Below are positions 1 through 46,545 of a DNA stretch of 46,545 nt, piece after piece. The notes below the pieces were generated by a model. The model saw only the letters and a program-made list of their open reading frames with translations, was not told where the DNA came from and did no database searches. The stretch spans positions 1 through 46,545 of the forward strand of contig JABBOG010000030.1 of assembly GCA_019351975.1 (NCBI GenBank), written 5' to 3'. Source of the DNA: Acidobacteriota bacterium (lineage in GTDB: Bacteria; Acidobacteriota; Terriglobia; Terriglobales; Acidobacteriaceae). The position numbers and the translations under genes were made by a program. The stretch's first letter is position 1. Each line of letters starts with the position of its first letter.

Positions 1-399
1 GAACGCCAGCGGCTTCTCCATCATCACGTTCAGCCCCAGCCCCGCGCACTCCTCCACCACCCGCCGATGATCGCTCGTCGCCGTAAACACCAGTGCAGCC
101 TGCGGATGCGCATGCTGCACCATCTCCGCGATGCTGTTAAAGTGAAGGCTCGGCGACAGATGATACCGCTTTGCATACGCATCGAAGAGCCGCTGATCCG
201 GCTCCACAATGCCCACCAGTTGCACATCCGACCGGTCCAGAATGCCGCCCGCTGGCGTCATCTGTCCCCCTCCCAGAAACGCCGCGACGTGACCATGAAC
301 CAGACCCACAATCCCGACCCGCAGCGTCTCCGCGCCATACGCGCATCCAGAGACCCCCATCAGCAGCATCACAAGCAGCGTCTTCATTGACATATCCAT
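1..399 (-). CDS. Gfo/Idh/MocA-family oxidoreductase, N-terminal part
   Basis: The reading frame enters at the window edge, so only about 133 N-terminal residues are visible. They begin with a hydrophobic signal-like segment (KTLLVMLLMGVSGCAYG, with a possible lipobox Cys). A Rossmann start follows (LRVGIVGLVHGH), then an aspartate/glutamate nucleotide contact (VGIVEPD), and the family motif EKPLAF closes the visible part. Gfo/Idh/MocA proteins are NAD(P)-dependent dehydrogenases of sugars and related compounds. The signal sequence suggests an exported, possibly Tat-like or lipoprotein variant, which is common in Acidobacteria and Planctomycetes. In-frame ATG codons at 399, 393 and 387 could each be the start, and no clear Shine-Dalgarno chooses between them. 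Substrate unknown. Confidence 0.8.
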   Translation of the reverse strand, partial: MDMSMKTLLVMLLMGVSGCAYGAETLRVGIVGLVHGHVAAFLGGGQMTPAGGILDRSDVQLVGIVEPDQRLFDAYAKRYHLSPSLHFNSIAEMVQHAHPQAALVFTATSDHRRVVEECAGLGLNVMMEKPLAF

Positions 400-664
400 T
401 CTTTTGAAAGAGCAACCGAAACCACGCGCCACACACCATCAGCGCGCTTATCTTACCTCGCCTGTGCTCCCAGCGAAAGTTCTTCCCGACCGAACACACA
501 TTTACGCCTAACTGACTGATTTTTCTGTAGCTGCTGCCGATAGAGCAAACAAGAACGATTTCCGCACATCGACGACCGCCGAATCACGCATCACGTGTTT
601 TCGGCGTCTAATCTATCGAATTAGGCTACGATGATCAAGGGTCGAGCTAGCCAAAGGAGTTTAC

Positions 665-1336
665 TTGGAGACCGGTTTCCGCACGTCTGTTTTGCTTTTC
701 CTCGCTCTTGCCTTCGCGTCTGTCGCGGGAGCGCAAGCCTTTCCCACCGCAACCCAACCCCTCGATCTGTCCGCCTTCGGTGCCGCGACCGGCACATGGA
801 CCGGCCTCGGCGGTGGACGAAACTTAGGCGCTACTGCCGGAATCGATCTCGGTTGGAAGCCCTTCTACAACTTCTATCCTGCCGTTGAACTCCGCGGCAC
901 CTACCCGCTCGACAGCGGACACGTCGACTCCCAGAAGAACGTACTCGTAGGCTTCAGAGCATCGCGCTACTACGGTCGCTTCCATCCCTACGGCGACTTC
1001 CTCTTCGGCCGCGGCAAGATCATCTATCAGAACGGTGGCTACCCAAACCTGAATGGTTCCCTTCTTTACATCGATTCCGTCTCCAACGTCTTCTCCTACG
1101 GCGGCGGCCTCGATCTCACACTCTCCGACAGCTTTTCTTTGAAACTTGACGCCCAGATCCAGCACTACGACGTACCGGTCACCACCTCCGGTGCCATCTA
1201 CGCCAAGCCAATCAGCGTCGGCATCGTCTATCACTTCGACTTCAACCACCACATCCACTACAACGCCGACGGACAAGTCAAAGGCTACAAGCCACCACCA
1301 CCGGCTCGTGCGCCTGCTCCCACCCAGCCTCAATAA
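665..1336 (+). CDS. Outer-membrane beta-barrel protein
   Basis: A 223-residue protein with a clear signal peptide (LLFLALAFASVAGAQA, cleavage near residue 23-25). Alternating hydrophobic/polar strands rich in Tyr, Phe and Gly follow, as in small porin- or OmpA-like beta-barrels, for example YGRFHPYGDFLFGRGK and FSYGGGLDLTL. The C-terminal tail is Pro/Ala-rich (PPPPARAPAPTQPQ), which could reach into the periplasm. The start is TTG at 665, chosen because AAAGGAG lies a few bases upstream and no better in-frame codon exists. Its last bases overlap the stop of the convergent gene ending at 1330. The barrel fold is inferred from composition and no specific transport role can be read. Confidence 0.75.
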   Translation: METGFRTSVLLFLALAFASVAGAQAFPTATQPLDLSAFGAATGTWTGLGGGRNLGATAGIDLGWKPFYNFYPAVELRGTYPLDSGHVDSQKNVLVGFRASRYYGRFHPYGDFLFGRGKIIYQNGGYPNLNGSLLYIDSVSNVFSYGGGLDLTLSDSFSLKLDAQIQHYDVPVTTSGAIYAKPISVGIVYHFDFNHHIHYNADGQVKGYKPPPPARAPAPTQPQ

Positions 1337-1641
1337 CGCTGGATCACCTCACGATGGCGCTTGACCCACCAGCAAGCGCTATTTCCTCCTTGCGGATACA
1401 CAGACTTGCTGCACCGTATCATCGCACTCCCGTTCGGGTAATAATCCTCCTTCCCGCCCTTCAGCTCCGCCACCGTATAGAGCTGCACCTGCACCGAATC
1501 CATCCCTCCGCCCTTCGCCACGCGCGCGCGCCACACCATCCAATCCAGCGGATACGCCATCACCGCAAGCAGAAGCACGACCCCCACCGCCCTCAGCAAC
1601 TGCTTGAACGCATAAGCCTCAATCACATGCTCTTGTGTCAT
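1330..1641 (-). CDS. Small single-TM hypothetical protein
   Basis: A 103-residue protein starting MTQEHVIEAY, with one strong transmembrane segment around residues 15-40 (LLRAVGVVLLLAVMAYPLDW) and a soluble C-terminal part containing two cysteines. The ATG at 1641 is preferred over an upstream in-frame ATG because AGGAGG sits about ten bases before it and the upstream extension has no ribosome site. It lies 69 bases downstream of the LytTR regulator on the same strand and may be co-transcribed with it. I do not recognise the family. Its stop overlaps the tail of the convergent barrel gene by a few bases. Confidence 0.6.
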   Translation of the reverse strand: MTQEHVIEAYAFKQLLRAVGVVLLLAVMAYPLDWMVWRARVAKGGGMDSVQVQLYTVAELKGGKEDYYPNGSAMIRCSKSVYPQGGNSACWWVKRHREVIQRY

Positions 1642-1710
1642 TTGACGTGCACCTCCTGATTGCATTCCTGCGGCAGATGCAGCGCTTGCCCTGTCAAATT
1701 TCACGCTGCC

Positions 1711-2604
1711 TTACAGATTAAACAGCTCTCGCAGCCGCTTGGTCTGCGACCGGCTCACCGGTATCTCCGTCTGCTTCCGGTCATCCATACGCAGCTGGTA
1801 CGTCGATTTGAACCACGGCACAACCTCGCGAATATGCTGCATATTCACCACAAACGACCGATGCACGCGCCAGAACTGCTCCGGATCGAGCTGGTCCATC
1901 AGCTCCTCCAGCGTCCTGCAATTCGAGTCCCCCTCCAGCGTCTTCGTCACCACCGAGATCCGCCCCTCCTCAATCGTAGAAAAGCAAACGTCCCTCTGAT
2001 CCACCAGCAGCAGCCGATTCTGCGCCCGCACCACGACCTTGCCCGACCGCGCCAGGCCGCCCGCAGCAGCCATCCCACCCGAGACCATCGCGGCCTGCTC
2101 CTCCACCATGCGCAACAACGCATCCAGCTTCGCCTCTGCCCCAGAAACACCATCGGAAACCCGCGCCGCAGCCGCTTCACCGGTCGACCCTCCGGCGCCC
2201 ATATCCCCACTCTCGGTTGCGCCATTCACCCGCTCCCGAACCTTCTCCAGCGTCCGTTGCACACGTTTGCCGTCGAAGGGTTTCAGCAGATAATCCACCG
2301 CATTCACCTCAAACGCCTTCACCGCATACTGGTCAAACGCCGTCGCAAAGACCACCTGCGGCAGCTTCATCTTGCGATCCAGCGCAAGCACTTTTTTTAG
2401 CACCGCAAATCCATCCAACCCCGGCATCCGCACATCCAGAAACACCACATCCGGCTTATGGGTTCGTATCAGGTCAACGGCCTCAATGCCGTTCGATCCC
2501 TGCGCCAGCACCGACACGCCACCGGCCGCATCCAGCAGATACTGCAGCTCCTGCCTCGCCAGAGCCTCGTCATCGATAATCAGCGCCGTCAGCGGTATAG
2601 CCAT
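1711..2604 (-). CDS. LytTR-family response regulator
   Basis: A 297-residue two-component response regulator. The N-terminal receiver domain (about residues 5-125) shows the acidic pair in LIIDDE, the phosphoacceptor Asp57 in FLDVRMPG, and the conserved Thr/Ala and Lys switch positions (FATAFDQYAVKAF, DYLLKPF). A linker of about 60 residues rich in Gly/Ala follows. A LytTR DNA-binding domain ends the protein (about 190-297, with FWRVHRSFVVNMQHI and IPVSRSQTKRLRE). LytTR regulators bind direct repeats upstream of targets and usually pair with a LytS/AlgZ-type kinase, but no kinase is adjacent here. The start is ATG 2604; a longer in-frame extension overlaps the divergent gene and lacks homology. 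Confidence 0.92.
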   Translation of the reverse strand: MAIPLTALIIDDEALARQELQYLLDAAGGVSVLAQGSNGIEAVDLIRTHKPDVVFLDVRMPGLDGFAVLKKVLALDRKMKLPQVVFATAFDQYAVKAFEVNAVDYLLKPFDGKRVQRTLEKVRERVNGATESGDMGAGGSTGEAAAARVSDGVSGAEAKLDALLRMVEEQAAMVSGGMAAAGGLARSGKVVVRAQNRLLLVDQRDVCFSTIEEGRISVVTKTLEGDSNCRTLEELMDQLDPEQFWRVHRSFVVNMQHIREVVPWFKSTYQLRMDDRKQTEIPVSRSQTKRLRELFNL

Positions 2605-2767
2605 GCAATCGATTCTATTCGGTGAACGGCTGTCCGGCAGTCCTGGCTTCCCGCTCACCCCCTTGCTCTCGTGCACGCCTCGCGGTCTAAAATGGTCGAT
2701 ACCTGCCAGTGCCGATCCTGCAATCTGGTCCGTCCAAACTAGAGATCTCTCGCGAAGGGCATGCGCA

Positions 2768-4504
2768 TTGAAGAAGCAGCGTCGCAACTCAGACCATAGC
2801 CGACCTGCGCAGCACTGGACCCTGCAACGCCCTCTGCTAAGCTTTTGTGTCCTCGCCGCCATCTGGGTCTATCTGCTCTACTCCGCGCTTCTCGACGCGC
2901 CGTTCGTCTACGACGATCTCGACCAGATCGCCAACAACCCCGCCCTGCAGTCCTGGCACGCGACCTGGACGCATTTCATCCTCGCTCCCGTCTCGTTTAC
3001 GTCCGGCTTCATCGGCAGCGGCGGGTCCACCTATCGGCCGCTCTTCTGGATAAGCCTCGCCATCGATCGCCACCTCTGGGGAACCGATGCAGGCGGCTTC
3101 CACCTCACCAGCATCGTCCTCCACTGGATCAACGGCCTTCTGCTCTTTCAGCTTCTCCGCAAGCTCAATCTCTCGCTCGTCGTCGCAGGCCTCACCGCCC
3201 TCGTCTGGCTCGGTCTGCCCATCAACAGCGAGGCCGTCGCCTGGGTCAGCGCCCGCGCCTACTTGCTGAGCACCGCCTGCATCCTCGCAGCTCTCCTCGC
3301 CGCCCTGTCCTACCTGCGCAGCCTGAGCCGCCTGGCGCTTCCAGCCTTCCTCGCATTCGCGCTCATGGCAGACTTCAGCCACGAACAAGGCGTCCTTCTG
3401 GCCGGATTCCTCACCCTCGCCTATCTCCTCGAAAACCCCACCCTCACCCAAAATCCCACCCGCACCCAACGCTGGCTTCTCCTGGGAGCAGCAGCGCTTC
3501 TGGCCGACGCAGTCTACTTCGCCTGCAGCTCCGCCGTCGGCGCCCACGCCGGCCATGGAGATCGCACCCTCTGGTCGGTCGGCCTCAAATTCTGGACGTA
3601 CCTCCAGCTCATCTGTCTTCCCGTCCACATGAGCATGGAGCGCTCCTCCGCCGTTCCCGCCAACACGCCTTCTATCTCCGCCATCATCGCCTGGGCCGCC
3701 CTGATCGGTCTAATCGCAGCAGCTATCCACCTTCGCCGCCGCACGCCCGCGATTGCAGCCGGCCTCGCCATTCTTCTCCTCGGCCTGCTACCATACTGCG
3801 GCTTCGTCTACATCTATCAAGGCATGGCGGAGCGCTTCGCCTATCTCGCCGCCATCGGCTTCGTTCTCGCCCTTATCGCCGCGGCCATCCTCGTCCATCC
3901 CCGTCAGCAGCAGGTTCTCCTGGGCTGCGTCGCCCTCTGGGCGCTCTGGGGCGCATGGCGTCTCGTCACCCGCGTTCACAACTGGCAGCAGCCCCTCGCT
4001 CTCTACCAGAACTCCCTCGCAGCGACGCCGCAGAGCGCCTACCTACGAAAAAATCTCGGCGATGTCTACCTCTCGCAGGGCAATCCCCGCAGCGCACTCG
4101 CCGAGTACACCCACTCCCTCGCCCTCGCTCCCAATAATCCAAAGACCATCCTGAACGACGCCTCCGCTCTCCAGCAAGCCGGCGACAATGCCCGCGCCGA
4201 AGTTCAATATCGCCGCGTCATCCAGCTTCTTCCGCACGAAAGCGCCGCCTATGTCGATCTCGAAAGTCTGTACATCGAGCAGGGCCGTCTTCAGGACGCC
4301 ATCGCCATGTACAAGCAGGCAATCTCCATCAACCCCTCGGACTCCAACGCCTACTTCGACATGGGTGTCATGTTCCAGCAACACGGGCAGAACCGCGACG
4401 CCCTCGCCTTCTACAGAAAAGTCCTGCAGCTCAAGCCCGGCGACCCCCAGACCTTGCTCTACCTGAGCAAGCTGCCCCTGGCCACAACCGGCAACGATCA
4501 ATAG
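2768..4504 (+). CDS. GT-C type membrane glycosyltransferase-like protein with TPR tail
   Basis: About 578 residues. The first two thirds hold roughly ten membrane segments. Between the first two lies FVYDDLDQIANNP, where the paired aspartates (D49-D50) match the catalytic DD motif of the first extracytoplasmic loop in GT-C enzymes and TMTC proteins. The C-terminal 150 residues (from about residue 418) contain three to four tetratricopeptide repeats such as AYLRKNLGDVYLSQGNPRSALAEY. This is the bacterial TMTC-like architecture, which suggests transfer of a sugar from a polyprenyl carrier to protein or glycan. Acceptor and donor are unknown. The start is probably TTG 2768 (AAGG ten bases before); codons further upstream overlap the divergent regulator. 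Confidence 0.75.
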   Translation: MKKQRRNSDHSRPAQHWTLQRPLLSFCVLAAIWVYLLYSALLDAPFVYDDLDQIANNPALQSWHATWTHFILAPVSFTSGFIGSGGSTYRPLFWISLAIDRHLWGTDAGGFHLTSIVLHWINGLLLFQLLRKLNLSLVVAGLTALVWLGLPINSEAVAWVSARAYLLSTACILAALLAALSYLRSLSRLALPAFLAFALMADFSHEQGVLLAGFLTLAYLLENPTLTQNPTRTQRWLLLGAAALLADAVYFACSSAVGAHAGHGDRTLWSVGLKFWTYLQLICLPVHMSMERSSAVPANTPSISAIIAWAALIGLIAAAIHLRRRTPAIAAGLAILLLGLLPYCGFVYIYQGMAERFAYLAAIGFVLALIAAAILVHPRQQQVLLGCVALWALWGAWRLVTRVHNWQQPLALYQNSLAATPQSAYLRKNLGDVYLSQGNPRSALAEYTHSLALAPNNPKTILNDASALQQAGDNARAEVQYRRVIQLLPHESAAYVDLESLYIEQGRLQDAIAMYKQAISINPSDSNAYFDMGVMFQQHGQNRDALAFYRKVLQLKPGDPQTLLYLSKLPLATTGNDQ

Positions 4505-4522
4505 CCAAATACGTTTGCGGTT

Positions 4523-5077
4523 CTATTCGCTGTCGCTGTACGCGCGCAGCCTCGCCGGTGCGCCGTCTTCCGCAAGGTCATGCCCGCACTGCGTGCAGTA
4601 CACGTCCGTGATTCGCACCCCGCGATGGCACTCCCCGCACACCGGAGCCATCTGGAACTGGCACTGCGGGCAATAGTGATACGTCGCCGCAATCTCCGTC
4701 GAACAGTTCGGGCACCGTGACAACACCGGCTGCCGCAGCATAAAGTACACCACCGCTCCGATGCCGCCCGGCAGCACCACGCACATCAGCATCCACAGCC
4801 CCGCCGACATGCCGCGCCGCTTCACATCGCGGCTCACATACCCCAGCAGCAGTGCATAGCTCGCCCACATCGTTCCCCACGCATAGCCCATCATCAGGCG
4901 CAGCGGCAGCATCTCGTGCTTGTGGTGCGGCATCACCCAATGAAAGATGTACTGCATCGCCGCGAACAGCAGCAGCGCCAGCACCATCGACCACCGCGGA
5001 ATCATCCGCAGGTCTTCATCACCCGCTGACATCGGATCTTTCTCACGCGACGAAGCCCACTTCCAGCGCGGCATCAT
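4523..5077 (-). CDS. Membrane protein with double zinc ribbon
   Basis: 184 residues. Three hydrophobic helices (around 29-45, 62-80 and 92-112) precede a C-terminal region with four Cys-x-x-Cys pairs: CPNC, CPQC, CGEC and CTQC. These would bind two zinc ions as a double zinc ribbon. It is the third gene of the operon headed by the ECF sigma gene; its ATG overlaps the previous stop (ATGA). Zinc-ribbon membrane proteins next to ECF sigma factors can act as sensors or anti-sigma-like partners, but this role is inference from position. It ends 18 bases from the convergent GT-C/TPR gene. Confidence 0.8.
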   Translation of the reverse strand: MMPRWKWASSREKDPMSAGDEDLRMIPRWSMVLALLLFAAMQYIFHWVMPHHKHEMLPLRLMMGYAWGTMWASYALLLGYVSRDVKRRGMSAGLWMLMCVVLPGGIGAVVYFMLRQPVLSRCPNCSTEIAATYHYCPQCQFQMAPVCGECHRGVRITDVYCTQCGHDLAEDGAPARLRAYSDSE

Positions 5078-5463
5078 TGTTGCACCTCGCCATCACTGCC
5101 CGCGCGTCCACGTCCTCGCTTCACCCAGACCGCTCCCAGAACAAACGCCGTCACCGGCAAGAACCATACCAGCAAAATCATCAACTGGTCGCTTGCGTCC
5201 GGTATGCCGTTCGGCGTCAACTCGTACCCATCCAGAACGCTCCAGAACGCATAGCAGATTGCCAGCAACAACACCGACACAATCGCCAGCGGCACCCACA
5301 GGCTCCTCGAGCGCCTTCGCTGTTCCTGCATCGTCAGCGCCTGTTGCCGCACCACCCGCCGCGTCCGGTTTACCACCCGCGCTCGCGCTCCCTGCGGCCT
5401 CGCTCCGCCCATCAATGCATTCGATACAAACTGTTCCTCTTCACGTGCACCAAGCGGATTCAT
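5074..5463 (-). CDS. Two-TM hypothetical protein of the sigma operon
   Basis: 129 residues. The basic, soluble N-terminal half (residues 1-53, with RARVVNRTRRVVRQQ) is followed by two transmembrane helices (about 54-74 and 92-111) and a short charged tail. It overlaps the sigma factor stop and the following gene start by 4 bases each (ATGA), so the three genes are almost certainly translated as one unit. The topology, a cytosolic N-terminus ahead of membrane helices directly downstream of an ECF sigma gene, is what an anti-sigma factor would have. I see no ZAS zinc-binding HxxxCxxC signature, so the role is a guess. Confidence 0.75.
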   Translation of the reverse strand: MNPLGAREEEQFVSNALMGGARPQGARARVVNRTRRVVRQQALTMQEQRRRSRSLWVPLAIVSVLLLAICYAFWSVLDGYELTPNGIPDASDQLMILLVWFLPVTAFVLGAVWVKRGRGRAGSDGEVQQ

Positions 5464-6101
5464 CGCCTCACCCCCGCCGCATCGGTTTCAGCGCGCTGCG
5501 ACCGCAACCTCAGCAGCTCCGGCTTCAGCGCCGCCAGCCCTCGGTACAGCCTCGATTTCACCGTCGAAAGCGGCGCGCGTGTAACGACCGCGATCTCTTC
5601 CAACGACATCTCCTCGTGAAACCGGAGCGTCAAAACTTCTCGAAACGTCGGCTCCAGCGTCAGAAGCACCATAGCAATCTCAGATGCGTTCTCCCGCCCT
5701 TCGAACTGCTCCAGCGGAGACGGTCCATCCTGCACGATCTCGAACGGCCGCTCATCCTCGCCAGCCTCGCTCATCGCATCCAGGCTCGCCATCGTCCGCT
5801 TCCGCGAAAGGTCGATCACCAGATTCCGCGCAATCGTGAAGATCCACGTATCAAACCTTGCCTTGCCGTTATACTGCGCGCCCCGCCGCAGCACGCGGAT
5901 CCAGACCTCCTGAAACAGGTCTTCCGCCACCTCACGCTTGTTCGTCAGAAACATCAGATACCGCATCAACCGATGCTGATACCTCTCGATCAGTTGGTCC
6001 AGCAGCTCCGGATCCTGTCGCTTCAGCCCGCGCGAGATGGCTTCATTCTCTCGCGCCACCTCCTGGGCGGCCTCTGCGGTCAGTACATTGGGAGCTCTCA
6101 C
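5460..6101 (-). CDS. ECF-type RNA polymerase sigma factor
   Basis: 213 residues with the complete two-domain layout of group 4 sigma factors. Region 2 (about 35-105) contains AEDLFQEVWIRVLRR and FDTWIFTIARNLVIDLSRK, the -10 recognition and core-binding elements. Region 4 (about 140-195) contains FREVLTLRFHEEMSLEEIA and STVKSRLYRGLAAL, the -35 binding helix-turn-helix. The apparent start is GTG 6101 and no strong ribosome site was seen, so a later start is possible. It heads a three-gene operon with a two-TM protein and a zinc-ribbon membrane protein. The divergent neighbour is the rhodanese gene. Confidence 0.93.
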   Translation of the reverse strand: MRAPNVLTAEAAQEVARENEAISRGLKRQDPELLDQLIERYQHRLMRYLMFLTNKREVAEDLFQEVWIRVLRRGAQYNGKARFDTWIFTIARNLVIDLSRKRTMASLDAMSEAGEDERPFEIVQDGPSPLEQFEGRENASEIAMVLLTLEPTFREVLTLRFHEEMSLEEIAVVTRAPLSTVKSRLYRGLAALKPELLRLRSQRAETDAAGVRR

Positions 6102-6343
6102 GTCAGTATGGACGCCTCGTTCCTGCGAATAGTCTCAGCTTTCTGTTGTAATTCTACGGCCATCGTTAATGCGACATAACAAAATCTTCCCGTCCTGCAT
6201 ATTTATTCCTCCCGCATGCCGTCTTTTAGAGCACAATGACAAGACGCACCTCAGCACGCCTTGCACCTGCACCCCGCAACCGCCGCGTCTGAAACGTATT
6301 TGCAGGAAAGTTGACCATGACCTAGACCGTCTCCTTTAGCATC

Positions 6344-6685
6344 TTGGCCGTCGTTCTTCTCTTATTCTTCGTCGTCAAACGCGATTCAAAGCTGTCTCCA
6401 GACCGCGTGCGACAGTACCTGAAAGACGGCGCTCTGGTCATCGATGTCCGCACCCCCAGCGAGTTCTCCTCCGGCCACATCGCCAAGGCCATCAACCTTC
6501 CCCTCGACGACATCGAGACCTCACTGCCGCGCCGCATCCAGGACACAAACCGCGTCCTCCTCCTGCATTGCCAGAGCGGCATGCGCAGCAGCGTCGCCAG
6601 CAAAAAACTCAAGAACCTGGGCTACGTCAACGCTTTCAATCTCGGCTCCTACACCCGCGCCGCACATCTCCTCAACGACAAATAG
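6344..6685 (+). CDS. Membrane-anchored rhodanese-like protein with early amber codon
   Basis: The reading frame encodes a hydrophobic N-terminus (AVVLLLFFVV) and a single rhodanese domain of about 95 residues. It has the CH2A-like DVRTPSEFSSGHIAKAINLP and the active-site loop CQSGMRS with its cysteine. Rhodaneses transfer sulfane sulfur to thiol acceptors. The natural start should be ATG 6317, which follows AGGAAAG at 6304-6310 and lies in the same frame, but its third codon is TAG (6323-6325). Between that stop and TTG 6344 the frame still reads TVSFSI, completing a typical signal anchor. Expression would need readthrough, reinitiation at TTG 6344, or the stop is a mutation or sequencing error. 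Confidence 0.75.
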   Translation: MAVVLLLFFVVKRDSKLSPDRVRQYLKDGALVIDVRTPSEFSSGHIAKAINLPLDDIETSLPRRIQDTNRVLLLHCQSGMRSSVASKKLKNLGYVNAFNLGSYTRAAHLLNDK

Positions 6686-6743
6686 CACCGCGCACCAGTC
6701 CGCGCCGCAGCACCGCACCTCCTCCGCCGATTACACTGAAGGC

Positions 6744-7559
6744 ATGGAAGTTCTGTACGGCCTGCACCCCGTCGAAGAGGCCCTCCGCGCCGGCACTCGA
6801 CCCCTCGACCACGTCAGCGTCGCCCGCGAGCGCGAGGCCCGCCGCGACCCGCGCATGGACGCGGTCCTCGAACTCTGCCGCTCCAAAGGCGTCCGCATCA
6901 GCACCGAACCCCGCGACCAGCTCTCCCGCCACTGCAAAACCGACGCCCACCAGGGCATCGTCGCCTTCCTCCGTGAGCGCAAACTCCTCGCCCTGGAAGA
7001 CCTTCTCAACACCCCCGCCCGCCCCACCGGCCGCTTCTTTCTCGCGCTCGACGGCGTCGAAGACCCCCACAACCTCGGCGCTCTCCTCCGCTCCGCCGAC
7101 GGTGCCGGTGTCGACGGCATCCTCCTCCCCGAGCGTCGCTCCGCTCCCCTCTCTGCCGTCACCGCCAAAACCTCCGCCGGTGCCTCCGAGCACGTCCGCA
7201 TCGCCCAGGTCGTCAACATCACCCGCGCCCTCGAAACCATGAAGAAGCACAACATCTGGATCGTCGGCCTCGACGAACGCGGCACCCCAGACTACACCGA
7301 CTTCGACTTCCGCCAGGACGTCTGCCTCGTCCTCGGCAGCGAGGGCTCCGGCCTCCACGACCTCGTCAAGCGCACCTGCGACCACCTCCTCCGCATCCCC
7401 ATGGCCGGCTGCGTCAGCTCCCTCAACGTCTCCGTCGCCGGTGCCGTCGTCATGTACGAGGCTACCCGCCAGCGCCGCTCCACCTCCCCACCCGCCACCA
7501 TTCCCGACCTCCCGCCGTCTAACCCACCAAAGCCCCGCAAAGGTCTCGGCTCCATCTAG
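6744..7559 (+). CDS. rlmB: 23S rRNA (guanosine-2'-O-)-methyltransferase RlmB / TrmH family
   Basis: 271 residues. The N-terminal substrate-binding domain starts VLYGLHPVEEALRAG and includes the typical HQGIVAF stretch. The C-terminal SPOUT (alpha/beta knot) domain shows all three motifs: NLGALLRSADGAGVDGILLP, LGSEGSGLHDLVKRTCD, and SSLNVSVAGAVVMYE. RlmB methylates G2251 in the peptidyl-transferase P loop of 23S rRNA using S-adenosylmethionine. The ATG at 6744 fits the family start; the longer upstream frame has no homology. A Pro-rich C-terminal tail of about 25 residues is extra. It sits 58 bases downstream of the rhodanese gene on the same strand. Confidence 0.93.
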   Translation: MEVLYGLHPVEEALRAGTRPLDHVSVAREREARRDPRMDAVLELCRSKGVRISTEPRDQLSRHCKTDAHQGIVAFLRERKLLALEDLLNTPARPTGRFFLALDGVEDPHNLGALLRSADGAGVDGILLPERRSAPLSAVTAKTSAGASEHVRIAQVVNITRALETMKKHNIWIVGLDERGTPDYTDFDFRQDVCLVLGSEGSGLHDLVKRTCDHLLRIPMAGCVSSLNVSVAGAVVMYEATRQRRSTSPPATIPDLPPSNPPKPRKGLGSI

Positions 7560-7697
7560 CTTCGCCGCCATTCACAGGCATGCACCATCCATAGCACCGC
7601 ACGCATTTTCGCCGTCACACTGTAGTTTTGTCATTCCCGCAGGGAATCTGCGTCTTCTCCCAGCCACCCCGCCCCCCAACCACCGGAGCCCCAGGCA

Positions 7698-11995
<4,298 letters not shown>

Positions 11996-12020
11996 CTAAC
12001 CGCAAAAAGGAGCTCTCTCG

Positions 12021-12293
12021 ATGCCGCACATGGTGTTCTGCACAAAGTACAAAGCCGAAATGGAAGGCCTCGACGAACCACCCTTCGACTCCGACTTCGG
12101 CCAGAAGATCTACAAAAACGTCTCCAAAAAAGCCTGGACCGAGTGGCTCGAACGCCAGAAGATGCTCCTCAACGAGTACCGCCTCCAGCCCTGGACGCCT
12201 CAGGCGCAGGAGTTCCTCGTCGAGCAGATGACCGAATTCTTCTTCGGCACCGGCGGCGAACTCCCCAAAGAATACGTCGCTCCCGCCCACTAA
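12021..12293 (+). CDS. yggX: Probable Fe(2+)-trafficking protein YggX
   Basis: 90 residues, the full length of the family. It opens with the conserved VFCTKYKAEMEGLDEPPF (Cys7 is the functional cysteine). The signatures LGxxIYxxVSKxAWxxW (here FGQKIYKNVSKKAWTEW), KMLLNEYRL and the C-terminal EFLVEQMTEFFFG follow. YggX protects Fe-S clusters from oxidative damage and may move ferrous iron. AAAAAGGAGCT about ten bases before the ATG is a good ribosome site. It is a monocistronic gene immediately upstream of tRNA-Pro and thus forms the left border of the integrated element. Confidence 0.95.
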   Translation: MPHMVFCTKYKAEMEGLDEPPFDSDFGQKIYKNVSKKAWTEWLERQKMLLNEYRLQPWTPQAQEFLVEQMTEFFFGTGGELPKEYVAPAH

Positions 12294-12392
12294 TCCCGCC
12301 TCCGGTCTGCGGCACATCCCCGCTCTTGATGTAAACTAAAACTACCCCTGCCGCTGGCCCCTTCCAAGGCGCGAGCGGCAATTGCAGCAAGT

Positions 12393-12469
12393 CGGGACGT
12401 GGCTCAGCCTGGTAGAGCGCACCCTTGGGGTGGGTGAGGTCGCTAGTTCGAATCTAGTCGTCCCGACCA
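12393..12469 (+). tRNA. tRNA-Pro (anticodon GGG), CCA encoded
   Basis: The 77-base sequence folds as a cloverleaf. The acceptor stem CGGGACG/CGTCCCG is perfect. The D arm is GCTC/GAGC, the anticodon stem CACCC/GGGTG with loop TTGGGGT (anticodon GGG), and the T arm GCTAG/CTAGT with TTCGAAT. Discriminator A is followed by encoded CCA. The 3' part from the anticodon loop onward coincides with the element's 50-bp attachment repeat, so integration rebuilt an intact gene and the displaced native 3' part now lies at 29967-30011. Confidence 0.97.
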
Positions 12470-12474
12470 TTTTT
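12425..12474 (+). repeat. Left attachment repeat (50 bp)
   Basis: Identical over all 50 positions to 29967-30016. It begins TTGGGGTGGGTGAGG in the tRNA anticodon loop and ends five T after the CCA. The next base on each side differs, which defines the repeat limits. Confidence 0.97.
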
Positions 12475-12505
12475 ATCAACAACTTAGCAGGCGTGAGCAA
12501 GCGAA

Positions 12506-12527
12506 ATGGGTGCAAACGCGGGTGCAG
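12506..12527 (+). repeat. Putative integrase arm site, left
   Basis: A 22-bp stretch starting ATGGGTGCAAACG and ending GGTGCAG, containing two GGTGCA cores. The same stretch with two substitutions occurs at 29852-29873 near the other end. It lies between the attachment repeat and the integrase stop, where arm-type binding sites are expected. Confidence 0.6.
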
Positions 12528-12537
12528 ATAGGTTCAG

Positions 12538-13728
12538 TTATGCCGCGATGCCCGTTTCGACTGCATCTATCGGCGGGATGGTTTGCCCGGCGATAAGTGC
12601 CGCGAGTGCGTTCTGAGCTTCCCTCTTATCCTCCGTAACGGCCTGCGCGTAAAGCTCCATTGTGATGTCTGCCGTCGCGTGACGCATCAACTCTTGCGTG
12701 GTTTTCACGCTTGAGCCGGAGGACATCAGCAGCGATGCGGCGGTGCGGCGGAACGTGTGCCAGCCGATACGCTTGAGGATGCCCAGCCGCTTTGCTGCCG
12801 GTAGGATATGCCGCCGTAGAAGCATGTCCGGCCAGTACGGAAGTCTGCCGAAAGACACCGGGCTTGCAAACACCCAATCGGAGGACTTCGCGTATTCCGT
12901 TTGCTCACGCCAGCATGTGAGAGCTGACGCGAGATCATCGGTCATCGGTAGGGGTTTGCGCGATGTCTCGGTTTTCGGCTTGCCTTCGATTTGGTCAACC
13001 AGGCTCCGAACGATGCGGATAGTCCGCCGCTCAAAGTCCAAGTCTTCCCATCGAAGGCCAAACAGTTCACCGCGCCGCATACCTGTGATGGCTGCCAGCA
13101 TAGTGACTGTCCGGGCAGGTTCGGAGAGTTCGCCAAGAATACCGCGAATCTCCAGGGGCGTAAGGATGTCCGGCGTCTCTACGCGCTTGCTACTGCACCG
13201 CGCAAGAGCAATGGGGTTGTTTGGTGCCCATTGATAACGCATACCGTGACGGAAGAGCGTACCGAACACGCCTTTGACTTTCGTCTTGGTCGCTGGCGCA
13301 TAGGGCATCTTCTCTAACCATCGTTCGACTGCAATAGGCCGTACATCCTGCAAACGATACTTCCCCCATTCAGGCAGGATGATGTCATTCAGGTTGTGCC
13401 GGTAGACCTGTTGCACTCGCGTGGTATGCCTGCCACTCTCCAACTCCGTTTCTGTGTAGTGGGAGATAAGTTCGGCTACCGTGCGACTCACCGGAACAGA
13501 TGAAACAGTCGCGTTGATATCAAGTTTCAGACCTTCGACGGCCTTCTGAGCGGCTGCCTTAGTGCGTATTTGACTCACCGGGCCGACGATTTTCTTTCGG
13601 TATGTTGATGTCCCATCGGCGCGATACTCCCGCCAACGGTAAACCCATACATCTTCCCCGGTGTTCCTCTTCTCAGTTTTCAAAGAACCCGCTTGGAAGC
13701 GGTCACGCTTGAGCGTCAGTTTGTTCAT
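12538..13728 (-). CDS. int: Tyrosine recombinase (phage integrase)
   Basis: 396 residues. It has an N-terminal SAM-like core-binding domain (PVSRTVAELISHYTETEL onward, about residues 75-170) and a catalytic domain (about 185-375). Visible catalytic residues are the first Arg in TGMRRGELFGLRW, the HxxR box in WHTFRRTA, the His in LMRHATADIT and the nucleophile Tyr in MELYAQAV. It would integrate and excise the element at tRNA-Pro. The start is ATG 13728 (AAAGGA ten bases upstream); a 25-residue longer frame overlaps the excisionase-like gene. The stop lies only 11 bases from the putative arm site and 64 bases from the attachment repeat. Confidence 0.95.
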   Translation of the reverse strand: MNKLTLKRDRFQAGSLKTEKRNTGEDVWVYRWREYRADGTSTYRKKIVGPVSQIRTKAAAQKAVEGLKLDINATVSSVPVSRTVAELISHYTETELESGRHTTRVQQVYRHNLNDIILPEWGKYRLQDVRPIAVERWLEKMPYAPATKTKVKGVFGTLFRHGMRYQWAPNNPIALARCSSKRVETPDILTPLEIRGILGELSEPARTVTMLAAITGMRRGELFGLRWEDLDFERRTIRIVRSLVDQIEGKPKTETSRKPLPMTDDLASALTCWREQTEYAKSSDWVFASPVSFGRLPYWPDMLLRRHILPAAKRLGILKRIGWHTFRRTAASLLMSSGSSVKTTQELMRHATADITMELYAQAVTEDKREAQNALAALIAGQTIPPIDAVETGIAA

Positions 13729-13748
13729 GTCGCCTAGTCCTTTCGTGG

Positions 13749-14000
13749 TTAGGCGGCGTGAACGGCATTCGTAGGATACAGGTTCGAATCTGACGAAAGC
13801 CACTTGCTCACTTCGCTGGGTAAGAACAACACCTTTCGGGCGCTCAGGCGGCGGCTAGGGATGCGGCCCTCACGCGCCCATTTCAGGATTGTGACGTGGT
13901 GGAGAGGAACGATCTTCGATAGCTCTTGTGCGGTGAGTGGGGTTTCGATTGCCGGTACAGAAGGCGTACCGGATACGGTTGATCGGCTGGAGGTGTCCAA
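13749..14000 (-). CDS. Excisionase-like MerR/HTH-17 DNA-binding protein
   Basis: 83 residues. After a disordered Ser/Thr/Pro-rich start, the segment LTAQELSKIVPLHHVTILKWAREGRIPSRRL matches the winged helix-turn-helix of excisionase/MerR-type helix_turn_helix_17 proteins. The conserved ending KVLFLPSEVSKWL follows. It lies directly upstream of the integrase gene, the usual place for a recombination directionality factor. The start is TTG 14000 with no strong ribosome site, so a shorter product is possible. Confidence 0.8.
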   Translation of the reverse strand: MDTSSRSTVSGTPSVPAIETPLTAQELSKIVPLHHVTILKWAREGRIPSRRLSARKVLFLPSEVSKWLSSDSNLYPTNAVHAA

Positions 14001-14288
14001 GGTTGGACCAGGTACCCGCGCACTACGGGCGTCTGCGCCATTCGCCAGAAGGCGAACGGAGAATAAGGGCGAGTGAACAGCCCTGTTCTGAAGTCAAACC
14101 CGCATCAGGATGAAGGGTTTCAAGCGAAGCGTTGCAGGGATGACTAAGACAACAATAGCACGGATCCCCAATAAAATCAAGGGTAAACGCATCGAAGCCG
14201 ATATGAATCTGCGAGAGTTTCTGTGAAGTGTTTAGAGATTCGTTTGCGACGCAGAACGGCCCTAGAAGCGTTTTGGGATGAACGGTGC

Positions 14289-14411
14289 GAGCTGCTAGGA
14301 CACGATTCAATCAAGACGACTGAGAAACATTACGCAAAGTGGGTGAAGTCCAGGCAGGACCGGTTAGACGCACTGGTGGTAAAAACATGGGCGCGTAGAA
14401 AGCCGTCGTGA
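14289..14411 (+). pseudogene. Relic of a second tyrosine integrase (C-terminal end)
   Basis: The frame reads ELLGHDSIKTTEKHYAKWV and then RQDRLDALV to a normal stop. This is the extreme C-terminus of a tyrosine recombinase, including the LGH box and nucleophile Tyr (KHY). The rest of the gene is absent upstream; the preceding codons show no integrase sequence. It points opposite to the intact integrase and is a different subtype, so it is the remains of another element. Non-functional. Confidence 0.8.
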
Positions 14412-14423
14412 CGCATCGGAGCG

Positions 14424-14717
14424 TCAAAGTTCGCGTTTGAAAATCATCCATTGGATATCTGACGGATCGGCTACAGAGTATGTTTTCGTATCGTCCTCAT
14501 CATCGGTTCCGACAGATAGCTCTTTACCAGCAGCGAACGGAAGCAAAGAGCCACATAGTTCCCACCCATTTTCCCCGGCGGCCTTCAGGAATGAATCTAC
14601 GTGGAGACAGGAGATCGAATCAATACCCTCCATCTCTTTTGGCATACCTGAGATGCAAGGTTCGCTCAGCTTCCGATTGCGTTGATAGACAACCTGCGCA
14701 TATTCCCATTTCTTCAT
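14424..14717 (-). CDS. DUF4177-like small protein
   Basis: 97 residues starting MKKWEYAQVVYQ, with a central FLKAAGENGWELCGSLLPF and a terminal WMIFKREL. The pattern of an opening WEY strand, a helix ending in G-WEL and a final strand with IFKR is that of the DUF4177 fold found in many small bacterial and phage proteins. Function unknown. GGAG is placed about eight bases before the ATG. It lies downstream of the terminator that ends the virion-like block, so it is probably transcribed separately or is accessory cargo. Confidence 0.7.
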   Translation of the reverse strand: MKKWEYAQVVYQRNRKLSEPCISGMPKEMEGIDSISCLHVDSFLKAAGENGWELCGSLLPFAAGKELSVGTDDEDDTKTYSVADPSDIQWMIFKREL

Positions 14718-14837
14718 AAATCATCTCCGTTATGCCTCAAGCGTATCAGCGTTGCTACGGGATAGCATAGAACGCGATGCTTGAAGAACGACTTCAAGAG
14801 AGATCACGCTCGATATCTATACATTGGCCGCAAACGC

Positions 14838-14876
14838 AGAAAACTCCCCGCCAGACCGGGATAGCCTAACGGGGAG
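14838..14876 (-). terminator. Rho-independent terminator after the leftward virion-like block
   Basis: On the minus strand a 7-bp perfect stem (CTCCCCG 14876-14870 with CGGGGAG 14850-14844) encloses a 19-nt loop and is followed by TTTT. It lies 56-94 bases beyond the stop of the 88-residue gene. Confidence 0.7.
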
Positions 14877-14931
14877 CGTACCGGCGAAGGAGTGGGAGAC
14901 GCCGGGATATCGAGTTTGTGATGCGCTTCGG

Positions 14932-15198
14932 TTACACGCCCGCGACTGAGAGCACGTCGCCAGCCGTTCCGAGTGCCCATAACGAGTTTGTATTGCCGCC
15001 ATGGATTATGAGTCTGACGCTTTGCCCCTGCTGTAGCAGATAGCCGGTTGTAGCTGTCACCGTGGGCGCGTTGCCAAGCACAATGGCGGCGGCGTTGGTT
15101 GACGGCGCGGCGATTGTGACGGAACGGACGATGTGGTTGTTGGGGAGATTCTGGGCAGTACCGGATACGGCGATGGATTGCTGAAAGCTGACTACCAT
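14932..15198 (-). CDS. Small virion-like protein (possible decoration or spike component)
   Basis: 88 residues, almost lacking charged residues, rich in Ala, Val, Thr, Ser and Asn, with a predicted all-beta pattern (SIAVSGTAQNLPNNHIVRSVTIAAPS ... VRLIIHGGNTNSLWALGTAGDVLSVAGV, quoted in parts). This composition is typical of phage decoration, spike or short tail proteins. It is the last gene of the leftward block before the terminator. AGAGAAG four bases before the ATG gives a fair ribosome site. The assignment as a virion protein is inference from composition and position. Confidence 0.65.
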   Translation of the reverse strand: MVVSFQQSIAVSGTAQNLPNNHIVRSVTIAAPSTNAAAIVLGNAPTVTATTGYLLQQGQSVRLIIHGGNTNSLWALGTAGDVLSVAGV

Positions 15199-15292
15199 TG
15201 TTCTTCTCTATTGCCCTAGCAGGTGTTTCGAGAGCGCGTATCGCGGCACAATTGCCGTGTTGTCGCGAGTAAGAATGCTAAAACCTTACGCA

Positions 15293-16006
15293 TTACTGAC
15301 TTCTTCCGGTGATAAGTGTGGCCTTGAGTAGATTCGCCTGCGCAGTGCAGGTATCTGTTGCCGAGCGCAGGATACGCACCGTCATGGGTGTTGGGACTGT
15401 AGAGGTAGCAGGCGGGAAGTCGTTCGCTCCCGGCGTGGCAATCCCTGAAAGGACCGCTGTCACGGTATAGGTATTGGCTGTGGCGCTCACCGTCGTAGAT
15501 ACACTCAAAGGCGATCCAAACGTGGTTGTGCCAGCATCTCCACTCTCCGGACAAGCCGTTTCCACTTCCCAGATCACCGTACCGCTCGTACCAGGCGTAT
15601 AGAAGTCAAACTGTATCGCAGAGCTTGTCCAATACGGCGGGAGCGTCGTGGTGAACTCCGCATACTCGGGCGCCGTCGGCTGTGGTGCAAATGCCATGTA
15701 GCCAAGCGCGGAGGATGCCGAATTGACGCTGCCTACAACCGGCGCATTCGCACTGTACCTCGTCATACCCGCCGCAAACGCCGATCCAGTGTCCGACACA
15801 GCCGCGAGGATCGCTGTGTAGTCGAGAGGGGGCGTGCTGAGTCCACCTCCCGTGCCATAGGCGGAGATGTTACCGTACACATCCGTTTGCCACTGGATGT
15901 TGGAAGAGCCTGATGGAGCATCCGGCGTGGTGTCGCTGAGTACGGCCTTCCCGAATCTGCCGAGTATCAGGTTTATGTCGTTACTGGTTTGTTCTATGAA
16001 TCCCAT
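15293..16006 (-). CDS. Virion-like beta-rich protein (tail/receptor-binding candidate)
   Basis: 237 residues. The N-terminal 30 residues are helical (MGFIEQTSNDINLILGRFGK). The rest is Ser/Thr/Gly/Ala-rich and beta-predicted, with AEFTTTLPPYWTSSAIQFDF and VIWEVETACPE recalling jelly-roll modules of phage tail fibres and appendages. Few charged residues are present. AAAGGAAAG lies before the ATG. It follows the 468-residue gene by 20 bases and is presumably co-transcribed. I do not recognise a specific family; a host-contact or appendage role is plausible but unproven. Confidence 0.65.
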   Translation of the reverse strand: MGFIEQTSNDINLILGRFGKAVLSDTTPDAPSGSSNIQWQTDVYGNISAYGTGGGLSTPPLDYTAILAAVSDTGSAFAAGMTRYSANAPVVGSVNSASSALGYMAFAPQPTAPEYAEFTTTLPPYWTSSAIQFDFYTPGTSGTVIWEVETACPESGDAGTTTFGSPLSVSTTVSATANTYTVTAVLSGIATPGANDFPPATSTVPTPMTVRILRSATDTCTAQANLLKATLITGRSQ

Positions 16007-16026
16007 AACTTTCCTTTAGTGCTTGT

Positions 16027-17433
16027 CTACTGTCCGCCTAATAGCTCATGCGCGAAGTGATATCCCGCCGCTCCCGCTCCCGTCAGCCCTGCGGCGGACG
16101 CACCGCGCCTGATCCACACGTTACGCGCTGCAATCTTCTGTGCTGCCAAATGTGCAGCGTCTACGTCGTGTAAGAGCTGGGCAGCTCTATCCTCACCGAT
16201 AGCCTGCACAAGCCGGGACGGAGTGCCGGGGTACTTCGGATTGGGCGTTGCGAGCTGCTGTAGACGGTTCCATAGCGGCTTGGTCCGGACGTTCGTTGCG
16301 GCGGTGTTGTCCGCACCGCTCGCCAGTTGTGACGGGTGAACGTCAGTAGACGCGCGGACTGCTTTAGAGACATCCTGCAATGCCATCGCCCTACGGTGGA
16401 GCGCATCGGCTTGATCTATCGTCGCAGGATCGATGCCTTTTGCCTGTAGCTGTTCGATTGCAGCATCACGTGCGGCCTTGGCATCGGCTAGACGGTCTGC
16501 GAGCTGTTTATCTCGCGCCGGGTCTAGCCCTACTTCATCACGGATCGCACGGGAGACATTATCGATGGCTTCCTCAAACGACTGGAATCGCGTCCCACCC
16601 AAAGCCGTATCCAGCGAAGCATACATATCGTGTGCTTTGCTGCGAAGAGCGTTGGAAAGTGTCTGCGTCACGTCGCGAACCGTGGTGCCATCTGGAATCG
16701 AGACGCCATGTTCGGCGGCTGCATCTTGAATGGCTGAGGTAATCGCGCCCTGTATCTTTGGCTGAAGAGATTTCAGAGAGACGAAGCCCTTCGCACCGTT
16801 GGCCGCACGTTCCGCTTGCGAGAGGATCGCTTCGCCACCTTGACCGGCAAGTTCTCCGGCAACGGGTGAAGCAAACCCACCGGGGATTTGAGTCGCGTCG
16901 AGTGCGCCCCCTACGGTATCTTTCACGCCCTGCCAACGCTGTCCAGGCGTAGCGACTTCAGCACCGCCCTTCGTGGCACGCAAGAGGCCAAGCGGAAGGC
17001 TGCCCATGAAGTCCGCAACGCCGGGTGAGACTCCACTGTCGATGCCGTTCGCTCCGAGTTTATGAAGCAACGCGCCGAGCGTGGTTATAGAGGTTCCGTT
17101 CCGAAGATCGCCTGCAACTGCCGTAGCCCAATTTTTTACATGGTCTGCGGTCGTGCTGTTTGGCACGGCGGACACCCTGCCGGTAGGGAATGTCTCGGCT
17201 GCATAGGATGACTGTGCAGGCGCCTGTTGTGTGGATGTCTGCACCGCAAGGGGTTTGGCTACAGGTGCGGCGTCGAAGGTCATGCCCGAATCCGTATTCT
17301 GATTGGAAGACGGTACCGGCGGCGGGGCTGGGGATGGAACGGACAGAGCTTGCGTCACGGGTGCGGCGTCGAACGTCATTCCCGCGTCTGTCCCTTGGCT
17401 GGGGTTTGAAGGTGTTACAGGTGCAGTAGCCAT
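16027..17433 (-). CDS. Large phage-type internal (DNA ejection?) protein with repeated N-terminal motif
   Basis: 468 residues. The disordered N-terminus carries the same eleven-residue motif twice, D-(A/S)-GMTFDAAPV at residues 16-26 and 48-58. A long helical, coiled-coil-like middle follows (e.g. RDKQLADRLADAKAARDAAIEQL). A hydrophobic Gly/Ala C-terminal helix (SAAGLTGAGAAGYHFAHELLG) could insert into a membrane. This architecture is typical of internal virion or ejection proteins of podovirus-like phages. Its ATG overlaps the previous stop by one base (TGATG), so it is coupled to the 780-residue gene. No lysozyme or transglycosylase motif was seen. Confidence 0.65.
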   Translation of the reverse strand: MATAPVTPSNPSQGTDAGMTFDAAPVTQALSVPSPAPPPVPSSNQNTDSGMTFDAAPVAKPLAVQTSTQQAPAQSSYAAETFPTGRVSAVPNSTTADHVKNWATAVAGDLRNGTSITTLGALLHKLGANGIDSGVSPGVADFMGSLPLGLLRATKGGAEVATPGQRWQGVKDTVGGALDATQIPGGFASPVAGELAGQGGEAILSQAERAANGAKGFVSLKSLQPKIQGAITSAIQDAAAEHGVSIPDGTTVRDVTQTLSNALRSKAHDMYASLDTALGGTRFQSFEEAIDNVSRAIRDEVGLDPARDKQLADRLADAKAARDAAIEQLQAKGIDPATIDQADALHRRAMALQDVSKAVRASTDVHPSQLASGADNTAATNVRTKPLWNRLQQLATPNPKYPGTPSRLVQAIGEDRAAQLLHDVDAAHLAAQKIAARNVWIRRGASAAGLTGAGAAGYHFAHELLGGQ

Positions 17434-19775
17434 CAGAATTTCACCACTTGGCCGCTAGCCGTTCGATACCCAATGATGTTCCCGGTTGCATCTCTTCCGG
17501 GTGTTGCTCCAGCGGGTACGACTCGCGGGGCTTGGACTGGGGCGCTAGGATTCGCGGTGCGGTTGCCGCTCCCGTTGGGCTGAGTTGTCTGCTGTTGCTG
17601 TGGCTGTTGCTGCGACTGGCGTTGATAGTCGGCAACCGTCGTCAACCTATCTTCATTCGCGTATCTGCTGGCGATGTCGTTGATGCTGGACAAAGCACCG
17701 CCGAACTGGTCCGGGTTCATTCCAGGCTGGATAAGATTACCCATCTTATCGAGAATCTGACTGGAGAATCGCGACGTGTGCATCTTCGTTGCGGCGGTTT
17801 GGAGGAAGCTGAGGTCATCCAAGAACTTCTGCGATGCTTTGTCGCCGTAGCCTAATTTCGCGATTGCCGACTTGCTGCGACCCGAAAGAGGACCGGCCAA
17901 GGCGGGATTCTCCTGCAACGCTGCCTGCAAGCCTGAAGATATGGCCAGGACTTGCCGTGCGGTATCAGCGGTCTGCTTCTCCTGAGCTGAGGGCTTGTAC
18001 GTTGAAACCAAGTCCTGCGGAATGACATCACCGCTGGCGTTCACAAGAGCGGACGGCGGGGCGTTGTCCAGGCTAAGGGTTTCGCCGGTGACGGGATTCT
18101 TGCCGAAGCGATACATCGCCTCAACGTCCGTCCCGTCCGCGTGGGCGCGTGCTCCCGCCTCGCTGTATGCTGCCTGAGACTTCTGCTGTTTATCAGCCGC
18201 GAGATACGCCTGTGCGCGTCTGACTTCGCGTGGTGAGCTTGCCGGGTCCGTGGCTATGCTCTGAGCTTGGTCCGCGTTTTTGATCGGCTCTGGCGTCACT
18301 GCGTCGTGATAAGCGGATAGAACCTTCCATCCCTTCGCAGGATCACCGCCGCCGAACGCACCGGCGATGGTCTGCGCGGCCTGTGCATCAGGGTTGGGAA
18401 TCATCTGCTTTGGGTTGCGCGGATCGGGCTTCGTGGGGGCAGCCATCGCCTGTAACGACTCAGCAAAGTCCATCCCGTGAGAGATGTGCGAGTGAGACAC
18501 CCACTTCTGAGCCTTCATGAGGGCCGCACGAAGAACGGGGCCGTTGTCCTTGTCATTCAACTGTGCGTCGAAGTTCGGAATTGACTTCGCAAGCTCTTGA
18601 TCTCCCTTATCGGTTGATTTCGCGAGAGCAGACGAAACCTGCGAAACGTCCTGCTTCATCAGTTTGGTTGCGGTGAGCTGTGCATTCGCGTTGGCGAGCA
18701 TGGTGCCCGGTATCATGTAGTCGCTCGGAATCGTCGCGTTCTTGAATTGGGTCCATCCGGGTATCCCGGCATCTGCAAACGCCTTCGCCTGCTCGTTTGT
18801 CAGCGGAACTTTGGCCGATGGGTTCTGAATGATGCTGAAGGTCTGCTCGTACTTACCATTGATGTTGGTGAATCCGTCAGGAACTGCGATCTCGCGCGTC
18901 GGATCATACTTGCCGCTTTGAATGCCAGCACTCAGCGCATCCTGTGCAATGTCCCCTTCCATCACAGCACCGGCGTCTTTGTATGAGGAGAGAAGGCTTG
19001 CGTTCGTGTCTACGGTATCTTTCAGAGAATCGACGCCGTATCGCTCAGCCTGAGCGGTGTTCAGTACGGTGCGGCTGGATTGCTCAAAGGCGGCTGCCTT
19101 GCGAGTGAGCGACGATACCTGATTTGCGTAGTCCTGTTGCGCCGCTTGGTCTGTCTGCTGCTGAGCTTGTTGGCGCTGCTGTGCGATGTTTACACCTTGC
19201 TGCACACCAACTGCACCGGCCTTGCCGACAGCACCGGGGCCGGTCTCCGACAGTCCCGCGAGTCCACCCGTGAGTGCCGTCAGAGCGATTGCCATGCCTA
19301 TGGATGACTTCGACATCGGCAGAGCGGTGCGCGTCGCTGCGCCCGTTTGAGGATCGATGGTCGTCGCGTAGCGGGGTCCACCGGCTAGGGTTTCAGCGAC
19401 TTGTCGGAGCACGCTGGCGTGTCGAACCGCTGGCGGCGCGGGTGCAGGAGTCGCGTTCGAAACGCCGCCGATGGGCGTCCACTGCTGGGTTTGCGGGTTC
19501 CACCCAAAGTTACCGTCAGAGCTAACGTGGGAATACTGGGAGATGGACGGCTGCTGAGCCTGCGTCGGCTGTTGCTGCTGAGCCTGCGTCGTGGTGGACG
19601 CAGCGGGGGCCGGGGTCGCAGAGCTGGGCTGCTGTTGGTCCGGCGTCGTGGCGGGAGTAGGGGTCGTGGAGGACGCAGGGGTATCAGCGGTAGCAGGGTT
19701 CGTAGTGGACGGCGGCGTATTGTTTACAGCGGAGTTGTCGACGCTCTGTGAGGCGTCTGTCGGATCAATGGGCAT
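17433..19775 (-). CDS. Very large phage-type internal/ejection protein
   Basis: 780 residues, the longest product of the element. The first 130 residues are low-complexity Pro/Thr/Gln/Ala. A hydrophobic stretch (IGMAIALTALTGGLAGL) lies near residue 170, followed by a Gln-rich coiled coil (QQRQQAQQQTDQAAQQ) and about 450 residues of mostly helical sequence. The end is another Gln-rich linker and GRDATGNIIGYRTASGQVVKF-like beta hairpin (read in part). Gln/Ala-rich giants placed before small beta-rich tail proteins are typical of ejection proteins in short-tailed phages. Only a weak AGAAAG precedes the ATG, and a strong hairpin stands just upstream. No enzymatic motif was found. Confidence 0.65.
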   Translation of the reverse strand: MPIDPTDASQSVDNSAVNNTPPSTTNPATADTPASSTTPTPATTPDQQQPSSATPAPAASTTTQAQQQQPTQAQQPSISQYSHVSSDGNFGWNPQTQQWTPIGGVSNATPAPAPPAVRHASVLRQVAETLAGGPRYATTIDPQTGAATRTALPMSKSSIGMAIALTALTGGLAGLSETGPGAVGKAGAVGVQQGVNIAQQRQQAQQQTDQAAQQDYANQVSSLTRKAAAFEQSSRTVLNTAQAERYGVDSLKDTVDTNASLLSSYKDAGAVMEGDIAQDALSAGIQSGKYDPTREIAVPDGFTNINGKYEQTFSIIQNPSAKVPLTNEQAKAFADAGIPGWTQFKNATIPSDYMIPGTMLANANAQLTATKLMKQDVSQVSSALAKSTDKGDQELAKSIPNFDAQLNDKDNGPVLRAALMKAQKWVSHSHISHGMDFAESLQAMAAPTKPDPRNPKQMIPNPDAQAAQTIAGAFGGGDPAKGWKVLSAYHDAVTPEPIKNADQAQSIATDPASSPREVRRAQAYLAADKQQKSQAAYSEAGARAHADGTDVEAMYRFGKNPVTGETLSLDNAPPSALVNASGDVIPQDLVSTYKPSAQEKQTADTARQVLAISSGLQAALQENPALAGPLSGRSKSAIAKLGYGDKASQKFLDDLSFLQTAATKMHTSRFSSQILDKMGNLIQPGMNPDQFGGALSSINDIASRYANEDRLTTVADYQRQSQQQPQQQQTTQPNGSGNRTANPSAPVQAPRVVPAGATPGRDATGNIIGYRTASGQVVKF

Positions 19776-19793
19776 GGGTACTTTCTAAGAGGT

Positions 19794-19869
19794 GGGGCTG
19801 CGTCACATCTCCGCTGCAAGCAGCAGTAGCCCCCGACGCAGCCCCGTTGTCGCCAGACATGACGGGGGC
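19794..19869 (-). promoter_or_regulatory. Leader with two mutually exclusive hairpins before the 780-residue gene
   Basis: An 11-bp perfect inverted repeat (GGGGCTGCGTC at 19794-19804 and GACGCAGCCCC at 19835-19845) ends 18 bases before the start codon. The upstream arm can instead pair with ACGGGGGC at 19862-19869 through GCCCCGT at 19841-19847. The two stems share bases and cannot form together. A smaller GCTGC/GCAGC hairpin sits in the big loop. No T-tract follows. Confidence 0.5.
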
Positions 19870-19926
19870 ATTCTAAAGGCGGCCAAGCCATGTAGAGGAC
19901 AAGACGATGGCCGCCAATTCGATACT

Positions 19927-20097
19927 TTATTTCGGCGCTGCGTCAGCAGAAGGAGCTGAGAGCGCGGCGCGTGCCGCGTCGAAGTCCGATGTCGCGAGAC
20001 TGGCCTTTGCGTTGAGCAGGACCCGTCGCAGGAATGCTGACTGCGACTCTTTCGGCGGTTGCGGAGTCGTTGCCCGCTTCGCTTTGCGTCTCTTCAT
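19927..20097 (-). CDS. Small basic protein (56 aa), coupled to the preceding gene
   Basis: The frame reads MKRRKAKRATTPQPPKESQ, then AFLRRVLLNAKASLATSDFDAAR and an Ala/Pro-rich tail. Its ATG overlaps the stop of the zinc-ribbon/coiled-coil gene as ATGA, the same arrangement used by four other gene pairs in this block, and this is the main evidence that it is real. The very basic N-terminus suggests nucleic acid contact and the second half should be helical. No family recognised. It is the last gene before the leader hairpins of the 780-residue gene. Confidence 0.65.
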   Translation of the reverse strand: MKRRKAKRATTPQPPKESQSAFLRRVLLNAKASLATSDFDAARAALSAPSADAAPK

Positions 20098-21155
20098 CGC
20101 GGCCTCACCGATGGACCGACATTCGGAAGTTCCAAGTCGGCCTTGTACAGACGCAGAGCGCGGCGGTAGTCGTCCCCGGACAGTCTCTCAAGCTCACGGC
20201 CTGTCCACTTGCGGGGTGCTGAACCATCGATCTCCCAACCGTCTACAAGTTCGTCCAACGGATTGACGGGCTTCTCCACTGGAGGTGGGGGCGATAGGCG
20301 TTCGACCGGTTCAGGTTCGGGCATCACCGGCGCGGGGCGCTCTCTCAGAAGACCTAAGTCTCGCAAACGACGGTACGCGGCGGTGAGTTGAACGGCTGAC
20401 AGCAACTTGATACCGGGTGCGTTTCGTTCGATATACGCGATGATCGCTTTTTCGTTTTCGGGACATCGATAATACTGCGGGTTGTCCGCGAGGAACTGAG
20501 TCGATTGTGCGGCGTGCCAGGATGCGAGCTTGTCTAGCGGTACCGCGCCGGAGGCACCTACCGTCGAGGGATCAATGCGAAACTCTTCATCAGGTAGATT
20601 CAACACCCGCTCACGCTCCACTGCCCTGAGCTGACGGAGGGCGGCGACGTTCTCCTCTTGGAGCTGGACGATGCGCTCGGCCTGCTCTCGTTCGGCTGCG
20701 ATGCGCGGGGCATCGGCGGCGCGTTGCTCGGCTTCCTCAGCTTCGCGGAACTCACGTAGCGAGTCACGTTCGCGCTGCGTCATCACCTTCGGTCCAGGCT
20801 TGGGAGCGTACTTGCTTGGGCGCTCATAATCCTGCGTCTCGGCTTGCATCCGGGATGCGGCTCGCTCCGCTGCGGCGGCGCTGGCATCGGCTTCGCGCTC
20901 GGCTGCAATCCGGCGCTGCTCTGCGAGAAGATCGCGCCGGTTCGGTATGGCTGTTTTGCCACACGATGAATTGCGACATACCGCCGCTCCGTTCCGTAGC
21001 CGGGTGTGTGTTGCGGTCGATTCGGTCGAACAACGCTCGCAAACTACCGCATACGCAGGCTCCGGCGAACGCCGCACCATGCGGGTCGTGCGGAGGGTTC
21101 CGAATTGTCGGCCTTCTAAGTTTTCCAGGCCGTTCATAACGAGGGTGCTACTCAT
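20094..21155 (-). CDS. Zinc-ribbon / coiled-coil phage protein
   Basis: 353 residues from ATG 21155 (GGAG about nine bases upstream; an 11-residue upstream extension lacks a site). The N-terminal 55 residues look like the small phage zinc ribbon that accompanies AP2/HNH proteins: NLEGRQFGTLRT, then CERC and C-x4-C. A charged Ala/Glu/Arg coiled coil spans about residues 70-190. A compact helical module follows (FLADNPQYYRCPENEKAIIAY ... RRLRDLGLL), a pattern I associate with phage proteins that carry an F-x3-P-x-Y box. A Pro-rich linker and a short helical C-terminus (DYRRALRLYKADLEL) end the protein. Function unknown; DNA binding is likely. Confidence 0.7.
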   Translation of the reverse strand: MSSTLVMNGLENLEGRQFGTLRTTRMVRRSPEPAYAVVCERCSTESTATHTRLRNGAAVCRNSSCGKTAIPNRRDLLAEQRRIAAEREADASAAAAERAASRMQAETQDYERPSKYAPKPGPKVMTQRERDSLREFREAEEAEQRAADAPRIAAEREQAERIVQLQEENVAALRQLRAVERERVLNLPDEEFRIDPSTVGASGAVPLDKLASWHAAQSTQFLADNPQYYRCPENEKAIIAYIERNAPGIKLLSAVQLTAAYRRLRDLGLLRERPAPVMPEPEPVERLSPPPPVEKPVNPLDELVDGWEIDGSAPRKWTGRELERLSGDDYRRALRLYKADLELPNVGPSVRPR

Positions 21156-21239
21156 TTTTATTTCTCCAAATCGGTGTTGCTGCACCATTCGCCACCGTTC
21201 GCAATCGCGGTGCTCAGTGTCTTGCGCACTTCGATGAAC

Positions 21240-21437
21240 TCATCTAAAAACGCCTTCGCGTCCGTAATCGTCTCGATGGTATTGGCGAACGATTGTTTGG
21301 GCGTCGCCGGTGGGGTCATCTAACTCGAATGTCGCGCCCTTCGGCTGCTCCAGGAAAGTGCGCAGATGTGCGGCTGGGCCATGTAGATACCTGAAGAGCG
21401 CCGCGATGCCTTGATTGCGCGTTTTGTATTGGCTCAT
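21240..21437 (-). CDS. Small hypothetical phage protein (65 aa)
   Basis: The protein starts MSQYKTRNQGIAALFRYLHG and ends DDYGREGVFR. ATG 21437 overlaps the upstream stop as ATGA, which selects this start over a longer in-frame alternative at 21518. It is moderately charged and largely helical, with a short FELDDPTGDAQTIV beta segment. No family recognised. An 84-base gap separates it from the zinc-ribbon/coiled-coil gene. Confidence 0.7.
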   Translation of the reverse strand: MSQYKTRNQGIAALFRYLHGPAAHLRTFLEQPKGATFELDDPTGDAQTIVRQYHRDDYGREGVFR

Positions 21438-21853
21438 CTCGTACTCCGGTGCGTGTAACGATTCGACTTGTGGTAGTACCACGGTGCGAGTTTCCGGGCA
21501 GCGTATAGCCGTCCACATCGCGTGATCGTCTCGCGTGCCAACTTAGGTGCTACGGCCTCTCCCGAAGCGAGGCAGAACCACGCGGCCTGTAGGTCAAGCC
21601 TGTTTTCCAACGCCTTTGTCGTAGCAAACTCGATGTCGACGATGTAGTGGATGGCGTCGTAATTTAGCTTGGTCGACTTACCGATGCCATCGGGGTCGAC
21701 GATGCTGGCGACGACCGGGCTCAACGCCTTCAAATTCACGTACTCTGCGACGACCGCATAGAAGACGTTCTGGTAGTGAGCCTGAAGCTCGGCACGTGTC
21801 ACGGCGGTACGCACTTGGTCGATGCGGTCAACCGGCGCGGATAAATTTCTCAA
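21434..21853 (-). CDS. Hypothetical phage protein (139 aa)
   Basis: A helical protein starting with TTG at 21853 (GAGGAG four to five bases upstream, overlapping the stop of the previous gene). It reads MRNLSAPVDRIDQVRTA and later NRLDLQAAWFCLASGEAVAPK and ends with a basic, aromatic tail (APWYYHKSNRYTHRSTR). A GIGKST string in the middle resembles a P-loop but lacks the first Gly/Ala and the surrounding fold. Position between the sigma-like and zinc-ribbon genes suggests a regulatory or DNA-handling role, but nothing firm can be said. Confidence 0.7.
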   Translation of the reverse strand: MRNLSAPVDRIDQVRTAVTRAELQAHYQNVFYAVVAEYVNLKALSPVVASIVDPDGIGKSTKLNYDAIHYIVDIEFATTKALENRLDLQAAWFCLASGEAVAPKLARETITRCGRLYAARKLAPWYYHKSNRYTHRSTR

Positions 21854-21860
21854 TTGCTCC

Positions 21861-22094
21861 TCATTGAATTTTTAGTGCGCAGTTCATCAGCTCAAGGGCG
21901 TCTTCAAAGATGCGAAGGTCGTGCCTTCGTGGTTTCGTGGCTTTGGATCGCTCGATGACGTAAAACTGCTCCACCCGTCGAGGTCTGCGTATCAGGTACG
22001 CGGCGTTGTGGCTCTTCTGAATCGACGGGGCGGATATGGGGCCGCTTTCGATGCGGCGAGTGTGTCCTCGCTCTCCTGCATCTACTGGCGGCAT
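21861..22094 (-). CDS. Small hypothetical protein, near-leaderless
   Basis: 77 residues (MPPVDAGERGHTRRIESG ... FEDALELMNCALKIQ). It is basic in the middle (SKATKPRRHDLRIF) with an amphipathic C-terminal helix. Its stop codon lies inside the ribosome site of the next gene with a 7-base gap, which suggests coupling. No Shine-Dalgarno precedes the ATG; the candidate promoter at 22104-22132 would start RNA only a few bases before it, giving a leaderless or very short leader message. If the promoter call is wrong, this may not be a gene. Confidence 0.45.
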   Translation of the reverse strand: MPPVDAGERGHTRRIESGPISAPSIQKSHNAAYLIRRPRRVEQFYVIERSKATKPRRHDLRIFEDALELMNCALKIQ

Positions 22095-22103
22095 TGAACT
22101 CTA

Positions 22104-22132
22104 CATATAGAGAGTGTGGCGAAGGGGTCCAA
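22104..22132 (-). promoter_or_regulatory. Candidate sigma-70 type promoter
   Basis: On the minus strand TTGGAC (22132-22127) is separated by exactly 17 bases from TATATG (22109-22104). It stands between the sigma-like gene and all downstream virion-type genes, where a middle/late promoter would be expected. Predicted transcript start is about 22097. Confidence 0.5.
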
Positions 22133-22165
22133 GGGTATGTTTTTTTGATCTTTTTCGTGGCATAC

Positions 22166-22834
22166 CTAGGCCGTCTGCAACCCGGCCTCTGCGTATCCAG
22201 GGTCATAAACCCCTTCTTCTTTCTCAGCGGCTCGCATGGCGTTCAACTCATCTTCTGAAAAGTGTTCGCACCGCAGTTCGTTCTGTCGGAGACGCACACT
22301 CTTGAAGCGGTCCCTAGTCTTTTTGTTGTAGTAGAGGTACACATGCTTTTTCACCAGGCTGTAGATGCGCGTCGAGAGCTTCGCCTTGTCCGGCTTATCG
22401 AATGAATGAGCGCGTTGGAAGATCAGCAACGCGACCTCCCAAAATACGTCTTTTGGTTCGATTGCCCAATCCTGTGCAGATGTCCAGAGACTTTGCCGGA
22501 TGGCATCGAAAATCAAGTCTTCATATTCTGTGAGGATTCGGCCTGTAATTTCATAACGGCTGGCTTCTTTGGCGACGAAGCGGTTTGCCCACTTGAGGAA
22601 AGCCGTCTCTTCTACGGGTCCACCATACCGGTGAAGGTTGCCGTACAGTGTAGCGAGGATGGCTTCAGGCGCGGTAAAGAACAATTGGTATTTCGCCGCG
22701 TAGAATGCTGCTTCAGTGAGTGCGAGTGAGTTCGCGATGATGTAGTTGTTGAGGGTTGTTTGCCGGTCTTCAAGATTCGTTGCCGCGTCGGTTCCGGTTG
22801 CCGACTGCGGGGCGTCGATTGTGTTGTGTGCCAT
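22166..22834 (-). CDS. Divergent sigma-70 region-2-like protein lacking region 4
   Basis: 222 residues. Positions of about 75-165 follow the region 2 pattern of sigma factors: ILTEYEDLIFDAIRQSLW (helix 2.1), DVFWEVALLIFQRAHSFD (matching DxxQEvFLrvwraaxxFD), and AKLSTRIYSLVKKHVYLYYNKKTR (matching FSTWLYRIARNxaxDxxRr). The N-terminal 70 residues are helical and unknown. After region 2 only about 45 acidic residues remain, too few for a region 4 helix-turn-helix. AAAGGA lies four bases before the ATG. A phage-encoded transcription switch for the genes downstream is an attractive inference, supported by the promoter just after this gene. Confidence 0.6.
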   Translation of the reverse strand: MAHNTIDAPQSATGTDAATNLEDRQTTLNNYIIANSLALTEAAFYAAKYQLFFTAPEAILATLYGNLHRYGGPVEETAFLKWANRFVAKEASRYEITGRILTEYEDLIFDAIRQSLWTSAQDWAIEPKDVFWEVALLIFQRAHSFDKPDKAKLSTRIYSLVKKHVYLYYNKKTRDRFKSVRLRQNELRCEHFSEDELNAMRAAEKEEGVYDPGYAEAGLQTA

Positions 22835-22891
22835 TCGTCCTTTACGTGGGATGGTGGTGCTGGGGGCGACGGACGCGCCCCCGTCGTACGT

Positions 22892-23188
22892 TTACTGCTC
22901 CATCGCTTGCAGCGGGGTGGCGGCGGCGTAGTGCTCCGTCAGGATTTCTCGCAGGTCCGCAATGGTCGTCAATCCGTTCACCGCGCCGGTGCGGACCAGA
23001 CGCGCGGCAAGTTCGCGGGTAGGATCATCACGGAAGCTGTTCAGAGCTGCAAAAAACTCTTCCCAGAATGATTCGGGGTCGTCGAACAACTGGCGGTACA
23101 GTTTCTCCACCACGAGGGCGCGAGCCTCCGTACCGTCGAGTAGTTCTTCGGTGCGTGCCATCGCGAGTAGTGAGTCAGTAACTTCCAT
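22892..23188 (-). CDS. Small acidic helical phage protein (98 aa)
   Basis: It begins MEVTDSLLAMARTEELLDG and contains KLYRQLFDDPESFWEEFFAAL and LREILTEHYAAATPLQ. Strongly acidic, all helix, no cysteines. ATG 23188 with GGGAG twelve bases upstream is favoured; a 40-residue upstream extension is basic, overlaps the previous gene fully and has no site. It overlaps that gene's end by 14 bases. No family recognised. Confidence 0.65.
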   Translation of the reverse strand: MEVTDSLLAMARTEELLDGTEARALVVEKLYRQLFDDPESFWEEFFAALNSFRDDPTRELAARLVRTGAVNGLTTIADLREILTEHYAAATPLQAMEQ

Positions 23189-23426
23189 GATCTTTGCTTT
23201 CTCCCTTCGCCACTGCCGAAACGTATCGGTACGCTTCCTCCGGTCGAAACGCCGGGGTGATCTTGTCCGGAGCAAAGCGTCGAGCAGTTCGCAGGATCGA
23301 CCACTCAACTAGCTCCGGGTCGTAGCTGCTCCACCGTGCGGCATCCTGTACGGACGGTGGTGGGATGTGTGGCATTGCCATCTTCCATAGATCGACGAAG
23401 CCTGAAATCTTCTGTGCAAGCGTCAT
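23175..23426 (-). CDS. Small phage protein (83 aa)
   Basis: It starts MTLAQKISGFVDLWKMAMPH and includes SYDPELVEWSILRTARRFAPDK and a GESKDHGSY tail. ATG 23426 overlaps the stop of the winged-helix gene by 4 bases (ATGA). Predominantly helical with several aromatic residues. It follows a replication-like protein, so a partner or loader role is conceivable, but nothing in the sequence shows this. No recognised family. Confidence 0.65.
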   Translation of the reverse strand: MTLAQKISGFVDLWKMAMPHIPPPSVQDAARWSSYDPELVEWSILRTARRFAPDKITPAFRPEEAYRYVSAVAKGESKDHGSY

Positions 23427-24184
23427 TGGGACATCCTCATCAAGTTGGCGGCATCTGTGGGGCTGAGCTTTAGACCGTGTGGACCATAGACGCCTGCGCC
23501 ACCATAACCGTCTCGCAGCTCGTATCCAGATGGGAGCTGTAAGTCATCCTCAGCACCGGCGCTCACACCTTCACTAACCTTTTCGCTCACCTCAAACTCA
23601 CGTCCCCTCACCGAATGGCTCACGCTGTTCGTAACATTCGCGCTCACACTTTCAATCACCTCAAACTCACCTTCTGTGGGATAGGAAGAGGTTTTATGTA
23701 TCTCCTCTCTATCTCCCTTCTTGTTACTCTTCGGAGTCTCTGGCTGGGTTGCTGGCTGGGTTGCTGGCTGGGTTGCTGGCCGGGTTGCTGGCCGGGTCTC
23801 TGGATTGAGCGTCACGTACCTGAGCTTGGAAACATCCCTCGTTTCAAACACTTCCGAGAGGTCAAGTCTGGATGACTTATGTGGTCCGTCAGTTGGGGCG
23901 AATCCGTCTATCCAGTATCGGTATGCAACAGTCACACGCGGCTTTACGTCGCGGTAGATGTACCGCTTTTGCTCCAGCCCAGCTAATGCATCTTGGGCCG
24001 CTCCCTTGCTCAGTTCTGGAAGGAATACTCGGAGGGTCGGTTGATTGATTGTGTAGCTGCCCGTTTGCCGATCTGCCAACATGAGCAGAATGACGAAGGT
24101 AAGAGCTTCGTTGTTGGTCATCTGACCAGTCATCGTGTGTTCGATCAACCCTCGGTAGAGAGGCACATAGCCGGAGAAGTTCAT
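23423..24184 (-). CDS. Winged-helix replication-initiator-like phage protein
   Basis: 253 residues. The N-terminal 85 residues (GYVPLYRGLIEHTMTGQMTNNE, TFVILLMLADRQTG, LSKGAAQDALAGLEQKRYIYRDV) follow the pattern of the winged-helix domain of phage replication proteins of the O/DnaD-like type. A linker made of repeated PATQ/PATR units (residues about 131-150) is encoded by a 12-bp tandem repeat. The last 100 residues are acidic and Ser/Val-rich with a short helical end (LSPTDAANLMRMSQ). It may bind the element's origin. Its ATG overlaps the 96-residue gene stop by 4 bases and its stop overlaps the next start by 4. Confidence 0.6.
   Translation of the reverse strand: MNFSGYVPLYRGLIEHTMTGQMTNNEALTFVILLMLADRQTGSYTINQPTLRVFLPELSKGAAQDALAGLEQKRYIYRDVKPRVTVAYRYWIDGFAPTDGPHKSSRLDLSEVFETRDVSKLRYVTLNPETRPATRPATQPATQPATQPETPKSNKKGDREEIHKTSSYPTEGEFEVIESVSANVTNSVSHSVRGREFEVSEKVSEGVSAGAEDDLQLPSGYELRDGYGGAGVYGPHGLKLSPTDAANLMRMSQ
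23741..23800. repeat. 12-bp tandem repeat, 5 copies
   Basis: TGGCTGGGTTGC is repeated three times exactly and then twice with substitutions (TGGCCGGG). It lies in phase inside the winged-helix gene and encodes the PATQ/PATR linker, so unit gain or loss keeps the frame. Confidence 0.9.
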
Positions 24185-24471
24185 TGCACGTCCTCCGGCT
24201 TCACCGTCGCTATGATCTCGGCGGCTACTTCAGGATGCTTGGCCGCCAGGCGGCGGACATTCTGCCGAGCTTTGAGGCGCAAGTATGCAACAGCCTCAGC
24301 ACTCGCGCTGGGTGCCGCGTGCTGCGATGGGCTGTTCGCAATCTTCATCCAATGGATGATATTTTCCTTGATTGTTTCGGGGGAGCGTCTGGGTGCCGGG
24401 GCGAGGAAGGTGTCGATGATTTGTTGGACTACAGGATTCCCCGAGGTGGGGGATACGTTTGTACGGGGCAT
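24181..24471 (-). CDS. First gene of the leftward operon, small hypothetical protein
   Basis: 96 residues: a disordered start (MPRTNVSPTSGNP), a helix VVQQIIDTFLAPA, then ETIKENIIHWMKIANSP, and a basic helical part (AVAYLRLKARQNVRRLAAKHPEVAAEII). It is the first frame after the strong leftward promoter near 24600 and overlaps the winged-helix gene start by 4 bases. First position in an early operon often holds a replication or regulatory accessory protein. No family recognised. Confidence 0.6.
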   Translation of the reverse strand: MPRTNVSPTSGNPVVQQIIDTFLAPAPRRSPETIKENIIHWMKIANSPSQHAAPSASAEAVAYLRLKARQNVRRLAAKHPEVAAEIIATVKPEDVQ

Positions 24472-24905
24472 TACTTTCCTACGGATGCCGCCCGTGCGTG
24501 CCGTCGCGAGGTTCTTACGAGGTCTGCACTGTTGGGCTGGCTACTGCGGCGAATCTCACATAGAGACTGCAAGCCGCTCTGTTGATACTGTAACTGCTAT
24601 ATTAGCAGGTTTTTGCCAATCTGTCAAGCGAATCGCCAGTGTTTACGGGGTGATTCGCATACTTGCTACAAAGAGTTTTGTACTTCGTTTGTGTGTTCAT
24701 GAGAAAAAAACAGTGCGAATATCGTTGGGGGTTAGAACCAGAAGCTATCCGCCAGTTAGCAAGTACAAGGTGCATAGACGCTCAAAAAGTGCATGGTCTG
24801 ATCCGAACTTAGCAATAATTTAGCTAGGCAAAGTGAAGTTTGACTCCCCGTAGGGAGTACCTCATTATTCCTCTAACGCTTCACACTTCACACCAGGAGA
24901 ACCCG
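24472..24905. promoter_or_regulatory. 434-bp divergent control region with TTAGCA motifs
   Basis: No convincing gene. It separates the main leftward operon from a rightward gene. TTAGCA occurs at 24602, 24756 and 24809, and its complement TGCTA at 24595 and 24664. TACTTGCTA (24660-24668) is a perfect inverted match to TAGCAAGTA (24757-24765), and TTGTACTT (24679-24686) to AAGTACAA (24761-24768). A hairpin ACTCCC-CGTA-GGGAGT (24843-24858) lies in the leader of the rightward gene. This looks like an operator region. Confidence 0.5.
24594..24627 (-). promoter_or_regulatory. Near-consensus sigma-70 promoter with overlapping palindromic operator
   Basis: On the minus strand TTGACA (24627-24622), a 17-base spacer and TAATAT (24604-24599) form an almost perfect promoter for the leftward operon. 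The -10 lies in the perfect palindrome CTGCTA-TAT-TAGCAG (24594-24608), a good place for a repressor. The first downstream gene starts at 24471. Confidence 0.8.
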
Positions 24906-25205
24906 ATGACCGATACCGCAGACCGCACCGCCGCCGAGATCGAAACCGAACTTCACGCGCTCAATGGGCTTAGAAACCAGGTACCACCAACCTCAGCCTT
25001 CGGCGACGACAATCACGAAGCGATCACCGCACAGATACGGGTCATCCGAGAGGGGATGACCTACGAAAAACTGGTAGCCGAATACGAGGAGGGTAACGCC
25101 GAAATCTTCAACGCCGCTCTCAATGCCTTGGGGTGGCTTTACGACGACGACACTCCTCCGAGCGATTGGTGGGCCGCGTTGGTGGAAGAGCCCGTTGCGG
25201 CGTAA
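24906..25205 (+). CDS. Small acidic hypothetical protein (99 aa)
   Basis: Reads MTDTADRTAAEIETELHALNG, then GDDNHEAITAQIRVIREGMTYE and EIFNAALNALGWLYDDDTPPSDWW. Very acidic and helical. AGGAGA a few bases before ATG 24906 selects this start; an upstream in-frame start has no site. It is the only rightward gene between two leftward blocks and is transcribed away from the operator region, the place where phages often put a lysogeny or anti-repressor gene. No DNA-binding motif is visible. No family recognised. Confidence 0.7.
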   Translation: MTDTADRTAAEIETELHALNGLRNQVPPTSAFGDDNHEAITAQIRVIREGMTYEKLVAEYEEGNAEIFNAALNALGWLYDDDTPPSDWWAALVEEPVAA

Positions 25206-25217
25206 CGAATACGGATC

Positions 25218-25249
25218 ACGGCCAGCCCATTGATCGAGCGGCTGGCCGT
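25218..25249. terminator. Bidirectional hairpin between convergent genes
   Basis: ACGGCCAGCC (25218-25227) pairs perfectly over 10 bp with GGCTGGCCGT (25240-25249) across a 12-nt loop. It sits in the 51-base gap between two convergent stops. No T-tract follows on either side, so it may act as an RNA-protecting or Rho-assisted end. Confidence 0.5.
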
Positions 25250-25256
25250 CGTCGTC

Positions 25257-25802
25257 TCAGGATTCCCAAACATCGGCCAAGCACTGCGGAGGGCGTACGA
25301 CCGGTACTCGCGGTTCGTTCCATCCGCCGAACTTCGTCGCCGTCGGCGGTAATACCTTGTCGAGCAGCTTCTCTGCATCGCAGTCATTTTTACGGTGAAA
25401 GCCATGCGGGTCTGAGTGATCATGTAGAACCGCTTGGCAAGCTGCTACGCGCTCTAGGCGATGTGCGGCCTCATCCACCATGACGGCGAGTAGTGTGCGC
25501 AGCTTCAGACGGTCGTGAACTCGTTTACGAGCCTGTGCCAGCGTTGGGCCGTCCGCGCTCCACCCATAGGAAATGTTTCGCTGCTTCCAGGCCATCGGCG
25601 CGATGCTTCCCAGTGGGCCGTCGTCCGTCCATGGCGTCCGTAGCTCCATTACTTCCGCGTGATCGTCGCCGGGTACCGGTTCTGCATCAACGACTAGCTG
25701 TATCAAGTGCTCTGCAACCGCTTTGCGTTCAGCAAGAGACACCTGCTCATCCGCCACGATCTTCCGCAGTTCATCGGCTTGTGTTTCTGTACTACTGTTC
25801 AA
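25257..25802 (-). CDS. Hypothetical protein (181 aa)
   Basis: Starts with TTG at 25802 (GGGAG seven bases upstream), reading MNSSTETQADELRKIV, then ERKAVAEHLIQLVVDAEP, LAQARKRVHDRLKLRTLLA, and a C-terminal part with GFHRKNDCDAEKLLDKVLPP. It overlaps the preceding gene by 11 bases, so the two are translated together. Mixed helical with two Cys and several His, no recognised motif. Probably an accessory phage gene of the second leftward cluster. Confidence 0.65.
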   Translation of the reverse strand: MNSSTETQADELRKIVADEQVSLAERKAVAEHLIQLVVDAEPVPGDDHAEVMELRTPWTDDGPLGSIAPMAWKQRNISYGWSADGPTLAQARKRVHDRLKLRTLLAVMVDEAAHRLERVAACQAVLHDHSDPHGFHRKNDCDAEKLLDKVLPPTATKFGGWNEPRVPVVRPPQCLADVWES

Positions 25803-26124
25803 GTATTTCTCCCTTCGTCCGGTAGCGTTCCAAGATGCGCTCCGTTACCTGCTCCGCTGTCTCACGCGTCTCTACTGGCGTATCAGATACGTTCGGCAGT
25901 CCATGTGTCCCCGGCGCATCTGCGGCCTTCCATGCGTCCCTCAGCTCTCGCCTCAGTTCCAGTTGCTCGCGTTCCTCTCTCAAGCTCAAGATGTCCGCCA
26001 GCCGCAACGCGGCCTGCATCCTCAGGCGTTCATTGCCTGAGGTCTTCATTGTCGTAGTGAGGAATCGAACCAGCTCTCCCCACCGTTTCCGTCCTTTGCG
26101 AGACGGTTGTTTCTGCGTTGTCAT
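25792..26124 (-). CDS. Basic/charged helical protein (110 aa)
   Basis: Begins with a very basic segment (MTTQKQPSRKGRKRWGELV). A long charged helix LRMQAALRLADILSLREEREQ follows, then RRELRDAWKAAD, and it ends with VTERILERYRTKGEILEQ. The basic start plus coiled coil recalls small terminase subunits or phage DNA-binding proteins, but there is no large terminase nearby and no helix-turn-helix I can support. It overlaps the downstream gene start by 11 bases. Confidence 0.6.
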   Translation of the reverse strand: MTTQKQPSRKGRKRWGELVRFLTTTMKTSGNERLRMQAALRLADILSLREEREQLELRRELRDAWKAADAPGTHGLPNVSDTPVETRETAEQVTERILERYRTKGEILEQ

Positions 26125-26140
26125 GTGATTTTGTACCTAC

Positions 26141-26380
26141 TTATTTAGAGCCTGAGATGGGCTCCTCACGGGTACTATTTTTGGACTTTATCGGCCCCGT
26201 ATGTGGCTCCATGTACCCGGTACGCACCGAATACGCCGATGGAACCTCAGGGCAGTTGCCGGATAACACATGGCCGGGAATCATAGGGTCCCCTTTGCCA
26301 AAGGCGGTTCTGCCGCGATTCGCGATTGCGATTGGGATTCGGGCTGGCCAGCTCAGCACGCGCGGGAAGGGTGAGACCAC
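26141..26380 (-). CDS. Possible small protein (79 aa)
   Basis: The frame starts with GTG at 26380, five bases after GGGGAG, and reads MVSPFPRVLSWPARIPIAIA and later GHVLSGNCPEVPSAYSVRTG. It ends 16 bases before the next gene of the same cluster. Spacing and ribosome site favour a gene, but composition is not strongly protein-like and an overlapping plus-strand frame of 100 codons exists. Uncertain. Confidence 0.35.
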   Translation of the reverse strand: MVSPFPRVLSWPARIPIAIANRGRTAFGKGDPMIPGHVLSGNCPEVPSAYSVRTGYMEPHTGPIKSKNSTREEPISGSK

Positions 26381-26579
26381 GCGGACTCCCCGGCCCCGGC
26401 CTAGACTAGGGTTCGGTTAGGGACGTTACCGTCCCGTCGCAACTTCGCCCGCCAAGCTCCAGGCCGGACAGGATCGATGCGCCGGTGAGCTGCAAGGCGG
26501 ACGCGACGGGATGAGAAGTCTGGGAGTTGGCAGCGTGAGAATAAACGGATGGTCACGTCTTTATGCCTGCATTTTTCGC

Positions 26580-26608
26580 TTGCAATCGTCACGATGTTTT
26601 GTTACATT
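26580..26608 (+). promoter_or_regulatory. Promoter of the serine recombinase gene
   Basis: TTGCAA (26580-26585), 17-base spacer, TACATT (26603-26608). Because TTGCAA is its own complement it could also serve as the -35 of a leftward promoter with TAAAGA (26563-26558) after 16 bases, driving the second leftward cluster. The leftward half is weaker. Confidence 0.5.
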
Positions 26609-26639
26609 TTCTCTACGGTCGTTGAAGAAAAGTAACAAA
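26598..26639 (+). promoter_or_regulatory. Long hairpin in the recombinase leader, touching its ribosome site
   Basis: TTTGTTAC-A-TTTTCT (26598-26612) pairs with AGAAAAGTAACAAA (26626-26639): 14 bp with one bulged A and a 13-nt loop. The right arm contains the first bases of the AAAGGA ribosome site (26637-26642) for ATG 26650. It also covers the -10, so it may be a recombinase binding site (autoregulation) or an RNA translation lock. Confidence 0.5.
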
Positions 26640-26649
26640 GGATACAAAC

Positions 26650-27324
26650 ATGGCGAATGGACGGTTTATAAGCTATCTCAGGGTCAGCACAGCGCAGCAA
26701 GGCGCGAGTGGTTTGGGGCTGGAAGCTCAACGTGCGGCGGTGGCGGCGCACCTGAATGGCGGGCGTTGGGAACTCGTACAAGAGTTTATGGAGACAGAGA
26801 GCGGTAAGCGTGCGGATCGCCCCGCGTTGGCGCAAGCTCTGCGCCTCTGCAAACAGAAGAAAGCCACACTCATCATCGCTAAACTAGATCGTCTCGCGCG
26901 TAACGTTCACTTCATCTCTGGCCTTATGGAGAGTGGAGTTGAGTTCATCGCGTGCGACATGCCAGCGGCAAACAAGTTCGTACTTCACATCATGGCCGCC
27001 GTTGCCGAGCAAGAAGCAGAGGCCATCTCAAAGCGCACGAAGGCAGCACTCCAGGCCGCCAAGGAACGCGGCAAAGTGTTGGGCGGGCGGCGCGTGTCTG
27101 TCGAGCGCTTCGCAGAGATAGGGGCAGAGGCGCGTGAGATGCGCTCTGAGAAAGCCAAAGACTTCGCGGCGGAGCTTCTACCTACCATCGAAGACATCAA
27201 AGCCAAGGGCGCAAAGACACTGAGGGATATAGCGGCGGCCTTGAACGAGACCGGCATACCTACGGCACGCGGCGGTGAATGGTCCGCTGTCCAGGTGCAA
27301 CGCATACTCGCACGCGCCGCGTGA
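26650..27324 (+). CDS. Serine recombinase (resolvase family)
   Basis: 224 residues. The N-terminal catalytic domain (about 1-140) shows ISYLRVSTAQQ with nucleophile Ser13, AKLDRLARNVHFISGLM, the catalytic Arg cluster, and AVAEQEAEAISKRTKAAL at the start of the long E helix. A C-terminal domain (about 145-224) ends with a recombinase-type helix-turn-helix (TLRDIAAALNETGIPTARGGEW). It is resolvase sized, not a large serine integrase. Its role beside the tyrosine integrase may be dimer resolution or inversion of a nearby segment. AAAGGA lies seven bases before the ATG; a hairpin overlaps that site. Confidence 0.93.
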   Translation: MANGRFISYLRVSTAQQGASGLGLEAQRAAVAAHLNGGRWELVQEFMETESGKRADRPALAQALRLCKQKKATLIIAKLDRLARNVHFISGLMESGVEFIACDMPAANKFVLHIMAAVAEQEAEAISKRTKAALQAAKERGKVLGGRRVSVERFAEIGAEAREMRSEKAKDFAAELLPTIEDIKAKGAKTLRDIAAALNETGIPTARGGEWSAVQVQRILARAA

Positions 27325-27357
27325 CTCCTCACTCCCCACGCATCCAGCGTTCTATCT

Positions 27358-27384
27358 GCCCTCGCTCTTGCGGGGGCTTTTCTT
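27358..27384 (+). terminator. Rho-independent terminator after the serine recombinase
   Basis: GCCCTCGC (27358-27365), TCTT loop, GCGGGGGC (27370-27377), then TTTTCTTTG. One T-G wobble in an 8-bp stem. Confidence 0.8.
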
Positions 27385-27446
27385 TGCGTTCGATGTCCTA
27401 ACATATTAGGACTGTGGAACTTAGTAGATGATATGGAGATGCGTAA

Positions 27447-27568
27447 ACCGTTCGGGCTTTCATCATGCGGTGCGGCGTGAGGCAGGAGCTACGGCCTAGC
27501 CGGACACGAACCGGGCCGTGATAGGACGGCACGAAAGCGGTACGACTGGAGATGTGAAGCCGAACGGT
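27447..27568. ncRNA. Candidate structured RNA
   Basis: ACCGTTCGG-CTT (27447-27459, one bulged G) pairs with AAG-CCGAACGGT (27557-27568). After a small internal loop CATC (27461-27464) pairs with GATG (27551-27554), giving a closing stem of about 16 bp. Inside, ACGGC (27491-27495) pairs with GCCGT (27515-27519) and CCGG (27500-27503) with CCGG (27511-27514) around an ACACGAA loop. No reverse transcriptase or other partner identifies a known class. The strand cannot be fixed, but the plus direction matches its neighbours. Confidence 0.45.
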
Positions 27569-27656
27569 GAAGCGGGATGTGGATGTAAGCGCAAAGTCAT
27601 GTGAGTTACAGCTAAACTTGTGGAGATTCAAATCTATTTCGATTAGGCGGTCAACT

Positions 27657-27902
27657 ATGGCATCAGTTCACCAAAACGTCATGCTACCAGGACGGCTGCG
27701 AGGTATGGGCCGAGAGGAGCAATGCACTGTGAGAGCTAAAAAAGTCTCACTGCCGGACACGAACCTTTATGAATACGTGAAACTCACGATTCACGACGAG
27801 CCTGCGGATTTGCCAAACGGCCCGTATACGGTCGCAATCGAGGGTCAATCTATTCCGGTAGAGCGGCATTTGGGAGCATGGATAAGCAGAACATTGCCGT
27901 GA
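27657..27902 (+). CDS. Small hypothetical protein (81 aa)
   Basis: Reads MASVHQNVMLPGRLRGMG, then VRAKKVSLPDTNLYEYVKLTI and an ending VEGQSIPVERHLGAW-type segment. The pattern suggests a small beta-rich fold, perhaps a PilZ-like or ligand-binding barrel, but similarity is too weak to name. No strong ribosome site; a 30-codon upstream extension in the same frame lacks one too. It is followed by an overlapping 51-residue frame. Confidence 0.5.
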   Translation: MASVHQNVMLPGRLRGMGREEQCTVRAKKVSLPDTNLYEYVKLTIHDEPADLPNGPYTVAIEGQSIPVERHLGAWISRTLP

Positions 27903-28033
27903 CCATTACCTTTCCTCGCAGAGTTAGCGTGGCACGTCGTCGTTGGTCAGGTACGGAAGAATGTACCGGAGATGCTTATGTGTTCAGTGTGACGACGTCA
28001 ACCGAAACTGCCACGCCTTGCCTTTGTTCTTGA
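27878..28033 (+). CDS. Possible small protein (51 aa) overlapping the previous gene
   Basis: The frame starts at ATG 27878 right after GGGAGC and reads MDKQNIAVTITFPRRVSVAR, then EECTGDAYVFSVTT, ending CLCS. Its start overlaps the end of the 81-residue gene by 25 bases, as in coupled pairs. Basic first half and beta-like pattern. Two Cys close to the C-terminus. Low certainty because of its size. Confidence 0.35.
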   Translation: MDKQNIAVTITFPRRVSVARRRWSGTEECTGDAYVFSVTTSTETATPCLCS

Positions 28034-28054
28034 CGTATCAGCCGCCAATCGCCG

Positions 28055-28747
28055 TCAGCTCTTGGGCTTTGTGCAAGACCGATATAAACCTAGCCCCAAG
28101 GGGGTGATATACACCAGTCCGAGCAAAGACATACCACCAAATCCAACGGCTTCGCCGATACAACCTGCTCGGCTCAGATTGCTAAGCGATATCTTCACAT
28201 CGTCAGAGGGCTCTCCGAGCGGGGTCTCCGAAGTTGTTCGTACCTGAGCATGGTCGGGCAGACTTGCAGTTTCGATTATAGGTGGGGACCTAAATGGCAG
28301 GTCTGAGTCTGAGAGTTTGCCGATCTTCGCTAGGATTTGAACATCAGTTGTCGTCAAGTCTTTGAGGATTTCGATATAGGCGGTGCGTAGTTCCATCCGG
28401 CTAGATGCGTCCGCAGCGTTCGCAAGCATCTGTGCCCAGATATCTTGAAGTTCCTCATCCTCCTCAAGTGTCGCGTATGTCAGTAGAGGGAGAGAGAATT
28501 TCACAGGAACCTTGCGTGTAAAGCCATCAATTCCTTGCTCCCGTAAAAACTTCTCAGCCTTACCGGTCACTTTGACGCGATTCTGCCAGCGACGGAACTT
28601 CATATTGTCTTCAGCGATGCCGAAGTACTCTTCTAGCGTACCGTCAAGATACTGCGTGAGCTTGCCCGCAAGGTCGACTAGCTTACCGCTCGTTACCGCG
28701 ACTTCCTTCGCTGCATCCGCCCCAGCTCGGATTGTCTCTTCGTTCAT
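28055..28747 (-). CDS. Abi-alpha (DUF4393-like) abortive-infection protein
   Basis: 230 residues from ATG 28747 (GAGGGA about nine bases upstream). The N-terminal helical part holds GADAAKEVAVTSGKLVDLAGKL. The signature block of the Abi-alpha family follows: FSLPLLTYATLEEDEELQDIWAQMLANAAD, read in parts as PLL-x-ATLEEDEELQDIWA and MLANAAD. Then come IEILKDLTTTDVQILAKI and a C-terminal winged-helix-like end (LSNLSRAGCIGE ... ITPLGLGLYRSCT). Abi-alpha proteins are implicated in phage resistance in Lactococcus (AbiL-type neighbourhoods) and occur widely on mobile elements. As cargo near the right end, it likely protects the lysogen from other phages. Mechanism unknown. Confidence 0.8.
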   Translation of the reverse strand: MNEETIRAGADAAKEVAVTSGKLVDLAGKLTQYLDGTLEEYFGIAEDNMKFRRWQNRVKVTGKAEKFLREQGIDGFTRKVPVKFSLPLLTYATLEEDEELQDIWAQMLANAADASSRMELRTAYIEILKDLTTTDVQILAKIGKLSDSDLPFRSPPIIETASLPDHAQVRTTSETPLGEPSDDVKISLSNLSRAGCIGEAVGFGGMSLLGLVYITPLGLGLYRSCTKPKS

Positions 28748-28928
28748 TGCTCCGTCCCTCACCCTCTACGCGGTAGTCTAGCGCGTTGTGCCAGCGTCGA
28801 GGTAGAGCGTGTTTGCGGCTGCCTTCTATGAATGGCCGAGAGCTGATGCCGTCAGGCGGATATTGGAATTGCTCGGAACAAGGTATAGGCTGGTCAGCAC
28901 AGCACAACATAGCGGTTGATGGAGACCC

Positions 28929-29510
28929 ATGAGCAAGATCGTTGGCGTTCTGTTTCCTTGGAGAAAGACATTCAAACGGTTGGAGCTTGAGGAGCGTTGG
29001 TGGCATCGTCTAGCCAGCGTCCTGTTCTTTGTCGTGCTCGCCGTCACACTGCTGTACTCATGGGTGATAGCCAACGATGCCCGAACCCCTGTTCACCCTG
29101 TCTTTGAAGGCATCACCAACTGGGCTCCCATCCCTATGGGTGCCACAGTCGACCCGGCTGATGTGATGCAGAATCATCAGCGTGCGGTTTCCAATTCAGA
29201 ACAGGAAGATACCTTCGACCAAGTTTCCCCGACAGCGCTGAAGCAGCTACCTGAGCTCACCAAAGACGTACAGATGCCAGACGGGACAACGGCAAGTTAT
29301 TCAGGAACCACATCGGATGCTGTAATCAAGGCAGACTGGCAGCACAGACTCGACATCGCCACACGCAAGGCTCTCATCCTTGGTCTTGTCACCGCCATTC
29401 TGGTGACTGTGGCGCTTAGCTATATGCTCCAGGCGAGCTATAGAGCGTTGTTGTACGTGATATACGGCGCGATGGCCAAGGCTGCCCCTGATAATCAGGC
29501 AGCGGGATGA
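28929..29510 (+). CDS. Two-TM protein divergent from the Abi-alpha gene
   Basis: 193 residues. A cytosolic N-terminus (MSKIVGVLFPWRKTFKRLELEER) leads to TM1 at about 27-48 (ASVLFFVVLAVTLLYSWVIA). A hydrophilic loop of about 95 residues follows (DARTPVHPVFEGITNWAP ... MPDGTTASYSGTTSD), then TM2 at about 146-170 (ALILGLVTAILVTVALSYML). GGAG lies five bases before the ATG. It is divergently arranged with the Abi-alpha gene, separated by 181 bases. A membrane effector or an exclusion protein is possible, but no family was recognised. Confidence 0.7.
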   Translation: MSKIVGVLFPWRKTFKRLELEERWWHRLASVLFFVVLAVTLLYSWVIANDARTPVHPVFEGITNWAPIPMGATVDPADVMQNHQRAVSNSEQEDTFDQVSPTALKQLPELTKDVQMPDGTTASYSGTTSDAVIKADWQHRLDIATRKALILGLVTAILVTVALSYMLQASYRALLYVIYGAMAKAAPDNQAAG

Positions 29511-29587
29511 AAGCGGGGACAGTATAGCTGATTCTCTTGCGCGTATTCAGTACGTCAGTAAAACAGAACATATAGACGGGAGAGAAG

Positions 29588-29755
29588 ATGTCACAAGACA
29601 GCATCAAATTAGAGCGACTGCTGGAGTGGGTTGCAAATGAGATGTACATCGCGCGTAAAGACAAGGAAGCATCCGACGGCGAAGCTCTGAAGGAATGGGA
29701 ATCGAGTCGAAAGCGTATAGAACGGAAGATCGAGGGTTTGCGGGAGGGGTTGTAG
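29588..29755 (+). CDS. Small charged helical protein (55 aa)
   Basis: Reads MSQDSIKLERLLEWVANEM, then YIARKDKEASDGEALKEW and ESSRKRIERKIEGLREGL. GGGAGAG lies three to four bases before ATG 29588. Amphipathic, Lys/Glu-rich, probably one long helical hairpin. It is the last gene before the right attachment site. Its promoter and partner are not visible. A minus-strand frame over the same place was judged a shadow. Confidence 0.6.
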   Translation: MSQDSIKLERLLEWVANEMYIARKDKEASDGEALKEWESSRKRIERKIEGLREGL

Positions 29756-29851
29756 CGTGGCGGCGGGATGGGAAGAGATTGGAGGGGAGTTGCTAGGGAG
29801 GATGGATCACGCTGATTGCCGTTCACGCCGCGTTGTGGTCGCGGTGTCAGC

Positions 29852-29884
29852 ATGGGTGCAAACGTAGGTGCAGTAAGGGTGCAA
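29852..29884 (+). repeat. Putative integrase arm sites, right
   Basis: Positions 29852-29873 repeat the 22-bp stretch at 12506-12527 with two substitutions, in the same orientation. A third GGGTGCAA core follows at 29877-29884. The group ends 83 bases before the attachment repeat. Confidence 0.6.
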
Positions 29885-29966
29885 TAAGCGCTGTGACGGG
29901 TTGTTTCCCGTTCTCTAACGCATAGGTAAATCATGCAAAGTTGCCCAGATTCTCACCGGGGCTGCT

Positions 29967-30016
29967 TTGGGGTGGGTGAGGTCGCTAGTTCGAATCTAGT
30001 CGTCCCGACCATTTTT
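29967..30016 (+). repeat. Right attachment repeat (50 bp)
   Basis: Exact copy of 12425-12474. It contains the displaced native 3' part of tRNA-Pro from the anticodon loop through CCA, and five T. The preceding bases (GCTGCT) do not restore a tRNA 5' half, so this is not a second tRNA gene. Confidence 0.97.
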
Positions 30017-30077
30017 CTCCGCTACATCGAACATTCAAACCAAAGCCCGCAAGCCCTTGCTCCGGGCCTCGTCTGCG

Positions 30078-32789
30078 CTACTTCGGCAGCGTCGCACTTC
30101 CCGTCACCTCAAACTTCGCCTCCTGCGACTGCATCGCTCCGCCCGGCTGTCCGCCGCCCAGCGAGACCACGTACTCGCCCGGCATCACCACCCGTTCGCC
30201 CTTCACATTCACCTGCCCCAGGCTGCGCGCATCCACCTTGAACCCAACCTGCATCGATTGCCCCGCCGCCAGGTGCACCCGCGTAAACCCTGCCAGCACC
30301 CGAATCGGCGTCTCATACCCCTTCGGCTGCGTCAGGTACAGCTCCACAACCTCATCGCCCGCGATCGTACCCGTATTCTTTACCTCGCCCTGCACCTGCA
30401 CCGCATCGCCTGCCTTCACCGGCGCGGTCGGCACCATCAGCTTGCTGTACGCGAAACTCGTATAGCTCAACCCATAGCCAAACGGAAACAGCGGCGTACC
30501 CGTGAAGTACCTGTACGTCCGCTCCTTCATCGAGTAATCCTCAAACGGCGGCACCTGGTCCAGCGATGCATAAAACGTCAGCGGCAGCCGCCCTGCTGGG
30601 TTGTTCTTCCCCGCCAGAGTCTCCGCAATCGCCGTCCCTCCAGCCTCGCCCGGATACCACGCCTCCAGGATCGCCTGCGCGTTCGCCGCCGCCCAGTTCA
30701 CCGCCAGGGCGCTGCCATTCTGCATCACCACAACCAGCGGCTTGCCCGTCGCTGCAAGCGCCTTCAGCATCGCCTCCTGCACCTCCGGCAGCTTGATCGA
30801 CGTGCGGTCTCCGCCGCTGAAACCATCCAGCTTCACCGGCATCTCTTCACCCTCCAACGACGGCGACAGTCCCACAAACGCCACCGTCACATCCGACCCC
30901 TTCGCCGCCGCTACCGCCTGCTCCAGCAGCGCCGCCGCCGGTGCCTGCCACGTCAGGTCAACGCCCGCGCTCCCCGTCCCGTGCACGTAGTCCAGCCGAA
31001 TCGCATGCAGCTTCGCATCGCTGAAGTTCACCGCCGTCTCGATCACCGCTCCGCGCTCGCCCGTCTTCTGATGGCTGCTGTCCAGCACCAGCTTCCCATC
31101 CAGATACAGCTTGAAACCCTCCGCGTTCTCGCACGCATAGCAGTAGTTCACCCGCACGCCCAGCTTGTACTCCCCAGCCGCTGGCGGCGTCAACGTCCCG
31201 CTCCACCGCACCGAATAGTTGTTCCGCTGCAGCCCTTCCACCGGCGCAAACTTGTCCCAGTTGAAGTTGATCGTCCGATCCACCCGCGTCACCACAGGCT
31301 TGCCCGTAAAGTCCATCGAGCTGAAGTACTCACCCGTCAGCCCGTCGCCACTCCCGCTCGCCGGATGCAGCGCCGTCCGCTCGATCGGCATCGCAAACCC
31401 CGCCACCAGGCTCGCTCCCTGCGCATACGCCACCTTCGCCGCGCTGAACTGCTTCTCCACACCCTCCAGCGGAAACACCGGCGACTGCGGCGGCCCGTTG
31501 TAGTTTCCCTGCAAGGACTGGATCAGCTCCGCCGTCGGCCCCACCACCGCAATCCTGCGGATTCCCGCCTTCAGCGGCAGCGTCCCGTTCTCATTCTTCA
31601 GCAGCACCATCGACTCCCGCGCCGCCTGCAGCGACATCTCCCTGTGCTCCGCCGAGTTCACCTCGCTCATCGGAATCCGTCCATACGCATAGCTCGACGG
31701 CGGATCGAACATCCCCAGCAGAAACCGCGCGCGAAACAGCCGCTTCACCGACGTATCCAGCTCCGCCTCCGTGATCAGTCCCTGATGTACCGCATCCACC
31801 AGCGCCGGAAACGCCTGCCCCTTCCCAAACCCGCACTCCAGGTCCGTTCCCGCCTTCACCGCATCCGCCGCCGCATGCGCCATGTCCGGAGCATAATGGT
31901 GCCCCGTGTTCACATCCGCCACCGCCGCGCAATCGCTCACCACATATCCCTTAAAGCCCCAGTCATCGCGCAGATGTTCCTGCAGCAGCATCTTGCTCGC
32001 GCACGCCGGCACACCATCCACCGCGTTATACGCGCACATCACCGACTCCGCATGCCCCTCCGTCACCGCCGCCCGAAACGCCGGCAGATACGTATCCGAC
32101 AAATCATGCGGCGTCACATCCACATTGAACCCATGCCGCAACGGCTCCGGCCCACTGTGCACGTCATAGTGCTTCGGCGTCGAAACCACGCGCAGAAAAT
32201 TCGGATCTTCCCCCTGCATCCCCGTTACAAATGCCACACCCATCCGCCCCGTCAGATACGGATCTTCCCCATACGTCTCCTGTCCGCGTCCCCACCGCGG
32301 ATCGCGAAAGATATTGATATTCGGCGCCCAGAACGTCAACCCGAAGAACATCTCGTGATCGCCCTCCCGCATCGCCTCGTCGTACTTCGCGCGCGCCTCC
32401 GTCGAGATCGTCTGCGCCATGTGATGCACCAGCGTCGAATCCCACGTCGCCGCCATCCCGATCACCTGCGGAAAGTTCGTCGCCACACCCGCAAACGCCA
32501 CACCATGCAGCCCTTCGTTCCACCAGTCGTACTTCGGCACATCCAGCCGCGGAATCGCAGGCGCATGGTCCCGCATCTGCTCCACCTTCTCCTCCAGCGT
32601 CATCCGCCCCACCAGATCGTCCACCCGCTGCTCCACCGGCAGCTTCGGATTCATATACGGTAGCGCCGCAATCTTGACCTTCGCCGCCTGCTGCGCGGGC
32701 TCCTGCGCCACGCCGCGCATCCCCATCAGCGGCAACAACAGCATCCCCGCCGCACATCCCATCACCCTCCGCACGCGCACATTCAACAT
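30078..32789 (-). CDS. Secreted GH3 beta-xylosidase/beta-glucosidase with PA14 insert
   Basis: 903 residues with a signal peptide (AAGMLLLPLMGMRGVAQ). The GH3 (beta/alpha)8 domain contains YDWWNEGLHGVA, DPRWGRGQETYGEDPYL, the KH pair in TPKHYDVHSGPE (Lys206-His207) and the nucleophile Asp286 in GYVVSDCAAV. The WWNEGLHG and VVSDC forms are closest to beta-xylosidase/arabinosidase-type members. The second alpha/beta sandwich domain is interrupted by a PA14 module (LTGEYFSSMDFTGKPV ... LYLDGKLVLDS), and a C-terminal fibronectin III-like domain ends the protein. It releases monosaccharides from plant xylan or glucan oligomers in the periplasm or outside. GGGAG precedes ATG 32789. Confidence 0.93.
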   Translation of the reverse strand: MLNVRVRRVMGCAAGMLLLPLMGMRGVAQEPAQQAAKVKIAALPYMNPKLPVEQRVDDLVGRMTLEEKVEQMRDHAPAIPRLDVPKYDWWNEGLHGVAFAGVATNFPQVIGMAATWDSTLVHHMAQTISTEARAKYDEAMREGDHEMFFGLTFWAPNINIFRDPRWGRGQETYGEDPYLTGRMGVAFVTGMQGEDPNFLRVVSTPKHYDVHSGPEPLRHGFNVDVTPHDLSDTYLPAFRAAVTEGHAESVMCAYNAVDGVPACASKMLLQEHLRDDWGFKGYVVSDCAAVADVNTGHHYAPDMAHAAADAVKAGTDLECGFGKGQAFPALVDAVHQGLITEAELDTSVKRLFRARFLLGMFDPPSSYAYGRIPMSEVNSAEHREMSLQAARESMVLLKNENGTLPLKAGIRRIAVVGPTAELIQSLQGNYNGPPQSPVFPLEGVEKQFSAAKVAYAQGASLVAGFAMPIERTALHPASGSGDGLTGEYFSSMDFTGKPVVTRVDRTINFNWDKFAPVEGLQRNNYSVRWSGTLTPPAAGEYKLGVRVNYCYACENAEGFKLYLDGKLVLDSSHQKTGERGAVIETAVNFSDAKLHAIRLDYVHGTGSAGVDLTWQAPAAALLEQAVAAAKGSDVTVAFVGLSPSLEGEEMPVKLDGFSGGDRTSIKLPEVQEAMLKALAATGKPLVVVMQNGSALAVNWAAANAQAILEAWYPGEAGGTAIAETLAGKNNPAGRLPLTFYASLDQVPPFEDYSMKERTYRYFTGTPLFPFGYGLSYTSFAYSKLMVPTAPVKAGDAVQVQGEVKNTGTIAGDEVVELYLTQPKGYETPIRVLAGFTRVHLAAGQSMQVGFKVDARSLGQVNVKGERVVMPGEYVVSLGGGQPGGAMQSQEAKFEVTGSATLPK

Positions 32790-32915
32790 AGTCTTCGCTC
32801 CCGCAAAACTGGCTCACATCTGGTGGGCAAATCTTACTACGGCTAAATCGATTTCGGCTGACCCATCCCCAGGCGCCCTTCGACCTCATCCCATCGGCCT
32901 CTGCGATAATGAAGT

Positions 32916-33968
32916 GTGTTCACACTTCGCCGTCTGGCCCCTCTCGTCTTCGCCGCAGCCCTCACCTCCCTCGGCTGCCATGCTCAAACCGCTCCTGCCT
33001 CCGCGCAGGGCAAGATTGTCGCTGGGCAGCCGCTGCCTGTCTCCGTGCAGCACCGTATCGAGGTCCTCCTCCGCCAGAAGGCCGAGCTCCCACCCGAGTC
33101 CGACGTCAGCGTCGGCCCGGCACAGCCCGCCGATATCCCCGGCTTCAGCACCGTCGCCGTCACCTTCTCCAGCGACGGCAAAACCTCCCACCCCGTCAAC
33201 TTCCTCGTCTCCGACGACGGCAAAACCGTCGCACAGTTCATCAAATACGACATCTCCGCCGACCCCCGCACGCTCGTCTCCTCCGCCGGTCGCCCCGCTC
33301 GCGGCGGACCGCCCTCCGCACCCGTCACCATCGTCAACTTCGACGACCTCGAGTGCCCCTTCTGCGCCCGCTTCCACGCCAGCATCTTCCCCGCCATCAC
33401 CCAGCGCTACGGCAACAAGGTCCGTATCGTCTACGAAGAGTTCCCCCTCGACAACATTCATCCCTGGGCCATGCACGCCGCCGTAGACGTTGAATGTATG
33501 GCCGCGCAGTCGCCCACCGGCTACTGGAATCTCGTCGACTACATCCACGCCCACGCCTCCGACATCGGCTCCGATCCCGCCGCCTCCGGCCCCGCGCAGC
33601 CCAACAAACCCCAGCACAGCCTCGACCGCGCCGACGCCCAGCTCGATAAGCTCACCCAGGACCAGGGCACCGAGCAGAAGGTCGATGAGACTAAACTCAA
33701 CGCTTGCATCGCCAAGCAGGACACCTCCGCCATTCAGGCCTCCAAGCAGGTCGGCAACGCACTCAACATCGACGCCACGCCCACCTTCTTTATCAACGGT
33801 GCCAAGTACGACGGTGCCGTCTCACTCAACTTCATCTTCTCGCAGATCGACGCTGCCCTCCGCGCCGAAAACATCACCCCGCCGCCACCCTACGTAGCGC
33901 CCACAACCCCCGCAACGACGGCACCCGCAACAGCATCTTCCGCTGCCGCACCCTCGCCCACGCGGTAA
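32916..33968 (+). CDS. DsbA-family thioredoxin-fold protein
   Basis: 350 residues. Signal sequence LVFAAALTSLGCHAQ with a possible lipidation Cys21. A first domain of about 100 residues (VQHRIEVLLRQKAELPPESDV) precedes the thioredoxin fold, which has VTIVNFDDLECPFCARFH with Cys147-Pro-Phe-Cys150. Its cis-Pro segment is INIDATPTFFINGAKYDGA-like (ATPTFFINGA). A Pro/Ala/Thr-rich tail ends it. DsbA-like proteins with the CPxC motif oxidise or isomerise disulfides of exported proteins. The start is GTG 32916; ATG 32909 is in another frame. It is divergent from the GH3 gene. Confidence 0.88.
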   Translation: MFTLRRLAPLVFAAALTSLGCHAQTAPASAQGKIVAGQPLPVSVQHRIEVLLRQKAELPPESDVSVGPAQPADIPGFSTVAVTFSSDGKTSHPVNFLVSDDGKTVAQFIKYDISADPRTLVSSAGRPARGGPPSAPVTIVNFDDLECPFCARFHASIFPAITQRYGNKVRIVYEEFPLDNIHPWAMHAAVDVECMAAQSPTGYWNLVDYIHAHASDIGSDPAASGPAQPNKPQHSLDRADAQLDKLTQDQGTEQKVDETKLNACIAKQDTSAIQASKQVGNALNIDATPTFFINGAKYDGAVSLNFIFSQIDAALRAENITPPPPYVAPTTPATTAPATASSAAAPSPTR

Positions 33969-34084
33969 TCAACCCCCTTCACCACCCATGCCCGCCCCGT
34001 TTACTGTGGCGGGCATCGCTGCGTCCGGGTTACTCTGTCTTACAACCGACGCTTCGCACCCCACGCCGCAGGAGCCCTCACCCG

Positions 34085-34711
34085 ATGGACGTCCACGCAC
34101 CCCACGAACCCGTTCACTCCTGGCGCGACTTCGCCATCCACCTCACCATCGTCACCATCGGCCTCTTCATCGCGCTCTCGCTGGAGGCCTTCGTCGAGCA
34201 CCTCCACAATCGCCACCTCGTCCGCGAAGCCCGCGCCAACATCCGCCAGGAACTCGAAGACAACCACCAGGCCGCCCAAAAAGACCTCACCTTCATCCAG
34301 CAGAACATCGAGCGCCAGCAGGCCAACATCAAGGCCATCCACGGCCTTCAAGACAACAAGCATTTCAACGGTTCGATCAACAATGTGATGGTGTTCGATT
34401 CTCTAGAGGACGCAGCGTGGCGCACCGCACGCGACACCGGCGCTCTCAGCTTCATGCCCTACGACGAAGTGCAGCGCTACTCGGACCTCTACATGCTCGA
34501 AAATGCTGTAAATCAACGAGCCGATACTACCGAGGAAAACGATGTTCTCTGCTTGACTCCCTTTGAGATGGGAGTGGATCCCGAACACGTTCCTGCCCAG
34601 GATTTCGATCACATGATCCACGACAACGCAGCCGTACTGATTCAGCTCATCGCACTCAAGCAGTACGTCCAGCAGTACGACGACCTCGGCCTCAAAGACC
34701 TGAAAAAATAG
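34085..34711 (+). CDS. Single-TM hypothetical protein (208 aa)
   Basis: The start MDVHAPHEPVHSWRDFAIH is followed by a TM helix IVTIGLFIALSLEAFVEHL. A long helical region with coiled-coil character then follows (REARANIRQELEDNHQAAQKD, then FIQQNIERQQANI), and a mixed C-terminal part ends VQQYDDLGLKDLKK. Proteins of this kind (TIGLFIALSLE motif and an EARANIRQEL helix) recur in Acidobacteria and Proteobacteria without known role. CAGGAG lies eleven bases before ATG 34085. It lies 116 bases after the DsbA-like gene on the same strand. Confidence 0.8.
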   Translation: MDVHAPHEPVHSWRDFAIHLTIVTIGLFIALSLEAFVEHLHNRHLVREARANIRQELEDNHQAAQKDLTFIQQNIERQQANIKAIHGLQDNKHFNGSINNVMVFDSLEDAAWRTARDTGALSFMPYDEVQRYSDLYMLENAVNQRADTTEENDVLCLTPFEMGVDPEHVPAQDFDHMIHDNAAVLIQLIALKQYVQQYDDLGLKDLKK

Positions 34712-34822
34712 CCGCGCCCCAGGCCGCCATCAACTTCACGGCACGTTTCGCCACGCGATCCCTCCACAACCGTCTACACTGGAAGAGTTGCGTTTTCGCC
34801 CAAACAAGCCACAGGAGCTGCT

Positions 34823-36520
34823 TTGAAGATCGTCCTCGCTGAAAAGGTCTCGCCCGCTACCCTTGCCATCTTCCAGAAGGAATCCGGCTGGAACGTCGTC
34901 ACCGCCGATCAGATCGCTCCCGGCGGCCTTCCCGCCGAGCTCGCCGACGCCGACGCACTCATCGTCCGCTCCGCCGTACAAGCCGACGCCACCCTCCTCG
35001 CATCCGCTCCCAGACTCCGCATCATCGGCCGCGCCGGCGTCGGTGTCGACAACATTGACGCCGCGGAAGCCACCCGCCGCGGCATCGTCGTCATGAACAC
35101 CCCCGGTGCCAACGCCACCGCCGTCGCCGAGCTCACCCTCGGCCTCATGATCTCCATGTGCCGCTCCATCCCCCGCGCCAACGCCACCATGCACGCCGCC
35201 AAATGGGAGAAGAAATCCCTGCAGGGCTCCGAGTTGCGCGGCAAAACCCTCGGCATCGTCGGCCTCGGTCGCATCGGCCTCGAAGTCGCTCGCCGCGCCA
35301 AAGCCTTCGGCATGGACCTCATCGGCTACGACCCCTTCATCGCCCCCATGATCGCCCGCGAAAACGGCGTCACCCTCGTCCCCATCGACGAAATCTTCTC
35401 CTGCTCCGACTTCCTCTCCCTCCACGTCGGCCTCACGCCGCAGACCGAAGGCCTCATCAACAAGCACTCCATCGCCATCATGAAGAAGGGTATCCGCATC
35501 ATCAACTGCGCGCGCGGCGAACTCATCGTCGACGAAGCCCTCGCCGAAGCCCTCACATCCGGCCACGTCGCCGGCGCCGCCCTCGACGTCTTCCGCTCCG
35601 AGCCCCTCAAAGACTCTCCTTACTTCGCCCTCGACAATATCCTCCTCTCCCCGCACATCGCCGGCTCCACCGACGAAGCGCAGGAGGCCATCGGCATCCA
35701 GCTCGCCAACCAGGTCCGCGACTACCTCAAGCTCGGCGTCGTCCAGAACGCCGTCAACGTCGCCTCCCTCTCCGCAGAGGAGTACGCCGAAGTCTCGCCC
35801 TACATCGAAATGGCCGCGCGCCTCGGTCAGCTCCTCGGCCACGCCGTCGGCACCGACGAAGACGCAGCCTCCGCCGACGCCTGCGGTAGCGTCGAAAGCA
35901 TCTCCCTCACCTACAACGGCCGCCTCGCCCTGCTCAAAACCGACATGATCCGCAACGCCGCCATCGCCGGCGTCCTCCGCGGTGCCGACGGCGTCAATCG
36001 CATCAACGCCGCCTCCGCCGCCGCCGAGCGCGGCATCCGCATCCAGGAAGACAAGCGCGAGCAGGTCAGCGGCGGCACCGGCGCAACCCTTCGCCTCTCC
36101 CTCCACTGGTCCCGCAAATCCGCATCTGGCGAAGAGCGCGGCACCTGGACAGGCCTCGCCACCGTCCTCCACGGTCAGTCCCCTCGCCTGCTCAGCTACG
36201 ACGGCATCGATATCGAAGCCGAGCTCGCCGGTACTCTCGTCGTCATCCGCAACCAGGACGTCCCCGGCGTCATCGGACGCATCGGCACCATCCTCGGCGA
36301 AGCCCAGCTCAACATCGCCAGCTTCGCCCTCGGCCGCGCCAAAGCCTCGCCCGACAAATCCCGGAACCAACCCATCCACCAGGCCCCCGGTCAGGCTCTC
36401 GCCGTCGTCCAGCTCGACCTCGCCACCTCCGCTCAGCCGCAGCTCGAACAGGCCCTCAACGCCCTCCGCAACGTCACCGCCATCACCAGCGTCCGCACCG
36501 TAGAGCTCGACTCGCTGTAA
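34823..36520 (+). CDS. serA: D-3-phosphoglycerate dehydrogenase
   Basis: 565 residues, the long type. The substrate-binding domain begins KIVLAEKVSPATLAIF. The nucleotide-binding domain has GLGRIGLEVARRA, the catalytic Arg in INCARGELIVDE and the His in LSPHIAGSTDEAQEA. An intervening (ASB) domain and a C-terminal ACT domain (IRNQDVPGVIGRIGTILGEAQLNIASFALGR in parts) follow. It makes 3-phosphohydroxypyruvate, the first step of serine synthesis; the ACT domain usually senses serine. About 18 extra residues (KASPDKSRNQPIHQAPGQ) sit inside the ACT domain between strand 2 and strand 3. The start is TTG 34823 with AGGAG upstream. Confidence 0.95.
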   Translation: MKIVLAEKVSPATLAIFQKESGWNVVTADQIAPGGLPAELADADALIVRSAVQADATLLASAPRLRIIGRAGVGVDNIDAAEATRRGIVVMNTPGANATAVAELTLGLMISMCRSIPRANATMHAAKWEKKSLQGSELRGKTLGIVGLGRIGLEVARRAKAFGMDLIGYDPFIAPMIARENGVTLVPIDEIFSCSDFLSLHVGLTPQTEGLINKHSIAIMKKGIRIINCARGELIVDEALAEALTSGHVAGAALDVFRSEPLKDSPYFALDNILLSPHIAGSTDEAQEAIGIQLANQVRDYLKLGVVQNAVNVASLSAEEYAEVSPYIEMAARLGQLLGHAVGTDEDAASADACGSVESISLTYNGRLALLKTDMIRNAAIAGVLRGADGVNRINAASAAAERGIRIQEDKREQVSGGTGATLRLSLHWSRKSASGEERGTWTGLATVLHGQSPRLLSYDGIDIEAELAGTLVVIRNQDVPGVIGRIGTILGEAQLNIASFALGRAKASPDKSRNQPIHQAPGQALAVVQLDLATSAQPQLEQALNALRNVTAITSVRTVELDSL

Positions 36521-36571
36521 ACTCTAGATAGCTGCGAGACCTCCCCGCGCGGCCCAGGAATCCTTCTCCCA

Positions 36572-37642
36572 ATGCGCTCAATGCCCCGAATCTGCAAGAC
36601 AAGCAAAGTCATCAGCCTCACCCTTGCGTCCACCCTCGTCCTTCTCGCTGGCTGCCATAAAGGCCACCAGCAGGGTGTCGTCGCCACCGTGAACGGCCAC
36701 CCCATCTTCCAGACCGACGTCGACAAAGCCTACAACGCGCAGCTCGCCAACAATCCGCGCCAGCAGTCGCCCTCCACCGATCAGGCTGACTCTCTCAAGC
36801 TCAACGTCCTCCACACCCTCATCGTCGAAGCCATCGTCGAACAGCGCGCCGCCAAGCAGGGCCTCACCGCCACCGATGCCGAAGTCGACGCCAAGCTCGC
36901 CGAGATGAAGGCACCCTACACCGAAGAGCAGTTCCAGGCCAAGCTCAAAGCCTCCGGCCTCACCCTCGATGAGCTCCGCCGCGACGTCCGCCGCAGCCTC
37001 ACCCAGGACAAGCTCTTCAACAAGGAGATCAACTCACGCATCACCGTCACCGACGCCGACGTCACCAACTACTACAACTCCCACAAGGCCGACTTCGACC
37101 TCATCGAGCCCGCCTACCACCTCGCCCAGATCGAAGTCACCGACCAGGGCTCCACCCACCCCGGAAACCTCCAGAACAACAAGGCCAACGGCGACGACGA
37201 CGCCCGCAAGAAGATCCAGGCCATCAAAAATCGCATCGACTCCGGCGATGACTTCGGCGAGCTCGCCGTCAACTTCTCCGAGCGCCCCGACACCTCCTCC
37301 AACGGCGGCGACATGGGCTTCGTCTCCGAATCGCAGCTCAAAACCGACCCCGCCATCTACGCCGCCATCAGCAAGCTCAAAGCCGGCGAGAGCACCGACA
37401 TCATCCCGCAGATCGACCCCGCCACCCAGAAGATCGCCGGCTACTCCATCTTCAAGCTCATCAGCAAAGACGCCGCCGGGCAGCGCGAACTCAGCGACCC
37501 CCGCGTCCAGCAGAGCATCCGCCAGCAGCTCCACGACAGCCGCTCCCAGCTCCTCAAAACCGCCTACTTCGAGATGCTCTCCGACCAGGCCAAAATCGAA
37601 AACTTCTACGCCGAGCAGATCTTCAAAGACGACGCCAAATAA
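36572..37642 (+). CDS. Parvulin-type peptidyl-prolyl isomerase lipoprotein
   Basis: 356 residues. A lipoprotein signal peptide ends LVLLAGC. A SurA-like N-terminal chaperone region follows (VNGHPIFQTDVDKAYNAQL, VLHTLIVEAIVEQRAAKQG), then LDELRRDVRRSLTQDKLF. The rotamase domain (about 175-310) has YHLAQIEVTD, DDFGELAVNFSERPDTSSNGGDMGFV and KAGESTDIIP. This is the PrsA/SurA type of extracytoplasmic foldase. It lies 51 bases after serA and may share its transcript. No stem-loop is obvious until the palindromes 60 bases downstream. Confidence 0.9.
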   Translation: MRSMPRICKTSKVISLTLASTLVLLAGCHKGHQQGVVATVNGHPIFQTDVDKAYNAQLANNPRQQSPSTDQADSLKLNVLHTLIVEAIVEQRAAKQGLTATDAEVDAKLAEMKAPYTEEQFQAKLKASGLTLDELRRDVRRSLTQDKLFNKEINSRITVTDADVTNYYNSHKADFDLIEPAYHLAQIEVTDQGSTHPGNLQNNKANGDDDARKKIQAIKNRIDSGDDFGELAVNFSERPDTSSNGGDMGFVSESQLKTDPAIYAAISKLKAGESTDIIPQIDPATQKIAGYSIFKLISKDAAGQRELSDPRVQQSIRQQLHDSRSQLLKTAYFEMLSDQAKIENFYAEQIFKDDAK

Positions 37643-37701
37643 ACAAACGTGCCTGTTTGAAGGACACGAGCTTAAGCAATACTGTGCTTATGATCTGAAG
37701 G

Positions 37702-37754
37702 GGACGGGCTTTAGCCCGTCCGTAACCACACGGAACAAATGTGGCTTTAGCCAC
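37702..37754. repeat. Paired TTTA-loop palindromes (REP-like)
   Basis: GGACGGGCTTTAGCCCGTCC (37702-37721, 8-bp arms) and GTGGC-TTTA-GCCAC (37741-37754, 5-bp arms). A relative lies at 46386-46405. The first also follows CTGAAGG, as the later copy follows CTGAAGT. They may work as transcript ends for the upstream operon. Confidence 0.75.
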
Positions 37755-37835
37755 GGAGGGAAGGCTTCGGACCTGCCAAAGTCTCCCCGAGTCGTACCCC
37801 ATCACACTTCCCCGGCGAGCAGAGGATAGATCGCA

Positions 37836-38204
37836 GTGACCACGATGCCCAAGAAAACTCTCCTCCTCAACGCTCTGCTCCCTGCCCTCTTTTGCCTCGC
37901 CTTCGTCGGCTGCCATCACGGCCCGCCGCCCATGCCGCTCGATCAGCTCAACCCCCAGCAGGCTCATGGTCACCAGATCTTCCAGACCTACTGCGCCCAG
38001 TGCCACGACGACCGCGACGACGACTCCCTCCACGCCCCCGCGCTCCTCGGCGTCTTCAAAAAGCCCTACCTCCACAGCGGCGCACCCGCCACCGACGAGC
38101 ACGTCACCTCCATCATCGAGCAGGGCTACGGCATGATGCCCCCCGTTCGCAACATCGACCCCCAGGACATCCCCGACCTCCTCGCCTACTTGCACACTCT
38201 TTGA
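37836..38204 (+). CDS. c-type cytochrome lipoprotein
   Basis: 122 residues. The signal peptide ends in a lipobox (AFVGC26). The single haem motif is CAQCH (Cys53, Cys56, His57) in GHQIFQTYCAQCHDD. A candidate distal Met ligand is in YGMMPPV, followed by a terminal helix DIPDLLAYLHTL. The size fits a small monohaem electron carrier of class I. GTG 37836 has GAGG ten bases upstream; ATG 37845 in the same frame is an alternative start that leaves MPKKTLLLN, a typical signal beginning. It stands alone, between repeat elements on both sides. Confidence 0.85.
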   Translation: MTTMPKKTLLLNALLPALFCLAFVGCHHGPPPMPLDQLNPQQAHGHQIFQTYCAQCHDDRDDDSLHAPALLGVFKKPYLHSGAPATDEHVTSIIEQGYGMMPPVRNIDPQDIPDLLAYLHTL

Positions 38205-38222
38205 TAGCAGGATTAAAGATGT

Positions 38223-38291
38223 TGCACCTCAACCCTGTCATCTGCTGCACCTTAACCCTGTCATCTGCTGCACCTTAACCCTGTCATCCTG
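38223..38291. repeat. 23-bp tandem repeat, three copies
   Basis: The unit TGCACCT(C/T)AACCCTGTCAT... repeats at 38223, 38246 and 38269 with few changes. The third copy runs directly into the dispersed TGTCATCCTGAGCGG repeat, which suggests the array grew from the edge of that element. Confidence 0.85.
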
Positions 38292-38335
38292 AGCGGAGCG
38301 ATTGCGTACTTTGCAATCGCGCAGTCGAAGGACCC
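38283..38335. repeat. Dispersed TGTCATCCTGAGCG-type repeat
   Basis: Begins TGTCATCCTGAGCGGAGCG and ends GCAGTCGAAGGACCCC, with an internal perfect hairpin GCGATTGC...GCAATCGC. A shorter relative occurs at 46464-46492. Such elements are common between genes in Acidobacteria and other soil bacteria. Confidence 0.65.
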
Positions 38336-38421
38336 CGATGCGCTCCACGTACCCATACTCTCTCCACCCTTCAACCAGCATATCCACGACGCAAATTTGG
38401 TTCTGCTCTAATTACCTCACC

Positions 38422-38847
38422 ATGACCCCAGACCCGCAGCACACCCCGCCACCCGCCACCGACACCGGCTTCCGCTCCCGCCACCTCCCCGGCATCGCCG
38501 CCGGCGAAACCAAAGGCATGCTCCCCGGCATGGCCCTCATCAGCATGTATCTCCTCGTGCTCGCCATGCTCAACGCCTTCGCCGCGATGAACGGCACCTT
38601 CGGCCACAGCGCCGCCAAGTACAGCGTCTTCGGCGTCTGCACCCTTCTCGTCATCGGCATCTTCGGCATGCTCCGCCTGCGCCGCTGGGGCTGGTCCCTT
38701 GTCACCACAGGCTGCCTTCTCATGGCCGCCGGATACTTTTACGGCTTCCACCGCGTCCACGCCGCACCCTACATCATCAACGGCCTCTTCGACCTCGTCT
38801 TCTTCCTCTATCTAAGCCGCACCGAAGTCCGCGAACGCCTCCGCTAA
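38422..38847 (+). CDS. Small integral membrane protein (141 aa)
   Basis: A hydrophilic N-terminus (MTPDPQHTPPPATDTGFRSR) precedes three to four TM helices: ALISMYLLVLAMLNAFAAM, YSVFGVCTLLVIGIFGML, WSLVTTGCLLMAAGYFYGF and IINGLFDLVFFLYLS. The RLRRWGW loop sits between the second and third. No known family, though the layout resembles DUF2127/DUF4386-like small membrane proteins. ATG 38422 is chosen as the first Met before the conserved part. The gene ends 23 bases before the convergent glk. Confidence 0.75.
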   Translation: MTPDPQHTPPPATDTGFRSRHLPGIAAGETKGMLPGMALISMYLLVLAMLNAFAAMNGTFGHSAAKYSVFGVCTLLVIGIFGMLRLRRWGWSLVTTGCLLMAAGYFYGFHRVHAAPYIINGLFDLVFFLYLSRTEVRERLR

Positions 38848-38870
38848 CCCCGCGCCCCCGCAGCAGTCCG

Positions 38871-39902
38871 TTACGACGCCGCCCGCTCCGACCGCCCCGA
38901 GATCTCCGCCGCCCGTGCCTCCGCATACGCCGCCGCACCCAGCAGCGCCGTCGTCTCATCCAGAATCACCCGCACCGGCATCGCCGCAAGCAGCGGCGAC
39001 AATCGCCCCTTGTCCAGAAACGCCTCCATAAACGCCCCGCCCTGCATCGTCTTCAAAATCTTCGGCGCAATCCCTCCACCCAGATACATCCCCCCCGCCG
39101 CCAGCACCTTCAACCCCATATTTCCCGCCTCCGCGCCAAACGCCGCTGAAAACATCCGCAGCGTCTCCGCGCAGATCTCGCTGCTTCCATCCTCGCCGCA
39201 CTGCCCGATCACCGCATTCGGATCCTCTGCGGCCATGCGCTCCCGCAACCACTGCGGCTCTTCCATCTTCTGGTCGTCGCGCAAAAACGCATACACATTC
39301 TTGATCCCGATGCCCGACACCACACGCTCAAAGCTCACCCGCCCCTTCAGCGTCCTCCGCAAATATTGCAGCAGCGCAATCTCCCGCTCCTCCCGCGCCG
39401 CAAAGTCGCAGTGCCCACCCTCCGACGGATACGGTGTATGCTTGCCCGTCTTCGCATCCCAGATCAGCAGCGCCTCGCCCAACCCCGTTCCCGCCGACAC
39501 CAGCCCCCGGTTCCCCTCCGCTCCCGCATCCCCCTCTTGCAGCGTAAAAATCTTCTCCGCCGCCAGCTCCGGAATGCCATACCCGTTCGCCTCCAGGTCG
39601 TTGATCAGAAAAATATGCTCGATCCCCAGCGACCCCTTCAGCTCCCGCACATCCAGCGTCCACGGCAGGTTCGTTAGCTTCAGCCGACCATCCCGCACCG
39701 GCCCCGGGCACCCAAAACACGCCGCCACAATCTCCTCTTTCTTCTCAGTAGACTGCGCCAGAAATGCCTTCACCACATCGTCCAGCACCTTGTACTCATG
39801 CGCCGGAAACTTATGCTCGCGCACCTGCACCAATCGCCCCGCCGCAAAGTTATACAGCGCCAGATGCACCTTCGTCCCACCTACATCGCCTGCCAGAATC
39901 AT
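38871..39902 (-). CDS. glk: Glucokinase
   Basis: 343 residues. The actin-like ATPase fold shows the phosphate-1 loop LAGDVGGTKVHLALY, the catalytic region FLINDLEANGYGI, the phosphate-2 motif GLVSAGTGLGEALL, and the adenosine motif KVLAAGGMYLGGGIAPK. A SEGGHCDFA segment carries the glucose-contacting Glu/His. This is the bacterial Glk family. It phosphorylates glucose to glucose-6-phosphate and is the last gene of the gnd-zwf-pgl-glk series, 41 bases after pgl. GGAG lies five bases before ATG 39902. A 30-residue C-terminal extension reads ARAAEISGRSERAAS. Confidence 0.93.
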   Translation of the reverse strand: MILAGDVGGTKVHLALYNFAAGRLVQVREHKFPAHEYKVLDDVVKAFLAQSTEKKEEIVAACFGCPGPVRDGRLKLTNLPWTLDVRELKGSLGIEHIFLINDLEANGYGIPELAAEKIFTLQEGDAGAEGNRGLVSAGTGLGEALLIWDAKTGKHTPYPSEGGHCDFAAREEREIALLQYLRRTLKGRVSFERVVSGIGIKNVYAFLRDDQKMEEPQWLRERMAAEDPNAVIGQCGEDGSSEICAETLRMFSAAFGAEAGNMGLKVLAAGGMYLGGGIAPKILKTMQGGAFMEAFLDKGRLSPLLAAMPVRVILDETTALLGAAAYAEARAAEISGRSERAAS

Positions 39903-39943
39903 TCCCGCTCCAACCTGAAATCCCTAATCCCTAATCCCTGCCT

Positions 39944-40753
39944 TTAGATCTCCAGCACGCCAACGCGACGTCCCGCGCCCGCCGACACCTCACTCGCCGT
40001 CGGCAGCTTCGCCGCCGCAGCCTCATCCAGCAAGAAGAGAAGCTTACCACTCGCAGGCCGTATCAGTTGCGACGGCAGCCGCTCCGGCTCTCGCGGCCCC
40101 GTCAGCACCTCCGCCAGAACATCCGTCTTGCCCGCGCCCTCCACCTCGAACACCACCTCCGCTGCCTGGTTAATCACCGGCCACGTCAGCGAAATCCGCC
40201 ACACATCCTTCTGCGGCACATGGTTCGCAATCACCAGCCGCCCCATCTCATGCAGCCCCTCTGTCTGCGGAAACAGCGACGCCGTATGTCCATCCGGCCC
40301 CATCCCCAGCGTCACCAGATCGAACGCCGGCGACTCTGCACCCTCCAGCTTCATCACATTCCGCAGCGTGCTCTCGTACCTGCTCGCCGCCTCTTCCGGA
40401 TCCAGCTCGCCCTCCATCCGAAACACATTCGCCGCCGGTATCCCCACCTTGCTCAGCAGCAACTCCCGCGCCACGCCGTAGTTCGACTCCGGATCATCCG
40501 GCCCCACGCACCGCTCATCCACCCAGAACAACTGCAGCTTGTCCCACGGCACCGTCGCCGCATACGGCCCCGCTGGATCAGCCAGCAGGCTGAACGTCCG
40601 CTTCGGCGTCGATCCACCCGAGATCGCCACCCGCGCCACACCCCGCTTCGCCGCCGCCTGCTCTACCTTCGCTGCAAACAACTTCGCAGAAGCCCGCGCC
40701 ATCGCCTCCGCATCAGGCCAAATCTCATACGTCACCGTCACCGCTCGCGCCAT
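39944..40753 (-). CDS. pgl: 6-phosphogluconolactonase
   Basis: 269 residues of the DevB/SOL type. The substrate loop is VAISGGSTPKRTFSLL, then WDKLQLFWVDERCVGPDDPESNYG and FDLVTLGMGPDGHTASLFP, the most conserved block, with the catalytic His. The ending has PREPERLPSQLI. It hydrolyses 6-phosphoglucono-lactone to 6-phosphogluconate, the second oxidative pentose phosphate step. It is placed between zwf (85 bases) and glk (41 bases) and the whole series is on the minus strand, so co-regulation is likely. Confidence 0.95.
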   Translation of the reverse strand: MARAVTVTYEIWPDAEAMARASAKLFAAKVEQAAAKRGVARVAISGGSTPKRTFSLLADPAGPYAATVPWDKLQLFWVDERCVGPDDPESNYGVARELLLSKVGIPAANVFRMEGELDPEEAASRYESTLRNVMKLEGAESPAFDLVTLGMGPDGHTASLFPQTEGLHEMGRLVIANHVPQKDVWRISLTWPVINQAAEVVFEVEGAGKTDVLAEVLTGPREPERLPSQLIRPASGKLLFLLDEAAAAKLPTASEVSAGAGRRVGVLEI

Positions 40754-40838
40754 TCCGCCCCCTCTTCTTCACATCCACTCCGGCACAAAACGGCAGCGAC
40801 CGAAACCTCAGCCGCCGCCGTCCTGCCATCCGCTCTCG

Positions 40839-42380
40839 TTACAGCTTGAACCACTTCCGCCGGTCCCGCTTCAGCAGCGCATCCGCCGCCGCCGGTCCCC
40901 AGCATCCCGCCTCATAGTTCGGGAAGTCCGTCGGTGGACGCTTCGCCCACTGGTCGAGAATCGGCGTCATCAACGCCCACGTCGCCTCCACACCATCACG
41001 GTGCGCAAACAGCGTTCCATCGCCCAGCATCGCATCCAGCAGCAGCCGCTCATACCCGTTCGCAGAGCTCTTCCCAAAGCTCTCCGCATAGCTGAAGTGC
41101 ATCTCCACCGGCATCACATTCGTCGTCGGCCCCGGCACCTTCGCTCCAAACATCAACGAGATTCCCTCGTCCGGCTGGATCCGCATCTTCAGCACATTCG
41201 GCTGCACCTGGCTGGCCGTCTCATTCGCATTGAACATCCGCAGCGGTGGCTGCTTGAACACCACCGTTACCTCCGTCACGCGCTTCGCCAGCCGCTTTCC
41301 AGCCCGCAGATAGATCGGCACCCCCGCCCATCGCCAGTTCTCGATCGACAGCTTCATCGCCACAAACGTCTCTGTATTCGACTCCGGATTCACGCGGTCT
41401 TCCTCGCGATATCCAATCACCTTCTCGCCATCCACGCGCCCCGGGCCATACTGCCCGCGCACCGTGTCCTCCACCTGGATCGGATCGATCGCGCGCCAGA
41501 CCTTCAGCTTCTCCGTCCGCACTGCGTCCGATTCAAAGCTGTCTGGCGGTTCCATCGCCACAAAGCTCAGCACCTCCATCACATGGTTCTGCAGCACATC
41601 CCGCAACGCTCCGGCGCTCTCATAGAACGGCCCGCGGCCCTCTATGCCAATGCTCTCCGCAGCCGTGATCTCCACATGGTCAATATAGTTCCGGTTCCAG
41701 ATCGGCTCAAAGATCCCATTCCCAAACCGGAAAACAAGAATATTCTGCACCGTCTCCTTGCCCAGATAATGGTCGATCCGGAAGATCTGGTCCTCTTTCA
41801 GCACGCGATTGATATCGTCATTCAGCTTGCGCGCCGACTCCAGGTCCGTCCCGAACGGCTTCTCGATAATCACATGCATCCACTGTTCAGCGTCCACCGG
41901 AGTCGTCATCTCATGCTTGCCCAGCCGGTCCGTAATGTCCGCAAAGTACTCCGGTGCCACCGCCAGGTAGAACAGCCGGTTTCCTTTCGTTCCCAGCATG
42001 TTGTCGATGTTCGCCAGAAAAGCCTTCAGCTTCTCGAACCCCGCATCGTCATCGAAGTTCGTCGTGAAATACTTCACATGGTCCATGAACTTCTTCAGCT
42101 TCGGATCGTCCGCCTCCACACCGCCGCCCTTGAGAATGCCATCTTCCATATCCGCCGCAAACGTCGCCGAGATGTCCCGCCGCGCCACGCCCACCACCGC
42201 AAACGACGCCGGCAGCAACCCCTCCTGCTCCAGGTGATACAGCGCAGGCAGCAGCTTCCGCTTCGTCAAATCGCCCGACGCTCCAAAGATCACCACAATA
42301 CACGGATCAGGCACTCTCTCCTGCTTCTTGCCATGCTCCGACCCCGCATGAACCACCGTCTGCTTCACTGCATTCGCCAT
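40839..42380 (-). CDS. zwf: Glucose-6-phosphate 1-dehydrogenase
   Basis: 513 residues, full length. The NADP-binding start is IVVIFGASGDLTKRKLLPALY. The active-site block is FRIDHYLGKETVQNIL, with the catalytic His and Lys. EKPFGTDLESARKLN and the C-terminal AGKRLAKRVTEV (AGK motif) are also present. It oxidises glucose-6-phosphate, producing NADPH. AAGGAG lies six bases before ATG 42380. The gene sits 93 bases downstream of gnd. Confidence 0.97.
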   Translation of the reverse strand: MANAVKQTVVHAGSEHGKKQERVPDPCIVVIFGASGDLTKRKLLPALYHLEQEGLLPASFAVVGVARRDISATFAADMEDGILKGGGVEADDPKLKKFMDHVKYFTTNFDDDAGFEKLKAFLANIDNMLGTKGNRLFYLAVAPEYFADITDRLGKHEMTTPVDAEQWMHVIIEKPFGTDLESARKLNDDINRVLKEDQIFRIDHYLGKETVQNILVFRFGNGIFEPIWNRNYIDHVEITAAESIGIEGRGPFYESAGALRDVLQNHVMEVLSFVAMEPPDSFESDAVRTEKLKVWRAIDPIQVEDTVRGQYGPGRVDGEKVIGYREEDRVNPESNTETFVAMKLSIENWRWAGVPIYLRAGKRLAKRVTEVTVVFKQPPLRMFNANETASQVQPNVLKMRIQPDEGISLMFGAKVPGPTTNVMPVEMHFSYAESFGKSSANGYERLLLDAMLGDGTLFAHRDGVEATWALMTPILDQWAKRPPTDFPNYEAGCWGPAAADALLKRDRRKWFKL

Positions 42381-42473
42381 CTACCGCTCCTTACGCTTCC
42401 ACGTTTCATTGCACTTCCCAAACCATGCGAGCCGCTCACATTCAGTGACGCGGCTCGCGCAGAAACTCGCCGT

Positions 42474-43379
42474 TTAGCTCTTCTTCACCGCATGCCCGCC
42501 AAACTCGTTCCGCATCACCGACAGCATCCGGTCCGTGAAATTATCATCCTCGCGCGATCGAATCCGTCGAATCAGCGACTCCGTAATCACCGGTGCCGAC
42601 ACATTCAGGTCAATCGCCTCCGTCACCGTCCACCGGCCTTCACCCGAGTCCGGCACATACGGCTCCAACCCCTCCAGCGTCGGATTCTTCTTCAGCGCAT
42701 CCGCCGTCAGGTCCAGCAGCCACGACCGCACCACCGACCCATACCTCCAGATGTTCGCAATCTGCGTCAGGTCCAGCTGCAGCGACTCCTTCGCACGCAT
42801 GATCGAGAAGCCCTCCGAGTACGCCTGCATCAACCCATACTCGATCCCGTTATGGACCATCTTCACGAAGTGTCCCGCACCGCTCGGGCCCGTCCGTCCC
42901 CAGCCCGTGTCCTTGCTCGGAGCCAGCGTCTCGAAGATCGGCCGCAGATGCTCCACCACGTCCTCATCGCCGCCAATCATCATCGAGTAGCCTTCGGTGA
43001 TGCCCCAGATCCCGCCCGACGTCCCTACATCCACAAACGCAAAGCCCTCTTCCTTCAGCGCATCATGCCGCCGCTGCGAGTCCTTGTAGTTCGAGTTGCC
43101 GCCGTCGATAAAAATATCGCCCTTCTGCATCAGCGGCTTCAGCTTCGCAATCGTCTGGTCCACCGGATCGCCCGCCGGAACCATGATCCAGATCGCTCGC
43201 GGCGCCTGCAGGTTCTTCACCAGATCTTCCAGCGAGTTCACGCCGACCGATCCCGCATCACTTAGCTTCTTTACCGCATCGGCCGAGAAATCGAAGCCGA
43301 CAACCTTATGGCCTGCACGACGCAAACGCTCCGCCATGTTGCCGCCCATCTTCCCAAGCCCGATCAATCCCAGTTCCAT
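42474..43379 (-). CDS. gnd: 6-phosphogluconate dehydrogenase, short (decarboxylating) form
   Basis: 301 residues, like the short GndA/YqeC-type enzymes (about 300, against 470 for the long form). The Rossmann motif is LIGLGKMGGNMAERL. The substrate block is VDVGTSGGIWGITEGYSMMIGG, and the catalytic Lys is in GAGHFVKMVHNGIEYGLMQAYSEG. It makes ribulose-5-phosphate, CO2 and NAD(P)H; the short form is often NAD-preferring. Start MELGLIG at 43379 has AAAGGA upstream; the longer frame (9 codons) lacks a site. It is the first gene of the oxidative pentose phosphate set. Confidence 0.95.
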   Translation of the reverse strand: MELGLIGLGKMGGNMAERLRRAGHKVVGFDFSADAVKKLSDAGSVGVNSLEDLVKNLQAPRAIWIMVPAGDPVDQTIAKLKPLMQKGDIFIDGGNSNYKDSQRRHDALKEEGFAFVDVGTSGGIWGITEGYSMMIGGDEDVVEHLRPIFETLAPSKDTGWGRTGPSGAGHFVKMVHNGIEYGLMQAYSEGFSIMRAKESLQLDLTQIANIWRYGSVVRSWLLDLTADALKKNPTLEGLEPYVPDSGEGRWTVTEAIDLNVSAPVITESLIRRIRSREDDNFTDRMLSVMRNEFGGHAVKKS

Positions 43380-43496
43380 ATCTCTGTCCTTTGCGCAAAA
43401 ATGCACCGTTTATAGACTAATCCCAATCGCTGTCAATGCCCAGCGTCCATCTTCAACACTTCGTGAAGTTTCATCCCCGCCAGGCCCTTCGCTCCT

Positions 43497-44372
43497 TCAA
43501 GCTCCTTCAGGGAAATCCGCCCCCACCGTAAGCTCCTCCCACCGGTCCAGCTCCGCCAGCCGCTCCTGCAGCTTCGCCCTGTACCTCGTCAGCGCAATCC
43601 TCCCCAGCACCAGATTCCGCGGCGGATGTTCCATACTCACCGCCTCCACAATCGCCTCCACCGCACGCTGCGGATCGCCCGCCTGCTTGCCCGACTGCGT
43701 CTTGAAGTACTCCCGCGCCTTCCCCGCCGTCTCCCTGTAATCCATAATCTGGCACTCCGACTCCACCCCGGACCGCCCCAGAAAGTCCGTCCGAAACGGC
43801 CCCGGCTCCACCACCGTCACATGCACGCCCAGCGGCTCCATCTCCGCCGCCAGCGCCTCCGAGAACCCCTCCACAGCAAACTTCGTCGTGTTATAAAATC
43901 CCCACCCCGCCGACCCGATCAGCCCACCCACCGACGACAGATTCACAATATTCCCCGACCTCCGTTCCCGAAAATGCGGCAGCATCTCCTTCGTCAGATC
44001 GATCAGCCCCATCAGGTTCGTCTTGAACATCGGCAGATACTCTTCCTCCGCCACCTCCTCGATCGCTCCCGTAACCCCATATCCCGCGTTATTCACCAGC
44101 ACATCCACATGCCCCGCACGCGACATCGCATCCGCCACCGCGCCGCGCACATTGTCCGGCTTCGTCACATCCAGCTCCAGAATCACCGCATTCCCCGGAT
44201 ACCGCATCATCAAAGGCTCCAGCTTGTCCACCTGCCGCGCCGTCGCCACCACCGTCGCACCCAGCGAACACAGATACTCCGCCATCAGCTTCCCAAATCC
44301 CGACGACGCTCCCGTGATCATCCAAACCTTGCCCTTTTGCGATACTCCCTGTCCCTTGCCCGCGTAGCTCAT
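43497..44372 (-). CDS. SDR-family oxidoreductase
   Basis: 291 residues. Cofactor motif TGASSGFGKLMAEYL (TGxxxGxG), VLVNNAGYGVTG (NNAG), NIVNLSSVGGL with the catalytic Ser, and YNTTKFAVEGF with the catalytic Tyr-x3-Lys. EPGPFRTDFLG follows. Arg at the end of beta2 (TARQVDKL) suggests NADP preference. It belongs to the classical SDRs; substrate unknown. ATG 44372 has GGAG six bases before; a 4-codon longer start at 44384 is too close to its ribosome site. It lies 117 bases upstream of gnd on the same strand. Confidence 0.93.
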   Translation of the reverse strand: MSYAGKGQGVSQKGKVWMITGASSGFGKLMAEYLCSLGATVVATARQVDKLEPLMMRYPGNAVILELDVTKPDNVRGAVADAMSRAGHVDVLVNNAGYGVTGAIEEVAEEEYLPMFKTNLMGLIDLTKEMLPHFRERRSGNIVNLSSVGGLIGSAGWGFYNTTKFAVEGFSEALAAEMEPLGVHVTVVEPGPFRTDFLGRSGVESECQIMDYRETAGKAREYFKTQSGKQAGDPQRAVEAIVEAVSMEHPPRNLVLGRIALTRYRAKLQERLAELDRWEELTVGADFPEGA

Positions 44373-44477
44373 CGTGTTCTCCATACTCCTTGAGACGCGT
44401 CCTGTTCTCATCGCGATGCAAGCTCTCTCGCAGAACGATGCATATCTTCCTCGCCCCCCACGCCGCATAATGAACAC

Positions 44478-46340
44478 ATGGCCGATCCTTTCTCCACGCC
44501 GCCAGCCGACGTCTACCTCCGTCGCCTCCAGCACCACGAGCAGCAGGAGTCCCAGCTCAAAGCCACCCACCTCTGGGTCGGCTACGTCCGCCTCTTCCTC
44601 GCCCTGCTCTTCCTCATCACCGCCTGGTTCACCATCTTCCAGCGCGACGCACCCCGCTCCCTCATCGCCATCCCCATCCTTCTCTTCCTCGCCGCCGGCA
44701 TCCTCCACGCCCGCATCCTTCGCCGCCTCAGCACCGCACGCCGCTCCGCACAGGTCTATCGCGACGGCCTCGCGCGCATCGAAGACCGCTGGTACGGCCT
44801 CAACCCCCGCGACCTCACCACCCTCTCCGCCGCCACCGCCGCCCAGCTCCAATCCAGCCTCTACGCCTCCGACCTCGACATCACCGGCACCGGCGGCCTC
44901 TTCGAACTCCTCTGCACCGCCCGCACCCGCATGGGCCAGGACACCCTCCTCGCCTGGCTCCTCGCACCCGCTCCCACCCCCACCATCCTCGCCCGCCAAG
45001 CCGCCATCGCCGACCTCCGCCACCGCATCGACCTCCGCGAGCGCATGTCCGTCGCCGGCGACGCCACCACACTCGGCGTCCACGCCGACGACCTCCGCTC
45101 CTGGGCCCTCGCTCCCGACACCCTCCAGCAGCACTGGCTCCCCTGGCTCGCCGCCCTCCTCGCCCTCGCCGCCGTCGCCTCCACCCTCGCCTGGCTCTCC
45201 GGCTTCGGCAACTCCGCCCTCCTCGCCCTCTTCGCCATCATCATCCTCGAAGCCACCCTCCGCAAACCCTTCAAGTCCCACATCGATTCCGTCCTTCTCC
45301 ACACCGACACCGCCCTCAAAAACCTCCATCTCCTCTCCGCCCTCATCGCCCAGCTCGAACCCGAAACCTTCACCGCACCGCTGCTTATCGACATCCAGCA
45401 GCGCCTCACCTCCCACTCCACCCCCGCCTCCACCGCCATCGCCAAACTCGCCACCCTCGGCCAGTTCCGCGACTCCCTCGACAACATGATCGTCAAATTC
45501 ATCGACCTGCCCTTTATGGTCTCCGTGCAGGTCGCCTTCGCCGTCCAGCGCTGGCGTCGCCGCCACGGCGCCGCCGTCCCCCTCTGGCTCTCCGCCGTCG
45601 CCGAGGCCGAAGCCCTCCTCTCCCTCGCCACCTACAGCTACGAACACCCCTCCGACCCCTTCCCCGAACTCCTCAACGGCCCCACCCGCCTCAACGCAAT
45701 CGCCCTCGGCCATCCCCTCATCGCCGCCGCCAAATGCGTCCGCAACTCCCTCCAGCTTGGCCCCCACCAATCCCCGCCCGACCAAACCCAGCCCGACACC
45801 CGCCTCCTCCTCATCAGCGGCTCCAACATGTCCGGCAAAAGCACCCTCATGCGCACCCTCGGCGTCAACGCCGTCCTCGCTATGGCCGGAGCCACCGTCC
45901 GCGCCCAGTCCTTCACCCTCACCCCTCTCCACATCGCCGCCAGCATCCTCGTCAACGACTCCCTCCACGAAGGCCACTCCCGCTTCTACGCCGAAATCGA
46001 CCGCCTCCACCGCATCTGCACCCTCGCCAAAACCTCCAGCAGCGACGGCGTCCTCTTCCTCCTCGACGAACTCCTCCAGGGCACCAACTCCAAAGACCGC
46101 CTCATCGGCGCGCAGGGCGTCCTCCGCACCCTCATCGACCTCGGCGCCATCGGCATCGTCACCACCCACGACCTCGCCCTCGCCGACATCGACGGCCTCC
46201 CTCCCCACACCCTCAAAAACATGCACTTCCAGGACCAGATCCTCGACAACCAGATGCACTTCGACTTCACCCTCCGCGAAGGCGCAGCCATGAAGAGCAA
46301 CGGCATCGCCCTCATGCGCCTCATCGGCCTCAACGTCTAA
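44478..46340 (+). CDS. Membrane-anchored MutS-like ATPase
   Basis: 620 residues. Two TM helices near the N-terminus (LFLALLFLITAWFTIF, LIAIPILLFLAAGILHA) and two near residues 215-270 (WLAALLALAAVASTLAWL, ALLALFAIIIL) flank parts of a MutS lever/core-like helical region. This includes GLFELLCTARTRMGQDTLLAWLLAP, matching the MutS core start. The C-terminal MutS ATPase has Walker A GSNMSGKST (about residue 449), VRAQSFTLTPL, Walker B FLLDELLQGTNSKDR and THDLALADI. No mismatch-binding N-terminal domain is present. A role in membrane-linked DNA processing is speculative. ATG 44478 is 105 bases from the divergent SDR start. Confidence 0.85.
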   Translation: MADPFSTPPADVYLRRLQHHEQQESQLKATHLWVGYVRLFLALLFLITAWFTIFQRDAPRSLIAIPILLFLAAGILHARILRRLSTARRSAQVYRDGLARIEDRWYGLNPRDLTTLSAATAAQLQSSLYASDLDITGTGGLFELLCTARTRMGQDTLLAWLLAPAPTPTILARQAAIADLRHRIDLRERMSVAGDATTLGVHADDLRSWALAPDTLQQHWLPWLAALLALAAVASTLAWLSGFGNSALLALFAIIILEATLRKPFKSHIDSVLLHTDTALKNLHLLSALIAQLEPETFTAPLLIDIQQRLTSHSTPASTAIAKLATLGQFRDSLDNMIVKFIDLPFMVSVQVAFAVQRWRRRHGAAVPLWLSAVAEAEALLSLATYSYEHPSDPFPELLNGPTRLNAIALGHPLIAAAKCVRNSLQLGPHQSPPDQTQPDTRLLLISGSNMSGKSTLMRTLGVNAVLAMAGATVRAQSFTLTPLHIAASILVNDSLHEGHSRFYAEIDRLHRICTLAKTSSSDGVLFLLDELLQGTNSKDRLIGAQGVLRTLIDLGAIGIVTTHDLALADIDGLPPHTLKNMHFQDQILDNQMHFDFTLREGAAMKSNGIALMRLIGLNV

Positions 46341-46385
46341 CCCCCAACCCCACCTTCGCCACTCCTCTCTCCCCACCTCTGAAGT

Positions 46386-46405
46386 GGACGGACTTTAACC
46401 CGTCC
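46386..46405. repeat. TTTA-loop palindrome
   Basis: GGACGG-ACTTTAAC-CCGTCC, the imperfect relative of the palindrome at 37702-37721. It follows the MutS-like gene and may end its transcript. Confidence 0.65.
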
Positions 46406-46463
46406 ATCCGACCCCTCCCATCCCACCCCTCCCGTCCACCCCTCCCGTCCACCCCACACCACG

Positions 46464-46545
46464 TTGTCATCCTTCGCCGCAGGCGGAGGACCCGCTTCTT
46501 GCCTTTGCTTTTGCCGTTGCTTTTGCTTTTGCCTTTGCCTTTGCC
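46464..46545. repeat. Dispersed repeat followed by a TTTGCC/TTTTGC hexamer array
   Basis: TTGTCATCCTTCGCCGCAGG and GGAGGACCCGCTTC resemble the element at 38283. It runs into TTGCCTTTGCTTTTGCCGTTG and further units of six bases, at least eight in a row with substitutions, to the window end. Non-coding. Confidence 0.75.

Follow-up and report, generated by a model that had tools for sequence, protein, structure and literature searches.

Can an integrated element that carries genes for delivery-type virion proteins, and no recognisable gene for a capsid or for packaging, still travel in particles? This question is raised by a locus in the window, the whole stretch of 46,545 nucleotides from a soil bacterium analysed here. 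The element occupies positions 12425-30019 at a tRNA-Pro gene and is bounded by a 53-bp att direct repeat (Table 1). Counted with one att copy, it is 17,542 bp long. The GC skew is -0.22 to -0.47 in the flanks and near zero inside the element, and the G+C content is 56.6% against 60.8% for the whole window. The repeat and both compositional shifts support the tRNA-Pro boundaries proposed in a preliminary description of this DNA. At five of six congeneric tRNA-Pro loci, the 716-aa left neighbour gene was found next to only one copy of the att repeat. The sixth locus has the att copy and none of the window's flank genes, and colinearity of the right flank was seen at 0 of the 6 loci fetched.

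Table 1 Features of the window element, with positions in the window; G034, G018 and G166 are related elements.
Feature	Position	Strand	Evidence or remark
tRNA-Pro	12393-12469		called by ARAGORN; attL overlaps its 3' part
attL	12425..12477		53-bp repeat; lies in the tRNA-Pro 3' part and runs just beyond it
Tyrosine integrase (int), 421 aa	12538..13803	-	PF00589 2.7e-22; 45-46% identity to G034 and G166 integrases
Excisionase-like HTH protein (xis; HTH_17)	13749..14000	-	PF12728 2.7e-8; 61-71% identity in G034 and G166
g88, small virion-type protein	14932..15198	-	homologue of Tunturi_3 gp30; 54% identity over about 80 aa, E 3e-25
g237, fibre-like protein	15293..16006	-	N-terminus similar to those of Tunturi_3 gp16 and gp18
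g468, third gene of ejection-type block	16027..17433	-	place of Tunturi_3 gp25 and T7 gene 16
g780, second gene of ejection-type block	17433..19775	-	homologue of Tunturi_3 gp24; corresponds by place to T7 gene 15
318-bp gap	19776..20093	-	three relatives have a pilot-like (gp23-like) gene here
g364	20094..21188	-	homologue of a phage protein whose gene lies between those for portal and capsid (scaffold position)
g139, backbone gene	21434..21853	-	common to G034, E 1e-9, same place
g222, backbone gene, weakly sigma-like	22166..22834	-	PHROG sigma factor E 0.0042
g83, backbone gene	23175..23426	-	in G018 and G034, E 1e-16 and 5e-5
g253, replication-module place	23423..24184	-	counterparts by place only
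Promoter-like site	24599..24627	-	upstream of leftward operon; TTGACA-17-TAATAT with TG before -10
g181 + g110, conserved gene pair	25257..26124	-	g181 43% identity in G034; g110 E 8e-7
Serine recombinase, resolvase type	26650..27324	+	PF00239 4.4e-29; 28-30% identity in G034 and G166
Defence cargo, Abi-alpha family	28055..28762	-	PF14337 3.1e-17; PADLOC PDC-S47 1.6e-8
attR	29967..30019		98% identity with attL

An intact integrase, a serine recombinase and a defence gene had also been proposed, and all three were verified by Pfam. The core of the preliminary description stood; the remaining regulatory and replication features were weak or were not confirmed. The arm-like repeats are short two-copy families only. 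The proposed sigma-like switch is g222, for which the sole basis is one PHROG match. For the replication-like protein, g253, neither Pfam nor PHROG gave a family match; its counterparts by place are an AAA_25 protein in G034 (2.3e-22) and a phage O-like initiator in G166 (9e-9). As for the strong regulated early promoter, three promoter-like sites were counted in the element against a mean of 2.5 in shuffles, which is a chance number. The best site of the window element, read from 24627 to 24599, scores 10 of 12, and an inverted repeat at 24594-24608 lies over its -10.

Complete relatives were used for the comparison of virion genes. Tunturi_3 (PP885686), an isolated Tunturiibacter phage, is complete, with terminase, portal, capsid and tail genes. 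In the extract of PMC11924767 used here, it is described as a podovirus of 97.6 kb with a head of 76.7 nm. The prophages G260a, G260b, G301 and G306 carry pilot, gp24-like, gp25-like and scaffold-position genes together with terminase, portal, capsid and tail genes.

The element contains no gene that could be recognised as coding for a terminase, portal, capsid, tail or lysis protein. Its 90 ORFs of at least 60 aa matched 15 PHROGs at E<=0.01; none of these is a capsid, packaging or tail family, and no small terminase or packaging-redirection gene was recognised among them. A tblastn search with seven single Tunturi_3 proteins (terminase, portal, capsid, gp10, gp12, gp13 and gp19) at E<=1e-3 was likewise blank. 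The lack of terminase, portal, capsid and tail genes noted from the letters was verified by both scans. The same seven queries matched in all four prophages and in none of the four elements now known, so that the genes expected of a podovirus prophage were present in 4/4 controls and 0/4 elements. What is found is an integrase-bearing element between att repeats with an incomplete virion and packaging gene set, as expected of a satellite. Most small genes have no family match, and one might imagine that a capsid and a packaging enzyme are hidden among them, which would make the element an autonomous virus. This is very improbable: a Pfam scan of 20 window genes gave no P-loop ATPase, the genes in common beyond the virion block encode small proteins (about 83-222 aa, recombinases aside), and the related complete phages carry an ordinary terminase, portal and capsid.

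The two largest proteins, g780 and g468, are homologous to a gene block of short-tailed Acidobacteria phages, namely Tunturi_3 and prophages G260, G301 and G306. The match of g780 to Tunturi_3 gp24 has an E value of 5e-17 alone and 9e-42 with profile A1. The third gene of prophage G260a matches g468 with 30.5% identity over 233 aa (E 3.5e-19; E 7e-28 with a profile of the window and G034), and g468 aligns with the G034 and G018 genes at 42% and 28%. In Tunturi_3, the block acetyltransferase-pilot-gp24-gp25 lies after the tail genes and before an endolysin; G301 has the block likewise, with a few genes between. The two had been described as giant ejection-type proteins. Their homologues lie in a podovirus block, and an ejection role is suggested by place and size. 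These families have no PHROG or Pfam name, and sequence searches of the PDB gave chance-level matches or none. AlphaFold models of a pilot-like protein and of g780 had mean pLDDT values of 38 and 40.

The middle and C-terminal parts of g364 are homologous to the phage scaffold-position family (gp4), and its N-terminus is zinc-ribbon-like by eye. A phage-only HMM (E 1.5e-11) and hhalign (96.3%, E 1.8e-9) both matched g364 to this family, and tblastn placed a match (E 1.5e-5) inside the gene that separates portal from capsid in G301. A scaffold role of the gp4 family would follow from its place. In Bacillus phage Pascal, distantly related by its capsid, the capsid gene is preceded by one annotated hypothetical, which is therefore of no help in naming gp4 a scaffold. 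The 353-residue protein of the preliminary description was taken as the 364-aa ORF.

Two further genes have counterparts in Tunturi_3. The gp30 homologue of g88 is annotated 'virion structural protein'. The N-terminus of g237 is 52-53% identical to those of gp16 and gp18 over about 60 aa (E 3e-10 and 4e-11), and gp18 is annotated tail fiber. By sequence, g88 and g237 suggest a helper resembling Tunturi_3. Homologues of Tunturi_3 gp23, gp24, gp4, gp30 and gp16/gp18 occur in one or more elements, and from homology and position we infer the ejection and scaffold roles of the element proteins.

Three further capsid-less elements were found in three other genera, each with tRNA-derived repeats in tRNA genes. 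Their lengths with one att copy are 18,793 bp (G034), 18,938 bp (G018) and 17,938 bp (G166). The order of the late block in these relatives is scaffold-position protein, pilot-like protein, g780-like and g468-like. The same gene set without capsid or terminase, which the preliminary description had proposed to look for, is therefore present in three independent elements. This indicates that the capsid-less layout is repeated and is not the product of one deletion. A single local deletion between 19927 and 19775 had been the plain alternative, and it was rejected. At the equivalent of the 19775-20094 gap the relatives hold a pilot-like gene beside the g780-like gene, plus an acetyltransferase-like gene in G034, and no capsid or packaging genes. 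The pilot-like gene is missing from the window copy; the pilot profile against its six-frame ORFs gave a best E value of 0.93, outside the gap.

Non-virion genes are also in common order: int, xis, g181/g110, g83, g222, g139 and the serine recombinase, every one of which occurs in two or three of the four. For g222, the window and G018 homologues match at E 8e-6, and G034 is linked through G018 (E 1e-13). The conserved non-phage backbone is clear for the window, G034 and G018; G166 shares with the others only int, xis, the serine recombinase and the late block. The block proteins of the window, G034 and G018 are 27-49% identical, yet their ORFs are open. Random decay was rejected on the basis of these open frames in several diverged copies, with one exception, the scaffold-position gene of G018, which is split over two ORFs. 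Because of this split, and of the missing pilot-like gene in the window, either copy may be impaired. Contig G205:C354, which gave a weak g780 match, was dropped: the 20 kb fetched had no tblastn match to the query set at E<=0.01 and looked by eye like another phage.

The elements were then compared with profiles drawn solely from phage sequences, namely Tunturi_3, the four prophages and a set of six IMG/VR loci. The gp4 and gp24 profiles matched 4/4 elements, the pilot profile 3/4 and that of the acetyltransferase-like gp22 1/4. Profiles for terminase, portal, capsid, gp10, gp12, gp13 and gp19 matched 0/4; a gp19 match in G034 (E 0.0099) lay in an ORF antisense to the g181 homologue and was judged a shadow ORF. 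Prophage matches to these profiles occur by construction, since the prophages are among the sources, and the fair controls are the single-protein tblastn searches. Single Tunturi_3 queries (E<=1e-3) for gp4 and gp24 matched only 1/4 and 0/4 prophages, so these two families need profiles. Among 347 genomes of the order, pilot was found in seven and capsid in four, all four among the seven, and the remaining three are exactly those with capsid-less elements; profile rows overlap the genomes found (A7 includes G018 and G034; A14 includes G260, G301 and G306), which were bound to match. G211, with contig ends and a split capsid, was counted as phage-type and excluded from the controls.

The element proteins do not form one clade in the pilot and gp24 trees, and each tree requires two changes or more. 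With 15 and 14 rows, long branches and open forks, this result is firmer than any single placement, above all that of G166. Which phage subgroup the block genes match varies from element to element. The third genes of the window and G034 match G260a, that of G018 matches G301 and L013, and that of G166 matches G306; the direct similarity of window/G034 to G018 is not significant (E 0.37), and the link runs through the phage proteins. The differences look as if the elements were tuned to different helpers. They would also be expected, as would the forced changes, if podovirus prophages had repeatedly lost their terminase-portal and capsid-to-tail segments and the remaining virion genes were relics or otherwise kept. 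The retained genes are indeed a subset of the phage late module in phage order, and the lost pilot-like gene and the split G018 gene fit such a history. We nevertheless consider it unlikely. The four elements come from four genera, and each retains homologues of the same three genes and is without the same seven; their lengths lie within 8%, and the window, G034 and G018 are not fresh deletions, since they have non-phage genes in common and open, diverged block genes. The family may derive from phages by earlier deletion, and such an origin is also compatible with a present satellite life.

These results support the earlier proposal of a satellite that brings its own delivery-type proteins, with independent elements of the same layout on one side and complete relatives with terminase, portal, capsid and tail on the other. 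The element has no shell, motor or tail of its own and therefore probably borrows these from a larger virus. The element is probably a member of a group of integrative podovirus satellites of Acidobacteriaceae, which supply the head interior and borrow shell, portal, motor and tail. From homology and position we infer its helper dependence and packaging. It would excise and reintegrate at the tRNA gene by its own integrase and xis, and would probably replicate through the module at 23-24.5 kb. The putative helper would be a relative of Tunturi_3 or of the G260/G301 prophages making virions in the same cell, and would supply capsid, portal, terminase, tail and lysis. The element would supply the scaffold-position homologue and the ejection-type pilot-like gp23, gp24-like and gp25-like proteins; in the window copy, the pilot-like protein would have to come from the helper, and g88 and g237 would be added as fibre/virion-type accessories. 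The outcome would be particles carrying element DNA, delivered by the element's own injection proteins. Tentatively, and as something possible rather than probable, the satellite may provide the whole interior of the helper head, with a scaffold of its own, which perhaps makes the head smaller, and likewise an ejection machine, filling and firing helper-built shells.

The defence genes, Abi-alpha in the window and a short Argonaute pair in G166, would by their families act against other phages. Together with the HSDR_N/AAA protein of G034, they fit an interference island, in which scaffold-like and ejection-type proteins poison the assembly or injection of infecting phages as dominant negatives and the element is never packaged. 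Such an island is quite improbable. The integrase, xis, tRNA-specific att sites and replication-type genes are the needs of a mobile element, and three or four virion genes plus the fibre-like g237 exceed what interference needs.

In the genomes searched, no capsid of the candidate helper type was found in the window's genome or in the other element hosts. One IMG/VR search gave eight loci, of which L013/L014 and L017/L020 look like duplicates. IMG/VR pattern scans with A5 and A1, each a weak test with two short peptide patterns, gave no element-like contig. A genome-contig search with A3 gave one locus, apparently the G301 contig. Nothing useful came from phage tblastn with g780, g468 or g364 alone or with the G306 third gene, from viral-sequence scans with g780 and g237, from a genome-contig search with A1, or from a plasmid search with the G034 homologue.

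Known satellites mostly alter the helper's shell or packaging, and a cfPICI builds its own shell. SaPIs are found in staphylococci with siphoviruses as helpers, and P4-like satellites carry sid/psu and a P4-type replication protein; by family name, no P4-type protein was among the Pfam and PHROG matches of the window genes. The literature search found no satellite that supplies the head interior in this way. In the open-access library searched, no paper was found joining phage satellites with Acidobacteria, so this may be the first satellite group proposed in Acidobacteriota. In the extract of PMC11389934 used here, cfPICI capsids fall into three clades within phages. The present elements resemble cfPICIs as satellites with part of a phage virion module, whose pilot and gp24 proteins likewise are not one clade. 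In contrast, cfPICIs have their own capsid and packaging genes; in the present elements no capsid, portal or terminase is recognisable, and genes of the head-interior type are carried instead. SaPI1 CpmB, according to the extract of PMC6893505, is an internal scaffold with a C-terminal capsid-binding motif in common with the helper's scaffold. Similarly, g364 shares its middle and C-terminal parts with the phage scaffold-position protein, a putative homologue of which is present by sequence in 4/4 elements; that extract names no ejection-type genes for SaPIs. In T7, scaffold gene 9 lies between portal and capsid and internal genes 13-16 of similar sizes lie after the tail genes, as in the present phages; however, hhalign of T7 gp14, gp9 and gp15, the T7 proteins compared, gave no profile similarity to the element and phage families. 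Tunturi_3 and prophages G260a/G260b/G301/G306 differ from the elements in carrying terminase, portal, capsid and tail, and Tunturi_3 provides a cultured example of the candidate helper type. If the proposal is true, the head interior would be a separable module that parasites can replace, and one could test whether the ejection proteins have to suit the genome that is packaged, the size of the head or the envelope of the host.

The window element has the anatomy of a mobile element. Its flanks carry a strong GC skew that is lost inside its boundaries, and its ends are formed by a repeat at a tRNA gene. The left end holds an integrase and a xis gene, a serine recombinase and a defence gene of the Abi-alpha family are found closer to the right end, and the genes, several of them with short gaps or overlaps, run mostly leftward. 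At E≤0.01, a search with the element's 90 ORFs of 60 aa or more gave 15 PHROGs: integrases, invertases, an excisionase, HTH proteins, a weakly matched sigma factor, and unknowns. The large proteins g780, g468, and g364, named by residue count, matched no family in Pfam or PHROG. A candidate operator is the inverted repeat CTGCTATATTAGCAG, which covers the -10 box of the best promoter-like site; this site precedes the leftward operon. The preliminary description had reported a tRNA-Pro element with ejection-type virion genes and no capsid or packaging genes; the core of this observation holds, and some of the details listed with it were not confirmed.

A search of the 149 other genomes of the family gave homologues of g780 in two, G034 and G018. 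Both elements keep the order g364-like, pilot-like, g780-like, and g468-like. The pilot-like gene, a homologue of gp23 of the cultured podovirus Tunturi_3, encodes a product of 221-251 aa, and in G034 an acetyltransferase-like gene is additionally placed between the g364-like and g780-like genes. Only 318 bp separate g364 from g780 in the window, where a remnant of the pilot-like gene was not detected. A pilot profile with rows taken from G034, G018, and phages gave matches at both ranks searched, in 5 of 300 genomes of the family and in 7 of 347 of the order; one match, G166, carries the fourth capsid-less element, which has a protein of 1243 aa in the position of g468. The profile of the g780 family (A1), run on 398 family genomes, gave no further element and matched only G260, which carries complete podovirus gene sets, and G205, which was left out of the counts.

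Integrated elements and other located features (plain coordinates, window; L-numbers, fetched loci)
Feature	Location	Length	Terminal repeat	Site or content
Window element	12425-30019		53 bp, 98% identity	overlaps 3' part of tRNA-Pro
G034 element		18.8 kb	55 bp, 100%	tRNA-Ala
G018 element		18.9 kb	40 bp, 97.5%	tRNA-Ser
G166 element		17.9 kb	45 bp, 100%	tRNA-Ala
Inverted repeat, window	24594-24608			candidate operator
Replication-module place, window	23423-24184			gene without family name
Replication-module place, G018				gene without family name
Replication-module place, G034	L008 3764-4822			AAA_25
Replication-module place, G166	L030 4124-5194			phage O-like initiator
g364 counterpart, G018	L011 6681-7698			two separate ORFs
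Cargo, G166	L030 209-3066			short prokaryotic Argonaute and partner
Cargo end, G034	L007 16785-19562			925-aa protein
Neighbouring stretch, G034	L007 2058-16478	14.4 kb		sugar-metabolism-type genes
Tunturi_3 gp4	L021 1190-2221			hypothetical protein between portal and capsid

The genes in the replication-module place are unrelated from element to element. The cargo of the G166 element comprises a short prokaryotic Argonaute and a partner of the Aga REase type, with PADLOC E values of 6e-166 (pAgo_I) and 4e-127. The 925-aa protein of the G034 element has HSDR_N, AAA/STAND-like, and S1 matches and no PADLOC match; it is possibly a defence protein. The neighbouring stretch, whose gene types were recognised by eye, shares its flanking tRNA-Ala att repeat with the G034 satellite-like element and forms a tandem with it; its right end holds integrase pieces.

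The remaining virion genes were searched for by tblastn with single Tunturi_3 proteins (cutoff E≤1e-3). All four complete prophages (G260a, G260b, G301, and G306) matched every one of terminase, portal, capsid, gp10, gp12, gp13, and gp19, and none of the four elements matched any; gp23 matched 4/4 prophages and 3/4 elements, and the gp26 endolysin matched 0/4 elements. More sensitive profiles were built from Tunturi_3, the four prophages, and six IMG/VR loci, so that prophage hits arise by construction, and were applied to every stop-to-stop ORF of 40 aa or more in the four elements. The best E values were 6.1 for terminase, 0.83 for portal, 1.8 for capsid, 0.5 for gp10, 0.098 for gp12, and 0.29 for gp13, and the best for gp19, 0.0099, came from an ORF that overlaps a conserved gene in antisense. 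The gp4 profile (9.6e-9 to 4.4e-5) and the gp24 profile (1.3e-38 to 2e-20) matched all four elements, the pilot profile three, and the gp22 profile one (G034, 2.7e-11). Of the 347 order genomes, 4 contain capsid genes, and these 4 are not hosts of an element.

Phages with the same block genes were identified. The G018 pilot-like protein is 47% identical to Tunturi_3 gp23 (E 2e-29), and an IMG/VR scan with another profile, A3, gave 8 loci, some of them apparently duplicates. The Tunturiibacter phage Tunturi_3 is described in PMC11924767 as a podovirus whose genome measures 97.6 kb and whose head measures 76.7 nm. Its gp22 (acetyltransferase), gp23, gp24, and gp25 genes follow the tail genes and precede the endolysin, and gp24 is homologous to g780 (E 5e-17; 9e-42 with profile A1). 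In the window, the third gene (g468, in the gp25 place) matches that of prophage G260a (E 3.5e-19; window plus G034 profile, 7e-28); the G018 third gene matches G301 (1.8e-22) and the phage-type locus L013 (1.1e-17), and the G166 one matches G306 (31%, E 3e-71). The block shares its place and size pattern with T7 genes 13-16, and no similarity of the block or scaffold-position proteins to T7 gp14, gp9, or gp15 was found; the term "ejection" is therefore assigned from position and architecture. The alignments behind the structure prediction here have 6 and 7 rows.

In phages, the homologue of g364 is encoded by the gene that separates portal from capsid (96.3% in hhalign, E 1.8e-9). An HMM built from phages only matched exactly one ORF per element in 4/4 elements (window 1.5e-11, G018 4.4e-11, G034 1.5e-10, G166 1.7e-4; next-best E 2), nearly to the C-terminus in the window and G034 proteins. 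By its place the phage protein is likely the scaffold; none of the annotations checked gives it that name. The family of Tunturi_3 gp4, found also in phage-type locus L015 and the four prophages, is a candidate nameless scaffold family. By eye in the alignments, a zinc-ribbon-like N-terminus is fused in the window and G034 proteins and absent from the phage proteins. The zinc-ribbon and scaffold-like parts are separate ORFs in G018, representing two genes or a frameshift.

Non-virion genes also recur among the elements, and their order is kept: int and xis in the window, G034, and G166 (the G018 integrase is a distant one), g181/g110 and g139 in the window and G034, g83 and g222 in the window, G034, and G018, and the serine recombinase in the window, G034, and G166. 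The pilot and gp24 trees do not unite the elements and force at least two changes. G034 and G018, with the window in the gp24 tree, fall near Tunturi_3 and L013, and G166 falls elsewhere, on weakly supported long branches. The third gene likewise matches different phage subgroups in different elements. These findings are most simply explained by a satellite backbone that has exchanged its virion block with phages or acquired it from them more than once; the rival account, which would agree with these trees, is that the elements were repeatedly derived from phages.

The elements combine mobile-element anatomy with a retained and a missing set of virion genes, and candidate helpers carry the same gene families. 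The earlier proposal of a satellite that takes capsid and packaging from a helper is supported, and we consider it probable. Upon helper infection the element would excise and replicate, its scaffold-position and ejection-type proteins would join the portal, capsid, terminase, and tail of the helper, and the resulting particles would deliver element DNA. That the satellite supplies its own head interior, with scaffold-position and ejection-type proteins, is a tentative and somewhat doubtful idea. From their sequences, g88 and g237 suggest that the helper of the window element is close to Tunturi_3. The window copy, having no pilot-like gene, may depend on that of the helper or may be impaired. 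Speculatively, the narrow length range of the elements (17.5-18.9 kb) would fit either a head of reduced size or a head as large as that of Tunturi_3 filled with about five copies, and the resolvase-type recombinase of 3/4 elements would suit concatemers.

PMC11389934 describes phage satellites as elements that promote their own packaging into particles for which phages supply all or some of the components; the kinds named there are P4-like, PICI, cfPICI, PLE, PICMI, VEIMEs, and tycheposons, besides a proposal from soil bacteria. In the open literature searched, outside which most subscription papers and preprints lie, neither a phage satellite of Acidobacteriota nor a satellite with ejection, internal virion, or scaffold plus ejection proteins was found. 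In PMC6893505, "ejection protein" occurs once, in the reference list. The same paper provides the closest mechanistic parallel to g364, which is CpmB of SaPI1. The cfPICIs make capsids, and the window-type elements are the reverse.
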